Source: Boletus sp. NGJ
Taxonomy: Eukaryota; Basidiomycota; Agaricomycetes; Boletales; Boletaceae
NCBI GenBank assembly: GCA_019096195.1
Contig: JAGTXK010000110.1
Location: forward strand, 1-64,000
Length of the DNA: 64,000 bases
Reading direction: 5' to 3'
In this document: one piece after another, positions 1 through 64,000 of the stretch
Layout of the letters: every line of letters begins with the position of its first letter
Numbering within the stretch: the first letter of the stretch is position 1
The notes under the pieces: model-generated
Told to the model about the DNA's origin: nothing
What the model saw: the letters and a program-made list of their open reading frames with translations, nothing else
The model's database searches: none
Made by a program: the position numbers and the translations under genes

Positions 1-3000
1 ATTGAGACACTTTTTTGAGCCACTGTAGCTCCACCAAAACAATAGAACCTGACATTCTAATCTTGCTTATTAGCAAAGAAGCCAAACAACAAAGACCATG
101 ACAAAGCAATGACTGTGATGTCATCCACCAGAGGGAGAGGATGAGGCAGAGGAAAGCATGGTGAATGGCTGAAGTGCTTGTGTTGGACCTGCAGATTAGA
201 CCAACACCTAGCCAAAAACTGCAACCAAACCTCAAAGAGTGAGAGCAAACAGAAGGCAGCTCACCTGAGTGGTAGTGCCAATGTCATTGTGATTGACACC
301 AACTTTGAAGATGGAGTATTTGGAGTAATTGATGATGATGACAATGATTTCCTTCTAGACTTGTCATCAGCAGCATTAGATGAGAACAAGGACTGGTTCT
401 TGGTTGTTGAAAAAGACAGTCCTGACAACTGTCAGTGAGACTCAGATGAGGAAAGACTTTGAGCAACCAAAACTGGTAACAAAGAAATATTGACCAATGA
501 TGCTAGTCCCTTATACCCCCATGTAGATGATCTAGAGAATGTCACTATGGAGACTAGCAATCACCTGCAGAGTCCACACCACACTGTTTTATATGACTTG
601 GATAACACTTGTTACATTAGCCCAGATCACAACCACATGTTAAATCTGCAGACAATCCCCCCAAAATCATTTACCACCACAAATCAACAAAAATTCAGTG
701 CCACTGCAGTTGGCAATCTAATCATCAAGATACCAAATGAGCTAACAACATCCAAGCTACATCTAACAAAAGTTCTGTACTCACAAGAAGTGGGGTACAC
801 ATTAGTGTCAATTAGTCAGCTTGATGAAATGGGTCTCTCAACAACCTTTGCTGAAGGCTTCTATACCATTTGTGATGCTGATGGAACAACAATTGGCTGC
901 ATACCGCAATCTACAAAGGACCTATACTGTGCCATACATGAAGGGGAGCATAGCACTGCTGCCATGGAAAAGATTACCATAATGGAACCACACCATTGCA
1001 TAGGCCACATTGCACCATCTGCTGCTTGTCAACTTGCTGAAAAAGATTTGGTCAGTGGACTTGAATTCAACCTCACTGTACCTGACACCTTTTGTCAATC
1101 ATGCATATGTATATGCAAAAGTGATATGAAAACCCATCATAAAGCGACATGAAGGACTGCATGCTAATGGAATTGGTGATGTTGTCTATACCAATGTCTG
1201 GGGACCAGCACCAGTCACCACGTTAGGCAAACAGAGGTACTATGTCACCTTTACTAATGACCATACTCACCTTACCTGCTGTGCCAGAAGAGCAACATCT
1301 TTAAAGTGTACTGTGGATTTGAAGCCTGGCTAGATCATCAGCTAACAGCAAAGGTAAAACTCCTCCACTCAGATTGAGGGGGAGAATATCAAGGGAAGGA
1401 ATTTACCTTGTACCTTCAATGCCAAGGCACAGTGCAACACTTTACAGCACATGACACTCCACAGCACAATGGTGTGGCTGAGTGACTCAACTGGACCATT
1501 CTAGAAAAAGTCTGTGCGATGTTGCACACAAGCAGACTACCAAGGCACCTGTGGGAAGAAGCAGTGAGGCATGCAGTGTGGTTAAAAAATTGAACACCTA
1601 CCAAGGTGCTTAAGAGCTGTTTGCCCTATGAAGTCACACTGGGGTGCATACCCAACTTAACTTGCTTGCAAGATTAGGGAGCTGTTGTTTATGTCAACAC
1701 CAGTGCTAGATCAAAGCTGGGTGGCCACATTGAAGCTGGTCAATGGTTGGGGATTGACGACCACACAGAAAATGCCTGCTGTGTCTATTGGCCATCAAAA
1801 CACTCTGTGACTGTTGAGCACAACATGTATTTTGATGCTATGCCTAGTGCCATTGAGGGGGAGAAACCAATTGCCACCTTAGGCAACGGTACCTCAACAC
1901 AGCCACCTGCCACACAACCTGCCACACCCCCTTTGGTAAATGCCACCAAATGCTCCAGTAATGCCACTATGCCACCTGCACATGACACCCCATTGTCACC
2001 GTTGACACCACTTCCATTGCCATTTGCATCACCACCACCCACACCTCACAATCCCACCATTAGCAACTCTGAGCTCAAACTGCACACCAAGTATTTTTGA
2101 AAGCCCAGCCAGCAAATACTCAACATTATCACTGGAAAGGCCACCTCAACTTTGCTCCCTTGTGGCATCTAGGCCCCCAATGTTATTGTTGAAAAACTGC
2201 CTACACCACTCTCTACTATTCTTGAAGCAGAGGAAACAGCAGAGCAGATCCTCAGTGCGATCGACATCAGGTATCAACTTGATTACGATGACTGTGAACT
2301 AACCATGCTTGTTGAACAAGCAAGTACCATAGTTGAAGCACTCAAGCCTACCACCTTCACTGATGCTTGATGCCACCCCAACTGGCCCCAATTGGAACAG
2401 GGCATACACGATGTGCTCAAAGTGCTCAAGAAAGCCAGTACCTGGGAGCTCACTGAGCTTCCCTCTGGCGCAAACCTCGTCAGATCAAAATGGATATTCC
2501 GTGTGAAAAAGGATGCCACAGGAAATATCGTCCGTCACAAAGCGCACCTCGTCGCCCAAGGATTTTCACAGGTACCCAGTATCGACTACTTCGACATGCA
2601 TATGCCCCCGTTGCCAAGCTTGCCTCTATTCGAACCATCCTCACTCTCGCTGCTCGCCTCGACCTCGAACTCCATCAAGTCGACATAAAGGGAGCATATC
2701 TAAATGGCGAATTGCATAGTAACAAGTGGATCTATGTGTGCCAGCCACCCGGATACGCTGATCCTACCCATCTGCAGCATGTATGCCACCTATGAAAGAT
2801 GCTCTACAGATTAAAACAGAGCAGTCGTCGATGGTACCAGAAGTTAGTTACTATCCTAGTGACTAACCTTTGCTTTCGACAGTGTGAAGTCGATCAAGCG
2901 GTATTTGTAAAGTGTGCTGGCAGCTCCCCCACTATCATCGTTGTACACGTTGATGACTGCACGATCGCTGCCACTGCCACCGAGCCCACTCGCCACTGTC

Positions 3001-4250
3001 AAGGCCCAACTCGCACAGTTTGTCCAGGTAACAGACCTCTGTGACAAACTCCATTGGCTGCTCAGAATCGAGGTAACGCATAATCGCGAAGGACACATGT
3101 TGTCCCTCTCACAATGAACATATATCGAGTCAATCCTCCACCACTTCAATTTTGACGAACTGAAGCCCATCTCAATGCCCATGGAGCCAAGCACCAAGTT
3201 GACCACCAGCCAATCACCCTCCACTGCCGCCGAGTATGCTGCTATGCAACACATCCCGTACCAGGAAGCTGTCAGATCGCTCATGTATGCCGCACTCGGG
3301 ACCAGACCTGACATATCCTATATGCAGTATCTCAGGTATCCCACTTCTCGTTGAACCATGGACAGGCGCATCGGAACATGCAGTAAAAAGAATCTACCAC
3401 TACCTACTTGGCACAAAAGACCTAAAGCTACTCTATGGTGGACTTGGAGAAGAGAAAGCACTCGCTGGCTATACAGACATGGAGATGGCAGTGTCACCAA
3501 GGACAGGCACGCCATCTCAGGGTATGCATTCCTCATTGATGGAGGCGTGGTGTCATGGAGCTCAAAGCAACAAGAAATCATTTCGCTCTCTACCACAGAA
3601 AGCAAGTATGTTGGTGCCATGCACATGCTGCCAAAGAGGCCGTGTGGCTTCATGCCCTCATTTCTTTCCTTTTCCACCCGCTGACTGAGCCCATGACTCT
3701 TTTCTTGGACAATCAATCTGCCATTGCCCTCGCAAAAGATCACCAGTACCATGCATGCACAAAACACATCGATGTTCATTTCCACTTCATTCGCTGGATC
3801 ATTGATGACGGCAAACTCTGTCTCATTTTCTGCCCCATGAGCGACATGGTCACAGACGTCTTCATAAAGGCACTGCCCTCTCCAAAAGTCAAACACTTTG
3901 CTGTGGAACTTGGACTGCTCGTGCAGCTTGAGGGGGAGTGTTGGAATACAAGTGTGCACTCCGCCCTTGTGATGAACACCAATTATATTCTATGCACCGT
4001 GTGTTCACTCACGGTGTAGTATGCTACACCGCCCCCTTTCCATGCAGTTCGGGATATCTTTCAAACTTTTAGCTGTAGTATCTTATATACATATGTAGGA
4101 ATGAGCAATCGCTCTCCTCAGTCCGTTGCATCACACAACAACTGAGGTGAGCTACTACTCTACTTATTACCCTTCCATTTGGCTTACACTGTACATAGTA
4201 TACTTTACTAGCCATGCTCTTGTTTCTCTCCTGGTCTTTGATGTCTAACA
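1..4250 (+). mobile_element. Ty1/Copia LTR retrotransposon, 3' portion (5' end outside window), broken
   Basis: A fossil Copia-type element on the plus strand. Domain order is that of Ty1/Copia: a CCHC zinc knuckle near 178-225, a GAG-pre-integrase/protease region about 490-1,150, integrase traces about 1,150-1,850, reverse transcriptase about 2,390-3,000 (motifs WIFRVKKD and VHVDDC), then RNase H about 3,360-3,960 (DNQSAIALAKD). Integrase before reverse transcriptase separates it from Gypsy elements. A purine-rich tract (about 3,928-3,938) abuts a 3' LTR. The reading frame is broken many times, so it is not autonomous and looks old. The 5' LTR and most of gag lie left of the window, so age by LTR comparison and target duplication cannot be judged here. 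Confidence 0.9.
3939..4250 (+). repeat. 3' LTR of the Copia element
   Basis: About 312 bp, beginning TGTTGGAATACA directly after a purine-rich tract and ending TCTAACA, so the ends form a near-perfect short inverted repeat (TGTTGGA/TCTAACA) of the TG...CA type. It follows the RNase H region at the spacing expected of a 3' LTR. The right boundary is chosen by this inverted repeat only, since the 5' LTR is not in the window. Confidence 0.75.
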
Positions 4251-4801
4251 TTTTCTTCTTCATCAGCCAAGCTGGGTGATGTAAAGATTAGTTTGAAGGC
4301 CTATGGAGTGCCAAGTCAACTGCACTGCTTTAGCATGCAGAAAGAATAAGCTCACATAAAGTAGAAGGGATCCCTTGAATAGTCCTATGGTAGGATTATT
4401 CAGGCATATCTTCCTTCTTCATAGAAGAAGTGTGGGCAAGAGTTGGCCATGACAAGGAAATCTGGATGCCAATCTCAAATTTTATCTTCATGTCTGTCCA
4501 AGGTATACTTAGAAAATCAAGTAGTCATTCAAATACACTTACTCTGCATTCTCCCAATCATATTCTACAGGACAGAGGTGTCTTTCTGTTCTATCATTAA
4601 GAACGGTTGGTTGTATCATGATCTAATGGTCTCAAAATGTTGTAAGATGAGAAAGGCACAGGGTGACTTAGAACACAGAGACGGAACCCCTTGCAAGGGC
4701 CAGAGATGATGACTTTTATTATTGTATCCCCTCAGTACAGGCTGAGCTATATACTATTGCACTATTGCAAATGGATAACTCAGATGTATAATCCAAATCT
4801 A
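4251..4801. other. unassigned spacer between Copia LTR and KDZ left end
   Basis: About 550 bp. I see no convincing coding region, RNA gene or repeat. The longest open frame (4,443-4,709, plus) has no recognisable motif and is probably chance. Confidence 0.5.
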
Positions 4802-4842
4802 ATCATCAGTAAATATAGGATTTCATCATAGTGCTCATAGTG
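4802..4842 (+). repeat. left terminal inverted repeat of the KDZ element
   Basis: ATCATCAGTAAATATAGGAT followed shortly by CATAGTGCTCATAGTG (4,827-4,842). The outer block matches the inverted right end in about 18 of 21 positions and the 16-mer matches perfectly. Confidence 0.65.
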
Positions 4843-4964
4843 CTATAGTAGTTTCATAGATAACTCATAGTATTCATAGTATATTCATAGTGTTCATAGT
4901 ATCATAGTATCATAGTACCATAGCATTCATAGTACATCCATAGTAGTCATAGTCATTGTAGTAA
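4827..4964 (+). repeat. CATAGT-type subterminal array, left arm
   Basis: Irregular tandem copies of CATAGT with 1-6 bp spacers (CATAGTATTCATAGTATA and similar). The same array, inverted, lies at 33,838-34,049 near the right end, so this is a paired feature of the element rather than a chance microsatellite. Confidence 0.8.
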
Positions 4965-4998
4965 TTTTAAGCTAAATCTAAATCTAAACCTAAATTAA

Positions 4999-5270
4999 AA
5001 GTATACAAAAAGTGTAGTCAAAGGTGTAGTCAAATGTTGTACAAAAAGTGTAGGAAAGAGTGTAATACAGTGTAGCAAAAATGCGCACCAAATGTAGCAA
5101 AAGTGTAGCAAACAAAGTGTAGTAAAAAAAAGCAAACAAAAGTGTAGTAAAAAAAAGCAAACAAAAGTGTAGCAGAGTGTAGTACAGTGTAGCAAACAAA
5201 GTGTACCAAAAGTATACCAAAAGTGTAGTAAAAGTGTAGTCACAAAGTGTACCAAAAGTGTAGACCTACA
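4999..5270 (+). repeat. minisatellite of GTGTAG(T/C)-(A)n units
   Basis: About 270 bp of irregular repeats built on AAAAGTGTAGTA and AAAAGTGTACCA. Long open frames on the minus strand here (runs of Tyr-Thr-Leu-Phe) only reflect the repeat and are not genes. No counterpart is seen in the right arm. Confidence 0.8.
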
Positions 5271-5456
5271 CTCAAAAAATATCCAAGTCCATTTTCCCAC
5301 ACTCAGTGTTAAAAAAGCGAACATTGTTTGCCAATGTTTGTGCCACCATTCTTATATAAACAAGCCAGACTTCAAAAATTTTCCCACACTCTCTTATTTC
5401 TTAATTTTATCCTTCTCTACTCATTACATGAAGTCAACACTTTACTTTGTAAATCA

Positions 5457-5502
5457 TTAGGATTGGGATTGGGATTGGGATTGGAACTGGGACTGGGATT
5501 AG
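5457..5502 (+). repeat. ATTGGG hexamer array, left arm
   Basis: About seven copies of a hexamer, mainly ATTGGG with GGATTA and ACTGGG variants. The right arm has the related GGATTA/GAATTA array at 33,706-33,826. These are not telomere repeats of the TTAGGG type. Confidence 0.75.
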
Positions 5503-5536
5503 GCACCCTTGGCAGCACTTTTTTTGAACTCTGAGC

Positions 5537-5583
5537 GTCTTACAGACCAATTTCCATGTACAAGGGAACTTGGTCTGTAAGAC
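5537..5583. repeat. perfect subterminal hairpin, left arm
   Basis: GTCTTACAGACCAA (5,537-5,550), a 19-base loop, then its exact complement TTGGTCTGTAAGAC (5,570-5,583). A related imperfect hairpin occurs inverted at 33,636-33,682, and both lie just inside a hexamer array and a GGCA.CACTTT motif. It is likely a transposase-binding or structural element (inference). Confidence 0.75.
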
Positions 5584-5639
5584 CATCCCTCTCAAAATTC
5601 AACTACCTAAATCCATTTCTAGCTCTTCCTAACACTAGG

Positions 5640-7037
5640 GAGCCTTCAACAACATGAACGAGTGGGGAATGTGATCCAAATGGAATACCCTGGTAGTTCT
5701 TTTGGACCATGTCTGTTGCTCGTCAGATGTCTTTTCTGATCTTCATTTCTGATGATTTCATCTTTTCAGCTCCTGCAGACCACATCCATTGCTCGCAAGA
5801 AGTCCCTGTCATTCTTTACTTCTGTTTTTTATTTTTATTTTCATACCATCTCCTGCTTCTCTTCTCTCGATGACAATAACAATGACAACAATGACAATGC
5901 AGTTTTTATGTGTGGGTCAACAACAACAACAGTGGGCCTACCAATGGCGACAATGACAGCATCCATGACATGATTGCACATGCCCCAAGATAACGACGAG
6001 CCCACAGATTTACTCTCACATCCCTGACCAAGGCAATGATGAAGCTGTTGTCATGCACTCCCATAAGTCCAGACTAAGTACACTAACCAGGAATCACATA
6101 TGTTCATGATGGTGCCATCAGTGACAATGCCATCATGCATGCCACAACATACTCCTGTGACTGTATCAGAGAGCAGCAAATCATTTGTTTTTGAGCCAGT
6201 TGCTTCTTGAGATTCAGATTTACATAAGAAGTAGATAATGTCCTTGGAGCTGTGGTAAGGACATTCTTACACTCTCAAGCTTTCCCTCCCATCCTTTGCT
6301 GTTGGCATTGTGATGTCTCACATACCACTACCTGATGTTTTGCAGCTTGCCTCATGTCTCACCCCTACCATCAAATCTGTGATGCTACACCAATCCATTC
6401 AAGTTACATTGACTGTTCAGCATCCATTGCTCACCAACATGTTCAACGCTATCTCACCAATACTGTAACTCATTGAACTGGTGTCACAATCCTGCTATGT
6501 ACAGCTCGCTAGTATACTTGTCAGATTTATGATTACCTTTCGATCACTTGGAACATTCGCTGGCAAGAGGTACTTCAAGATCAATGCCAGACCCATCACA
6601 TTTGACACATTCAATGTTGTGAGATGAGTCCAGTTCACTATAAATGCAGTGTTCATCAAGAACGAGATAAAGTGGAATAAGATCAATCAACACATTCACA
6701 TCTCCACATTGGAAGATGCCTCATGAGACAGTGCACAACATGGATAGTAGACAGTGGCACTTGTCTGACCATCTACAATAGATGGTCTGTGACAGGATTC
6801 ATGCAAGATACAGCTATGCTTGACAAAACCATGCAGGCACTCCGGTTTGCCACTCATCTTTGGCAGCCATTTGGTGCACTCTTGTTTCAGCTGCTCTTAC
6901 ATGTAGAATATAAGCAAATTATCATGGACAGTTTGATTACATTTCAAATTTGCAATAAGTTTCAATTGACTGATTTAATAGACAATATCTACAATCAAAG
7001 ATCAGTGACATTCAATTTTACATGGGTATGTGAATAA
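5640..7037 (+). pseudogene. KDZ cargo: broken plus-strand gene of unknown family
   Basis: I do not recognise the family. Protein-like sequence is clear in the 3' half. About 6,500-6,722 reads RFMITFRSLGTFAGKRY and ITFDTFNVV, with one in-frame stop near 6,626. A second frame from 6,723 to the stop at 7,037 contains IVDSGTCLTIYNRW, FATHLWQPFGALLFQLL and a tail VTFNFTWVCE. The frame changes at about 6,720, so at least one stop and one frameshift are present. Upstream (about 5,870-6,250) only Asp/Asn-rich and Ser/Thr-rich snatches remain, with more stops. It converges on the minus-strand orphan gene ending at 7,084. No 2-oxoglutarate dioxygenase (Tet/JBP) HxD motif was found, although KDZ elements in fungi can carry such genes. 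Confidence 0.5.
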
Positions 7038-7083
7038 ATGAATGTCCAAGAGAAGGGATCAATCTCACTGTTGAAGGCCAGGC

Positions 7084-10000
7084 TCAATCCAAACACACAA
7101 GATGGTTCAGGCAGTAGAAGGACCAGGCTCCACAGAGAATTGTTGCACCTGCGCAGCTTCCATTGATGGGTTGTGATTTACAGGAAGAGATCTCCCAGGA
7201 TCTGACAGCATGTTGGAATAGATCCTGGTTATTCGAATACATTGTGAAGTTCCTCATACCTGCAAGCATCTGAGGATGGTATCTGGCATACATGGCTCGA
7301 GGATCCCCTTGGAAGAACTCATGATGTGGGAAGTATGGAGCTTGGGAGGGGAAGGCATAGCTACCACCCATCTGACTTGGGGTGGCACCAGAATGCATAG
7401 GTGGCAGAGGAGGGGCAGTATTTTGGGGGGCACCTAGAATTGGAATTGGGGGAGGAAGGGGCAGGGTGATATTCACAGGAAGACCAGGAAGCATGGAAGA
7501 AGGTGGAACCAAGGGGGCCCTTGAAAGTGGGCAAGGTGAAGCAGTGTTCAAGGGCACACCAGGGAGCATGGTCTAAGGAGCCATACTGTCAGAAGGGGGG
7601 ACTGGGGACACAGCCAGAGGGACACTGTCAGACAAGACTTTGATGCTTGATGTAGAGGAGGATCCTAGGTGTGTTGATGGAGGGGGCACATTTTCTGAGT
7701 GAGATGGTGACTCTTCCTTGGAGCGCTCAAACAATGTCAGAAGTGGGGCATGTCACATAGGGGATGGTGAAGCTGGCTCCAAATGGAAACCCTCAGTGGC
7801 ACTTAAATGCCAAGCAGTGAGAGGCAGCATCACTACTTGTTGGTCAGTAGCAAAGGGCCTGACAAATGGATCATCCTGAGCTGCTGTAGAATGGGGAGAG
7901 CTTGGAATCACCAGAGTAGGAATAGGCTTCTTTGACACAGGGATCTATTTGGGTGTTGGCCTTCCATTTCATAGATGGCTCTGCACCCTTGCTGGATGGT
8001 CTGTCATTGTCATCACTTGAGTCATCATCAATTTCAATGTACTTCAATGTCGCATTCCCTTTCCAGACTGGCACTGCCACCTTTTTGATAGGGATCCCAA
8101 ACTTGGTCTTCTTGATATGTCGAACAGCAGGAGGGGAGGAACCATTGTCATCACTGCTGCTGCTGCTAATAATGATGATATCATTGGATGTCAACTTTGC
8201 CATGGAAATGAGCCCTTTGCACTTGATATGAGTAGCTGCACCATTCAATGAGAGATGAGCCGGGCCTTCAAAGTCTATAGCACCATTGGTGTACATTTGC
8301 TGTGCCCTTGCTTTGTTGCTGTCTGCACAAGGAGCTGCACTGATAATGACTGGGTGTTGGAATTCCTGAATAGCTTCTATAAATCACATTTGATCACTGA
8401 GGGGTTTCTAGATACAGATGAGACACATACTTCACACTGCCTGATTGTCTACTTGCACAATCATGATCTTATTATTATGCAAGCAATCACGGAGCTCACG
8501 CTGCTTCTGGACATTCAGAATGGTGATTCCTTTGGCTCTGGCACTGTTGGATTGCAACTCCCCAGACATCAACACTGAGCACGGCCACCCTTGTATCATG
8601 AGATTCTGACTGGCTAGCACATTCACAAGAGTAGCCCAAGGGAAATTGTTACATCTAACTTTCAACACATCTCCATCAGCAGACCCTGTAAAATTTCGTT
8701 AGGTCGTTAGAGATGACTGAGGGACAAAACTTACTGATCAAATCTATAATGGTATCTTTAATATAATTCAATACATCATCACCTGGTGCTAAAGACTCAG
8801 GAGCATTCTCTGTGATCTCAGGAGCTGTGGTTGTTGCCCACATGTATTTGGGTGCCTCAAGATTCAGGGCCGCCCCCATCATCTCTTTTGAGTCTTTTGG
8901 CGCCTCATATTTCATAGATAGCTTTTCTTTATCCTCTTTCTCCCCTTCTTCATCAAAGGCAGTGCTTACAATCTCCAATGAAGTGGTATTACTATGGTCA
9001 TTAGCGGAGGTATACATTAGCAGTATTGAATTACTTACTATATGTGTGCTTTTAGATGACCAATCATGGTATCATCATCAGCACAGCAGCAATCCTTGAA
9101 AAACTATAATCATCAAGGTCAGATAAGGAGGGGACAGGCATTAAACATGACCACTTACCTGTTTTGCACCCACTATTGTGTGAGTGAACCTCAATGACAC
9201 ATCCTTGTTGACAGTCTTGCCACACATCACAATTGCTGCTTCAAACCTGTGTTTTGCAGCAGCAGCCTCAAGCTAAAAGAAATGTCAGTTAGACCACAGC
9301 ATAGCCAAACAAAGTGAACTTACAAGAGACATCAACCTCCTCCACAATTTATTGAATGTTTGTAAATGTTGTGCAACTGTCAGCTGGCCAGAGTTGGCAA
9401 GCTCTATCATGTCATGGATTTCTAAAATTTCCTGCCATGCCTCTGGATTGTCATCCTTGAACTGAGTATAGAGCTGACTGCGCAGCGTTGGGGTAACTAG
9501 GGCAAATGATAGTTAGTGAAGAGTTGAAAGAAATATGGTGGACTTACTTGGGGTTTCAATAGAGAGACCTAAGCGCCAACATTCTTATGCCTCATTCTTG
9601 TTGAGACATTGAGCATACAGGTTTCAGTGGTTCATACCATTGATCACTTGTTCATGACTTTTGTGCCACCCATCCATAATCTGCTGCACAGAAAGGGATG
9701 TCTCGCCAATGATCTTCATAAGTAACTCCTCCAGCTGGTCATATTCTTCAGTGAGAGTGGTATTGATATGGGCACTGCATTAGCCTGCACTAGGTGTGGA
9801 TGGCTCATTGTCATTGACCCTGGAAGGTAAACTGAGATCAGCTCCTTGATCTTCTTTAGAAAGGCACAAAGCCATCATGAAAGGAGTTGGAGGGGTAGTG
9901 TGGGTGTGCAGGACATGGGGCTAAGCACAGGGTGGTGGCCCTTCATTGTCCAATGAAGCCCGAGTGTGTGGGATATAAGGCTGAGTGCTGGATGGTATCT

Positions 10001-10829
10001 GGGTCACAGGGGGGCAGGGAACTCTGAGATGGTGACAATGATTATTGCAACAGAATCAGATTAATGTTGGTGTCAGTAATCTCTGTGGAGGGAGTGAGTT
10101 GCAGTTCAGCTAATGGGGCTGATGGGAAGATGGCCATGTCTGCCACCAGAGAGATGGATGGGGGGGGGGGGGGGGTGGTTTTGACAAAGCCAAAGAAGCT
10201 GGAGATCGAGATCAAAGGGGTGGGAGGAGCAGTTCCAATGAAGTTGTGGCAACACTCAAAGGCTCAGCCAGCAGTACAGGATATTGGTCAGCCATGTGAG
10301 CTCTGCGTTTTTTGGCATCATGAGCCACTTGCATAGCCTACAGAGTGGGCTTGATGTGAGATTGTAGTTGAGTGGGGGATGTAACAGGTGGCACATGAAG
10401 GAGGGCCCCTCTACCACTGAGTTGAGGTGACATTGTGGGGGACCTATGTGTTCTGCAGCCTGTAGCTAGCATGATGGTTAAAATGACATAGTGTAAAAGT
10501 TATGAATACTTATTAAGGGGTGCTTTTGTGTTGGTTTGAGGGGGCGATATAGGTGTCTTCAATAGACCCTGTGTCCTGCACACCATGGTTGCTAATGGAG
10601 GCAAGTAATCAGGTCTGCTGCTGGTGAGATTCAAAATAGAAAGCCCACAAGTGGCAGGGCTGAAGGGACAGAGATCAATGCAGAGTCCTCCAGTAGTTCC
10701 GTTAAGCCGCCTTAAGAGTTCTGTGAGACTATGAAAGCCACTCACCTCACAGATGAATGTCAACAATGCAAATTGCCAGTGACAACAGAAAAATACCACC
10801 AACATTGTGCTTCGCTCCATAAAAATCAT
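7084..10829 (-). pseudogene. KDZ cargo: multi-exon minus-strand orphan gene, degenerate
   Basis: A spliced gene whose core is easy to follow. Predicted exons 9,496-9,324, 9,272-9,159, 9,103-9,039, 8,991-8,735 and 8,685-about 8,430 are separated by GT-AG introns of 51, 55, 47 and 49 bp whose phases agree. Landmarks are FEAAIVMCGKTVN, then DDTMIGHLKAHIYN across an exon junction, then LEAPKYMW, then KGITILNVQKQREL. The 5' part (about 10.8-9.6 kb) is Pro/Ser-rich with stops. The 3' part has an acidic Ser-rich stretch (about 8,296-7,871) and a Pro/Met-rich tail (7,569-7,084). At least one nonsense codon lies just before a probable intron near 8,430, and others lie in the tails. From memory it resembles uncharacterised Agaricomycete proteins; no function is known to me. 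It could encode a DNA-binding or capsid-like accessory, but nothing in the sequence proves that. Confidence 0.6.
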
Positions 10830-11312
10830 TAGTTAGATCCAAGGCATAGAGAAAAAAATTCACCTATTTTAACCATAGAGATTGAGGGTTTACACCAGAA
10901 ATGAGTACTCTGGATCTAAAGGGAGAAAAAAAACTTACTGTTTTGACTACAAGACTGAGGGTTTGCAACCAGCAATGAAGAGAGAAGGTGGTGAGAAGTG
11001 GTGCTATATTATTCCTTGCTCTATTATTAAAGTCTAATGTTACAAGCATAGCAGTGCTGAGGAGGAACTGGCAGAGCAATGTTGCCGCTCAGTGGATATA
11101 CCTACAATTCCGAGCATATGGCGCTGCGATGGTGGTGGCACTAGTGGGAAGGATGTGTGGTGTCAAAGTGGCGCTCACATGACTAAGCATATATTCCGCT
11201 TCAAAATAATCTAATCTGTACTCATTCAGGCTAGACAACAAATCATTCCAAGAAGTAGCTCATTGGCAGATACAACACAGATATATAAAAACTATGATGC
11301 AAATCTATGACA

Positions 11313-12169
11313 CTAAATCCAGCTTGCCACCCCACAATCAACCATCTCCATCATTAATGCAATCCCTTCATCAAGTGAATCCACTTTCGAGAAGACTGCA
11401 TTGGACACCTCACTGACATAGAGTGCAGTACATTGCCTGCCCAGAACAGTCAGCATATGTCATAAATCTGAATACCATATATTTTACTCACCATTTGGTG
11501 AAGACCCCAACATAACGGCCACACATAATGAGGTATAACTGTCCACTGGCAGATGAAGAGGGAACATCAAAAATAAAGTTGTTGTACTTGTGCTGCATAT
11601 GGCCATTGAGGCTTATACCACCAGCTACAAATAAATGATGAGGCCTTGTGGGATCAATAGCTATGACTGTGTGATCAACTCCCCCCACATTTGGTTCTGT
11701 TGCAGGATCTGCAGTCATTCTATCAGTCATATGAAAAATCAGTGATGGGAAACATATTTTGCATGGCATTGTCCACATTGATGTGGGTGATCTCCATGTT
11801 GACATTGGCAGTGATAGGAGGTAGCGTGTCTACAGATGGGTCAGTCGAGTCAGACAGACTTGTGATGCATGACACAGATGTCGAAGGTGGCATGCTGGGT
11901 GACCCAGGGTGCAAGTCCTCAGAAGCTGGAGACTCTGTGGTGGGTTTGAGAGGCTCTTGGTTGGACATTCTTGCAGCAAGCTCAGATACAGCCTGAGTAC
12001 AAAGCAACAAGTGGAACAGCGTGTTGTTAAGAAGCTCTGCAACAATAGTGAGTTCAACGAGAGTATTGACAGATCCATTGAACAAACCTAGATTGGTCTT
12101 CATGGTGGTGACTTTGTCAACAGAAATGGGGGGAGGAGGTTGGGTCTTCAGTAGTGTATCCTGTGGCAC
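11313..12169 (-). pseudogene. KDZ cargo: protein with viroplasmin/RNase H1 N-terminal-like domain
   Basis: Two exons, 12,169-11,492 and 11,436-11,313, joined by a 55-bp GT-AG intron (donor GTGAGT). The N-terminal half is low-complexity, Pro/Ser/Thr-rich and acidic. The C-terminal domain reads LYLIMCGRYVGVFTKW, spliced to QCTALYVSEVSNAVFSKV and DSLDEGIALM. This is the hallmark layout of the small fold shared by caulimovirus viroplasmin and the RNase H1 N terminus (Tyr-x-V/I-x-x-Gly-x-x-x-Gly-V-F/Y-x-x-W, then V-x-x-x-x-x-x-F-x-S-x-x-E-A), which binds RNA-DNA hybrid or dsRNA in RNase H1. No catalytic RNase H domain follows. The frame changes once near 11,740, which suggests a single frameshift, so the copy may be dead. 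The 5' end is uncertain: an acceptor-like TTATAG lies just upstream of the chosen Met, so further exons may have lain toward 12.4 kb, where element A interrupts the locus. Confidence 0.6.
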
Positions 12170-12289
12170 TATAAGTATTGGTTAATAACAGATACAATGA
12201 AATTGCAAAACTTCACAAGGGCACCACCTGGAAATGTAAAAGCTGCAGCAACAATCTGAGAATGGAAATCAACATACTATATGAGTGTG

Positions 12290-12395
12290 CACTGACTGAG
12301 GAGTTCACCAAGGTGCATGCAAGTCATGTGGCCAAGATGGAATGGTACAGCGATCTCATCATGGACAAATTGTGGTGCATGTTCATCATCCCTCA
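12290..12395. repeat. KDZ segment resembling 19,757-19,935 (imperfect duplicate flank)
   Basis: About 100 bp immediately left of Gypsy A, with an imperfect second version immediately right of it. Shared blocks include GAGTTCAC.AAGGTG, GGCCA.ATGG and GTGCATGTTCA. The right version has about 45 bp extra. Both read as broken protein-like sequence on either strand. The duplication is independent of the 5-bp target site CCTCA (12,391-12,395 and 19,757-19,761). Confidence 0.5.
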
Positions 12396-12860
12396 TGTTA
12401 TAATATATGAAAATTTCGAACTTCTTTATCACAACACTTATTTTTCCATTTCATCAATCTTTTTCTTTCAAAAGTCACATGACTGTGCATATGATCATGG
12501 GAACATATCACATGATTAGGTCTAGAACCTGTAACATCATACCTCATGTGACCCATGATCCTTTAATTTCCACTCTTCTATCACAGCCTCTTTAATCTCC
12601 ATCTTACCATACATAGTAAATTATCACACACACTGCTTGGTCTGTGCACATTCTTTGTACATATATAAAGTAGCTCTCTGACAACTGGAATTCCCAGTCT
12701 AATCCATTTGTATTCTGCTATCAACTCATTGCCTGGACTATATTGTTCTTGTAGGGTTGGCATAGTATGGACAATGACTCCCCACCTTATTCGTTAAGCC
12801 AGGACACGTGTAGTCTGCAAGGGTCAAGCCTTGTGGTGTGTTTCGAAAGGATTCATAACA
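12396..12860 (+). repeat. 5' LTR of Gypsy A
   Basis: 465 bp, TGTTATAATATATG...TTCATAACA. Ends were set by alignment with the 3' copy and by the flanking CCTCA duplication. Confidence 0.93.
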
Positions 12861-13948
12861 CTTGGATTAGACTTCATACACAACACTCAGACTCCAGAGC
12901 TAAGGAGACATATGCGGGCCCAGCATTAAGAGACATCTCAAGGTTTCACCACTTGATGGTGACAAGTAAAGTACTCAGGGAAATATGCTTGTCTGGCATC
13001 ATAAATATGGATAAAGTTGCTGCTGGGCATAGTGCACTAGCCCCCTTTCTTGAGTGGGTGCCGATTCAAGCATATGCTGGTTCTATAATAGTGAATCCAG
13101 GTTCATGTGATTACCTGTGACGTCACACAGTTGTGATCAGGAGATTTATCTCGCCTTTCTCCCATGTAACATCTGTCAGTAGTATGACAGTTATACTCTG
13201 GTTCCCCCTGCACAATTGCCCATCATTTTCAATAACCTATACTTCAACTCCTTCATAGGAACCCCAGAACCTAATTGTAAGATATCAGGTAGTAAGGTTC
13301 TAAAAGAAAACTGACCAAGGAAGATCTATACGGCAAACCCCGATAAATAAAGACCTCTCTACCCTTCATCAGCTTTCACCCTCTACCACATCGCAATTCA
13401 CTGCTCCTACCTATACCCCTTCTCTCTCTTAAAACCCATAATCAAATATGCCTCGAGTGGATGTAGACAACCTCGTAAAAAGACTCACTGACCTCATGCA
13501 GGAGCGAGACAAAGAAAATGTCACCAACAAGATTGCTGATCCCAGTAAATGGGATGGCAACCACTCCAGCTTCTGTGTTTGGTAGATAAAACTGCATCTC
13601 TGGGTCAATGCACAAACATGGAAAAGTAACAAGATTCTAAATATCACAGTCCTATTTCAACTCGAAGGAAAGGCAGAGGGCTTTGCCCAACTCATGATGA
13701 AATACTACCTCAATGAGGAAGCAACCATCGAGACGGATGCACAAGACAACATGTTGCCAGCTAAGGGAGATGACACTTGGCCAACATGGAAGAGAATGCA
13801 GGAGCAGATCTGCCCTCATTTCTGCATCGATACACTCTCCCATGAGTCTCTTGAGAAATTAGAGGCTCTAAGGCAAAACAGACACCCTGTAGATCAGTTC
13901 TTACAAAAGTTTGAGATTCTATGCAAGGAGGCACACATTGATGACCAC

Positions 13949-14946
13949 TGTTACGGTTACCGAACGGGGTACATCTTTTCCTCTTCCTTCTCCCCCCGTA
14001 GAACTATGGGATGACCTATTCTTCAACTCTGACCAGGGATTCCCCCGCGACACCGACTCAGGCATCGCCCCATCCGGAACTACCTTTCTAGGAAGTTAAT
14101 CATAACTTCCTTTTAAGAACCTACCCGTTTGGTATGGACACCGCCTCCCTATTTCGCTTAATACATGCTTTCTTCCTCTTTGACCCGATCATAGACATTG
14201 CCTCCTTGGCTATGCTCTCTCGCGCATAGCCCAGTATTCCTACTTCCCCCATTTGACTCATGCTTTGATCCGTTTATAGTAATCTTTTGTCTGTGACTAA
14301 ACATTACTATATTCATTACGAAGCCTGCCCTAGATGGGTAGGGCCTATAAATAGGGATGCGGGCCCTTCATGTAACACTAACCTAGATCTACACTTCTTC
14401 CCGTGTAATCTACTGCTTCTCCTGCTAAAGGTTCCACTTCACCTCAGAAGCCTTCTCCCGCGATCTGGAGGTGCTCACCCTCATGCTTGTGATAATCCTT
14501 CTCATCACCTCACACTTGTGTGCCGTCATTGCCGTTACCAGCTACTAAGGCTTTGGCAACACAAACAACCAACAGAGGTTGGTTGTTGTCGGTCAGGACT
14601 CTGCCACTGACCCAGCAAGCCCGGGACTCCGCCACTCGTACATCGGGACTCCGCCACTGATCTTAGGCCCAGTAAGCCCAAGGAATCAGCAGACAGAAGG
14701 CTACTGCTCCTTGGCCTGCGCACTGGTCTGCCCACCCTTCTTATAGGATTGGGATTCCGTGGTAAATCCAAGACTCCGCCATTGGTCGTAGAGGTAACGA
14801 GAGGACTCTACGTAAAGCTAGCAGTTGGTCCCCAGTCAGAGGAAATCATTGGGCCTCTGGAGGTTGAGTATTCCCTCAAGTCCTGCTAGTCCTATAATCC
14901 AACAGGGATTATACGGGAACGTGTCACATTGTTACCCGGCGTAACA
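13949..14946 (+). repeat. solo LTR of the Gypsy B family inside element A
   Basis: 998 bp, starting TGTTACGGTTACC and ending GGCGTAACA, flanked by the duplication ACCAC (13,944-13,948 and 14,947-14,951). It is the inverted counterpart of the B LTRs at 19,936 and 27,256, clearly homologous over its whole length. A solo LTR normally forms by recombination between the two LTRs of a full element, so a complete B-type element probably once sat in the gag region of A. It must be younger than A. Confidence 0.93.
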
Positions 14947-17900
14947 ACCACCATGCCACCATCCTCCTCAAAAAGGCAGTAGATTTCAAGATCTACAAAA
15001 GATTGTATCTGAACAACCCAGCATGAAATTATGATTATGAGGACCTGGTGTTAAATTACAGAGTCATCGGAAGAGCATTCGAGCAGATGGTGACAGAGCG
15101 TGGACTGCCTGTCAATACCTCACACTTCACCCCATGATCATCCTTCCCCCCTCCCCATGGGCAACCCCTACAGCAATCATACTGCCCACAGTTCATGGCA
15201 ATGAGCATGCAACCTGGTCATGGTGCACCAATGAAATTGGCATCAAGCAGGCTGGACCCTCTAAGGACACAAGAATGTGTTTCCATTGTGGAAAACCAGA
15301 CCATATCAAGCCTGATTGCTCCATCAATTCTTTTAAAAGAAATAGTCATCCACCACAGCAAAGACAAGTGTGGAACTGGGACCAAGGCTCATATGAAGAG
15401 CCACAACATGGAGAAAATAAGTATCCATCATTTTTTAATCAATCCCAGTCTTGTCAACACTACTTGGCACGACCTTTACCCTCTCCTCCTGCCGCTGCAG
15501 CAGCACCAAGTGTAGCATCAAGGTCCTATATCTCAGAGGAAGCGGAGGCATATTATAGGGACAAGGTAGAAGTGGAAGCAAAAGCCAGAGTGGCCTAGGC
15601 TTTAAATGGACAGTGTCAATGAGTAATGAGGGAACTCGGCAGCAAGAACAATCTTCTTTTTCTTCTTTAGTAAACTGTACAGATAGTGATTTCCCTATAT
15701 CAGATCTTTCTTCTGTTTTACATAAATTATCAATACAATTCGCAAGGGCGTCTCAAACAAGTGTGGCACTGGATTTAAGTGTACTTAATTCCCTTGCAAA
15801 ACAACAAAAAATATCACACATCTATAAACCCACTAAAGTCATGTTAAACCAAACATCGACATTATTCTATGGTGGAGAATTCTCTTTTGACACCGTAGTA
15901 TCATGCAATGTTAACGGACAGTAGTCACGTTACTGATTCAAATCCCTCTTGGACTCAGGAGCGTCACACACTTTTATTGATCAAGATTATGTTAACCATC
16001 ATGGTATTCCTTTCTATGATATTGGAAACCCAATTAAGATACATAATGCAGATGGATTGGAAGGAGCTATCGGACCGATTCATCATGTAGTAACCCTAAT
16101 CATGGAAGTACAAGGACATCACGAAGTTATAGATGCATATATCTCTAAATTAGGAACCCATCGAATGATCATTGGGTATGACTGGCTTTACTGCCATAAT
16201 TCCAATATTGATTGGGTAAAACAAACAATTTCCTTTCCTCATTGTAAATTATATTGTAAAGTTATGGGACTTGGTCCATCTTCCTCGTACTCTCCTATCA
16301 ACCTACATGCTATAGAAGAAGGACTAAAAGAAAAAGTGCCGTTAACTTATCACAAGTTTCTAGATGTTTTCTTGGAACAAGAATCTCAATGAATGCCCAT
16401 CAGAAAACACTGGGATCATGCCATAGATCTCAAAGAAGACTTCATCCTGAAGAAAGGACATGTTATTTCCCTTTTAGACATTGAAATGGAAGAAATCAGG
16501 GCGTTCATCAAAAAGGAAGTCAAAAAAGGATACATCAAACCTTTCAAATCTCCACAAACATCTCTGGTATTCTTTATTTCAAAAAAGGACGGTAAAAAAC
16601 AAATGGTAATGGATTATCATTATTTAAATGAAGAAACTATAAAAAATTCCTATCCGCTCCCTTTAATTCTGCAACTAATTGACAGGCTCAAAAATGTGGA
16701 TATATTCACAGCCATGGACCTTCAATGGGACTACAATAATGTACACATCAAAGAAGGTGATGAATGGAAGGCAGCATTCATAACTCCTATTGGAGCATAC
16801 GAACCTATAGTAATGTATTTTAAACTAACAAACTCTCCTCCTACTTTCCAAACAATGATGAATGATATATTTAACAACATGTATGCAGTAGTCATCATCT
16901 ACATAGATGACATTATGATATTTACTTCTGGGAAGTCCAAAGAACAGCATGAAGAAGTTGTAAAGGAAGTTCTACATTGCTTACATGAGAATGACCTTTA
17001 CATAAAACCCAAAAAGTGTACCTTCTCTGCCAATAAAGTGGACTTCCCAGGAATGGTCATATCTAAAAAGGGGGTAGAGATGCAGTCGAAAAAAGTAGCA
17101 GGGGTCATAAATTGGCCAGTATCTACTAGACTAAAGCAACTCCAAGGATTTCTCAGACTTTGTAACTATTACAGGAGATTCATCAAAGGCTTTGCTCAAA
17201 TTGCTAGACCCTTGAATGATCTAACCAAAAAAGATGTTCCTTTCAAATGGGGTCCTGAACAACAAGAAGCTTTCACATCCTTAAAAAGAAAATTCACAGA
17301 AGTGCCGCTTCTCACATATCTGAACTGCAATCAAGAAGTATGTGTGAAAACTGATGCATCAGACATCGCAATGGGAGCTGTGCTCTCAATATTATGCAAA
17401 GACAGTAATTGGTGACCTATTGCCTTTATTTCACATTCTTTTGATAGCGCAGAGCATAATTACCCTATTTATGACAAAGAATTACTTGCAGTGATTTGGA
17501 CACTGGAAGAGTGGCATCATTACCTTATTGATTGTGAAAGATTCGAAATCTGGACCAACCATAAGAACCTTGAATATTGAAAGAAACCACAAATGCTTAG
17601 TGGTCAACAAGCACACTGGTATATATTATTTCAAGAGTTCAATTATTTATTTGTTTACAAACCAGGTTCCTCAAATGGAAGAGCAGATGCTCTATCTAGA
17701 AGATCTAATCACGGTGATGCTGTGATTGATCACAACCAAAATGTCACTGTTCTCCCTTCTTCTATCTTTATAAACAATGTTTCTCTATCTTCTGATTTCT
17801 TTACAAAAATACAAAAAGAATACAAAAAATATAACATTGATGCTATCAACAATTTCCTCTTTTACTCAGATCTAAATGTATTCAAAAATGAAAATGAAAA

Positions 17901-19292
17901 AATATTTGTTCCCAAATCCTTATGTACAGAACTCATAACATTATGCCATGATTCTCCTATTGCTGGCCATGGAGGTCATTCTAAAACTATACATACACTT
18001 TCTCAATATTTCTCATGGCCAGGTGTCACTAAAGACGTTAAAGAATATATAGACCACTGCCAAGTGTGTACCCTCACGAAGGGTAAGCAAAAAGCATGGG
18101 CAGGTAAAATTATTCCTTTGTCCATGGTAAAGAAACCATAGGAAGATCTCTCAGTAGATTTCATCACTGGTTTGCCACCATCACAATCATTCACAGCTAT
18201 TTGTGTTGTTGTTGATCAATTTTCAAAAGAAGTAGTATTTATACCCACACACAATACATGTTCCTCAAAGGACTTAGCCATCCTATTTAGAGACCATGTC
18301 TGGTCTATACATGGACTCTCCTCAACTCTCGTATCTAATTGAGGACCCCAATTTGTATCTGCATTTACCCAAGAGCTTTGTAAGCTACTCGGGATTAAAC
18401 AAAAGATTTCCACAGCATATCATTCACAAACAGACAGACAAACTGAGCATATAAACAGAAATCTAGAACAGTATCTCCATGTATATGCTGGAAAAAAGCA
18501 GAACAAATGGATAGATTGGATCAAATTTGTGCAATTCTCGCATAACAATACCATAACCATGGCCACCAGAAAAATACCTTTTAACATTACCAGAAACTAT
18601 GCATCTCGCATGGGTTTCGAAGGTAATCTCACTGGCTTTGCAGATGAGATTGGTCACAATCACAAGGAGATAGAAGAAGCACTGGAAGCTACACGTGAGA
18701 GGATGATCACCTCTTCTGATAAAAAACAATCAACTGCACCAAACTATTCTATTGGCCAGCAAGTCTGGCTGTCAACAGATAAATTAAACCTTCCATACAT
18801 GGCGAAGAAACTAACGCAAAAATGGATCGGACCATATACAATCACTCAGGTCCTTCCTAATGCTGTTATGTTAAAACTTTCAAACTCAGTTCACATTCAC
18901 CCCACTGTGAATATCTCTTGCATCAAGCTATATAGAGAAATGTTGCTAGGACAACCTAAATCTAAACTGGACATGATCGAGGTGGATGAGGAAAGAGAAG
19001 AACAATATGAAGTTGACTTCATTGCCACTTCTAGATTGAAGAATGGCAAATTGGAATATTTGGTTCATTGGAAAGAATATGATGAAACTGATCGAACATG
19101 GGAATCAGAAGACATTATCAACACTACACCAGATGCAGTAAAAGATTTCCATCATTTCAATCCTTCTGCTCCATGCAAGCTTCGTGGCTTATCCATTGCT
19201 GCATTTGCATCTTTATTTGCTCCTTATGAAACCTATACAGAAAACAAGAAAACAATGACTCACCTGGAATTTGAGTCCTAAAAAGGGGGTAG

Positions 19293-19756
19293 TGTTATAA
19301 TATATGAAAATTTCAAACTTTTCATTATGACACTTATTTTTCCATTTTATCAATCTTTTTCTTTCAAAAGTCACATGACTGTGCATATGATCGTGGGAAC
19401 ATATCACATGATTAGGTCTAGAACCTGTAACATCATACCTCATGTGACCCATGATCCTTTAATTTCCACTCTTCTATCACAGCCTCTTTAATCTCCATCT
19501 TACCATACATAGTAAATTATCACACACACTGCTTGGTCTGTGCATATTCTTTGTACATATATAAAGTAGCTCTCTGACAACTGGAATCCCCAGTCTAATC
19601 CATTTGTATTCTACTATCAACTCATTGCCTGGACTATATTGTTCTTATAGGGTTGGCATAGTATGGACAATGACTCCCCACCTTATTTGTTAAGCCAGAA
19701 CATGTGTAGCCTGTGAGAGTCGAGCCTTGTGGTGTGTTCCAAAAGGATTCATAACA
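19293..19756 (+). repeat. 3' LTR of Gypsy A
   Basis: 464 bp, preceded by the purine tract AAAAAGGGGGTAG and followed by CCTCA. About twenty differences from the 5' LTR, mostly C/T or G/A. Confidence 0.93.
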
Positions 19757-19761
19757 CCTCA

Positions 19762-19935
19762 GGCTTGTAACAAATAAGTGAGCATTGATCAGGGAGTTCA
19801 CAAAGGTGTAAGCCAGTGTGTGGTAGAGTACAATCAGTTACACCAACTAATTTGACCAATGGTATTGGCCATATGGCCCAGATGGGATGACATGATGATC
19901 CTTCCATGGACCAATCACAGTGCATGTTCACCTCC
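19762..19935. repeat. KDZ remnant between Gypsy A and Gypsy B
   Basis: A 174-bp strip of the interrupted KDZ element, partly similar to the flank left of A (12,290-12,395). A 60-codon minus-strand frame covers it but has no recognisable motif. Confidence 0.5.
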
Positions 19936-20911
19936 TGTTACGCCAGGTAACAATGTGACATGTTCCCATATAACCCCTGTTGGATTATAGGACTAGCAGG
20001 ACTTGAGGGAATACTCAACCTCCAGAGGCCCAACGGTTTCCTCTGACTGGGGACCAACTGCTAGCTTTACATAGAGTCCTCTCGTTACCTCTACGACCGA
20101 TGGCGGAGTCTTGGATTTACCACAGAATCCCAATCCTATAAGAAGGGTGGGCAGACCAGTGCGCAGGCCAAGGAGCAGTAGCCTTCTGTCTGCTGATTCC
20201 TTGGGCTTACTGGGCCTAAGATCAGTGGCGGAGTCCCGGGCTTGCTGGGTCAGTGGCAGAGTCCTGACCGACAACAACCAACCTCTGTTGGTTGTTTGTG
20301 TTGCCAAAGCCTTAGTAGCTGGTAACGGCAATGACGGCACACAAGTGCGAGGTGATGAGAAGGATTATCACAAGCACGAGGGTGAGCACCTCCAGATCGT
20401 GGGAGAAGGCTTCTGAGGTGAAGTGGAACCTTTAGCAGGAGAAGCAGTAGATTACACGGGAAGAAGTGTAGATCTAGGTTAGTGTTACATGAAGGGCCCG
20501 CATCCCTATTTATAGGCCCTACCCATCTAGGGCAGGCTTCGTAATGAATATAGTAATGTTTAGTCGCAGACAAAAGATTACTATAAACGGATCAAAGCAT
20601 GAGTCAAATGGGGGAAGTAGGAATACTGGGCTATGCGCGAGAGAGCATAGCCAAGGAGGCAATGTCTATGATCGGGTCAAAAGGAAGAGAGCATGTATCA
20701 GGTGAAATAGGAAGGCGGTGTCCATACCAAACGGGTAGGTTGCTAAAAGGGAAGTTATGAATAACTTCCTAGAAAGGTAGTCCCGGATGGGGCGATGCCT
20801 GGGTCGGTGTCGCGGGGGAATCCCTGGTCAGAGTTGAAGAATAGGTCGTCCCATAGTCCTACAGGGGGAGAAGGAAGGGGAAAAGATGTACCCCCTTCGG
20901 TAACCATAACA
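19936..20911 (-). repeat. 3' LTR of Gypsy B
   Basis: 976 bp. Reads TGTTACGCCAGG...CCATAACA on the plus strand. It lacks a 28-bp unit present in the other LTR and in the solo LTR, apparently one copy of an internal direct repeat built on GGCGGAGTCC. Confidence 0.92.
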
Positions 20912-20919
20912 TTACCCTC

Positions 20920-22009
20920 CTCGTAGTCTTGAAGTTCCATCTCAAGAACTCTGATCTCCCTTGTTCTCCTCGTAGTTGGTGAGGTCCCAGGAGTCGTCAA
21001 AGACTCCCTGGCTGGGGCATGTCTGGTAACCGTGTCCTCGTCCTCCACAGTACGTGCAAGTTCTTTGTGGGCAAGCATACTGTGGATGGTTGGGGGCAAC
21101 CACCCTACAGTAGGGGCAGCGGTACTGGGGGCAGGCTGGCCGAAGGTGACCTTGACGTCTGCATTTGTAGCAGCGGATGCCAGTGAGGGGAGTTCAATGG
21201 TTATGAGGCGATCCGGTGCTGGGCAGGGGATTGGGATTACTAGCCATTGAGTCGGAATGGCTGGTAGGAGGGGCGCTTGCGGCGGCCCCAGGAATGGGAA
21301 TGGTGGAAGGAGTAGGGCTCCTCATTGTAGAGTCTCCCAATGTGTGGAGAAGACCTCGGTTGTCGGGGCGAGAGGGAAGGCCGACTGAGAACACCATGGC
21401 TCCTTGTCAGCGGAGGGTCCTGGGAGGTCAGGAAATGGCTGGGGGAGGAACTGAGAGGATTGGTACTGAGGGGGTTCCTCGAGAGGAGGGGTTGGGGCTT
21501 GTGGAGGAGGGGGAGGCGACAATGGAGTCATCGGAGGACTGGGCTCTCCGTGTTTCTGGAGAGTTTCTATCAACTCCGTTAGTGCTTCTGATTCCGTTGA
21601 GGTTCTCCATGGGTCGCTCCACCACAGAAGGGTTTCGTCTCGGGGGAACGGGGTGGGGGATTGTGGTGGTTGTCGAGGGGGCAAAGAAAATGCGACTTTC
21701 TTCTTCCGAGAGGGAGAGGATGGTGGGGTGGAGAAGGCAATCACGGGTGTTGATGGGTAAAAGGGCGAGGGAATAGTTGAATCCCTTGGTGAAAAGGAGG
21801 TCGAGAACAAGTTCGCGAATCTCGAGGATCCCTTCTGTTGCCCTTTCTTCTTCGGCGGTCTGTTGGGCATTAGAGTCGTCGCAGGAGAAGAAGGGGATGG
21901 TCTGAAGGGTCCGAACTGCGATGGGGTCGTCAAGGATGGCAGCATAGAGATTGCGACGGTAAGCGGGGGAGAGTCTGTTGAGGTGTACGGAAAGGGGGGC
22001 GAGAGTCAT
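20920..22009 (-). other. accessory 3' ORF region of Gypsy B with triple zinc knuckle
   Basis: Between the chromodomain and the 3' LTR, where simple Gypsy elements have nothing. The upstream part (22,009-21,428) starts MTLAPLSVHLNRLSP and becomes Pro/Ser-rich and disordered. Near 21,180-20,990 three C-x2-C-type knuckles follow one another (CYKCRRQGHLRPAC, CPYCRVVAPNHPQYAC, CTYCGGRGHGYQTC). This is a second nucleic-acid-binding module besides the gag knuckle. I recall similar CCHC-rich tails in mushroom Gypsy elements but cannot name a family. It could be a late or spliced accessory product (inference). Confidence 0.65.
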
Positions 22010-25000
22010 CTACCAGGCGTGATGATAGGGGCAGTATTCGATCTTGCAGAAGCACCAGTGTTGTTTGATATGTTTAGGGATGTCTAGGTCTGGATACTGC
22101 TTCTGAAGATGGGCTTGGGTGAGGGCAGCGGATACTCGAGTGAGTAGAATGAAGAGGGAGGTGTTGTCTTGGGGCATGGGTTCGTCTCAAAGACTGAACC
22201 GCTTTTTAAATTCCAAGAGGATTTTCTTGGCATTTCCAAGATTGGTCTCGGGTTCCCAAGTTTGTTCAGCTGCAGAGTATCCCTTCCAGTGCATCAGGTA
22301 CTGCCTTTTTCCCGGTTTTTCCCGATGGTTGATGATGCTATCCACTTCGTATTCCTCATTGGTTCTGACAAGTTCCGGTGGTGGTTGAGTGAAATTGGGG
22401 CCGTGTTCCGTTGTTTCCCGATACGGGGAAAGTAGGGATGCATGGAATACGTCGTGGATTTTCCACTGTTTTGGTAACTTGAGTCAGAACGCCACGGAGG
22501 ACACCACTTGAGTGATTTCAAATGGTCCAGTTCGTTTTGGTGAGAGTTTTCGGGAGGGGACTTGGAGTTTTAGGTTTTTGGCGTCCAGCCAAACCTTATC
22601 TCCGATTTTCCAGGGTTTGAAGCGAGAGTGAACTCTCTTCTTCATTCATAGTTGTGCCAGTTGGTGTGCCGCTTCTGCTTCCTTTCTTGATTCTTCTAGG
22701 GAAGTGAGTCTTTCTTCCAAGGCAGGTAAGAAGGTTTTTCCGATAGAAGGATATGCTCTGGGTTCATATCCAAGGATTAGCAAGAAGGGCGATTTTCCGG
22801 TGACTGAATGGGTTGCGGAGTTATGAGCAAACTCCGCCATTGGTAGTAGTTCCAACCACTTCTGTGGTTGGCCGTCGCAGAATATACGTAGGTAGGTTTC
22901 TAGTTCTTGGTTATATCGTTCCGTTTCGCCATCGGTTTGTGGATGGTAGGCTGTGGAAAGGGCGACATTGTAGTTCAGGAGTCTGGCCAATTCCTGAGCG
23001 AATGCTGATGTGAATTGCGGACCACGATCTGAAACCAATTTGTCATGTAAACCGTACCGTAGGAAGACCTTTTCGAAGAAAAGACAGGCTATACCAGCCG
23101 CGTCCACCGTTTTTGTGCAAGGGGCGAGAATTACCCCCTTACTAAGCCCATGGTCGACCACGACCATGACTGAATCGAAACCCCCCACTGGGGGTAGGTC
23201 GGTGATCAAATCCACTGATAAATTCTGGAAAGGGCGACGTCCTTGGAAGGCTAGGAGGGTGACCGGGGGAACCGTAGGGTGTGTCTGGACCTTATTACTC
23301 TGACAGATGGCGCAGCCGGCGACATATTTGCAAATGAATATGGTAAGTCCTGGCCACCAGTAGTCTTTGGCAAGGAGTTGAGTGGTGCGGAGGTGTCCGC
23401 CATGTCCACCCTTGAATGAGGAATGGACGGAGGAAACCAACTCCTGTCTTGCTGGGCTGGGGATGTACATTTGATTTTTGTAGTAGAGGTTGCCATTGTC
23501 AAAGGTTCAATCTTCCACATTGGACCGGGTGAAGAGAGGTTCTCCTTGTCCGACACATTTCAAGGCGGAGAGTACTAAGGGATCTTTCTGGGCGGATCCT
23601 CTGATCTTCTCGGCCAAGGCTAAGTCGATCATCCGTACTTGATGGTCGAATGCATTAGATGGGAGGAGTTGTACATCTTTGTTGTCCTTGGAAGTATCAA
23701 CTTCATCTCGTTGAGATAAACCATCTGCTGGGGCCATTTTTGTTCCTGGTAGGGCTTGGTAAACCATATCATAATCCTGGAGGAACAAAAGCCAGCGTGC
23801 TTGTCGTTGGGAAAGTTGTCGAGGTTCTTTGAAGAACATCAGGTTCTTGTGGTTGGTTAACACTGTTACGGGGTGGGGGGATCCAAGGAGGTATTGTCGC
23901 CATTCCTTCAGTCCACGTATGACAGCCAGTAGTTCCCTGTCATAGATGTCGTAGTTTCTCTCCACCGGAGAGAACGTCTCTGAGAGATAGCCACACGGTT
24001 GCATATCTCCGTTGTCATTGTTTTGCATGAGTACCGCTCCTGATGCCGTAAGCGAGGCGTCGGTCATGAGGGTGAAGGGCTTTGAAGTATCCGGGAAGGC
24101 GAGGACGGGTTTCTTAGTAAAAGCCGCTTGTAGGGTTCTGAACGATTTTTCCTGAAGTGGTCCCCAAGACCAAGTTGTCGTTTGCTTTGTGAGGTCCAGC
24201 AAAGGATGTGCTATGTTGGAAAAGGAGGGGATAAACTTCCTATAGAAGTTGCAGAATCCTATGAAAGACCATACGTCCTTCACGTTTACCGGAGGTTTCC
24301 ACTGTTTGATGGCATTGAGTTGAACGGGGTCCATCTGGACTCCGTCCTTTCCTATGATCATCCCAAGATATTCGACCTCTTCGGCTGAGAAGGTACATTT
24401 CTCCAATTTGAGGTACATTTCGTGTTGTCGGAAGCGTTCTAGGACCTTCCGTGTCCTGTCATCATGGGTTTCCTGATCTGAAGAATGAATCAACAGATTG
24501 TCCATGTATATCACCAACCATCCCTCCACGATGTAATCTCCAAAGAGATCGTCCATAAACGCTTGGAACGTTGCTGGGGAATTGCACATTCCAAAGAACA
24601 TGACATTTGGCTCGAATAGCCCAAATGGAGTGAGGAAAGCCGCCTTCCACCGATCTTCTGGTTTGATCAAGACATTGTTATAGCCCCATCATACGTCAAA
24701 TTTGGTAAAGATTGACGATCCCTTTAATTTGTCTAGGAGGTTGGAAATTAAGGGGAGGGGGTAGGCGTTCTTGATCGTGTGGCTGTTAAGGTATTGGTAG
24801 TCTTGGCAGGGGCGGAGTTTCCCATCCTTCTTCTGTACAAAGAAGAAGGGAGCAGCTTGGGGAGATTTTGATGGAGATATCTTCCCAGTTTTGAGGTGTT
24901 CGGCAATGAATTCCCTGGCATGCCTGTTGTTCCAGTGGGTTGAGAGGGTATGCCTTGGCTCGTTTCGGCACAAACGAGTCTTTTAACTCGATGGCGTGGT

Positions 25001-27255
25001 CGTATTGTCTGGAGGGAGGTAGTTTGGTGATCGTCTTCTCCGTGAAGACGTCTTCGTATTCCTTGAACGCGTTCGGTAACGCGCTCTTCTTCTTCTGCGC
25101 CTGTTGGGCGATCTCGGTGGACAGAGTGGTCCGTTTTGATGACAAACTCTGGCACATCCCCATGCGCGTTGAAGAAACCTGGCCCGTTGCAAGGGCGTCC
25201 AGTGGCGAAAGGTCTCGTAGAGTCCGTCTTGCACGTACTCCCTTTCGTCATGTTCCAGATACCTCAGTAGGTATCGCTGTTCGAGTGTTCCCGGTGGATC
25301 ACCTTGAGTCCACCGATAGGAAGACGGCACTATGGTTACCCGTCCTTCCGTCCAGTTGATGTCAGGGTTCACTGCCCTGAGCCATGGAAGTCCTAGAATG
25401 ACTTCATCCTTGCCGCAATTGAGGACATAGAGATCCCGCTGTTCTCGTATGCCTCCGTAATCCAACACGATGTTGGTCCTTTCCTTGATGGTCCCAGACT
25501 GGTTTTGGGTTCCATCGACGTTCCAAGCTCGGACCGGATTGTCCAGCTTCCATGTGGGTAACCCCATCTTCTCCACCGCGTGTCTTGAGATGAAGCATCC
25601 TGTTGCTCCACTGTCGATTAAGGGCTTGTGTTCCAACGATTTTGCCATCCTGCTTCCAGATCGAGAGAGGAATACGAATAGAATTACTCTTCGATCCGGA
25701 AATGAATACAGGTGCAATCGTGTAGGAAGAGGGTGACGTTGGTACATCTCTTCCACCTAAAAAGACGTTTGATCTATGGGAGAAGGGGGGATTTGCGTAG
25801 CAGGGTCCTAGGGCAAGAGAGTTGACGTTCTCTTCCCATTCCTGTGCGGCAGCTTCGTGTACTCGTTCCAAAACGAGTCCCTTGCTCACCCAGTCCCCGT
25901 GTCGTAGACTGTCTGCAGCGTTCTGAGAACTGTGTCTCGTCCGTTATTTCTGGCGACTTCTGCGAGATACTTGTCGAGGGGATCCTGTGGCGTTTCTTGG
26001 GTGACGACCACCCTGGTGTGCATTTCCTGTGGTTTCCTATATTCCTCTCTCCTAACTGGCCAATATCCCGGGTGGTTTCTGGTGCTGCACCCCAGTTTTG
26101 TTGCAGATGAAGCATCTTCGCTCTCTCATCTGCTTGGCCCTTTCGATAGGAGATAGTGTGATCCTGTCCACGTCCATCGTGTTTGGATCATGGTAGCTTC
26201 CTCGGCCTTTTTCAAAGGACACAAAGGGTCCTTTCTGTATTCCTTCAATCCGTTGCCACGCCCCGTGGATATTAGCAGCGACTTCGTAGACTTCTTCCAT
26301 TTTCTTGGCTTTTTGGAAGGTCTTGCTGTTAACCATCTGTCAGGCAATTCTTGGATCAATCCCCCTAAGGAAGAATTTGAGGATGGAACGGAATTCCTGT
26401 AGTTCCGAGCAAACCACTAGCAGTGAGAACTGGGAGATGAATTTGTCAAATCCCTTTGGGTCCTTGGTGTTTTGTTGGAGGGTCCCTAGTTCTGCCATTG
26501 CTAGGTTGCTGGTGTTATGGGGGGTGAAGGTGAGGGCGAAGGCTTTCTTGATTTCGTTATAGGTTTTGTCTGCAAGCGGCACGGTATCGTCGAGCAGCCT
26601 GGTCAGCCAGGCTTCTGCAAATGCTTTTCCTCTTCCCTTGGACATCTGGTTCAGCAGGATGAGCCTCTTGGCTTCCTTGGTGAACTTCTCTGTGCCTCCT
26701 AGATGGAAGTATCCTTCCATAGCCATGAGCCATCTTTTGGCATCGTGTGTCTCCCCTGAGAACTCCTCAGGCAGGGCAGCTTTAATTTCAATCATATTGT
26801 CTTTGTCGTCTGTGTCTTCTTCGGGCTGGGGATTTCCTGGATCAGGACTAGATCTTCCGCTTGGGAACAGTGGGTCGGGTGAGTCTACTTGGATAGGAAC
26901 CGGTTGGAACGCTGGCAGTGGGATAGGAGCGTCTAATGGGGTCACAGTTCGAGAGTGGAGACCACCTGGAAAATCTGGTCATCTGGGTTGTTCTGGAAAT
27001 GCGCGGGCGGGAGGGTCGTTGTAATGGGACGATGACCCTGGGATCCTTCTTGATGAAGACGTATCGGAGATAGGAGTAGAAGCCCGTGATGGTGTGGCTT
27101 CTTCTTCTCGATCTTCTCCTAGGAGATGGGAAAGGTCGATTCTGCGCAGTGCGTAGAGCCAGGGCCTATCCTCTGATAGGCGGTTTTAATTCCTTGGAAT
27201 GATGATGGGAGTTGCTAGACTGGATAGTCTTCAGCAATTTATAACCTAGATCTTT

Positions 27256-28259
27256 TGTTACGCCGGGTAACAATGTGACACGTTCCCATATAACCCCTGT
27301 TGGATTATAGGACTAGCAGGACTTGAGGGAATACTCAACCTCCAGAGGCCCAACGGTTTCCTCTGACTAGGGACCAACTGCTAGCTTTACATAGAGTCCT
27401 CTCATTACCTCTACGACCGATGGCAGAGTCTCAGATTTACCACGGAATCCCAATCCTATAAGAAGGGTGGGCAGACCAGTGCGCAGGCCAAGGAGCAGTA
27501 GCCTTCTGTCTGCTGATTCCTTGGGCTTACTGGGCCTAAGATCAGTGGCGGAGTCCCGATGTACGAGTGCTGGTGGCGGAGTCCCGGGCTTGCTGGGTCA
27601 GTGGCGGAGTCCTGACCGACAACAACCAACCTCTGTTGGTTGTTTGTGTTGCCAAAGCTTTAGAAGCTGGTAATGGCAGCAACGGCACACAAGTGCGAAG
27701 TGAAAAGAAGGATGATCATGAGCACGAGGGCGAGCACCTCCAGATCGCGGAAGAAGGCTTCTGAGGTGAAGTGGAACCTTTAGCAGGAGAAGCAGTAGAT
27801 TACACGGGAAGAAGTGTAGATCTAGGTTAGTGTTACATGAAGGGCCCGCATCCCTATTTATAGGCCCTACCCATCTAGGGCAGGCTTCATAATGAATATA
27901 GTAATGTTTAGTCGCAGACAAAAGATTACTATAAACGGATCAAAGCATGAGTCAAATGGGGAAAGTAGGAATACTGGGCTATGCGCGAGAGAGCATAGCC
28001 AAGGAGGCAATGTCTATGATCGGGTCAAAAGGAAGAGAGCATGTATCAGGTGAAATAGGAAGGCGGTGTCCATACCAAACGGGTAGGTTGCTAAAAGGGA
28101 AGTTATGAATAACTTCCTAGAAAGGTAGTCCCGGATGGGGCGATGCCTGGGTCGGTGTCGCGGGGGAATCCCTGGTCAGAGTTGAAGAATAGGTCGTCCC
28201 ATAGTCCTACAGGGGGAGAAGGAAGGGGAAAAGATGTACCCCCTTCGGTAACCATAACA
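27256..28259 (-). repeat. 5' LTR of Gypsy B
   Basis: 1,004 bp. Reads TGTTACGCCGGG...CCATAACA on the plus strand. It contains the full set of internal GGCGGAGTCC-type repeats. Confidence 0.92.
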
Positions 28260-29150
28260 TTACCCTCAGGCATATCATATAATGGTGGTGGATAGGCCTG
28301 AAGATGGCCGATGGTTCTATGTGAGAAAGACCTGACCAGTGCCATAAATAATCAGCTGTACTACATCCCAGAGGATCTTGTGTCTTTCAGTCCATGAGCT
28401 GAAAGGTAGTTCCCACTCATATCCAACTCCAAGCCACTAATTACACATCGCAGATAACCTTGAACATATGTCACAATGTCCAGATTTCTCTCACCCCTTC
28501 AACCTTCATACATGCCAGCTGGCATGGACAGTAAACCGCTTCTATGCACAATGCAAATGGTATTGGGACACTGTTGCAGAATGTTATGAATTCTACAACA
28601 TGCTCATTGTCACTTTCAATGCAAAGTGGCCAGTGAGGGGGGAAGTATTCCCTCACATCCCGCTTGATGTTCTGCTAGATGAGTTACAATGGCAGGCAGT
28701 GGTGAAGAAACAGATTGAACTACAAATGGTGAGTCTCCTCTGAGCCTCTGCATGTCTTGAACATAATTTACGATTATATCTTAGTACTTGCTCTACCTCC
28801 ACAGCTGAATCTCTTATGGCTGTTGCAACTTTGACATCAACTTTTTCAACTCAGATAATGTGATGGCCCAGGAATCAGTGGAAGTGTGAATTGATTGTAT
28901 ACCATACTTCTTGTCGAGTCATCCACTGTGTTCATGCCCTGGTGTAATAAAATCTGATTTTGATTACAAGACTAATCAGCGAGAATCACTTGTACACAAG
29001 AATGTAAGTAATAGCAGAAATCAGGAATATCAGACTCCGTTATCCCCATACCCTCATATCCTTAAAGTAGTGCCATCACACTTGCCAATACCCATATACC
29101 ACAATTGTATCCATTCATTTGCAAAGAGTTAGTCTTTGGAGTGATTATTA
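28260..29150 (+). other. KDZ segment right of Gypsy B, with a plus-strand coding remnant at 28,468-28,743
   Basis: An open frame of 91 codons (28,468-28,743) looks protein-like: FNLHTCQLAWTVNRFYAQ, then YEFYNMLIVTFNAKWP and VLLDELQWQAVVKKQIELQM. I do not recognise the family. It lies downstream of the transposase and on the opposite strand, and its upstream part is probably separated from it by insertions A and B. The rest of the interval shows only stop-rich sequence. Confidence 0.4.
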
Positions 29151-32100
29151 GCTTAATCAGACTATAAAGGTGAGCCACACACAGTAAGTGGGCATGCAGT
29201 CCAAGGGTGTAAATCTAGCACAAGCCTGGGGTGATTTGTCTTTGCAGTGTTCAATAGTCGTGTGATGAACATCATGATGTCCTGAAATTAAGTGACTTGG
29301 AGCACCTTCAAGCGAAATATGATAGAGAATATACCTCAATGTCTGTTCACCATGGTTTGCATTCAGCAAAACTATTAAAAAGGTACAGTTCTTGGAAGGA
29401 TAAGTTGGCAATATATAAATCCCAATGTCCCAGAGATGGTCAGAATATTGGAATGATCCATGTATTTTTTGTTCAAAAATGTGTGTGCTGAGTGACCCTC
29501 CAGAGATGGGCATTATTGTCATGATGAACATGCAGTAAGTCATATGTCAAAAATATAGCATAGGGATAATCTTTGAACATGTCAATGATTGCAAAGAGCA
29601 GTGTGATACAACCATTGATGCAGGATGTCGGAGTGGTGAGCATAGATATGTCTTTATGACTAAATCTAATTCTCCATAGTCCATACTTCACGAAATCCAA
29701 TTGGTTTGTCACAGAGTCTTGAGTTGATATGAGAGTGGGGACAGAAGTCAGATCTATGGTGATATTCTGTGCCATTCATGTCAGTGGCCACAACTGTGTG
29801 GGGCATTGGCAGGAATGGGGCTTACAGTTGGCATGTCCCACATAATTTCAACACTTATAACAGGTAATTTGTCAGCTCCGTCATTGATGGTGAATGGTTC
29901 TGCAGTGAACATGGGTAGTTCATTGGCCCTGTCATCATCAGCAAATGGATTCACCACCAATTGGGCCATCAATCTTGTCATCATCATTGTGTGACTGCTA
30001 CATTAGGAAATCAAGGAGAATGGTGTCCTCTGTGTTAAGAGTCACAGTGTTGTCTGCAATGCGTTCTTCAGAAGGGGCTTCTGCTGTTGTTGTATTGACT
30101 CAAAGGAGAGATGTCTCAGGAACACCATCAGATAATTGAATAGCCAATGTAACAGCTCTGTTGACATAAGCATCAAGCCAGGACTTTGACATCAATGAGC
30201 TTGACCATCAAGATGGCAGAGTCAGAAGCTGCTTATGGCAAAGTTGAAGAGCAAGGCAGAACATTTCGTCTATAGAAAAGTCATTAGTAGATCACCAATC
30301 AGCAATGTGCCACATACTTCCTGGGGTGTGAAGGGCAAGTTCAACCGTGGCTATCTCATTACAAAACCACCAACAAATGTTATCAACTTTCATACCTAAT
30401 TGGTGCTGTTCTTTGAAACACTGGTTGTGTTTGTGCATGGCCTGAATGCCTGCACGAACATCCTTGTCATCTAGTCAGCGTAGAATTTGTCCAATTGAAG
30501 GTGCAATCCAAATATCTTCCATCAGTGACTAATCATTTCAAAGGTCATTCAATTTGGTGGAGAGAGGACCAGGGAGCGGAATAGACCAGGATTGATTGTA
30601 CAGTTCCTTGAGCTACTTACAATAGTTATTAAACTTGTGGATCGCACTCATCAATGCAGGCTGGCACTTAGCAATTGCCTTTCACATTTGCTGGTGAAGC
30701 TTGGTGCCTGGAACAAATGAAAGAAGAACAGTGATTCAATGAAACTACTAACCAAGCACTTCCTGTGCCCCTCTGATAGCTTGATCCAGTTTGTCCCATT
30801 CAAAAAAACTACCTATTGCCTGTTTGCAAATATTGATTTTCAAGTCATGTGCCAAGAGGAGTGTCCAGACAAATTCCAAGGGAATATCCTTCAGCTCAGG
30901 AAATTTGTCGCTTACATTGAGGGATGAATAGAGTATGTTCACCTTGGTCATTAAGTGGTCATGTGTATGCTCCAAACTCCCTAAGGCTTCCTATGTTATT
31001 TTGGATATATCATACTTCTCAATCTCAGCCTTTGCAGACTGAATGGCATGGTCAGCAGTGTCAATGTTAGCTTGAAGCGCTAACACAGTGTCGAGTTCTT
31101 TCTTGAGGCGTGCAGGAGCATCTAAGATTTGATTTATATTTAGCATGTATTGATCTAGTCAGGGGACATATGAGCATGAACAGATAGTTGTGACTCTCTT
31201 TGGGAAGCCTATTCCCTTTGTGGTTCATTGATTGACACATCGCATTGTTCAATGCTTTCCTGAGCTACTTTGCCTTGTTCCTGTACCCCACAATGAAGGC
31301 AACACTTGATCCAATCACCAAGATCCATCCACATCTTGTTGCCAACTGCAGACGCTTGTTGATCAATTAGCCAAATGTGGCACTGATGCTTTGAGAGGCC
31401 AGTAAATATAATTGCAATCAAAATTAACAAAGGCTTACTGAGGAGGAGCACTCAATTTCAATGAGCTTGATCATGCATGACCACAACCATTCAGTACCCT
31501 CTTTGTCAGACAAGCCAAGACTGACAGATAGGCAGGGATTGAAGGCAAGTTGACATGCCCATTCATGACTGTAAGCATGCATAGCTGTGGTGGAGAAGCA
31601 AATGCGACCCAGAACATCCTCAGGAAGAATGTCATACTTATCAAATCATATTATATTACATGTTTAATGGAGTAGGTAAGTACCCACCAAAGAAAGTGTC
31701 CTGTCCAAATCGCAACCCATGTCATACAGGATTACTACAGTGGCACTAGGTGGCAGCAAGAAGAAAAGATATGCAATGAGAGCGAGGGCATACATTTGTT
31801 GTTCGCCAGGGGTGTCAATGTTGGCGAAGAACAACAGGATGTTGTGGTGGCAGATCAGTGCCATGAGCTCCATGTCATTGAAGCTTTCCATAGACATCTT
31901 CTGCTTCTTTCCATTCATGGCTTTGTAGGATGCTTCACATGAGTCTATGGCTTTGTTAGGAACAGCTGTTGCACGTCGAAGCAGGAGCAGTTTCTTCCAT
32001 TGTTGTGCAATATGGGAACCCATGGCATCGACATCTTTCTTAGGAAGGAGATGGACTGGTTCATAGAATGAAGGAGAATCACCAGCAGAGTGGTGATGGT

Positions 32101-33370
32101 AGTGATGGAAGTTGCCATCCATGGCCACATGGATGTCACCCCCATCAGTAATGTTCCTGCCAAATGTGGAACCACCAAAACAAGCCAGGCAGTGTTGGAC
32201 GAGGATTTGGGCACAACTACCAGCAATTAAGGGTGACTGATTGAAAACTATGCAGCCTGGAGTAGTGGCAGAAGAGGTAACATGTACAGGTGTCGTGAAT
32301 AATTGTTTCTGTGGTGTCACAAAGGTCATGGGTTGAAAGGTGCTGGGTACACTGGCTTCTGGAAGTTTCAACAACTTAATGCGATCTCAGCATGCTTGGA
32401 GTGAGTCTTCTATCTGATGCTCCACATCTATGTGGAGGATGTCATACCATTGCGTGGCAAATCCCAGACTATGCTAGAAAGGCTCCTGGATGGCCTCCCT
32501 CTGCAATGAAGTCAGATAGTAGCAGTAATCAGATTAACTTACATGTGCATCTTTATTTACCATCCAAAATCCTTGCTAAATGTAATGCATGTGTAATGCT
32601 GCTGCAAGCATGTTGATTGCATTACACGACCACTCAAACAGCACCTGATAAAATGCTAAGAGGTCAACGAAAACGGCCATATGAGGCTGGGAAGAAGGAG
32701 TAGGGCAAAGGCCAAAGTGCACTAGAATTTGGGGAGTCATCGAGCAATCACAGGCCACAACCTCAATGGTGATGAAATCTAAACCCAATTAGACATAATT
32801 AAGATGACATGATGGAAAACTTATGGTCAAAGAACAGACACATGATATGAGTAGGCTTGTGAGAACACTGGACATGATTGCAAAGAGAGATGGATTGGGA
32901 CAGGGGATGAAGGGGCTTGCCCAGCATTCAAGATGCGTAGTGCAAATATGGCTGAGTTAATGTCAGAATGAGACGCTTCCAGTTCTGACATAAGTGGTCT
33001 GCAGTGAGGTCTGGATGGATGTAGTGTGTAGAAGTTTGGTGATGGGGGAAATGATCAGGCTGAGCTATGTCTATGTCCATTTGAGGCTGAAGTTCTTTGA
33101 TTGGAACATTCTAAGGGGTGAAATCAAAGCCAGAGGGAATGTGGATGTCATTGTGGTTTTCACCTTGCTGGCAAGGTGCTTGAAGCTTTTCAAGCCAGGC
33201 AGCTAAGCGGCAACAGTGAGCAGATTGACCAGCAATCTTGATGAGCTTCTGAGTCTTGCTCTTGTCACAGGGTCATAGGGAACTCTGAAAATGTTTGCCG
33301 AGTCCCTTGGAAACCAACTGAGCATGACATGTTTGAGGGCCTCAGAGAGGCATGGATTTAGATGTGAGTT
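29151..33370 (-). pseudogene. KDZ transposase with CxC1 cysteine cluster and C-terminal Ulp1-like protease domain, degenerate
   Basis: The transposase of the DNA transposon, on the minus strand. (1) CxC1-type N-terminal cluster, about 33,100-32,590: PYLHYAS, C..V.CSHKPTHIMCLFFDH, then VACDCSMTPQILVHFGLCPT and QPHMAVFVDLLAFYQVLFEW. (2) KDZ core, about 32,250-31,210: CLACFGGSTFGRN, GGDIHVAMDGNFHHYHHHSA, FANIDTPGEQQMYALAL, VVILYDMGC (catalytic Asp), then after a short intron AMHAYSHEWACQL and KEGTEWLWS (catalytic Glu), then HIWLIDQQASAV and LGDWI. (3) Helical tail, about 30,975-30,300: LLLAHDLKINICKQAIGSFF. (4) Ulp1/C48-like region, about 29,775-29,160: LISTQDSVTN, TSCINGCITLLF, DIMMFITRLL. More than ten in-frame stops and frame changes lie between these blocks (for example in FDFTP*NVP and LHYAS*MLG), so the gene is dead although the core DDE-type residues survive. 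Confidence 0.88.
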
Positions 33371-33635
33371 GAAACAAAAAGTGAAAAAAGAAGGGAAAAA
33401 AGAAAATAAATAAGGGAGGACTGGCAAGCAGAAAATGGAGCGACAAGATATGGAAGTTCCATTGATCATCCATTGCTCATGCAATGACCAAAAGAGGCCA
33501 AGAGGATGTCGCACATCAAGTTTGTGTGATGACCTGAAGAGGTTGAGGGGATGTTGCACACTAGATTCGTGGCTCCAATGAGGCCCAAATGAGGTGCACT
33601 GCATATTCAACATAGCGAGGCACTCAAGATGCCCC

Positions 33636-33682
33636 ATCTAAGAGACATATTTTTACCTACAAAGAAAATTAGTCTCTAAGAC
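33636..33682. repeat. imperfect subterminal hairpin, right arm of KDZ
   Basis: ATCTAAGAGAC (33,636-33,646) pairs with GTCTCTAAGAC (33,672-33,682) with two mismatches. Read on the minus strand it aligns with the perfect left-arm hairpin at 5,537-5,583, including the preceding GGCA.CACTTT block. Confidence 0.65.
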
Positions 33683-33705
33683 CCCATAAAGTGTTGCCTG
33701 AGGTG

Positions 33706-33826
33706 GGATTAGGATTAGGATTAGGATTAGAATTAGAATTAGAATTAGAATTAGTAGAATTAATATTTGATTGAATTTGAAATTAGAATTGGCTTGAAAT
33801 TGCATTAGAATTAGAATGAGAATTAG
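33706..33826 (+). repeat. GGATTA/GAATTA hexamer array, right arm
   Basis: Three to four GGATTA copies pass into GAATTA copies and then into a looser AATTAGAATT-rich stretch. It is the counterpart of the left-arm array at 5,457-5,502. Confidence 0.75.
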
Positions 33827-33837
33827 AATTGCTAAGT

Positions 33838-34049
33838 CACTATGGAAGCACTATGTATACTATGGCATCACTATGACCACACTATGAGACACTATGGAAA
33901 TACTATGACCACTATGAAAGTACTATGAGAATACTATGAGACACTGAGAATACTATGACAGACTATGGCCACACTATGAACAGACTATGAGACACTGTCA
34001 TAGTACTATCAAACCACTATCCAGTTGGACCCTCACTATGAGCACTATG
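33838..34049 (-). repeat. CATAGT-type subterminal array, right arm (as CACTATG)
   Basis: About 210 bp of irregular CACTATGA/ACTATGG units, the inverted equivalent of 4,827-4,964. Confidence 0.8.
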
Positions 34050-34103
34050 TTACTGTCCAGTACTGGACAGCACTGGACAGTTAGTCCTGTTTTTACTGAT
34101 GAT
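34034..34103 (-). repeat. right terminal inverted repeat of KDZ, with an 18-bp palindrome
   Basis: CACTATGAGCACTATG (34,034-34,049) and, outermost, AGTCCTGTTTTTACTGATGAT (ending 34,103) mirror the left end. Between them is the perfect palindrome CTGTCCAGTACTGGACAG (34,053-34,070), followed by another CTGGACAG. The palindrome is absent from the left end. Confidence 0.65.
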
Positions 34104-34151
34104 GCTGCTCAAGGCCAAGCTTGGCTTGCACATATTCACTCTAATGGGTGG

Positions 34152-34721
34152 TGTTAAAAATGGACAACTCTGATGAAACTCCAAAGGACCGGAGTTGCTT
34201 GAGGGTGTCGGGACTTGGCTTCACCTTATGTGGTGCACCCTTGCTTGAGTCCAATGTCCTGGATTTCAAAGATGTAGGAGGATCAGAGGTTTGGATTCAA
34301 TGTAGTCAAATGTCAAGTCAAGCAGAGGGTTGGAGTGAGTTGTCGAGACTCAGACGGGAGACAGGAGGAGTGTTCAGAGTTGATATTTGAACTGACTTTA
34401 CAGGAGTAGTACAGAGGGTTTATATATGATTGGAACGAAGGTATTAGTAACAGAGTTCATAAGATGTAATGAGTAACGGGATGGAGATGGGACCTCGCTG
34501 GAGCAGTGCTCCTAAGCAAGACAGACACTGGGTTGGAGACAACTATAAGGCAGGACCAGGATGGACGAAGAAGCATAGGTTATGTACAAAAGGAGAAGTA
34601 TGAATACTATAGTGAAGGTGTTACAAGTCCAAGGGTATGAGGATGTACTCTAAGGGAGAACGCACTGGAGTTATGAACAGAGTGCCAGAGTTGGACTTGT
34701 CAAATTACATGGGATATGACA
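34152..34721 (-). repeat. 3' LTR of Gypsy C
   Basis: 570 bp, TGTTAAAAATGG...GGATATGACA on the plus strand. The adjacent GTATCCCCCTCTT is the complement of the purine tract. Confidence 0.93.
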
Positions 34722-34899
34722 GTATCCCCCTCTTAGGCCTGAACCCCTGAAGGCCTAGGCAAGAGACAATGTGAAGTGAAGAAAATTGGAGTGGAGGAAA
34801 AAATCGGAGTCCAAAAAAAGGATATAAAGGGTGAAGGTGTGCCCCGGTCAATTCCGCATTACCCTTATTCTCTACCATATCTGACCTCAACAACATCAA

Positions 34900-35682
34900 G
34901 AAGTGGTCCAATGAGCACATCACAGAGAACAAGGATGATGACAAGGAGGTCAGCACAGCCAAGTATGCCAAACGGTGGAGACAAGTGTGGGCCCGGAAAG
35001 AGGAGGCAGAGTGGAGGGCACATGGGGAGGCTGAGCAGAAGGCACATGAGGAGGAAGAGAAGGTGCACCGTGAGGCTGAGGAGGAGGCCATATGCAGGGT
35101 GAGTCATTTTAACCGGAGTTTGACAAAACTAACCAGACTTCACAGGTGGAGGAGGTTAGGGTGCATCAAAGCATCAAACAGGGGAAGAAGAGGGAGGCAG
35201 CAGAGCAGTCATGCATCCGCTGTGACAACCGGAGCCTTGAGTGCGTGCTTGGCCCCAGGAAGTCTAAGTCGTGTGTCGAGTGCCATGATGCGAAGGTGAA
35301 GTGCGAGCAGCCTGGCAAGGAGCAGCCAGAGAAGTGGAAGAAGAAGCGGAGGGTGGGGACCAGCGAGGCAGGGCCTAGTGGCTCCAATATGGATGAAGCA
35401 GCACTGGGGGTGCTACTGGGGCTAACAGAGATCCTTCGGGAGATCCGGGATGCCCTGAGGTCCCAGAACAGGCATTTGGAGTGGCAAAACATGCTGCTAG
35501 AGCACCTGGTCAACCTGAAGGTGGAGGAGGTGTATGGGAGTGGGGGGTCAGGCTCAGAGGAGATAGGGGAAGTGGAAGTGGAAGAGGTGGAGAAGGAGTT
35601 GGCGGAGTTGGCCGCAGAGGAAATCGAGGAGAGAAGTGAGGAGACAGAGGAGAATGAAGGAGAGGAGAAGGAAATACTGTAG
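34900..35682 (+). other. antisense ORF of Gypsy C: coiled-coil plus Zn(II)2Cys6-type cluster
   Basis: Lies on the strand opposite to the element, between its chromodomain and 3' LTR. The first exon (ending 35,098) encodes a Glu/Arg/Lys/Ala-rich helix (WARKEEAEWRAHGEAEQKAH). A 47-bp GT-AG intron (35,099-35,145, branch-like CTAAC) keeps the frame. The second exon (35,146-35,682) has C-x2-C-x6-C-x9-C-x2-C-x6-C (CIRCDNRSLEC and CVECHDAKVKC), the spacing of the fungal GAL4-type binuclear zinc cluster. A Leu-rich helix (LLGLTEILREIRDALRSQN) and a strongly acidic tail follow. It ends just before a poly-T tract. The start codon was not resolved. I recall such antisense ORFs in mushroom Gypsy elements; the function is unknown, and transcriptional self-control is a guess. 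Confidence 0.7.
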
Positions 35683-38600
35683 TGTAGTGTAGTCCTCTTT
35701 TTTTTTTTTTCTTCAATGTATTCCCTTGTCTGATCATGTGGAGTGAGGTCCAGGCTTATCCAGATAGCAGGTGTGATAGTCCAAGACGAGTTTGGAAGCA
35801 TGACCGAGCTCAGTGGCTAACAATCAAGAAGTCTCTTCATCTGTCCCTTCATAACCAGACCAATGGACAAGGTATAGGAGTTTGCAGTTCTGGCGACATT
35901 GATCTATCTTGGAATTAAGGATTTTCGAAACTTCATACTCTGGTTCGCTATCTACTTCAACCGGAGGTGGCGGAGATTGTACCCGGTTAGATATTGTGTT
36001 GGGTACAGAGGGTTCTAATTGTGAGACATGAAAGACTGGATGAACAGACTTCATTGACTCAGGGAGTCGGAGTGTGAAGGAGTGAGAGCCTGCCTGCACG
36101 ATGATTGGGTAGGGCCCTAGGTTCTTCTCGAAGAGTTTCTTCGAAGGTCTAGTGGAGCAGAAGTACTTGGCTTTCATGAAGACCGGGTCACCAACTTTGA
36201 AGTCTAGTGCTGGAGATCGCCTAGCATCTGTGGGTCCTTGGTAATGCTTTTGGGTGGCAGCCATCTCTTCACAGAGGTATTCATGGAGGGAATCAAGGTC
36301 GACAGAGTATTCGTGGGCTTTAGCGGAGGTGAGGTCATGCTCGGAATATACTGTAACGTTGGGATGATAGCCTTTATTGGCAAAGAACAGGGAGACACCA
36401 GTAGTAGCACTCGAAGCATTGTTGTATGTGAACTCTGCTAACAGGAGGAGTTTGGACCAGTTGTCTTGCTGGTAGTTGCAATACATGCGGAGGTACTGTT
36501 CAAGTGTCTGGTTCATCTGTTCTGTCTAACTGTCTCCTTCGGGATAATAACTGGAGGTAAAGTGGAGGTGGATGTCAAGAGGTTTTCCAAGCGAGCAGAA
36601 GAAATGGGAGACGAATTCCAAACCTCAATCGGAGGTGATGTGAGAGGGAACTCCGTGCTTAGAAAAGACATGGAGTAGGAATAGTTTTGCCAAGTCCAGG
36701 GATGTTACCATGTCATATGTCAGGATGAAAATGCACTGTTTGGATAATCGGTCTATGATGACGAGGATAGCAGTAAATCCAGAGGACGAGGGGAGTTGCT
36801 CAATGAAATTCATAAAGATGGAATTCCACGGCTTCTCTGGGATGGGGAGTTGTTTCAACAACCCATAGGGTCGGTGTCTTGGAACCTTTGTATGGGTGCA
36901 AGTGGTGCAGGAGGAGACGTATTCTTTGACAAATGTCCTTATCCTTGGCCAGGTGTATTTGCGGCATACAAGTTCTAATGTCCGATTTTGGCCGAAATGT
37001 CCGGAAAGGGGATGGTTGTGTTTGTACCAGAGGACTTGGAGTTGGAGGTCATTGGCATCAGGGACATAGATGTGCTTGTTGAGACAGAGGAAGCCGTCTT
37101 CGTCAACTGACCAGCGTGAGTCCAGATCGGAAGAGGATATATGTAGTTTGGCGAGTGGGTCGGAAGGGAGTGCAGATAGGATGTCGCTGTGGAGTTGCTC
37201 TATATCAAACAGGGTGCTAGCCCAGAGTACTGGAGCTGCAAGATAAGTAGCATGGAGGGAAGAAGTGAGCTGTTTCTGTGTAAAGATGGGGTGGAAATTA
37301 TGCAGATTGACGCAAGCATAGTCTTTATCCCCCTCTTTGGGATAGACATCCCAGCATCTAGTGAGGGCATCAGGTTTCATGCCAAGTCATCCAGGGCGAA
37401 AGCAGACAATCATGTGGAATTGGGAGAGGAACTCTGACCACTGGGCTTGCCGGCAGGTCAGGAGTTTCAAAGTGGCAAAGTACTCCAGGTTCTTGTGGTC
37501 GGTGACGACGTCAATCAGGGTGCTGGAGCCTTCAAGATAGTGCCACCAAGCCTGGAAAGACTTGTGGATGGTGAGGAGCTCCTTATCATGAGTGTCATAG
37601 TTGAGCTCTGGAGCAGTGAGCATCCGTGAAAAGAAGGCAATGGGCCAGAGTTCTTCATCCAAACAATGGATGGAAAGAATCCCAGCGATGGCATAGTCAG
37701 AGGCATTGGTTTCTATGATCATTGGAGCATTGGAAGCCCAATGGGTAAGGATGGGAGTGGTGGTGAAGGCTTCCTTTAGTGAAAGGAAGGCAGATCGACA
37801 GTCATCTCTGAAGACCTAAGGAATACCCTTGTGGGTCAACCAGGTTAGCAGAATAACGATGTCGGAGTAATTGGCGATGAAACACCAGTAGAAGTTGGTG
37901 AATCCAAGGAAGGATTGGATGTTCTTGACTTTACGAGGTTCTGGCCAGTCCTACATAGCTTTGACTTTGTCCGAAGACATTGTAAGGCCAGAGGGAGTGA
38001 TGATGTAGCTGAGGTACTCCATAATGTTGGTGGACCATTTGCATTTCTCAGGTTTTGCATACAGGCCATATTTGCGGAGTTATCAGAGGACTTCCCAGAC
38101 ATATTCTCTGTGAGCAGTTTTATCCACGGAGAAGATCAGGATGTCATCCAGGTAGACAATCACACTAACATCTAAAAGATCTGCAAAAACGGTGTTGACA
38201 AACTGTTGAAAAGCCGCAGGGGCATTGGTAAGGCTGAACAGCATTACCAGCCACTCATAGGAGCCATAGTGCATTCAGAAAGACGTTTTCCATTCGTCTC
38301 CATCGGCAATGCGGACCAAGTGATAGGCATGCCAGAGATCGATCTTGGTGTAAATCTTAGTGCGGCTCAGAGCATCTAGGAGGTCGGAGATACGGGGGAG
38401 TGGGTAGCAGTCTTTCTTTGTGATCTTGTTAAGTTCTCGGAAGTCAACACAAAGACGGAGTGAACCGTCCTTTTTGCGGATGAAGAGGACTGGGGCAGCG
38501 TGGGTGGAGGAAGAGGGTCTGATGAAGCCCATGGCTAGGTGCTCATCAAGGAAAGCATGGAGAGAGCCAAGTTTGGAGGTGTGTGGTTCCCAAGGGAGGA

Positions 38601-40831
38601 GAGGCTTCTTCTTTCAGGTTGATCTTCATATCATATTCCCAGTGCAGAGCAAGCTAGGAAGCTTTGCTCTTGCTGAAAACATCTGGGAAGTCATGATATT
38701 CTGGAGGAACGCCGGAAAAATTGACTGGTTCTAGGGGAGTGATGGAAGTGGAGCGGAGATTGCTCTCCTGGGGACAGAGTTGCAAGCTGAATTGGATGGA
38801 GCCCTCAAGGCGACAAGCTAGTGTGAATGCTGGTGCACTAATGAGTGCGATGGGTGGAGCTTTGTGGTCGGAGAAATGTGGTGGATCGGGTGGGGTGTCA
38901 GCTGGAGGAAGGGATTCCGGAGGCTGTGGAGGGGAGCTTGGGGTTGCTGGCAAATGCTGCTCAGATGAATGGAACGTGATACTGCTCATAACCCAGTCAA
39001 TCAACAGATTGTGGCAGGTGAGCCAGTTATGTCCTAGAATAATGGAACAGGCGGAGTCCAGCAGAGTGATGTAGAAAGTTGTCAGGGTGATGTCACCAGT
39101 TGTGAAGCAGACTGAGAGGTTAGTGGCTCAGGTGATTGTGCTATTGGTAGTTCTGTCAAAGAGACAGAGTTGGAGCGGAGGGACAGGGTAGGTTGAAAGT
39201 TCATTTTTATTTACAAAAGTAGTATCTATGAAACAATTGGAGGAGCCTGAATCTACAAGCACAGAAAAGGGTGGAATTGGGTAGGAGACTAAGGAGACAG
39301 AGGGCATGAGGGATTTAGGGTTGGAAAGAGCAGACACGTTGAGGTGAATCTCCTTAGCTGCACATGTGGATTCAACACAACCTCCAGTCTGTGCGGAGTT
39401 ATGGAGGTCGCAGATTATTTTTTTGCCTCCAAAGTGGAGACTTCCAGTTTGGTTTTCAGAGTTGTGGTCACAGTGCAATCCTTGGATGTGCTGGAGGTTG
39501 ACTTTAAGGACAGTCCTTTGCCATGTGACTGGCTTGGCCACAGAACATACAGAACTTGTTGTCGAACCTGTGCTTTCTTTCATCCAAAGTGAGCTTGCCG
39601 TCTTTCCCTAATTTGGATGACAAGTCTGGCTTCAGATGGGCAGAGGTGGTAGCTCCTTTGCCTTTGGACTCCTTGGAGTCCTTGGCACTATTAGAGGGGC
39701 ACGGAGAGGATGATGCAGTGGGGGTGGATGGTTTCAGGGTGGAGGATGGGGTCGACACTTTAGTCTGCCTACTAACTTCTGACTTGCACTTCCAATAGCG
39801 CGCATCAATGGCGTGTGCGAGGCTTCAGAGTTCGGAGAGCATTGGGGGTTTTCCAACCCATGATATCTCATCCTTGATGTGGTCTGGCAGACCGTTATAG
39901 AAGTGGTGTCGAAGGGCATCTTCTCTGTAACCGTGGACTTGCGAAGCGATCCGGTTGAATTCGACCATGTACTTGTTGATGTGATGGGTATCCTTCATCG
40001 ACAAGTGGTCAAGCTGGTGCTCTGCATCTCCGACGGGGTCATGCAGACCAAAGTTGGTCTGGAGCTCTAGGACAAACTCTTTAAAGTTGTCCATCCAGAG
40101 TGGACGGAAAGTGGGATCTTCCATCTGGAGGAGGTCTGGTTCGAACCACTCCAGAGCCATGCCCTTTAGGTAGGACTGTGCAAACGTGACTTTAGCGTGG
40201 TCTGTCCTGAAAGCCTTTAGGCGGTCTTGAAAGTTAAGTTCACACTAAACCAGGAAGACCTGGAGTTTGTGGGGCTCAGTCCCATCAAACTGGTCCGGTT
40301 CCCAGACCTTAGTGCATGGAGTGTGATCAAAGGGATGATGCGTGGAGCGAGCAAGGCCTTTGATGGCATCAGCAAGCAGTGCAAGAGTGTCTCGCAGGAC
40401 GTGCTCATTGTCAGAGTCTGAGGGAGTGTCATCGTTGGGGAAGTTGGGATCATCATCTGATGGGTCATCTCTGGGGAAGTCCAGGATGTCGTCGTTTGGA
40501 AAGAGGGCAGCCTGCACTCGTTGACTTGAGTGTCGGCTTGTGAGTGGGGAGGTGGTGGAGTCATTGTCAGTGGGTAACTTGATGATGCGCGCTCCTGGAG
40601 TAGGAGACTCCAGGAGTGGTCGCAACTGAGAGGCAGAGGTGGGAGTTCGTCAAGCAGAGAAACTTCGGAACTGGTCGACAAGTTCTGGGCCTTGCCAACT
40701 GCTGCTGAATGCACCCAATAGGTTGTAACGTGGGGATGCAGAGGGGTTTGGCCAATGGTGTGAGTCTGGGATCTAGTAGTACATGTAGCCATATTGTGAG
40801 AGACTCATTGCAAGTGGGAGTTCGAATATAC

Positions 40832-41401
40832 TGTTAAGAACAGACAACTCCAATGAAACTCCAAAGGACTGGAGTTGCTTGAGGGTGTTGGGACTTGGCT
40901 TCACCTTATGTGGTGCACCCTTGCTTGAGTCCAATGTCCCAGACTTCAAAGATGTAGGAGGATCAGAGGTTTGGACTCAATGTAGTCAAACGTCAAGTCG
41001 AGCAGAGGGTCGGAGTGAGTTGTTGAGACTCAGACAGGAGACAGGAGGAGTGTTCAGAGTTGATATTTGAACTGACTTTACAGGAGTAGTACAGAGGGTT
41101 TATATATGATTGGAACGAAGGTATTAGTAATGGAGTTCATAAGGTGTAATGAGTAATGGGATGGAGATGGGACCTTGCTGAAGCAGTGCTCCTAAGCAAG
41201 ACAGACACTGGGTTGGAGACAACTATAAGGCAGGACTAGGATGGATGAAGAAGCATAGGTTATATATGAAAGGAGAAGTATGAATACTATAGTGAGGGTG
41301 TTACAAGTCCGAGGGTATGAGAATGTACTCTGAGGGAGAACACACTGGAGTTATGGACAGAGTGCCAGAGTTGGACTTGTCAAATTACACAGGATATGAC
41401 A
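40832..41401 (-). repeat. 5' LTR of Gypsy C
   Basis: 570 bp, TGTTAAGAACAG...GGATATGACA on the plus strand. It ends 118 bp from the stop codon of the eqolisin gene, so the element is the first thing downstream of that gene. Confidence 0.93.
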
Positions 41402-41519
41402 GGTGGTCATTATCCTCCAATACAAAACAAACTTCATTACCCCTTTCCTAGACCAGTGCAGGACTAGTGTCATTGACAACAAGTCCTGTTCGGTGTATAT
41501 ACAATCATGATTGCAAGGT

Positions 41520-42444
41520 CTAACCAATCAAATTTCCGATATACTGGATAGTAATGTTATCTCCATTGATGGCGACGAGTGTAAAAACTTTGTTGTTTTG
41601 CACAATGTCGGCGATGTAAGCATCAGAGTCGGACGGGGTGTGCTTTTTGCCATCAGGGCCAATGGCGAATGCGTTAGTGATGGTTATGCTGTTAAAGTCC
41701 ACGAGGGGTCCCATGACACCGCCCACCAAATGATCTTCGACGATCCACTCAGCACTCTCCAAGCAAAGAGCAGTAGAAGAGTTGCCTTGAAGGTACGCGT
41801 AGACAATCTGGTTGGTGGTGTGATTCTCTATGACCGCCACACCAGAAGTCGTACTGTCAGCGGTGACGGTGGCCGTGATAACGTCACCAAAATGGATACT
41901 GATATATGAATCCGGGAAAGGTATGCTCAATCCAGGGTACCACTCGTACCAAGCTATCCAATGCACAAATAATGAAAACCAATTCAGACTGAAAGTTCGA
42001 GATCTCTCACCTTCATACTGGACCTGATTCTGAGTGATCGTGAAGTCAATACCAGTCTGGAGGATAGCTTGCGAGCAGGTGGAACTTCCGTCGATACCAA
42101 CCCAAACAGAGGAAGAAGCGTCGTTGCCCGTAACATTGGGGACCGTGAAGGTACCACCGACAATGCTGAAAGTTCCCTGTCGGCAAAAAAAAAAGATATC
42201 AAGCACGATTGAGGACCATGGGGATGATACGAACGGTACTATCAGCCAAGACAACGCCACCCCAGTTTAAGGTGCCCACTACGGGGGGAGGGCCAGCATA
42301 CGACGCAACACGACTGAGAGGTTGCGACTGACGAATCTTGTCACGGCGAGCAAGGCGATCCCCTAATCCTAATCGAGAGAAAGAAACAGCTAAAGCCGCA
42401 GAGGCGAGCAGAAGGTTGCTGAGAAGGGCGAACTTGGAGATCAT
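41520..42444 (-). CDS. secreted glutamic peptidase, eqolisin family (peptidase G1)
   Basis: Three exons: 42,444-42,235, 42,176-42,011 and 41,953-41,520, total 810 nt, 269 codons plus stop. Introns are 58 bp (donor GTTCGT, acceptor TTTTTTGCCGACAG) and 57 bp (GTGAGA...ATAG). The start Met opens a signal peptide (MISKFALLSNLLLASAALAV), followed by a short propeptide and the mature start YAGPPPVVGTLNWGGVVL. Eqolisin hallmarks: FTVPNV, SSVWVGIDGSSTCSQAILQT with the catalytic Gln in ILQTG, AWYEWYP exactly across the second splice junction, and CLESAEWIVEDHL carrying the catalytic Glu. Length and order match the family, which acts outside the cell at acid pH. No break was seen. The gene reads toward the 5' LTR of Gypsy C only 118 bp beyond its stop, so its terminator may lie in or next to that LTR. 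Confidence 0.92.
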
Positions 42445-43983
42445 GGTGTGGGTGGTGGAGCTATGAATCGTTGGTACGAGAGCCTCAGAGAGAGAGAGAG
42501 ATCATCCTACAACCTTTGTACGCTCGGTAAACGTCATGATGTCCTCTTGACATGGCATTCATAATACTGAAACACTGATCCAGGTACAGGCCCGTGACGT
42601 GGGTGGGTTATCTGAACAGCTCCAAATGTTGCCAGAAAAACACTGTAAACATTGGGTCAACGCATGGATACTGGATGTAGCCGTACCCAGTACTGCTGTA
42701 TCGGCGGCGCTGTTCAACACGCTAATTGTTCGACGTGCATGCCATGAAGTGGTCACTGTATTCCTGGACCGGATAGGAGAGGGGGGAGAGAGATAGGAAT
42801 AATAAGGGTCTAAATCCGAATGTGTGTGTCACCAGTGACCAGATGATCAGGGACCGGTCATTCTATTGTTAATTTTCTGTCACGGTGTGGCGCGGAATGA
42901 TGTTTATGCGGTTGTTGAACGTTGAACGTTGAATGTTGAATGTTGAATGTTGAATGTTCGAACTTGTTATTGTCCGAACTGCCAGTTTGTCTAAACGACC
43001 GGCCGTACGTATGCCGCTCCGTCCTCGACTAAAATCTGATTTTTATATAATATCGATCATCGCGTATGGTTGTTTCCCTGTTTTCACAAATAACATCGCA
43101 CAGTTGGTGGAGCAATTCCAGTTCCTCACCCTCACCTACGCATTCACTGTCGTACACAACGCGCTTCCATCACAGGGCGCTTCTCGGCTTACTACGTCTA
43201 TGGCGAATGTCGTTGTCCTCATGTCTTTTTGTTGTTCGAACGTATTGCGCGTCTGCGTCAAGACATCCGGCTCGTCGATTTAGATGCTCCATGTCGGGTC
43301 GAGGGGCGGTGTGTATCTATGTACGATAAATTGTGTGTACAGTTGGTTGACGTGAATCATATTTCTTGTGTCCGTATACTTGTGGGGCCAGGGGTGCCCG
43401 GAGGGCGGTGGAATGATATAAAAGGTACTTTTGAACGTTTGAACAATCACGGTAGTAGTAGTTCACCAGTTCCGACTCGTTGGATGTCACAACGCCGTTA
43501 CCCCATTTTCAAGTTGCATGACATGCGGTTACCGTGGCCTGGGCCACGGTAATCACAATACCTCTCTTATGATTAAAGTTATTTATGCAAGACCGTCCCC
43601 TACCCCAGCTAGTATGTCGCACGGGACTCGGCGGGAGAGCATGGATGCCAACATCCGAAGACAAATATCTTGCAGTTTGTAGACCATGTCGTTCTCGAGA
43701 GCTACCTACCCACGGATGAGTACAAGGTAGTAACCGAGGCAGCTGCGGCGGCGGTCCGAACGCGGTGATGCAGACACAAGAGGTTTATTTAGACCAACAT
43801 GAATATCCTTGCTGTAAAAACGTGTAATATCTCAAACGACCCGAGAATCTCAGATCCTTGCATAATCGATCCATCATACAACACGCGTGGCGTCCAGCTG
43901 GCCGAGACCCTCCTGGAACTTGTGGCTTGCATATGACCAGCATAGGCTCCCACCACAGTGACATGAGACAGTGGAACACTAGT
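42445..43983. other. intergenic, including the eqolisin upstream region
   Basis: About 1.5 kb between the eqolisin start and the P450 3' end. It holds a short (AG)n run at 42,489-42,502 and the TTGAATG repeat below. Overlapping plus-strand frames at 42,954-43,552 have no recognisable motif and are probably chance. No RNA gene was found. Confidence 0.5.
42913..42960 (+). repeat. TTGAA(C/T)G short tandem repeat
   Basis: Six to seven tandem copies of a 7-mer, GTTGAACGTTGAATG type, in the region upstream of the eqolisin gene. Confidence 0.8.
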
Positions 43984-46035
43984 TTAATCACGCAACAAGG
44001 CCACGACCTTTGCAGACCTAGCGGTGATCCGGCATTGAAATGGCTTCAGATGGCTAGGAGTATTCAAAAACCGGTGTCACCCATGCATATGTAGAAGAGG
44101 CGACGGACATCATAAGAAAGCACTCACGAAATCGATCCCGAGGTGGCTTCGACGTTTGGGATGACTTCGACACCGCCTACGACGTCCTCTGAAATCTCGA
44201 GTATGGCAAGAGACATGGCAACTGAGATGAAGAGGGATGCTTCTGCAAAGTGATAACCTAAGAGAGAAGGCATGTCAACTCATCGTTCGAATCTGAACAG
44301 GGTCAGATCTTACCTGGGCAGATCCTAGCGTGGTAGAGACAGTTAGTATGCCTTCGCTGCCTTGCATTATGGGAATAGATAACGTATCTTACCTCCTTCC
44401 GAACCCAAAGCAGACATTGTGAGGATCAGGTTGAGGTGTCTCGCCGAGGAATCGTTCAGGGCAGAAGACTCCAGGACCTGGATATGTGGACTTGTCATGA
44501 AGAATTGCCCTGCGTGCACGTTCAATGGGGAGTTGTTTGTTGTGTGTGTATATATTTATGTATTCACGAATACAGTGAGGCCAGCAAAATACTCACCATG
44601 CGTTTCCAATAATGTGCGATCCTTTTGGGATGAGAAACCCTTCATAATAAAATGTCTTCCGTCGCGACGTGGGGTACAGCTTTTGCTCCATGAGCACAGT
44701 TGAAGACAACATCAGGTGCGAACACGGTACCTAGGGGTGTAACAGAGTGCCATCGAAGGACTTCTTTGCAGACCGCATTGATATAAGGAAGAGAATCCTG
44801 GTCTTTGAAACAGGGCAACCTCTCGCTGCCAACTACAGCATCCAGCTCTGCCTGTGCTTTGGCTTGAACTTCAGGGAACAATACCATTGCGAGAAAGATG
44901 AATGGCGGAGACGACCTGTAGATGAGGTCGATCAGTGCATACATGACTTCCTGGGATAAGAGGGTGTACCGTGTCCGATCCGCCTACGAAAAGATATCAA
45001 GACGGGAGAGAGACTCTTGAGAATTACACTTGCCAAGATAGACAGTCAGGGAAGTCCACATAATGAGATCTTCCTCCTCTAGACTCGCCCCTCCTTCCAA
45101 AAGTGTGGACGAAAAGGACGGAATCGCTGTACCCCCCGCGTGGCGCAACGTGAGATATGCTAGCAGAGAAGCTATAACCCTACCATTTGCTCCACCACAT
45201 ATTGGTGAGGCCTCAGAATTGTTTCCATCAAATGTTGATGATATTTTTTTGCATCCTGGAGGAAGCCTGTACCAGGGAGCCATTCTGGGAGAAATCGTAC
45301 TATAAATCACTTGAACATACATTCACAATAAAGGGTGTTTAAGCTTAGCCTTACGAGCAGGGATAAGGTCCACCAGGTATGCGGCAGGAGCTGCAACGCG
45401 CGAAACCATGAACATGGTCATTCTTCTCTTGCACGGTATACCCATAGGGAAAGTTTCGCTACAGCGTGCACTTACGAACGTATATGACTCAGCAGACCGG
45501 CGGGTCTCCCCTCTTCGATCGAGTTGAATACCGCAGTGCTATTCCTGGATCCGAACAAACGGTAGAGGAGCTTGCGATATTGCCGGTTGAACCGATCATT
45601 GTAGTTAATAAAGAGGATACCTTTACTACAACCGACCAAGTCGGATGCCATGGTCAAGGTCTATCCGAACATTTGATGCTCTGTTTCTCGAGTACCGCCA
45701 AGATGGCTCTGGACGAGTTCAGAATGACATAGCACGTTCCCAGCATGGTTATAGTGATGTCATTAGAATGACTTGTCAAGATGAAGGGGAAGTGCGTTCC
45801 GTATTTTCTACCCAAAGCTGTAAAAGCCTCCCGGGTTTTCTCGGTAGATATCCGGAAGAGGCTCCCAATCACTGGCCACCCAGTAGGTCCAGGTGGAAGT
45901 GGACTGGAACGTCTCGAATCAAGCAGCCGTTTGATAAGGTAAACCCGCGAGGAGGCAGACATCGAGGAAAGATACTGCTTGGGCCATTGAAGACGAGGGG
46001 GCGCTGGATAGCGAAAAACCTTGGGTCGAGATCAT
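43984..46035 (-). pseudogene. cytochrome P450 (microsomal, basidiomycete multigene type), pseudogene
   Basis: P450 order is complete: hydrophobic anchor (about 45,987-45,945), PLPPGPTGWPVIG (near 45,900), NDRFNRQYRKLLYRLFG (near 45,580), HAGGTAIPSFSSTLLEG (near 45,130), I-helix region with GSDT (near 44,975, after a likely GC-AG intron), [22 protein letters not shown] (ExxR, near 44,770), CPERFLGE (PERF, near 44,450), FGFGRR spliced to ICPG (haem Cys, 44,400-44,320), and the tail HLKPFQCRITARS, stopping at 43,984. At least four single-base frame changes (near 45,945, 45,650, 44,897 and 44,648) and a probable deletion of about 20 codons near 45,430 break it. Remaining introns are short and canonical. 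Family detail (O-methylsterigmatocystin oxidoreductase-like) is from memory and weak. The flanking genes show no such damage, so sequencing error is less likely than real decay. Confidence 0.85.
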
Positions 46036-47043
46036 GATGGCCACAAGTCGAATAAATTAATCTGGTGTTTCACTCCGTCGGTGTCGTATCGTCGAATACC
46101 GCCGTTGGAAGTACGGCCAGGAACTCAGGAATCCACGCTGGTCCTACCAGCTCAGTTGGCCCCTGCTGGCTTATCGCTGAGAACTTGAAGAAGCCTCGGA
46201 TCCTTCTCCCCATCCGGTTTGACCCACTTCTATACCACCATCCTTTCGTTGGGTTCCGCCCATCTACCTCAAACCTTGTAGGTCTCCGTTCTGGTTTTTT
46301 CCTGCCCCTTCAAATTCGGATTGTTATGGATGTCAGCTAAACAGCCCTGGAAGGCCTGGGGCAGCGGTCGGGATAACGGTTTTGAAGCCCCCTGACGAGA
46401 GCTTTCGCAGGCTCGAAACCGCATGCACTTTTATAGTTTGTGTACACTGTAGGCCAAACACTGATAATTTGTCCCTACCCTTTGACCACTTTACACGGTT
46501 TATTCCATGTTTGGCAGCGTGTTTCGTTCCGTTTGAGGTGCTAGGTGGGGAGCAGTGCAGCACTTGAGAAGTATTACCCGCGCATGCCTATGTTCAAAAA
46601 TCGTGGTTCCAAGTTCGTCGACACAGTATCCGCTTCCCACAGGGAGAAGGGGGGGAAAAGGCACAAGCATGGCTAGGTAAATTGCAGATGGGCGAGACGT
46701 ACGTACAAACAAATGAAGTGGTGTAGACTGCTCACGCCAAATACACACACCAATAATGTTAAGAAGATATGGAAACAGATCATTCCGTCCTTCGTGGTAG
46801 CATATAGATGTCGATGGAGGCAACAGTCCTACGACGAATTCCACTGATTAGTCGTGCCACGTAAGATATAGTAGGACTCCTCTAAGTTGAGAGTAAAGAT
46901 GACGGTAAGATTCAAACCGCATGGGAAGTCCGAGGGGAAGTTGGGAGGTATCGCGGGAGCGGAGAATGGAGATAGATAGCGGACTGCGTTATCAAGGCGC
47001 CGCAGACTCTGAAAGAGAAAGAGAAGAGAAGAAAGATGGCGGA
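46036..47043. other. intergenic, P450 upstream region to aminopeptidase P 3' end
   Basis: About 1 kb. I see no gene, repeat or RNA here that I can support. Confidence 0.5.
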
Positions 47044-50000
47044 CTAGCCCCAATCAATAGTTATACCACCGGGCCCAGGGGCAGCGAGCCCAATGCCTCT
47101 GTCAGCTTCACGTTTGAGCCATTTCAGAGCACGTTTGTCATCTTTGAGATACGGTTCTAATCTCTCAAGACACTTCTTGTTATGATCCTGTGGAAATGGA
47201 CAATCGAGTAAGCTGGTCCGCCAAGTAAATGAGTTGCTGACAAAAGTACCTTGAGCCACTGCTTCTCTTCCTTGGTAAGCATATTTTCTTTCACCATCCG
47301 AGTTTGGATGGGCACACAGGTAAGACGTTCAAAACCGAGCCAGATATCGCCGCTGAACTCGCCCTTGGTCTACAATTCACCCCATCAGAATGTTGTGGCG
47401 GCGGTGATAAAGGGAGCTGACACACCTTCACGCGTCTAACGACCAAAGCAGACTCAATACGCATCCCCCACCTACCCTCGAGGTCTGATATGAAAAATTC
47501 CGTCAGAAAAGGGCATTGAGTAGTTCATTAAGCGGGAAACGCACAAAATCCGGGTTCATTAGTGATAACGTGACCCGGTTCGAGAGGAACGCTGCTTGAG
47601 AAGCCATGCGGCCCTTCGTGAACGTTCAAGAAGGAGCCAAAGCCATGACCCGTGCCATGCTGCGGATAACGTTAGACGGGCACCAGAGAACACGAGGATA
47701 TACATACGAGGTAGTTAAGACCATCTTTCCACAAGGCACGGCGAGCGAGAACGTCCAGTTGGAGGCCGGTGGTCCCTTCAGGATAGACGGCACTATCGAT
47801 GGCGATCTGGGGTAAAGATAAGTACGGGTCGTGGTGAATTTGATTGATCAAACGTCGTTGACATACATGTCCTTGCAGCACGCGGGTATATGCTTCAGAT
47901 TGGTCTTGTGACGGACGACCAAAATGAACAGTGCGAGTCGTGTCACATGTGCCGTCCCGGTACTGACCACCGGAGTCGCTGAGGTAATAGAAGACTTGTA
48001 AGAATTCACAAACATCACCGGCAGCCTCAAGCACCCACTTCAAGTAAGGCGTCTCTCGATCAATCATTCTTGCGTTCGCTTTAGACGGCGAATAATGGGG
48101 TAGAGCTATACAGGATATTCAGATCAAATACATAACATACCAGGCGAATCACTCACCCGCGTTAGGCCCGCTAGCAGAGATATTTTCGTATGCAAGGCCC
48201 CAGTAATGCTTGTTCTGCCTCCTGAACTCTGTGAGACGCCACGCAGCTTCCCATTCTGTGATATCGTAGCCTTGATAAATCTTATGTTCCAGCCAGGCAA
48301 GCCATTTAACCTAGAGGGATGGCGTAAGAGCGATGAAATGGATGTGCTCAGAGGAGAGGACACACGTAGGAAGCTCCATCACGTAGATATGCACGCCGCA
48401 GGCCATCTAACTCCACTTCATTCTTGACAGCCTTCATGTTGTCAACGTAAGGAGGTACGACGGTGTAGCGGAAGTGGGTTAGCATAAGTGAGATCGAGTA
48501 GGACGTTTCAGGGCAGAGAAGTAGTTTTCCTTCGCCCCATTCTCTTCGTCGGAGGAATGGCCAGATATCATTGTACTCCCTTCTCACCACCCTGAGAGAG
48601 CGCAAGTAGTCTTCGGTATCATCAGTGAGCTTGGATGCGTCGAGGAAAAGGATGACTCTATCGGGAGAAATGAACAGGTAGGCGTAGAATAGAGGGTTGA
48701 AAGGGATATCGGATCCCCGCAAGTTCAATAAGTACGCTAATGGAAAACCGTCAGCGTGGTACCGAATCAGGGTGGTAACATACCGATGTTCGACAGCGAA
48801 GTAATCAGAGTTCCGACATGCATCTGCGCTGCCGTTGGTGGTGACTTGGAGTAAGTCGGGACAGCTGGCGGTTGTGCTCGAACCCATTGTCGCACTTCGG
48901 CAAGCTTGGATGATGCTTCCCGGCCGGTGAAGTCTATGGATTGGACAAAAACTGGATCCTTCGAGCGCAGAGGCTTGTCCTTCCAGCTAAGGTCGACAAA
49001 ATTCTGAGGTGGGAAAACTAACTTGGAACTTTTTGCGTTAAGTTTGGTAATCAATTGTGTTGCCTTTTCGTGTGAGATCATCCTAGCATCGATACCAATC
49101 TTGGCGTCTCTAACGCGATCCTACAACACAATTTCAGGTTCCATATCAGGTTCCATTTTACAAACCCCTTACCACCAGCCATTCCATCCAGTCCTTCGGT
49201 GCATTAACGGCACCTGCTGGAATCAGATGCCAGTTGGGATCCAACTCCTCACGTGCTCGCAACCAATACCGAGAGTCGGTGACAAGATAAGCTGCTGTCT
49301 TTGAGACGATGGCTTGGCCAGCACTTCCAGAGAATCTGTGCGCCGCATAAGGCGGTGACACACAACGTCGGACCATAAGTATACTCACCCAGAAATCCAT
49401 TCTCTGCGTTTGTCGCTCGAAGCAACATATTCGGATTGATGTGCATCCTCAGTAGGAATGACGCTGAAAATGGAGAATGCATAAGGAGAAAGGCAACCAA
49501 ATGGAATCGACTACTTACTAGTAATCAAGACTATCCTTCAGCATCAGTTTTCGGATCAGCTCGAGCCTGTCGGTCGTATCCACACGATCCTTGATCGATG
49601 CCACTTCGCCCATCTTGCGCTCCAAAGCGGACCCAATGAGGGTACTGGATGAATCGCTCGAGAATAAGGGAGGCTTTTTGCTGCCGCTGGACCTGGAAGA
49701 AGTGCGAGTAGGGGAATCATACTGCGGAGGAGGCCGCTCCGAGTTGACAGAGGGACTCCTCTCCAAGAGGTCTCGCTCCCTCTCCCTTGCCTTGCCAACA
49801 CCCCATCCATAACCCCATTTCGCAGATTTCCTCGAATCAGTCCTAACTAGGCTTGGTTTGCGTCTGTTGGGCGATAGCTGGGAGAGCTTTGAATCGTTCT
49901 GGGGAAGTGCAGGGACGTCATAGGCTTCCGAGTCTGAGTCAAATTCGAGTTTATCCGGGTCGGATAAAGTGCGCGTCGTTGAATACGAGCCTGAGCGTAC

Positions 50001-50210
50001 GAGTCGAGCAGATTGACGTGAGCGACTAGAACTGTGACTTTCGGAACGATGAGAGCGGTGGGATCGATTATCGGAATTGTTTGACATGGCTTCAGACTTT
50101 TCCGAGTCGGTACGGATGAGCGGGCTCGGTTCTCTGAACTTGGCCCTGTTTGAGAAGGGGAAGCACATCGGCGGGGGTGGGGGAGGCGGGGGAGGCGGGG
50201 GCGGGGGCAT
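47044..50210 (-). CDS. aminopeptidase P (Xaa-Pro aminopeptidase, M24B) with long disordered N-terminal extension
   Basis: Thirteen exons: 50,210-49,519; 49,463-49,389; 49,335-49,173; 49,120-48,784; 48,736-48,366; 48,310-48,157; 48,105-48,039; 47,978-47,867; 47,806-47,708; 47,659-47,545; 47,484-47,426; 47,369-47,250; 47,187-47,044. Total 2,508 nt, 835 codons plus stop. All twelve introns are 47-62 bp GT-AG and phases agree. It removes the N-terminal residue from peptides with proline second and is usually cytosolic with two Mn ions. The creatinase-like domain starts near residue 215 ([31 protein letters not shown]). All five metal ligands are visible: [16 protein letters not shown] (two Asp), GTGHGFG (His), TNEPGF (Glu), MRIESAL (Glu). 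The first 200 or so residues are Ser/Arg-rich with a run of about 13 prolines, and include [16 protein letters not shown]. The Met at 50,168 ([14 protein letters not shown]) is an alternative start. No defects seen. Confidence 0.92.
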
Positions 50211-52670
50211 GTTGACGACGAAGGGGATGGTCAGAAGTGAAAACCCTAGTTGGCCCGGGAAGGAGAGCTTGGGATCACACGAGGCCAACTGACCATGAGC
50301 GCAAAGTCGGAGGTAAAATTGACCTACTTGGGGGTGTCCACATGTGGGAATTTCTGACAAATACAACCTATAATTGGTTGGTTCAAAGGCTTGCTGCGTC
50401 GCCAAACAAAGCCATGCATATGGCGCTCCCGTGTGATCCTGATCCTCTCGGTCCCCGTTAGTACAAAAATGAAACGGCCAGCTGTGGAGAACCATGCTGT
50501 TTCGTTCCGCTCTGTTGTCACGAAATCGCCGCCAATAAGTGAGTCAGTCTTGATCGCTCGCCAGTGAGTTGCCGCACTGGACGAACCCGTGGCGACGAAT
50601 TGTGATGCTAAACCACCGAAATGGGTCGTTACACGTGTACTACGGTTAGATGAAACCCGTGCCTCATACCTGCCCACGGCGGTGATGATGTGATCTCAGG
50701 CAGTGACCAGAATATGGGAATGTTTCATGGAGGGTTCCGTCAGACAGATTTGACAACAAGAACACGAGGCAACAATGATTACTGTCCACGGGAGGTTGGT
50801 GGCACTGTCCCTGGAGGGTGGACGTTGCATTCCCATGCATGGTGCTCGCCCGCAGTATGGAAACAGTACTGCTGCTGTCCTAGATCCGAGATGAAGGACA
50901 CGCCGGTTCGGACTAATTAAGTTGAGGTGAAATGCAAGCCCCAGGCTGCCACCGCGCTCCAGGAGCACACTTTATAGAGCTGAGAAACCGTGCAAGAATT
51001 TGAAGACCACTGCGACTATGTCGAATCCAAAAGGGGAGACGTAATACTGGGCCATTCCACATATGCTTTGGATTGAAGACGGATATGATTGCGCCAAGTG
51101 TTCCATGAGGTGCGCACGCAAAATTGGTATTAGCAAGTCTGACCAAAATCGCAGCAGGGTGAGATTTCAAGGACACTCCTACCTTTTGATTCTTCACTCC
51201 ATGTATCACGCACCACATACATCAGTGGGAATGCATGACACTTACACGGATCAAGGGTACGCACGCAAAGGAATGAGGGAAGAATGAATGAGCTCAGGAG
51301 GTGCTCACTGTAAGAGTTATGACGCACCAGACGACTGATCCTCGGACCACCGCGATGCCAATCGGTGGGCAGCTGTACGCTCTGCTCTCCACACAATACT
51401 AAATATGGTGAATTAGTATTTGAAAGAGAAACACAGTGTCCAAGCGTGTCGTAGTTCCTTGGAGAATCTGAGGCATGGCGAGTATGGTGATACGATTCTA
51501 TTCACTGAAAGTTGGAATGAAAGATGGAGGAAGCGCCAGCGGAGCGTCCGTCGTACCCATCAGGCGCTCCAAGACCAGTCACGTGCGTTAACTTCCGTGA
51601 TATCATTACGTAATCAACTTCAAGTTGCATACACCGTTTGCCATACTAGTTCTGCCTTGACCACCCAACTGGACAATCCCCAACTTTGCGCGGACTTTGG
51701 ACCAGTGGACTAACTCGTGGAGCACATTGCATTGTGTTGACCGGGACTGTTGCCGGGCAGCCTGAGCGGTCAACACGTTTTGAAAGTTCGGCTATCACTC
51801 GCGAGGTGGTGTTCTGGCAATCAAGATGCCCACTTCAAGTGATATCATATTCAGCGTATGTATGCATCAGCAACTCCCTCGTCTTTCAAGTTCTTAAATG
51901 CGTTCTCCTAGTACGAACATCAACACTTCTGGGACTAAGTATTCAGGTGCTCCATCGGGTTTCCGTCCAATAGCAACCGTAACCTTGTCGTCACCGTCCC
52001 GAAGCCAAATCACCATTACATTTGCGGATCTATCCGGCGAACCTTTGTGCCGGAATTCGTTGAAAACGCGATCTCAGAGTCGAATCTGGTAGGAACGTCC
52101 GAACTATTTGTCCGATTCCCCAAGTGGGGCCCCAGGTTGCGACGTTTCATGAACTTGCGGTTGTACAGTATTCGCTGAGTGGTCTCCTATATTCCCTCCA
52201 CTTAGATGCGAAACTGATCCGCGGTGCTGATAACGTGTACGTTCCGGCTTGTCATACATATTACTCGTTTGAGGACCAGGCCTATCATAGGAAATCTGGC
52301 CCTCACTTACGTACTGTTTGCCCATAGGCACTTGGGTACTTACTACGCTGCCGCGACACTTGTAAGTTATTGCTAAGGTCACACTGGCAGTTTACGTCCT
52401 GTTACGTGAAACCCTTTGACAGTGTCTTTCTTCGACGCAACCATCCCGTCTTGTTCTTCCTGTCCCCAGAGGCCTGTCTCGGCTTTCGTCATTCTAAATC
52501 CTGCACTTACTATCGCTCGTTTCTTTGCACGTTCCTTCCCGTACCTGATTCTCATCCCGCTCGGAAAAACCTTCCGTGCAACCTGTGCACTGGCAGGCCG
52601 CTTCTTATAAAGACGGTAGATCGTGCCACCGGCTCGCAGCTCGCAGCATCTCTCTCTTCCGATTTGCATT
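50211..52670. other. divergent intergenic region, aminopeptidase P and sugar porter 1 upstream regions
   Basis: About 2.46 kb between two genes transcribed away from each other. Open frames are short and without motifs. Pyrimidine-rich stretches just before 52,671 are typical of fungal core promoters. No repeat or RNA gene found. Confidence 0.5.
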
Positions 52671-55613
52671 ATGGGCGCCGGTCCTGCTGTGGTCACCGAA
52701 GGCGCCGCGGCTTATGCCCACCTCCTTGATCCCCAGCCATGGTACAAGAACACGCGTACGTCGTTGCGTGACGCATACATTTGTGTGTGCCTGACATTCC
52801 TTACAGGTCTTCTGCTCCTTAATTTCTGGATCGCTCTCATGTGAGTATGAAACGGAGGATAGTAGAGCAGTATCTAACATTCTGGAAGGTTGATAACGTC
52901 CTCCACTAATGGTTATGATGGAAGCATGATGAGTAAGTGCACGAACTTGCAGGGATGGCCTTGTGTTTAATGGTTTGAAGACGGCTTACAATCGTTGACT
53001 CAATGGAACTCTGCGTTTGGTTACCCTTCCGGCTCAAAGGTTAGCGGTCTTGGTTGCCATGACACAGAACATGGGTTCATCACTAGCTTAGCTGGGTTTG
53101 CTCAATGCCATTCAAGTCAGTCGCCTCCATTTTTAGAATGTGGGAAGTTGCTGAGCTTCGTCTTCAAAGAACATCGGGTCGCTGTGCGCATACCCATTTG
53201 CGCCGTACATGACGGATGGACTCGGACGGAAATTCTCCGTAATATTCGGTGCAAGTTTGACGATCGCTGCAACAGTCATTCAAACAGCAAGTCAGTCGGT
53301 GCAGATGTTCATCGGTGCTCGGTACGAGATTTCGCGACACACTTGTTCGCTGTCTTTGTCCGCATTATCTTTCCAGGTTCTTGATTGGGTTCGGCTTGAC
53401 CTTTGCTGCATCGTCTGCTCCACTACTCATCACTGAGGTGGCCTATCCTTCTCACCGTGGTCAAGTTACTTCGATGTACAACACTCTTTGGTTCGTACAC
53501 GATTTCGGGTATATGAGGTCAGCGTTACTGATTCATATCATTTTAGGTATTTCGGGAGTATCGTGTAAGGGAACAAAAACCTACCTTATGACTCGTCAAC
53601 TCATCAGTTTCTTAATCGTAATCAGTGCTGCTTGGACCGTATGTGTTTTCTAAATGGTCGATGTTCCCTATTTCACACAGGTTGCTCTGAAGACTTATGG
53701 TACAATCACAATCCAGTCGAGTTGGGCTTGGAGAATTCCCTCTGCGTTACAGGCTCTCCCCTCTGCCATCCAGGTTGTCATGTTATGGTTTGTCCCAGAG
53801 TCTCCGCGTTGGCTGGTGAGCAAAGGAAAGTACGTTGTTTGACTTTATACACTATTCCGTTTTGCTCAAACCTTCCAATTAGGGAGGAACGCGCATTGAA
53901 GACACTGGCATATTACCATGCGAACGGCAATGAGTAAGTTTTAGATGACGCGTAGCTTCTCCGAGGTTTATCCGTTCTTCCCTCACACGCGTTTATCCAT
54001 TCAGACACGATCCCCTCGTGGAATATGAATTCGAGGAAATCAAGGCTGCGATTGCTTTTGATCGTGAAGCCGCTGCCAATGTTGGATGGCTCAGCTTGTT
54101 CAAGACCTCCGGAAACAGGAAACGTATGCGCATCATCGTCGCGCTTGCGTTTTTCTCGCAGTGGTCTGGGAATGGTCTTGTGTAAGTCAACTTTTTTTAT
54201 CACTTCGGAGTCAATAATCATACAACGAACCTCTGTTCCGATCTTAGGTCTTACTGTATGTGGAGAGCCCGATTCATGATGAAGTCGTTAATACTGAGGA
54301 TTCATTCTAGACTTGAACAAGGTGTTCACTGCCATGGGAAGTAAGTCAATTGTATTCAGTCGTGGCAGTCGTACTGATAAAGATTCTAGTTACTGACCCA
54401 ACCACACAGCTGTTGATCGTGAGCGCTCACAGTGTTTCTCGTTCGGCCGTGCTTTTCATTGTGGCTGTGCAGAATGGCCTCCTTAACATTTTTAACTTCA
54501 TTGTTGCGATCGGTGCTGGCTGCTGCTGCGATCGCGTAGGCAGGCGCCCGCTCTTCCTCACGTCCTGTGTCGGTGGGTCGTCTGATTCGTCATGAACAGG
54601 ATGGTCCAACTTTTTTGCAGGTATGATCATCTTTTGGACAGCTCAGACGATTTGTTTCGCTATCGATCAGCAAACGGGTAACATTGCAGCTGGCCATGCT
54701 GTCATCGTGTTCATCTGCGAGTGCAATATTCTTCAGCATAATTGATTCGTACACTTACTTTAGAGACAGTCCTTTACTACGGCTTTTGTGAGCAAAATTC
54801 GTATTATCATCTTACGCTGTAGCTGAACTTGTCCTATAGATGATGTTCGTGCTTTCTATTTGTTATCGATGCTTTGTTAAGAGGCACTGCTTGTTTAGCT
54901 GGCCTTTACACCTCTCATCGTATCGTGAGTCACTCCATTGTTCATGTCTTCATCGTTGATACAATGTTCTGCCCTCAGTTATACCGTGGAAATCCTGCCA
55001 TATGCCCTCCGAGCGAAGGGCTTCATCGTGTTTAACTTTATGCTCTCGCTGTCTCTGATTTTCAACCAGTTAGTGGTTTGTGTTCAACGGTCACAATCTC
55101 TCACCTATCCCCTAGATACGTGAATCTCATCGCTCTCGAAGCGTAAGCTAACTATGTGCGTTCTATCATGTGGTATCGCTGAACAAATTTTTACCGCTAG
55201 TCTGCAATGGAAGTACTATGTGAGGCTCCAACACAAACTCCGATGGTGTGTCATGCTGACGAGTCTCGTTTCCTGCAGTTGGTCTACCTCTTCTGGTTAT
55301 GCTTTGAATTGGCGTTCTGCTATGTCTTTATTATCGAGACCAAGAACGTAAGCTCCTGTCACCCTTTGGGAGTGGCACGGTCTCATTCTTTTCTTTCCTC
55401 AGCGTACCTTGGAGGAAACCGCCGCGTGCGTGTCTCTCGATTTCTTTCGGCTGACAGCCCGAGTTGACGCATTTTCGCAGTCTGTTCGATGGCGACGAAG
55501 GCCTGTCGCGCATCACGAGCAATGCTGCCAAACACGCCGGCCTCACGACCATTGCCGACGAACTCGCAGAGAAAGAGACCAAGTCAGAGTCTGAGATCGC
55601 TCCTATCGTTTGA
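52671..55613 (+). CDS. MFS sugar porter 1 (hexose/lactose permease-like)
   Basis: A 12-helix plasma-membrane sugar transporter split by roughly 24 short introns. The start MGAGPAVVTEGAAAYAHLLD precedes PWYKNT. In order: LITSSTNGYDGSMM, NGLQSLTQWNSAFGYPSGSK, LGLLNAIQ, NIGSLCAYPFAPYMTDGLGR (first GR motif), FLIGFGLTFAAS, AYPSHRG, WYFGSIV, AAWT, PESPRWLVSKGK (sugar-porter signature, near 53,795), ALKTLAYYHANGNE, SLFKTSGNRKRMRIIVAL, FFSQWSGNGLV, LNKVFTAMG, CDRVGRRPLFLTS (second GR motif), YTVEILPYALRAKGF, NQYVNLIALEA, VYLFWLCFELAFCYVFIIET, RTLEETAALFDGDE, ending SEIAPIV at 55,613. All junctions I tested keep frame; donors include GTTCGT twice and GC once (GCGAGT near 54,717). Substrate cannot be read from sequence. 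It is a paralogue of the gene at 57,839. Confidence 0.88.
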
Positions 55614-57838
55614 CGTATCCCGTTTGGTGGTTCATAATGACTTGCGTATCCCTCTTGCTCGGAGAGGAAGCCGGTGGACGAAGAGGCACCTTGTATAGGC
55701 ACCTTATTTTTTTTGTTCGTCTTTGAGCAATACAGTACAATCGCTTTTTTGAATCGTGTGATGTCACGTACATGGAGGTTTGCCAGCAAAGTGTCAAGCT
55801 CAAGTTGGTGTGTGATGTTTCTGGCGTGGAGCACAGAGTATGTGTGTGCATTACATGATCAAATTGTTTCTTTCGGGCGGCACTAAATACGAGCGAGCGA
55901 GGTATTTCCTCGGGCACAGGGTCGATCCGCCGCAGGGTAGTCGAATAATTCGGCCGAGACATCGAGTCCTTGGGTGCTGTTTCGATTTCTCTGTATCGGG
56001 ACCTATGCCTTGCGATAGGTGAGTCTACCCAGTCATCGACTCGGAGGTAGAGAGCCTGACGATGCGGGCGCTCGTCTCAGGTTGCTCCGTTGATAGTGAA
56101 GTCGAACCTCACTACATTTGTCTCCGGCTGGGCGTTCGATGCGTGCTTACTACATACCCAATACGAGTCATCCGCTTGGTGGATCCGTCCGAGAGCAAAA
56201 AACCTAGAAGAGGTGGATGAGTGATGGTAACTTGTGGACTACGATTTGAATTTCGGCGAGCGTGCCTGTGGTTCCCAGAGCTGGTCAGGTGCTGATCCTG
56301 TTTGAAGAGCATTCGTTGAAGGATGATAAACATGGGTCGAGCCAAGATCTACTGCTGCCACTGCTATGGGGTTCTGCACTGCGGATGCTGTCAGGGTTGA
56401 ATCTACCTGCCCCAACCTACGTATTTCCCTGCTAATAGTCACATGCAGAGTGGAAGTCATGCTATTGATTACATCAGAGCACGCTGCTAACGCCGTGATG
56501 CAACACCTTACAGGTTCAAGTTACAAGTTCATGGTCCATGAAGGTAAATTGTGGGGCGACGACGTAGAAGATCTGAAAGGAATGTAATGTCGGTGGTTAT
56601 TCAGTGTGTGGCAGCGGGCTGGAATTCGAGCGTGTGGGTTGGTAGTGTCCGGACCGTTGTGTTGTGGGATTGACGATAGAGTCGAAGAGTCCATGTAATA
56701 TAAACGCCGAGTGGTTTCTGATGTCGAGAAGATGGCAATTGCAAAGGTGGTGCATATAAAATCCTTTACAGTGGAGCCCTGGGATATGGGATTTCAGGTT
56801 TGCAGATTGCAGCACCAGGAAGGATGGTGCGTGGAGCCGGCGAGGATGCGCTACCATGTTCGGAAGACATTTCCGACCCTAGTACTACTAGTTGACATCT
56901 GCATCGATATCATGAAAACGGTTGTGAGTTGGACTTCAATGATCACATCATTCATTCGATCCCTCAGTTTTGCTCAAGTTATCCGACTCTGAGTCGCAAC
57001 TGATCGTGAACGTGCAACACTTACTTCATACATTGACTCGACTCTGGACAGGGCCTTCGGAATTCAATTCACACGTATCTTTCTGCCAGTGGTTTACCGC
57101 CGAGAGCCTGAGGGGATTTTCCCACCTGACTGCTTCCCCACACCAGCCAGATGATCATGCGAGCTAAGGCAGCTCGTCCCATTTCAAGTTGTAGGCCCAT
57201 TTGTACCGCCTGACGAGGGCATTGCTACAACGGAACATGTGTGTTGACACGTGCTCCTTCGTCGGACAATCCACGCACCTTGGTTTCTCCGAATTCATCG
57301 TCAAATTGGCAGCATATCCCGCTCAACACCCGAAATTTCCCTCGTGACATCGAGTCTCCTCAAGACAAAGCGGCAAACGAACGGATATGAACCAGGTTCA
57401 TTTGCAAACTTCACGAGTAACGTTATCGTTTCATGACTGTTGAACAACTCTCTCGCTACTACTAACAAGCCCTCTCATTGGCTGACGAGCATCTAACCGA
57501 TCCCAGAAAGTGGCTTACAGCACGATTTATACGCTAACCCTTTTATGTTTTGTTGCGCAACATTTTCGGATTCCTGATGGGCCTTGTGACCTTTGTCTGC
57601 TGACGAGTCTGGGTTCCGCGGAAGTCCGTCGGTAAAAAGAAGGAGGAAGAAGAGGAAGCAAGATGAGGAAGGGGCAGGGCTGACATGTCGCACAAATCCC
57701 GAGACCAGGGAGCGATCATCGCTGATAGAAGTTGTCTGCAGGTTTCTCCGGAGGCATGACCGTTTCAGCAAGCTATGTATAACTGGGGATATCTGTCCCA
57801 GCGTATGAGTTGCTCTGTTCCTCCCATCGACGAAAGCC
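55614..57838. other. intergenic between the two sugar porters
   Basis: About 2.2 kb. Short open frames on both strands have no recognisable motif, and no remnant of a third porter is evident. It presumably contains the terminator of porter 1 and the promoter of porter 2. Confidence 0.5.
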
Positions 57839-60800
57839 ATGGGCGCTGGAATTGGTCTAACGAACGTCAAGATCCCAGCTTATGCTCATCTCATCGACAA
57901 CTCCAAACCGTGGTGGAAGAATACGAGCGAGTGACCAGATCATTCTGTAATTTTTTTTCTTGGGATGCTTATCAGCTTCACAGGAATTTTATTGCTGAAT
58001 TTCTGGATATGCATCCTGTTTGTTATTTGACTACCTGTGTAGAAGCAGCAGTTATTCATGCAAACTTAGCTTGATCACTTCTTCGACCAACGGCTTCGAT
58101 GGTACGTCGTCGTGCGTACATAAATGGTAATTATGAGATAACATATCATTGGAACAGGGAGTATGATGAGTCCGTACACGTTTCTTGCATTCAAATTGAG
58201 AAGCAGTTAATGCAAGATTCGATCAGATGGCCTGCAGTCCTTGACGCAATGGGAAACTGCTTTCAATTACCCGTCTGGTTCGAAAGTAAGCTGTTCTCTG
58301 TTTGTTGGCGAGTTCGGTCTGATAAGGAAATTACGAAGTTGGGACTCCTCGGCGCCATTCAAGTGAGCAAGATAAACACTTTTTGTTGTCTTTGTCCAAC
58401 ACAGGTCCTAGAATATTGGATCGCTCGCGGCGTATCCGTTCTCTCCGTACATGACTGACGGCCTCGGGCGACGGTTCTCCGTGTTGTTTGGTGCAGCAGT
58501 GATGATAGGTGCTACGGTTCTCCAAACTGCCAGCCAGTCGGTTCAGATGTTTATTGGTGCGAGGTAGAGATCACGTATGCTATTCTTGTCTAGTGCAATC
58601 TCACTTTGCGGCGCAGATTCATGATTGGGTTTGGCTTGACGTTCGCTGCGAGCGCTGCCCCCCTGCTCGTCACAGAGCTTGCCTACCCTTCTCACCGTGG
58701 TGTTTTGACCTCGACGTATAACAGTCTCTGGTTTGTAAATTTTCTGATACGTGCGTGAACCTGTGGCTTCATGACCTCGAACTAGGATGCTTGGAAGTAT
58801 CATGTAAGATATCTAAAGTCTAACTCATTATCTATCTTCACTCCGTCTCGTGAAACGACAGTGCTGCGTGGACGGTAAGCCGCCGTTAGAATGATGAATA
58901 CTAGACTGATCTCTAGTTCTTCAGACCTACGGAACGTTCAACGTACCTAACAGTTGGGCATGGAGGATCCCGTCTGCTCTCCAAGGTCTGCCTTCCGTCA
59001 TACAAATTTGCCTCGTTTGGTTCGTGCCAGAATCACCTCGTTGGCTCGTGAGCAAGGGTCGGTGAGGAACGCAGGTGTTTTGAGGTTTCGTTCACTCGTA
59101 TTCACCACCTCCCTCGCAGCGAAGCAGAAGCACTCAGGATCTTGGCATACTACCACGCGAATGGTAACGAGTTGAGTCGTTTTCTTGCTCCATGCTAGCT
59201 GCTCGTGGAGGTTGATTGTTTCTGTGTCGTCAGCCAAGATCCCCTGGTCGAATACGAGTTCGAGGAAATTACAGAAGCCATCAAGTTTGATCGTGAAGTA
59301 TCCGCTAACGTTGGATGGACCAGCTTGTTCAAGAAAGTGGGAAACAGAAGGCGGATGCGCATTATCACCGCGCTTGCTTTCTTCTCTCAGTGGTCTGGGA
59401 ACGGCTTGGTGTGAGTTACATTCACATTCTTCCGCTGTAAAGCCCGAGTACTAATTCTCCTACTCAGTTCATATTGTACGTATTCAGCACTCCGTGAAGC
59501 ACTTGACCACGGAAATAACGATTTTACCCCAGACTTGAACAAGGTGTTCGACGCCATCGGGAGTAAGTAAGATGTCTTTCACAATTAGTACACGATTAAC
59601 GTTTCTCAGTTACATCTCCTACTACGCAGCTTCTCGTTGTAAGTATATCACACTCACCAATGCTTTCATTTCATGCTGCTGGCACCACAGAACGGTATCC
59701 TCGGTATTTGGAGTTTGATATGTGCTCTCACTGGAAGTGCCCTGTGTGACAAGGTTGGACGGCGCCCCCTGTTCCTAACAGCTATATCCGGTATGTAGAG
59801 TGCGTCGGCAGGTCGTGATGGTCTTGTCGCTGATTCTCTTGACTGTAGGAATGCTCCTCTTTTGGGCTCTGCAAACTGTCTGCTTTGCCGTAGACTCTAT
59901 TTATCACGATATAAATGCCGGTTACGCAGTCATTGTTATGATTTGTGCGTTTATCATCTATCCGTTTCTTACCTGCTAACCTTCTGGACATGATGTAGTC
60001 TTGTATTCGACTTTTTGTGAGCACTTTTGAAATAAATGACTGAGGTGACTCACTCTGACAACTCGCAGATACCGTGCGTGATTGACAGGCCCTTGGATTG
60101 ACTGAATCGATGCTGACGTCCTCACCACAGATTGCATTTAGCCCGCTTATTGTCTCGTATGTTTCCATTCGGATCGTTTAGGATTAAGCCCATTGCTCTC
60201 CCAGATACACTATTGAGATCTTACCGTTCCCACTGCGGGCCAAGGGGTTCACATGGTTCAATTTCACCATTTCTCTATCCCTTATTTTCAACCAGTGAGT
60301 CCCATAACTTGGCAACCTCTGATAGGAGCAGCTTACAAACTCAAACAGATATGTTAACCCTGTTGCTCTAGGCGCGTGAGTTCCGCCTAGATCTTGACTT
60401 CATAATCAGAAATGACGTTCATGCTTCGACTTGCAGGCTAGGCTGGAAGTACTACGTATGACTTTTGTCGTGGGCAGTGAAGTTCTCTGACATCTTGCCC
60501 AGCTTGTGTACGTCTTCTGGATTTGCTTCGAAGCCGTTTTCCTGTGGTTCTATGTCGTTGAAACAAGAAATGTGAGTTGATTATCCAAAGCTAAGCCAGT
60601 GTGGTGCTCACTACAAGACCCTTAGCGAACCCTCGAAGAAACCGCTGCGTATGTCTATCCCCCTTCCTTCAAAGTGAGACCATCCCTGATTGGCTGGCAC
60701 GCTCGGTGAAACAGGCTGTTCGATGGCGATGATGCTATGGACCAGATTACCGAGAAAGCGGCCGCCACCGCTGGTCTTCCTGTAGGGGACCGCACTGTCA

Positions 60801-60865
60801 GTATTGACGAGTCAGAGCAGAAGGTTGACGTGAGAGAGGCGAACGAGACGTGCGCCGACGCGTAA
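57839..60865 (+). CDS. MFS sugar porter 2, paralogue of porter 1
   Basis: Same architecture and largely the same intron positions as the gene at 52,671. Start MGAGIGLTNVKIPAYAHLID, then PWWKNT. Landmarks: LITSSTNGFDG, LQSLTQWETAFNYPSGSK, LGLLGAIQ, PYMTDGLGRRFSVLFGAA, QTASQSVQMFIGAR, FMIGFGLTFAASAAPLL, AAWTTYGTFNVPNSWAWR, PESPRWLVSKG (near 59,035), DPLVEYEFEEITEAIKFDRE, RMRIITALAFFSQWSGNGLV, LNKVFDAIG, CDKVGRRPLFLTA, LLFWALQTVCFAVD, AFSPLIVS, YTIEILPFPLRAKGFTWFNF, NQYVNPVALGA, LGWKYY, LVYVFWICFEAVFLWFYVVE, RTLEETAALFDGDDAMDQIT. The C-terminal tail differs and is longer than that of porter 1, ending NETCADA with stop at 60,863-60,865. All junctions I followed keep frame. Probably a tandem duplicate with retained function; substrate unknown. 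Confidence 0.88.
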
Positions 60866-61897
60866 CGGGCACGGCTGTGTTCACCGTTCGTCGACGTCCA
60901 CGTATCCTTTCGGTAACGTTGAATATACTACATCATGCTTATTTGCACTGGCTGTACTGTATATGATGTGTCTGGACCACTAGAGACTCGTCCCAATACG
61001 TCGTCTTGACTACCGTACTATCACACGTACCTGAGTAAGGTGGGTTCGAGAAATTCCCATCGACAATCAGTCATACACTGTGGGCAGATCCGGGTCTTAC
61101 CGGAGGCAGCCCGTTCGGTTGTGCCTGGCACATCAGGGTCTCGTCTGCGGTGACCGTCGCGAATTATGTTCCCTCACAGCGCTTCAGCGTTGGGAGGACC
61201 GAGAATTAACCGAGTGTATAGCCACGAACACAAGTCGACAGCGGAGCGATCGAGTCCGAGGACGTGATGCGCCACCACCGACAGCCCAAAGACACCGATC
61301 TGCACAAACTACAATACTTGGAAAAGAAATGTATTGCGATCGATCATCGCGGGCTGTCAGTTCCAGATTTGATTCCATTTTTTTTTTGTCTGTTTCACCT
61401 TTAATTTGGCGTGCCGGACGTGACTGCACGACTTTTTGGCTGTCGCGAAAAAAAAAAAAACCTAAAGTTCGGTTGCGGTCAGTCTGTCACAGGGCACACG
61501 CAAACGCATGGGTGCCGAAAAGGAGAACAGATGTGTGCCTACCAAATCGATAATGAAATCTCATAGAGTACTCGTATGGCGTGTACCCGGTTGACAATTA
61601 AATTCCCAGTCTTATCGGATCAAGAGGGTAAATGGAAATGACCGCGTTGTCATTGTGTTTCAGCTGTTTACTTGGGAGGGATTCATAGGTACAACATTGC
61701 CGATGTCGCTCAGGTACGTACCATTAGTACAGCCAAGGGAGTCTTGGTACGATGTTGTTCGTTACCGGGGTGGAAGGGCGGGGAACGATTTTGAGGATAT
61801 AAGACTGGTTGATCTGATGGTCGACAGTGTTACTAACAAGCTTGATCTGGCTGGTGGCGGCAGCAGTCTTGGGTCAGAAATAGATGATCCTCCCCTT
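60866..61897. other. intergenic, porter 2 downstream to membrane protein upstream
   Basis: About 1 kb. It contains a T10 run near 61,379 and an A13 run near 61,448. The 157-codon open frame at 61,080-61,553 is Arg-rich without motifs and spans these runs; I do not accept it as a gene. Confidence 0.5.
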
Positions 61898-63227
61898 ATG
61901 AGTTTCTCCCCTCCCCGCATCCTATTTCGCTCTTCAACGTACCGCCAGGGTCTCCCCTCCCCTTCCCGGACTCCTTGCTTCGCGTTCCTCCACGGGTGCG
62001 ATGGTGGCCACGCCCATAAAACTTCCGGTAAGTCGTCGTGTTTGTCTTGTGCCGATATGTCTGCTCATAATATCTCAGCGGGTTTCCGTATGTGTTTCCC
62101 AGGTGTTCTCAATCCATTGAGTTTGAATTCTCTCCAGGCTCGTGATGATGGCACTGAACAGGGCGGCTGGGGACCCCTTCAAATTGCTACGCCCGTCATC
62201 GTGGGTGGTGCCCTGCTTCTTGTCTTTGTAGCGTATATCATCTGGCAACGAAACCCACACAAGCGCTCCTACGACTATCACCCAGTACGATCCGACTGGG
62301 TCAACAAGATAGAGCGCATGTTCGTCCCTCGACGTATGCGGCTGCGAGTCCTCCACTCCAGCGCCCCCATGACGCTGGACGATTCCATGCACACGGCTTC
62401 GCTTAGGTTCGACTTTCGCAGGGCACCGTATCGCTCTGGCTCGTCTGATTCACAGACGCCGCTGACGACGACGAACTATACCTTTGACTACCCTCCAAAC
62501 AAAATACCCTCAGATTCGCCTCCGTCAATTGCCAAGCGTCGAGTGCGCTGGTGGCGGTTTTTCGGGTCACGACCGAAGGAGGTCAAGTCTCAAGAACCTG
62601 GCTCGCGGTGGCGCGTAGACGGTCCTGACGGGAGTAGCTCCGGACATGGTAACAGTAGTCACGGGCATGAAGAATACCACACCCGCTACACTGGGGTTTT
62701 GGAAGCCGTACAGGAAGATCGGGGGGAAGTCGGAGATGTTATTCCGATAGGGGAAAATCTTGCCAGCGTTGCGTCGACCCCCATGACGTCCCACTTTCCT
62801 GAGCAAGCGCGAGTCGTTCAAGGAATGTCGACTGTACCAGAGCTTCCTGGCTCCTCTGCGAGTGGTTCTGGCACACCTCTTCCGGCGGCGAGTGCTCTAC
62901 AAAGTAGAGTAGGGACACCCGTAAGTCCCTTTCTCGTTTTACGTGAACGTGTGGAGTTATCAGACGGTGACGCTTGACCGACAGCAATCCTCGGCTACCC
63001 GCGGCCTACCACCGACTTACGACGTCTCGCAAAGCCAGACACGATACGCGTTCACAGAGGAGGACATTGTCCGCTTGATACACTCCGAGACACCGTGCAT
63101 GGTCATCCCACCCCCAGTGCGCACAGCAGGGTACACATCACTTCCCGTGTTCCACGGGCGGCAGTTCTCAAGTGATAGTTTCTTGGCCGCCCAACCACCG
63201 CTGGTCCCCGCCGCATCCATTTATTAA
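61898..63227 (+). CDS. single-pass membrane protein of unknown function with PPxY tail
   Basis: Predicted exons 61,898-62,027, 62,103-62,920 and 62,985-63,227 (1,191 nt, 396 codons plus stop), introns 75 and 64 bp with donors GTAAGT and acceptors TTCCCAG and GACAG. A single membrane segment, IVGGALLLVFVAYIIW, lies near residues 70-90, preceded by LQARDDGTEQGGWGPLQIAT and followed by basic residues, so the long C-terminal part is probably cytoplasmic. That part is Ser/Pro/His-rich with basic patches (KRRVRWWRFFGSR) and ends in a region with PPTYDV (a PPxY motif) and EEDIVRLIHSE. I do not recognise the family, though this layout (short lumenal N terminus, RDD motif, one helix, long disordered tail) is common in mushrooms. 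The start is uncertain: an upstream Met at 61,655 is in frame, and the 5' part is pyrimidine-rich. Confidence 0.65.
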
Positions 63228-64000
63228 CGTTAACCAGACCACATGCACCCGACCCACAAGTACTCGTTAAATCCTTTTCCGTGGACGATATCTCGCATAT
63301 AGATTCGTATGGTCGCATTGCACGGTAATTTACCCTCCCTCCCCCCCTTTCTCCCGCTGTTCCTGTCGCATTCTATCGTCTCGAGTCGTGTTCTTTTATA
63401 GTATATAGTGTATTTGTTTACGTTCGTTATTTTTCTTGTGGTCGTCGGGTGTACTTGCTACTTCGATGCTTTATCTTATTGCAGAATCGCTCACTTATCA
63501 ATGATCGAGACGGCCCACAATGCGCCTTTGTGGGTGCCCGAAAGCATGAACATCGAATATTCATTGCGATATAAGATGACAAGAGTCAGTCGAGGCGGCG
63601 AAGAACGTTCCTATCATGTCTCGCTAAATGCCATATGAAAGTGCCGATGCGCGGGCCCGGTCCACAAGGTCCACAATGCTTCTCCGCCATTTGAATAAAT
63701 GGCCGGAACATGAGCAGATGACCAAGTGAACCATGCGTTGGCATGCGGTCCGGTCGACTTACAAGTCCCCCCTGCAACCACGGGAGGAGCAGGGTGGTCT
63801 CAGAGTGGAGGGCAAGCCCGATATAGGACTTTATTGAAACAGCTTTTCTTGGATGGGTAGCTTACGGCGAGGGAATGAAAGCACTTGGAGCTCCATCGAG
63901 GCGTATCATTCTGATCAATAAGTTGGATGCATCCAATGCGTCGAACATCTGGCATGGGCACTCCGCTCCACTGTGAACGCATCCCGAATCCTATCTCCGT
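63228..64000. other. intergenic / unassigned right end
   Basis: About 770 bp. T-rich near 63,390-63,440, consistent with a 3' UTR or terminator of the membrane protein gene. Minus-strand frames at 63,586-63,777 and 63,800-63,982 are short and without motifs; they could belong to a gene beyond the window but I cannot support one. Confidence 0.45.

Follow-up and report, generated by a model that had tools for sequence, protein, structure and literature searches.

The KDZ superfamily of DNA transposons supplies the closest described systems for the locus analysed here, and the comparisons below apply to the available portions of the cited papers. Published KDZ elements measure from 9.2 to >30 kb (PMC12810828, PMC12477816). 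KDZ1 of Cryptococcus neoformans is about 11 kb long with an 8-bp target site duplication (TSD), and KDZ2 and KDZ3 have duplications of 4–8 bp (PMC12810828). Zisupton has a TSD of 8 bp and Kyakuja one of 7 bp, and PlavakaB of Agaricomycetes has CATCA..TGATG termini and a TSD of 2–3 bp (PMC12730594).

The window, a 64,000-nucleotide stretch of a Boletus sp. NGJ contig, contains at 4802–34103 an interval that the first-pass annotation had described as one KDZ transposon ending in two inverted arms. This interval is very probably an old, decayed multi-gene KDZ transposon nested in an unrelated short MITE of PlavakaB type, and the KDZ element itself runs from 5504 to 33705 instead of from 4802 to 34103. 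The four features reported from both arms are real, but they do not belong to one element: the terminal repeat, the CATAGT array and the hexamer array are parts of the MITE, and the hairpins are parts of the KDZ element. Two arms arise because the insertion splits an older repeat with inverted ends, and the KDZ borders are readable because the MITE supplies the empty site. Features common to two arms need not be the ends of the DNA between them.

The left half of the MITE (4804..5503, +) carries a CATCAGTAAA end with CATAGT, AGTGTAG and ATTGGG arrays, and the right half (33706..34101, +) carries the facing end, the two being inverted at 4804(+) and 34101(-). CATAGT and hexamer arrays are present in both arms, and a 2-bp target duplication, AT, flanks the pair (4802..4803 and 34102..34103). 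Elsewhere in the genome the intact MITE is a continuous, non-autonomous repeat of ~1.09 kb. Its halves adjoin, no more than about 50 bp apart, in 8 of the 10 fetched relatives having the left arm (L002, L003, L005, L006, L008, L040, L041 and C38/L042); at L004 and L007 no right arm was found within the fetched DNA. Genome searches scored the best candidates, so that their counts refer to the matches listed. Among these, right-type MITE ends number 155 at ≤3 mismatches against 1 for the control, and at least 25 of 40 right-arm matches have a facing left end 991–1219 bp away, a lower bound set by left ends listed as far as contig C82. Such pairs are too close to enclose a KDZ gene; the arms thus occur elsewhere without one, and their earlier assignment as KDZ ends is withdrawn. 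The 2-bp flanks are identical in all five loci with both ends exact, namely the window (AT/AT), L002 (CT/CT), L005 (AT/AT), L006 (GA/GA) and C38 (TT/TT).

In having CATCA..TGATG termini together with a TSD of 2 bp, the arms agree with PlavakaB as described in the available text (PMC12730594), whereas the window MITE copy, at ~1.09 kb, differs in being without a Plavaka gene. The Plavaka domain PF18759 has 131 genome matches among those listed; in ten Plavaka loci scanned, no Plavaka gene lay between CATCAGTAAA arms, and one of them, L051, has a left CATCAGTAAA-type end outside the gene. In the oldest of the insertion layers, the ~1.09-kb element entered at 4802/34103 with a 2-bp duplication, presumably mobilised in trans by a Plavaka transposase. 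The region C38:118036-137602 was considered as a second large arm-bounded element and rejected as another MITE, interrupted by LTR-element and other insertions. KDZ relatives on C31 and C44 near a right-type MITE end were likewise rejected as proof of an arm-bounded unit, the ends being those of truncated MITEs in the KDZ 5' region. Such contact of MITEs with the KDZ 5' region, seen on both contigs, was counted against the nested reading.

The KDZ element (5504..33705, genes on the minus strand) spans 28,202 bp with its nested insertions and occupies the exact point at which the MITE is continuous elsewhere. It is flanked by an 8-bp duplication, GGATTAGG, at 5496..5503 and 33706..33713. Because this duplication sits in a hexamer array, the identity of the flanks is partly forced, and its length, read at one locus, is certain only modulo 6, the phase permitting 2, 8 or 14 bp. 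Taken as 8 bp, it argues against Kyakuja (7 bp). The left terminal inverted repeat (TIR), CACCCTTGGCAGCACTTT (5504..5521, +), and the right one, CACCTCAGGCAACACTTT (33688..33705, -), form CACC..GGTG ends that match at 14 of 18 positions in a register picked after inspection. A match of this quality was reached by 1 of 200,000 random window pairs, and the two 120-base ends align with a score of 38 against a maximum of 33 in 500 shuffles. Subterminal hairpins lie at 5537..5584 (GTCTTACAGACC..GGTCTGTAAGAC) and 33637..33681; the left type is near-identical in the C133 ends and not evident at the C44 and C7 ends.

Scanning of fetched DNA showed that C44:508522, past the genes of a KDZ relative, agrees with the left end at 17/18 positions, and the end pattern was widened to include it before the genome-wide search. 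Among the matches listed, this widened pattern gave five exact ones (two in the window, one at C44 and two at C133); 11 had one mismatch, including the two looked at, C7:103649, which resembles the left end as do those of C44 and C133, and C31:195941, which is of the right type. The contigs of the ends at C44, C31 and C7 also hold relatives of genes in the element, the C31 end lying ~13 kb from the C31 KDZ gene. No MITE arm occurred in the outer flanks read (1478 bp at C44, 109 at C31, 151 at C7, 99 and 103 at C133). The relatives, which were partly read, yielded no further KDZ element complete with two ends and a TSD. At C44, the stretches 478501-480500 and 484001-489000 yielded no right end, and the presumed duplication AAAGCACC had one-mismatch matches there, none followed by a CACC end. 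The read stretches of C11, C23, C35 and C31:165001-184500 held no KDZ end at ≥15/18, and a joint search of C23 for TIRs with a 7–8 bp TSD (left 27001-35100, right 44700-50000) reached 10/18 at best.

These ends weigh heavily against a single KDZ transposon bounded by the CATCAG arms, with the ~1.1-kb repeats as its internal-deletion derivatives. Such an element would have inverted arms with the same array types and a matching 2-bp flank, as in the window, and its deletion derivatives would likewise have contiguous halves. However, a second TIR together with a hairpin and a direct repeat, placed precisely where the MITE halves join, is not expected from such an element; the arm termini and 2-bp TSD are PlavakaB-like, not KDZ-like; and CACC ends stand without an arm in the flanks read (99–1478 bp) at C44, C31, C7 and C133, that of C44 being a KDZ relative's end outside any MITE. 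We consider this explanation very improbable. The chance is slighter still that two separate MITE insertions supplied the arms and that a fortuitous collage, instead of one KDZ insertion, lies between them: MITEs are very common, as the 155 listed right-type ends attest, and the region is transposon-rich, yet the two flanks agree (AT/AT), both arms break at one MITE position, and the insert has TIRs and hairpins in pairs and genes ordered as in C23. In the second layer, the KDZ element inserted by cut and paste into the ATTGGG/ATTAGG array of the MITE, duplicating the 8 bp; its transposase, presumably active, probably bound the TIR/hairpin ends, and its accessory proteins presumably assist or regulate transposition. 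On one strand, reading toward the left end, the element carries the KDZ transposase with its Ulp1-like part, gene 2 and orphan gene 3.

The multi-exon KDZ transposase gene (29065..33110, -) is collinear in C23, C44 and C11, and its KDZ domain lies at 31457-32134 (-). PF18758 matches the single ORF 31667-32386 with E 1.9e-22 (80.5 bits against a cut-off of 26.6) and the concatenated window ORFs with E 4.2e-34; CxC1, the N-terminal cysteine cluster, reached E 0.93 on the latter, under its cut-off. The PF18758 domain, the inverted termini in register and the 8-bp duplication are features of the KDZ superfamily. As for the KDZ-Ulp1 transposase first proposed between the arms, the KDZ part is upheld and Ulp1 is present in the window as a C-terminal motif only (QMNGYNCGIW, of the form QxNGxxC): Peptidase_C48 was significant solely in the C11 relative (E 9e-5, above cut-off), the window and C23 proteins giving no match. 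The window KDZ exon has 17 genome matches among those listed, and the relatives are decayed. On C31 and C35 the match ends short of the Ulp1 part, and these copies therefore look truncated.

Gene 2 (11316..12181, -) has relatives at C11:5931-6131, C44:505953-506489 and C23:38181-38285. Its description as viroplasmin-like holds for the motif (LYLIMCGRYVGVFTKW) and not for Pfam: at E 10, neither the window protein nor that of C11 matched any domain, PF01693 included. The genome search with PF01693 reported two other places, C45 and C81, and not the window among the matches listed; the gene 2 domain, searched against PDB, returned designed PPR proteins only, with single matching stretches of <3 bits. 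Gene 3 (8435..9779, -) is an orphan, maybe more than one gene, with exons at about 9627-9779, 9288-9512, 9144-9272 and 8435-8698 and no significant Pfam match. C23:35187-35637 matches 9288-9512 and 9627-9779, C44:500806-501599 matches 9144-9272, 8435-8698 and, at E 0.002, 9627-9779, and C7:98235 is a weak match (24%, E 3e-5). ORFs at 7087..8383 (-) are possibly its 3' part; ORF 7868-8383 matched the window itself alone in the genome search, and ORFs 7087-7572 and 7874-8383 have no Pfam match.

The further genes claimed between the arms are thus present, at 8.4–12.2 kb, and relatives carry some of them: C23 and C44 have gene 2 and parts of gene 3, and C11 has gene 2. A separate question is whether genes 2 and 3 belong to the KDZ element at all or lie within it as bystanders or as remnants of other transposons; we hold the latter to be unlikely. 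Neither gene has a significant Pfam match, the gene order differs in C44, C23 and C44 overlap little in the gene 3 exons that they match, and the stretches read of C31 and C35 lack both genes and those of C11 gene 3. Nevertheless, all three other sites of gene 2 at E ≤0.001, among the matches listed, are on the same strand downstream of a KDZ relative, parts of gene 3 stand beside KDZ at C23 and C44, both genes are inside the CACC left end at C44, and the C31 and C35 copies are those that look truncated. Accessory genes common to diverged KDZ copies offer a concrete lead on KDZ cargo beyond TET/JBP. Tentatively, and with more doubt than confidence, they could mark a TET-less KDZ lineage with a conserved mobile three-gene set (KDZ-Ulp1, an RNase-H1-N/viroplasmin-like-motif protein and the orphan), whose accessory proteins would function in transposition itself or in evading silencing, not travel as passengers. 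In the literature library searched, no paper linked Zisupton or KDZ with Ulp1, or KDZ with viroplasmin.

The absence of a visible Tet/JBP gene is borne out, with no TET/JBP match in the window KDZ locus or the loci of its relatives. Among the matches listed, 15 of 23 TET/JBP matches in the genome lie ≤5 kb from KDZ genes, and none of the TET-linked KDZ copies is among the 17 genome matches obtained with the KDZ exon of the window. As far as the available descriptions go, TET+ Kyakuja of Agaricomycetes likewise combines a KDZ transposase with cargo and has CA..TG ends, but differs in its 7-bp TSD, lack of a TIR and possession of TET (PMC12730594). The portions available on KDZ1-3 of C. neoformans show agreement in the KDZ transposase, inverted termini, 8-bp duplication and net size; in contrast, their TIRs measure 139–241 bp and those of the window are short and imperfect (18 bp plus hairpin), and the window element has an Ulp1-like C-terminus, two accessory genes, decay and the sub-threshold CxC1 score (PMC12810828).

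Without its two Gypsy elements, the KDZ element amounts to ~12.5 kb net, not the ~13.5 kb first considered large for a DNA transposon; this is ordinary for KDZ, and a multi-gene KDZ of this type is a member of the known superfamily. Giant KDZ elements, described from Ectocarpus and cited in that paper for Chlamydomonas, share accessory genes and nested foreign transposons in the available text and reach ≥30 kb, the nested Gypsy copies being known here from the window copy alone (PMC12477816). Both Gypsy elements reported between the arms were recovered, and with the solo LTR they represent the third and latest layer, within the KDZ element. Gypsy B (19936..28259, -) has LTRs 94.7% identical and no exact TSD was found for it. 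Gypsy A (12396..19756, +) has LTRs 95.3% identical and a 5-bp TSD, CCTCA, and itself contains a solo LTR of Gypsy B type (13949..14946, +; TSD ACCAC), inverted relative to Gypsy B.

The two inverted arms are located where the first-pass annotation had placed them, with CATCAGTAAATATAGG at 4804 (+) and CATCAGTAAAAACAGG ending at 34101 (-), and a CATAGT array and a hexamer array are present in each. Nevertheless, they are not the ends of one large KDZ transposon at 4802-34103, as had been proposed. The left arm (4804-5503) and the right arm (33706-34101) are the two halves of one common short element, a non-autonomous repeat (MITE) of ~1.09 kb with CATCA..TGATG ends whose halves adjoin elsewhere, and the KDZ element has ends of its own at 5504 and 33705. 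Across the 32.8 Mb genome (141 contigs, the window being C95:1-64000), 155 right-type MITE ends were found at up to three mismatches as against 1 for the reversed control, while a combined end-plus-CATAGT pattern gave 160 matches, some ends being counted twice, as against 0. Among ten fetched relatives having the left arm, the right arm adjoins it with a gap of ~50 bp or less in eight (stretches L002, L003, L005, L006, L008, L040, L041 and a copy on contig C38), the left arm being truncated in L040 and L041 and the C38 arms being interrupted by insertions at points other than the junction; in L004 and L007 the right arm was not found in the 1.5 kb fetched past the match. Moreover, at least 25 of 40 right-arm matches (window excluded, six shorter pieces left out) face a left end only 991-1219 bp away, which speaks against the single-transposon reading.

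The 2-bp flanks are identical in all five loci with both MITE ends exact (window AT, L002 CT, L005 AT, L006 GA, C38 TT). According to the available excerpt of Kojima 2025 (PMC12730594), CATCA..TGATG termini and duplications of 2-3 bp are traits of PlavakaB, so that the termini and the 2-bp duplication are common to both, whereas the 8-bp duplications of Zisupton and the 7-bp ones of Kyakuja are unlike that of the MITE. The C38 copy (C38:118036-137602; L042, L043) is another copy of this MITE; insertions at two points have stretched it to 19.6 kb, and its flanks match as TT/TT. Additionally, MITEs cut short in the AGTGTAG array are located in the 5' regions of two further KDZ copies (L040 8208-8829 on C31; L041 2814-3567 on C44), and insertions may often target the MITE arrays.

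At the point where other MITE copies run on, the window reads ...CTGGGATTAGG, then CACCCTTGGCAGCACTTT; 28.2 kb past CACCCTTGGCAGCACTTT it reads AAAGTGTTGCCTGAGGTG, then GGATTAGGATTAGG. The sequence at this junction thus delimits an insert at 5504-33705 with inverted CACC..GGTG ends, one hairpin inside each end, and GGATTAGG flanking it on both sides. The ends match at 14 of 18 positions in the chosen register; when window positions were paired at random, 1 of 200,000 pairs did as well or better. Aligned with each other, the two 120-base ends score 38, and the best of 500 shuffles scored 33. Since the insertion site is a hexamer array, the duplication read from the repeat alone may be 2, 8 or 14 bp long, of which 8 bp is the KDZ value. 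Nesting of the KDZ element in a PlavakaB-type MITE is well supported: the KDZ element inserted into the MITE, and Gypsy elements later inserted into the KDZ element. The two LTR elements annotated between the arms were indeed found, namely Gypsy A (12396-19756; LTRs 95.3% identical, TSD CCTCA, a solo LTR inside) and Gypsy B (19936-28259; LTRs 94.7% identical, exact TSD not found). Subtracting Gypsy A (7,361 + 5) and Gypsy B (8,324) from 28,202 leaves 12,512 bp. The first-pass annotation had put the element at about 13.5 kb and considered it large for a DNA transposon; the size is ordinary against the KDZ sizes in the excerpts available, namely 9.2-11 kb for Cryptococcus elements, which make 4-8 bp duplications (PMC12810828), and as much as 30 kb for those of brown algae (PMC12477816). 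Long direct repeats at 34151-34723 and 40832-41402 (94% over the compared 300 bp) start 50 bp right of the MITE, are probably LTRs of another element, and have similar DNA in C38 and C11.

That the ~1.1 kb repeats are mere deletion derivatives of a KDZ element having CATCAG ends is unlikely. What counts against this above all is an end at C44:508522, detected by scanning fetched DNA, which matches the left KDZ end at 17/18 and lies ~2 kb past the outermost gene in a KDZ relative, facing that relative as the window's left end does. The terminal pattern, widened to take in this end before the genome was searched, has five exact matches (the two ends in the window, one at C44 and a pair at C133) and a further eleven at one mismatch; at two mismatches there are 125 in all against 27 in the reversed control, many of which come from a stretch of the MITE's own array. 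One-mismatch ends include C31:195941, which is of the right type and lies on the side of a KDZ relative where such an end is expected, though ~13 kb from it, and C7:103649, which faces C7:98235, where there is weak similarity to gene 3 (24%, E 3e-5). The outer flanks showed no MITE arm over 1478 bp at the C44 end and over 99-151 bp at the other four (C31, C7 and both C133 ends), and no KDZ end of at least 15/18 was seen in the parts of C11, C23 and C35 that were read or in C31:165001-184500. The other nine one-mismatch matches (C1:170332, C50:258748, C52:2969 and 44787, C63:61561, C65:158250, C75:221750, C117:71864, C118:71914) are possibly ends of further copies, or chance. The C133 ends (29969+, 78147-; L066, L067) are oppositely oriented, identical over the 160 bp compared plus 12 bp of outer flank, and enclose two Tet_JBP matches as well as two KDZ genes that also point in opposite directions (43330+, 61548-); the arrangement is either an inverted duplication or an effect of the assembly.

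The insert belongs to a TET-less KDZ family and is an old, decayed copy; two accessory genes are linked to its transposase gene. Its transposase was annotated correctly (KDZ domain 31457-32134 (-); E 1.9e-22 for one ORF). Matches of 48-60% identity to the window KDZ exon extend over long stretches at five other places (C31, C23, C35, C11, C44), with shorter or weaker ones in C81, C109, C112, C74, C3, C103 and C59. As for the Ulp1 part of the KDZ-Ulp1 designation, collinearity reaches the Ulp1-like end in C23, C44 and C11, and a Peptidase_C48 match was obtained for the C11 copy (E 9e-5), with no such score for the C23 and window copies. In C31 and C35 the KDZ matches stop early, and neither accessory gene was seen in the stretches read.

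Gene 2 (11316-12181) has relatives at three other genome sites at E 0.001 or better, each downstream of a KDZ relative on the same strand: C11 (E 2.6e-12, ~5 kb), C44 (6.6e-7, ~16 kb) and C23 (1.9e-5, ~5 kb). Pfam gave no significant match for gene 2 or for gene 3, and the term 'viroplasmin-like' given to gene 2 therefore denotes motif resemblance only. For gene 3 (8435-9779), exon matches lie at C23:35187-35637 (E 6e-19 and 1e-14 within the fetched sequences) and at C44:500806-501599 (best E 2e-9); no match was seen in C11:1-17000. Since C23 and C44 match mostly different exons, the sole common one being 9627-9779 (E 0.002 in C44), gene 3 may comprise two or more genes. Furthermore, gene 3 lies ahead of gene 2 in C44, unlike in the window and C23. 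In the C23 copy, gene 3 is immediately followed on its downstream side by a non-LTR retrotransposon (C23:33200-34700; L056, L062) with a zinc-knuckle ORF1 and an endonuclease-like ORF, as judged by eye.

The reported absence of TET/JBP is real within the sensitivity of the Tet_JBP genome search. Of its 23 matches, 18 exceed the family cut-off and 15 have a KDZ locus no more than 5 kb away. The contig of the window element has none, nor do C31, C23, C11 and C35, and the single match on C44 (718804) is ~210 kb away; the window family is therefore separate from TET-carrying KDZ elements. In the Tet_JBP/KDZ pairs that were read off by eye, the partners face each other at a distance of ~3 kb, an arrangement that TET+ Kyakuja elements might be expected to show.
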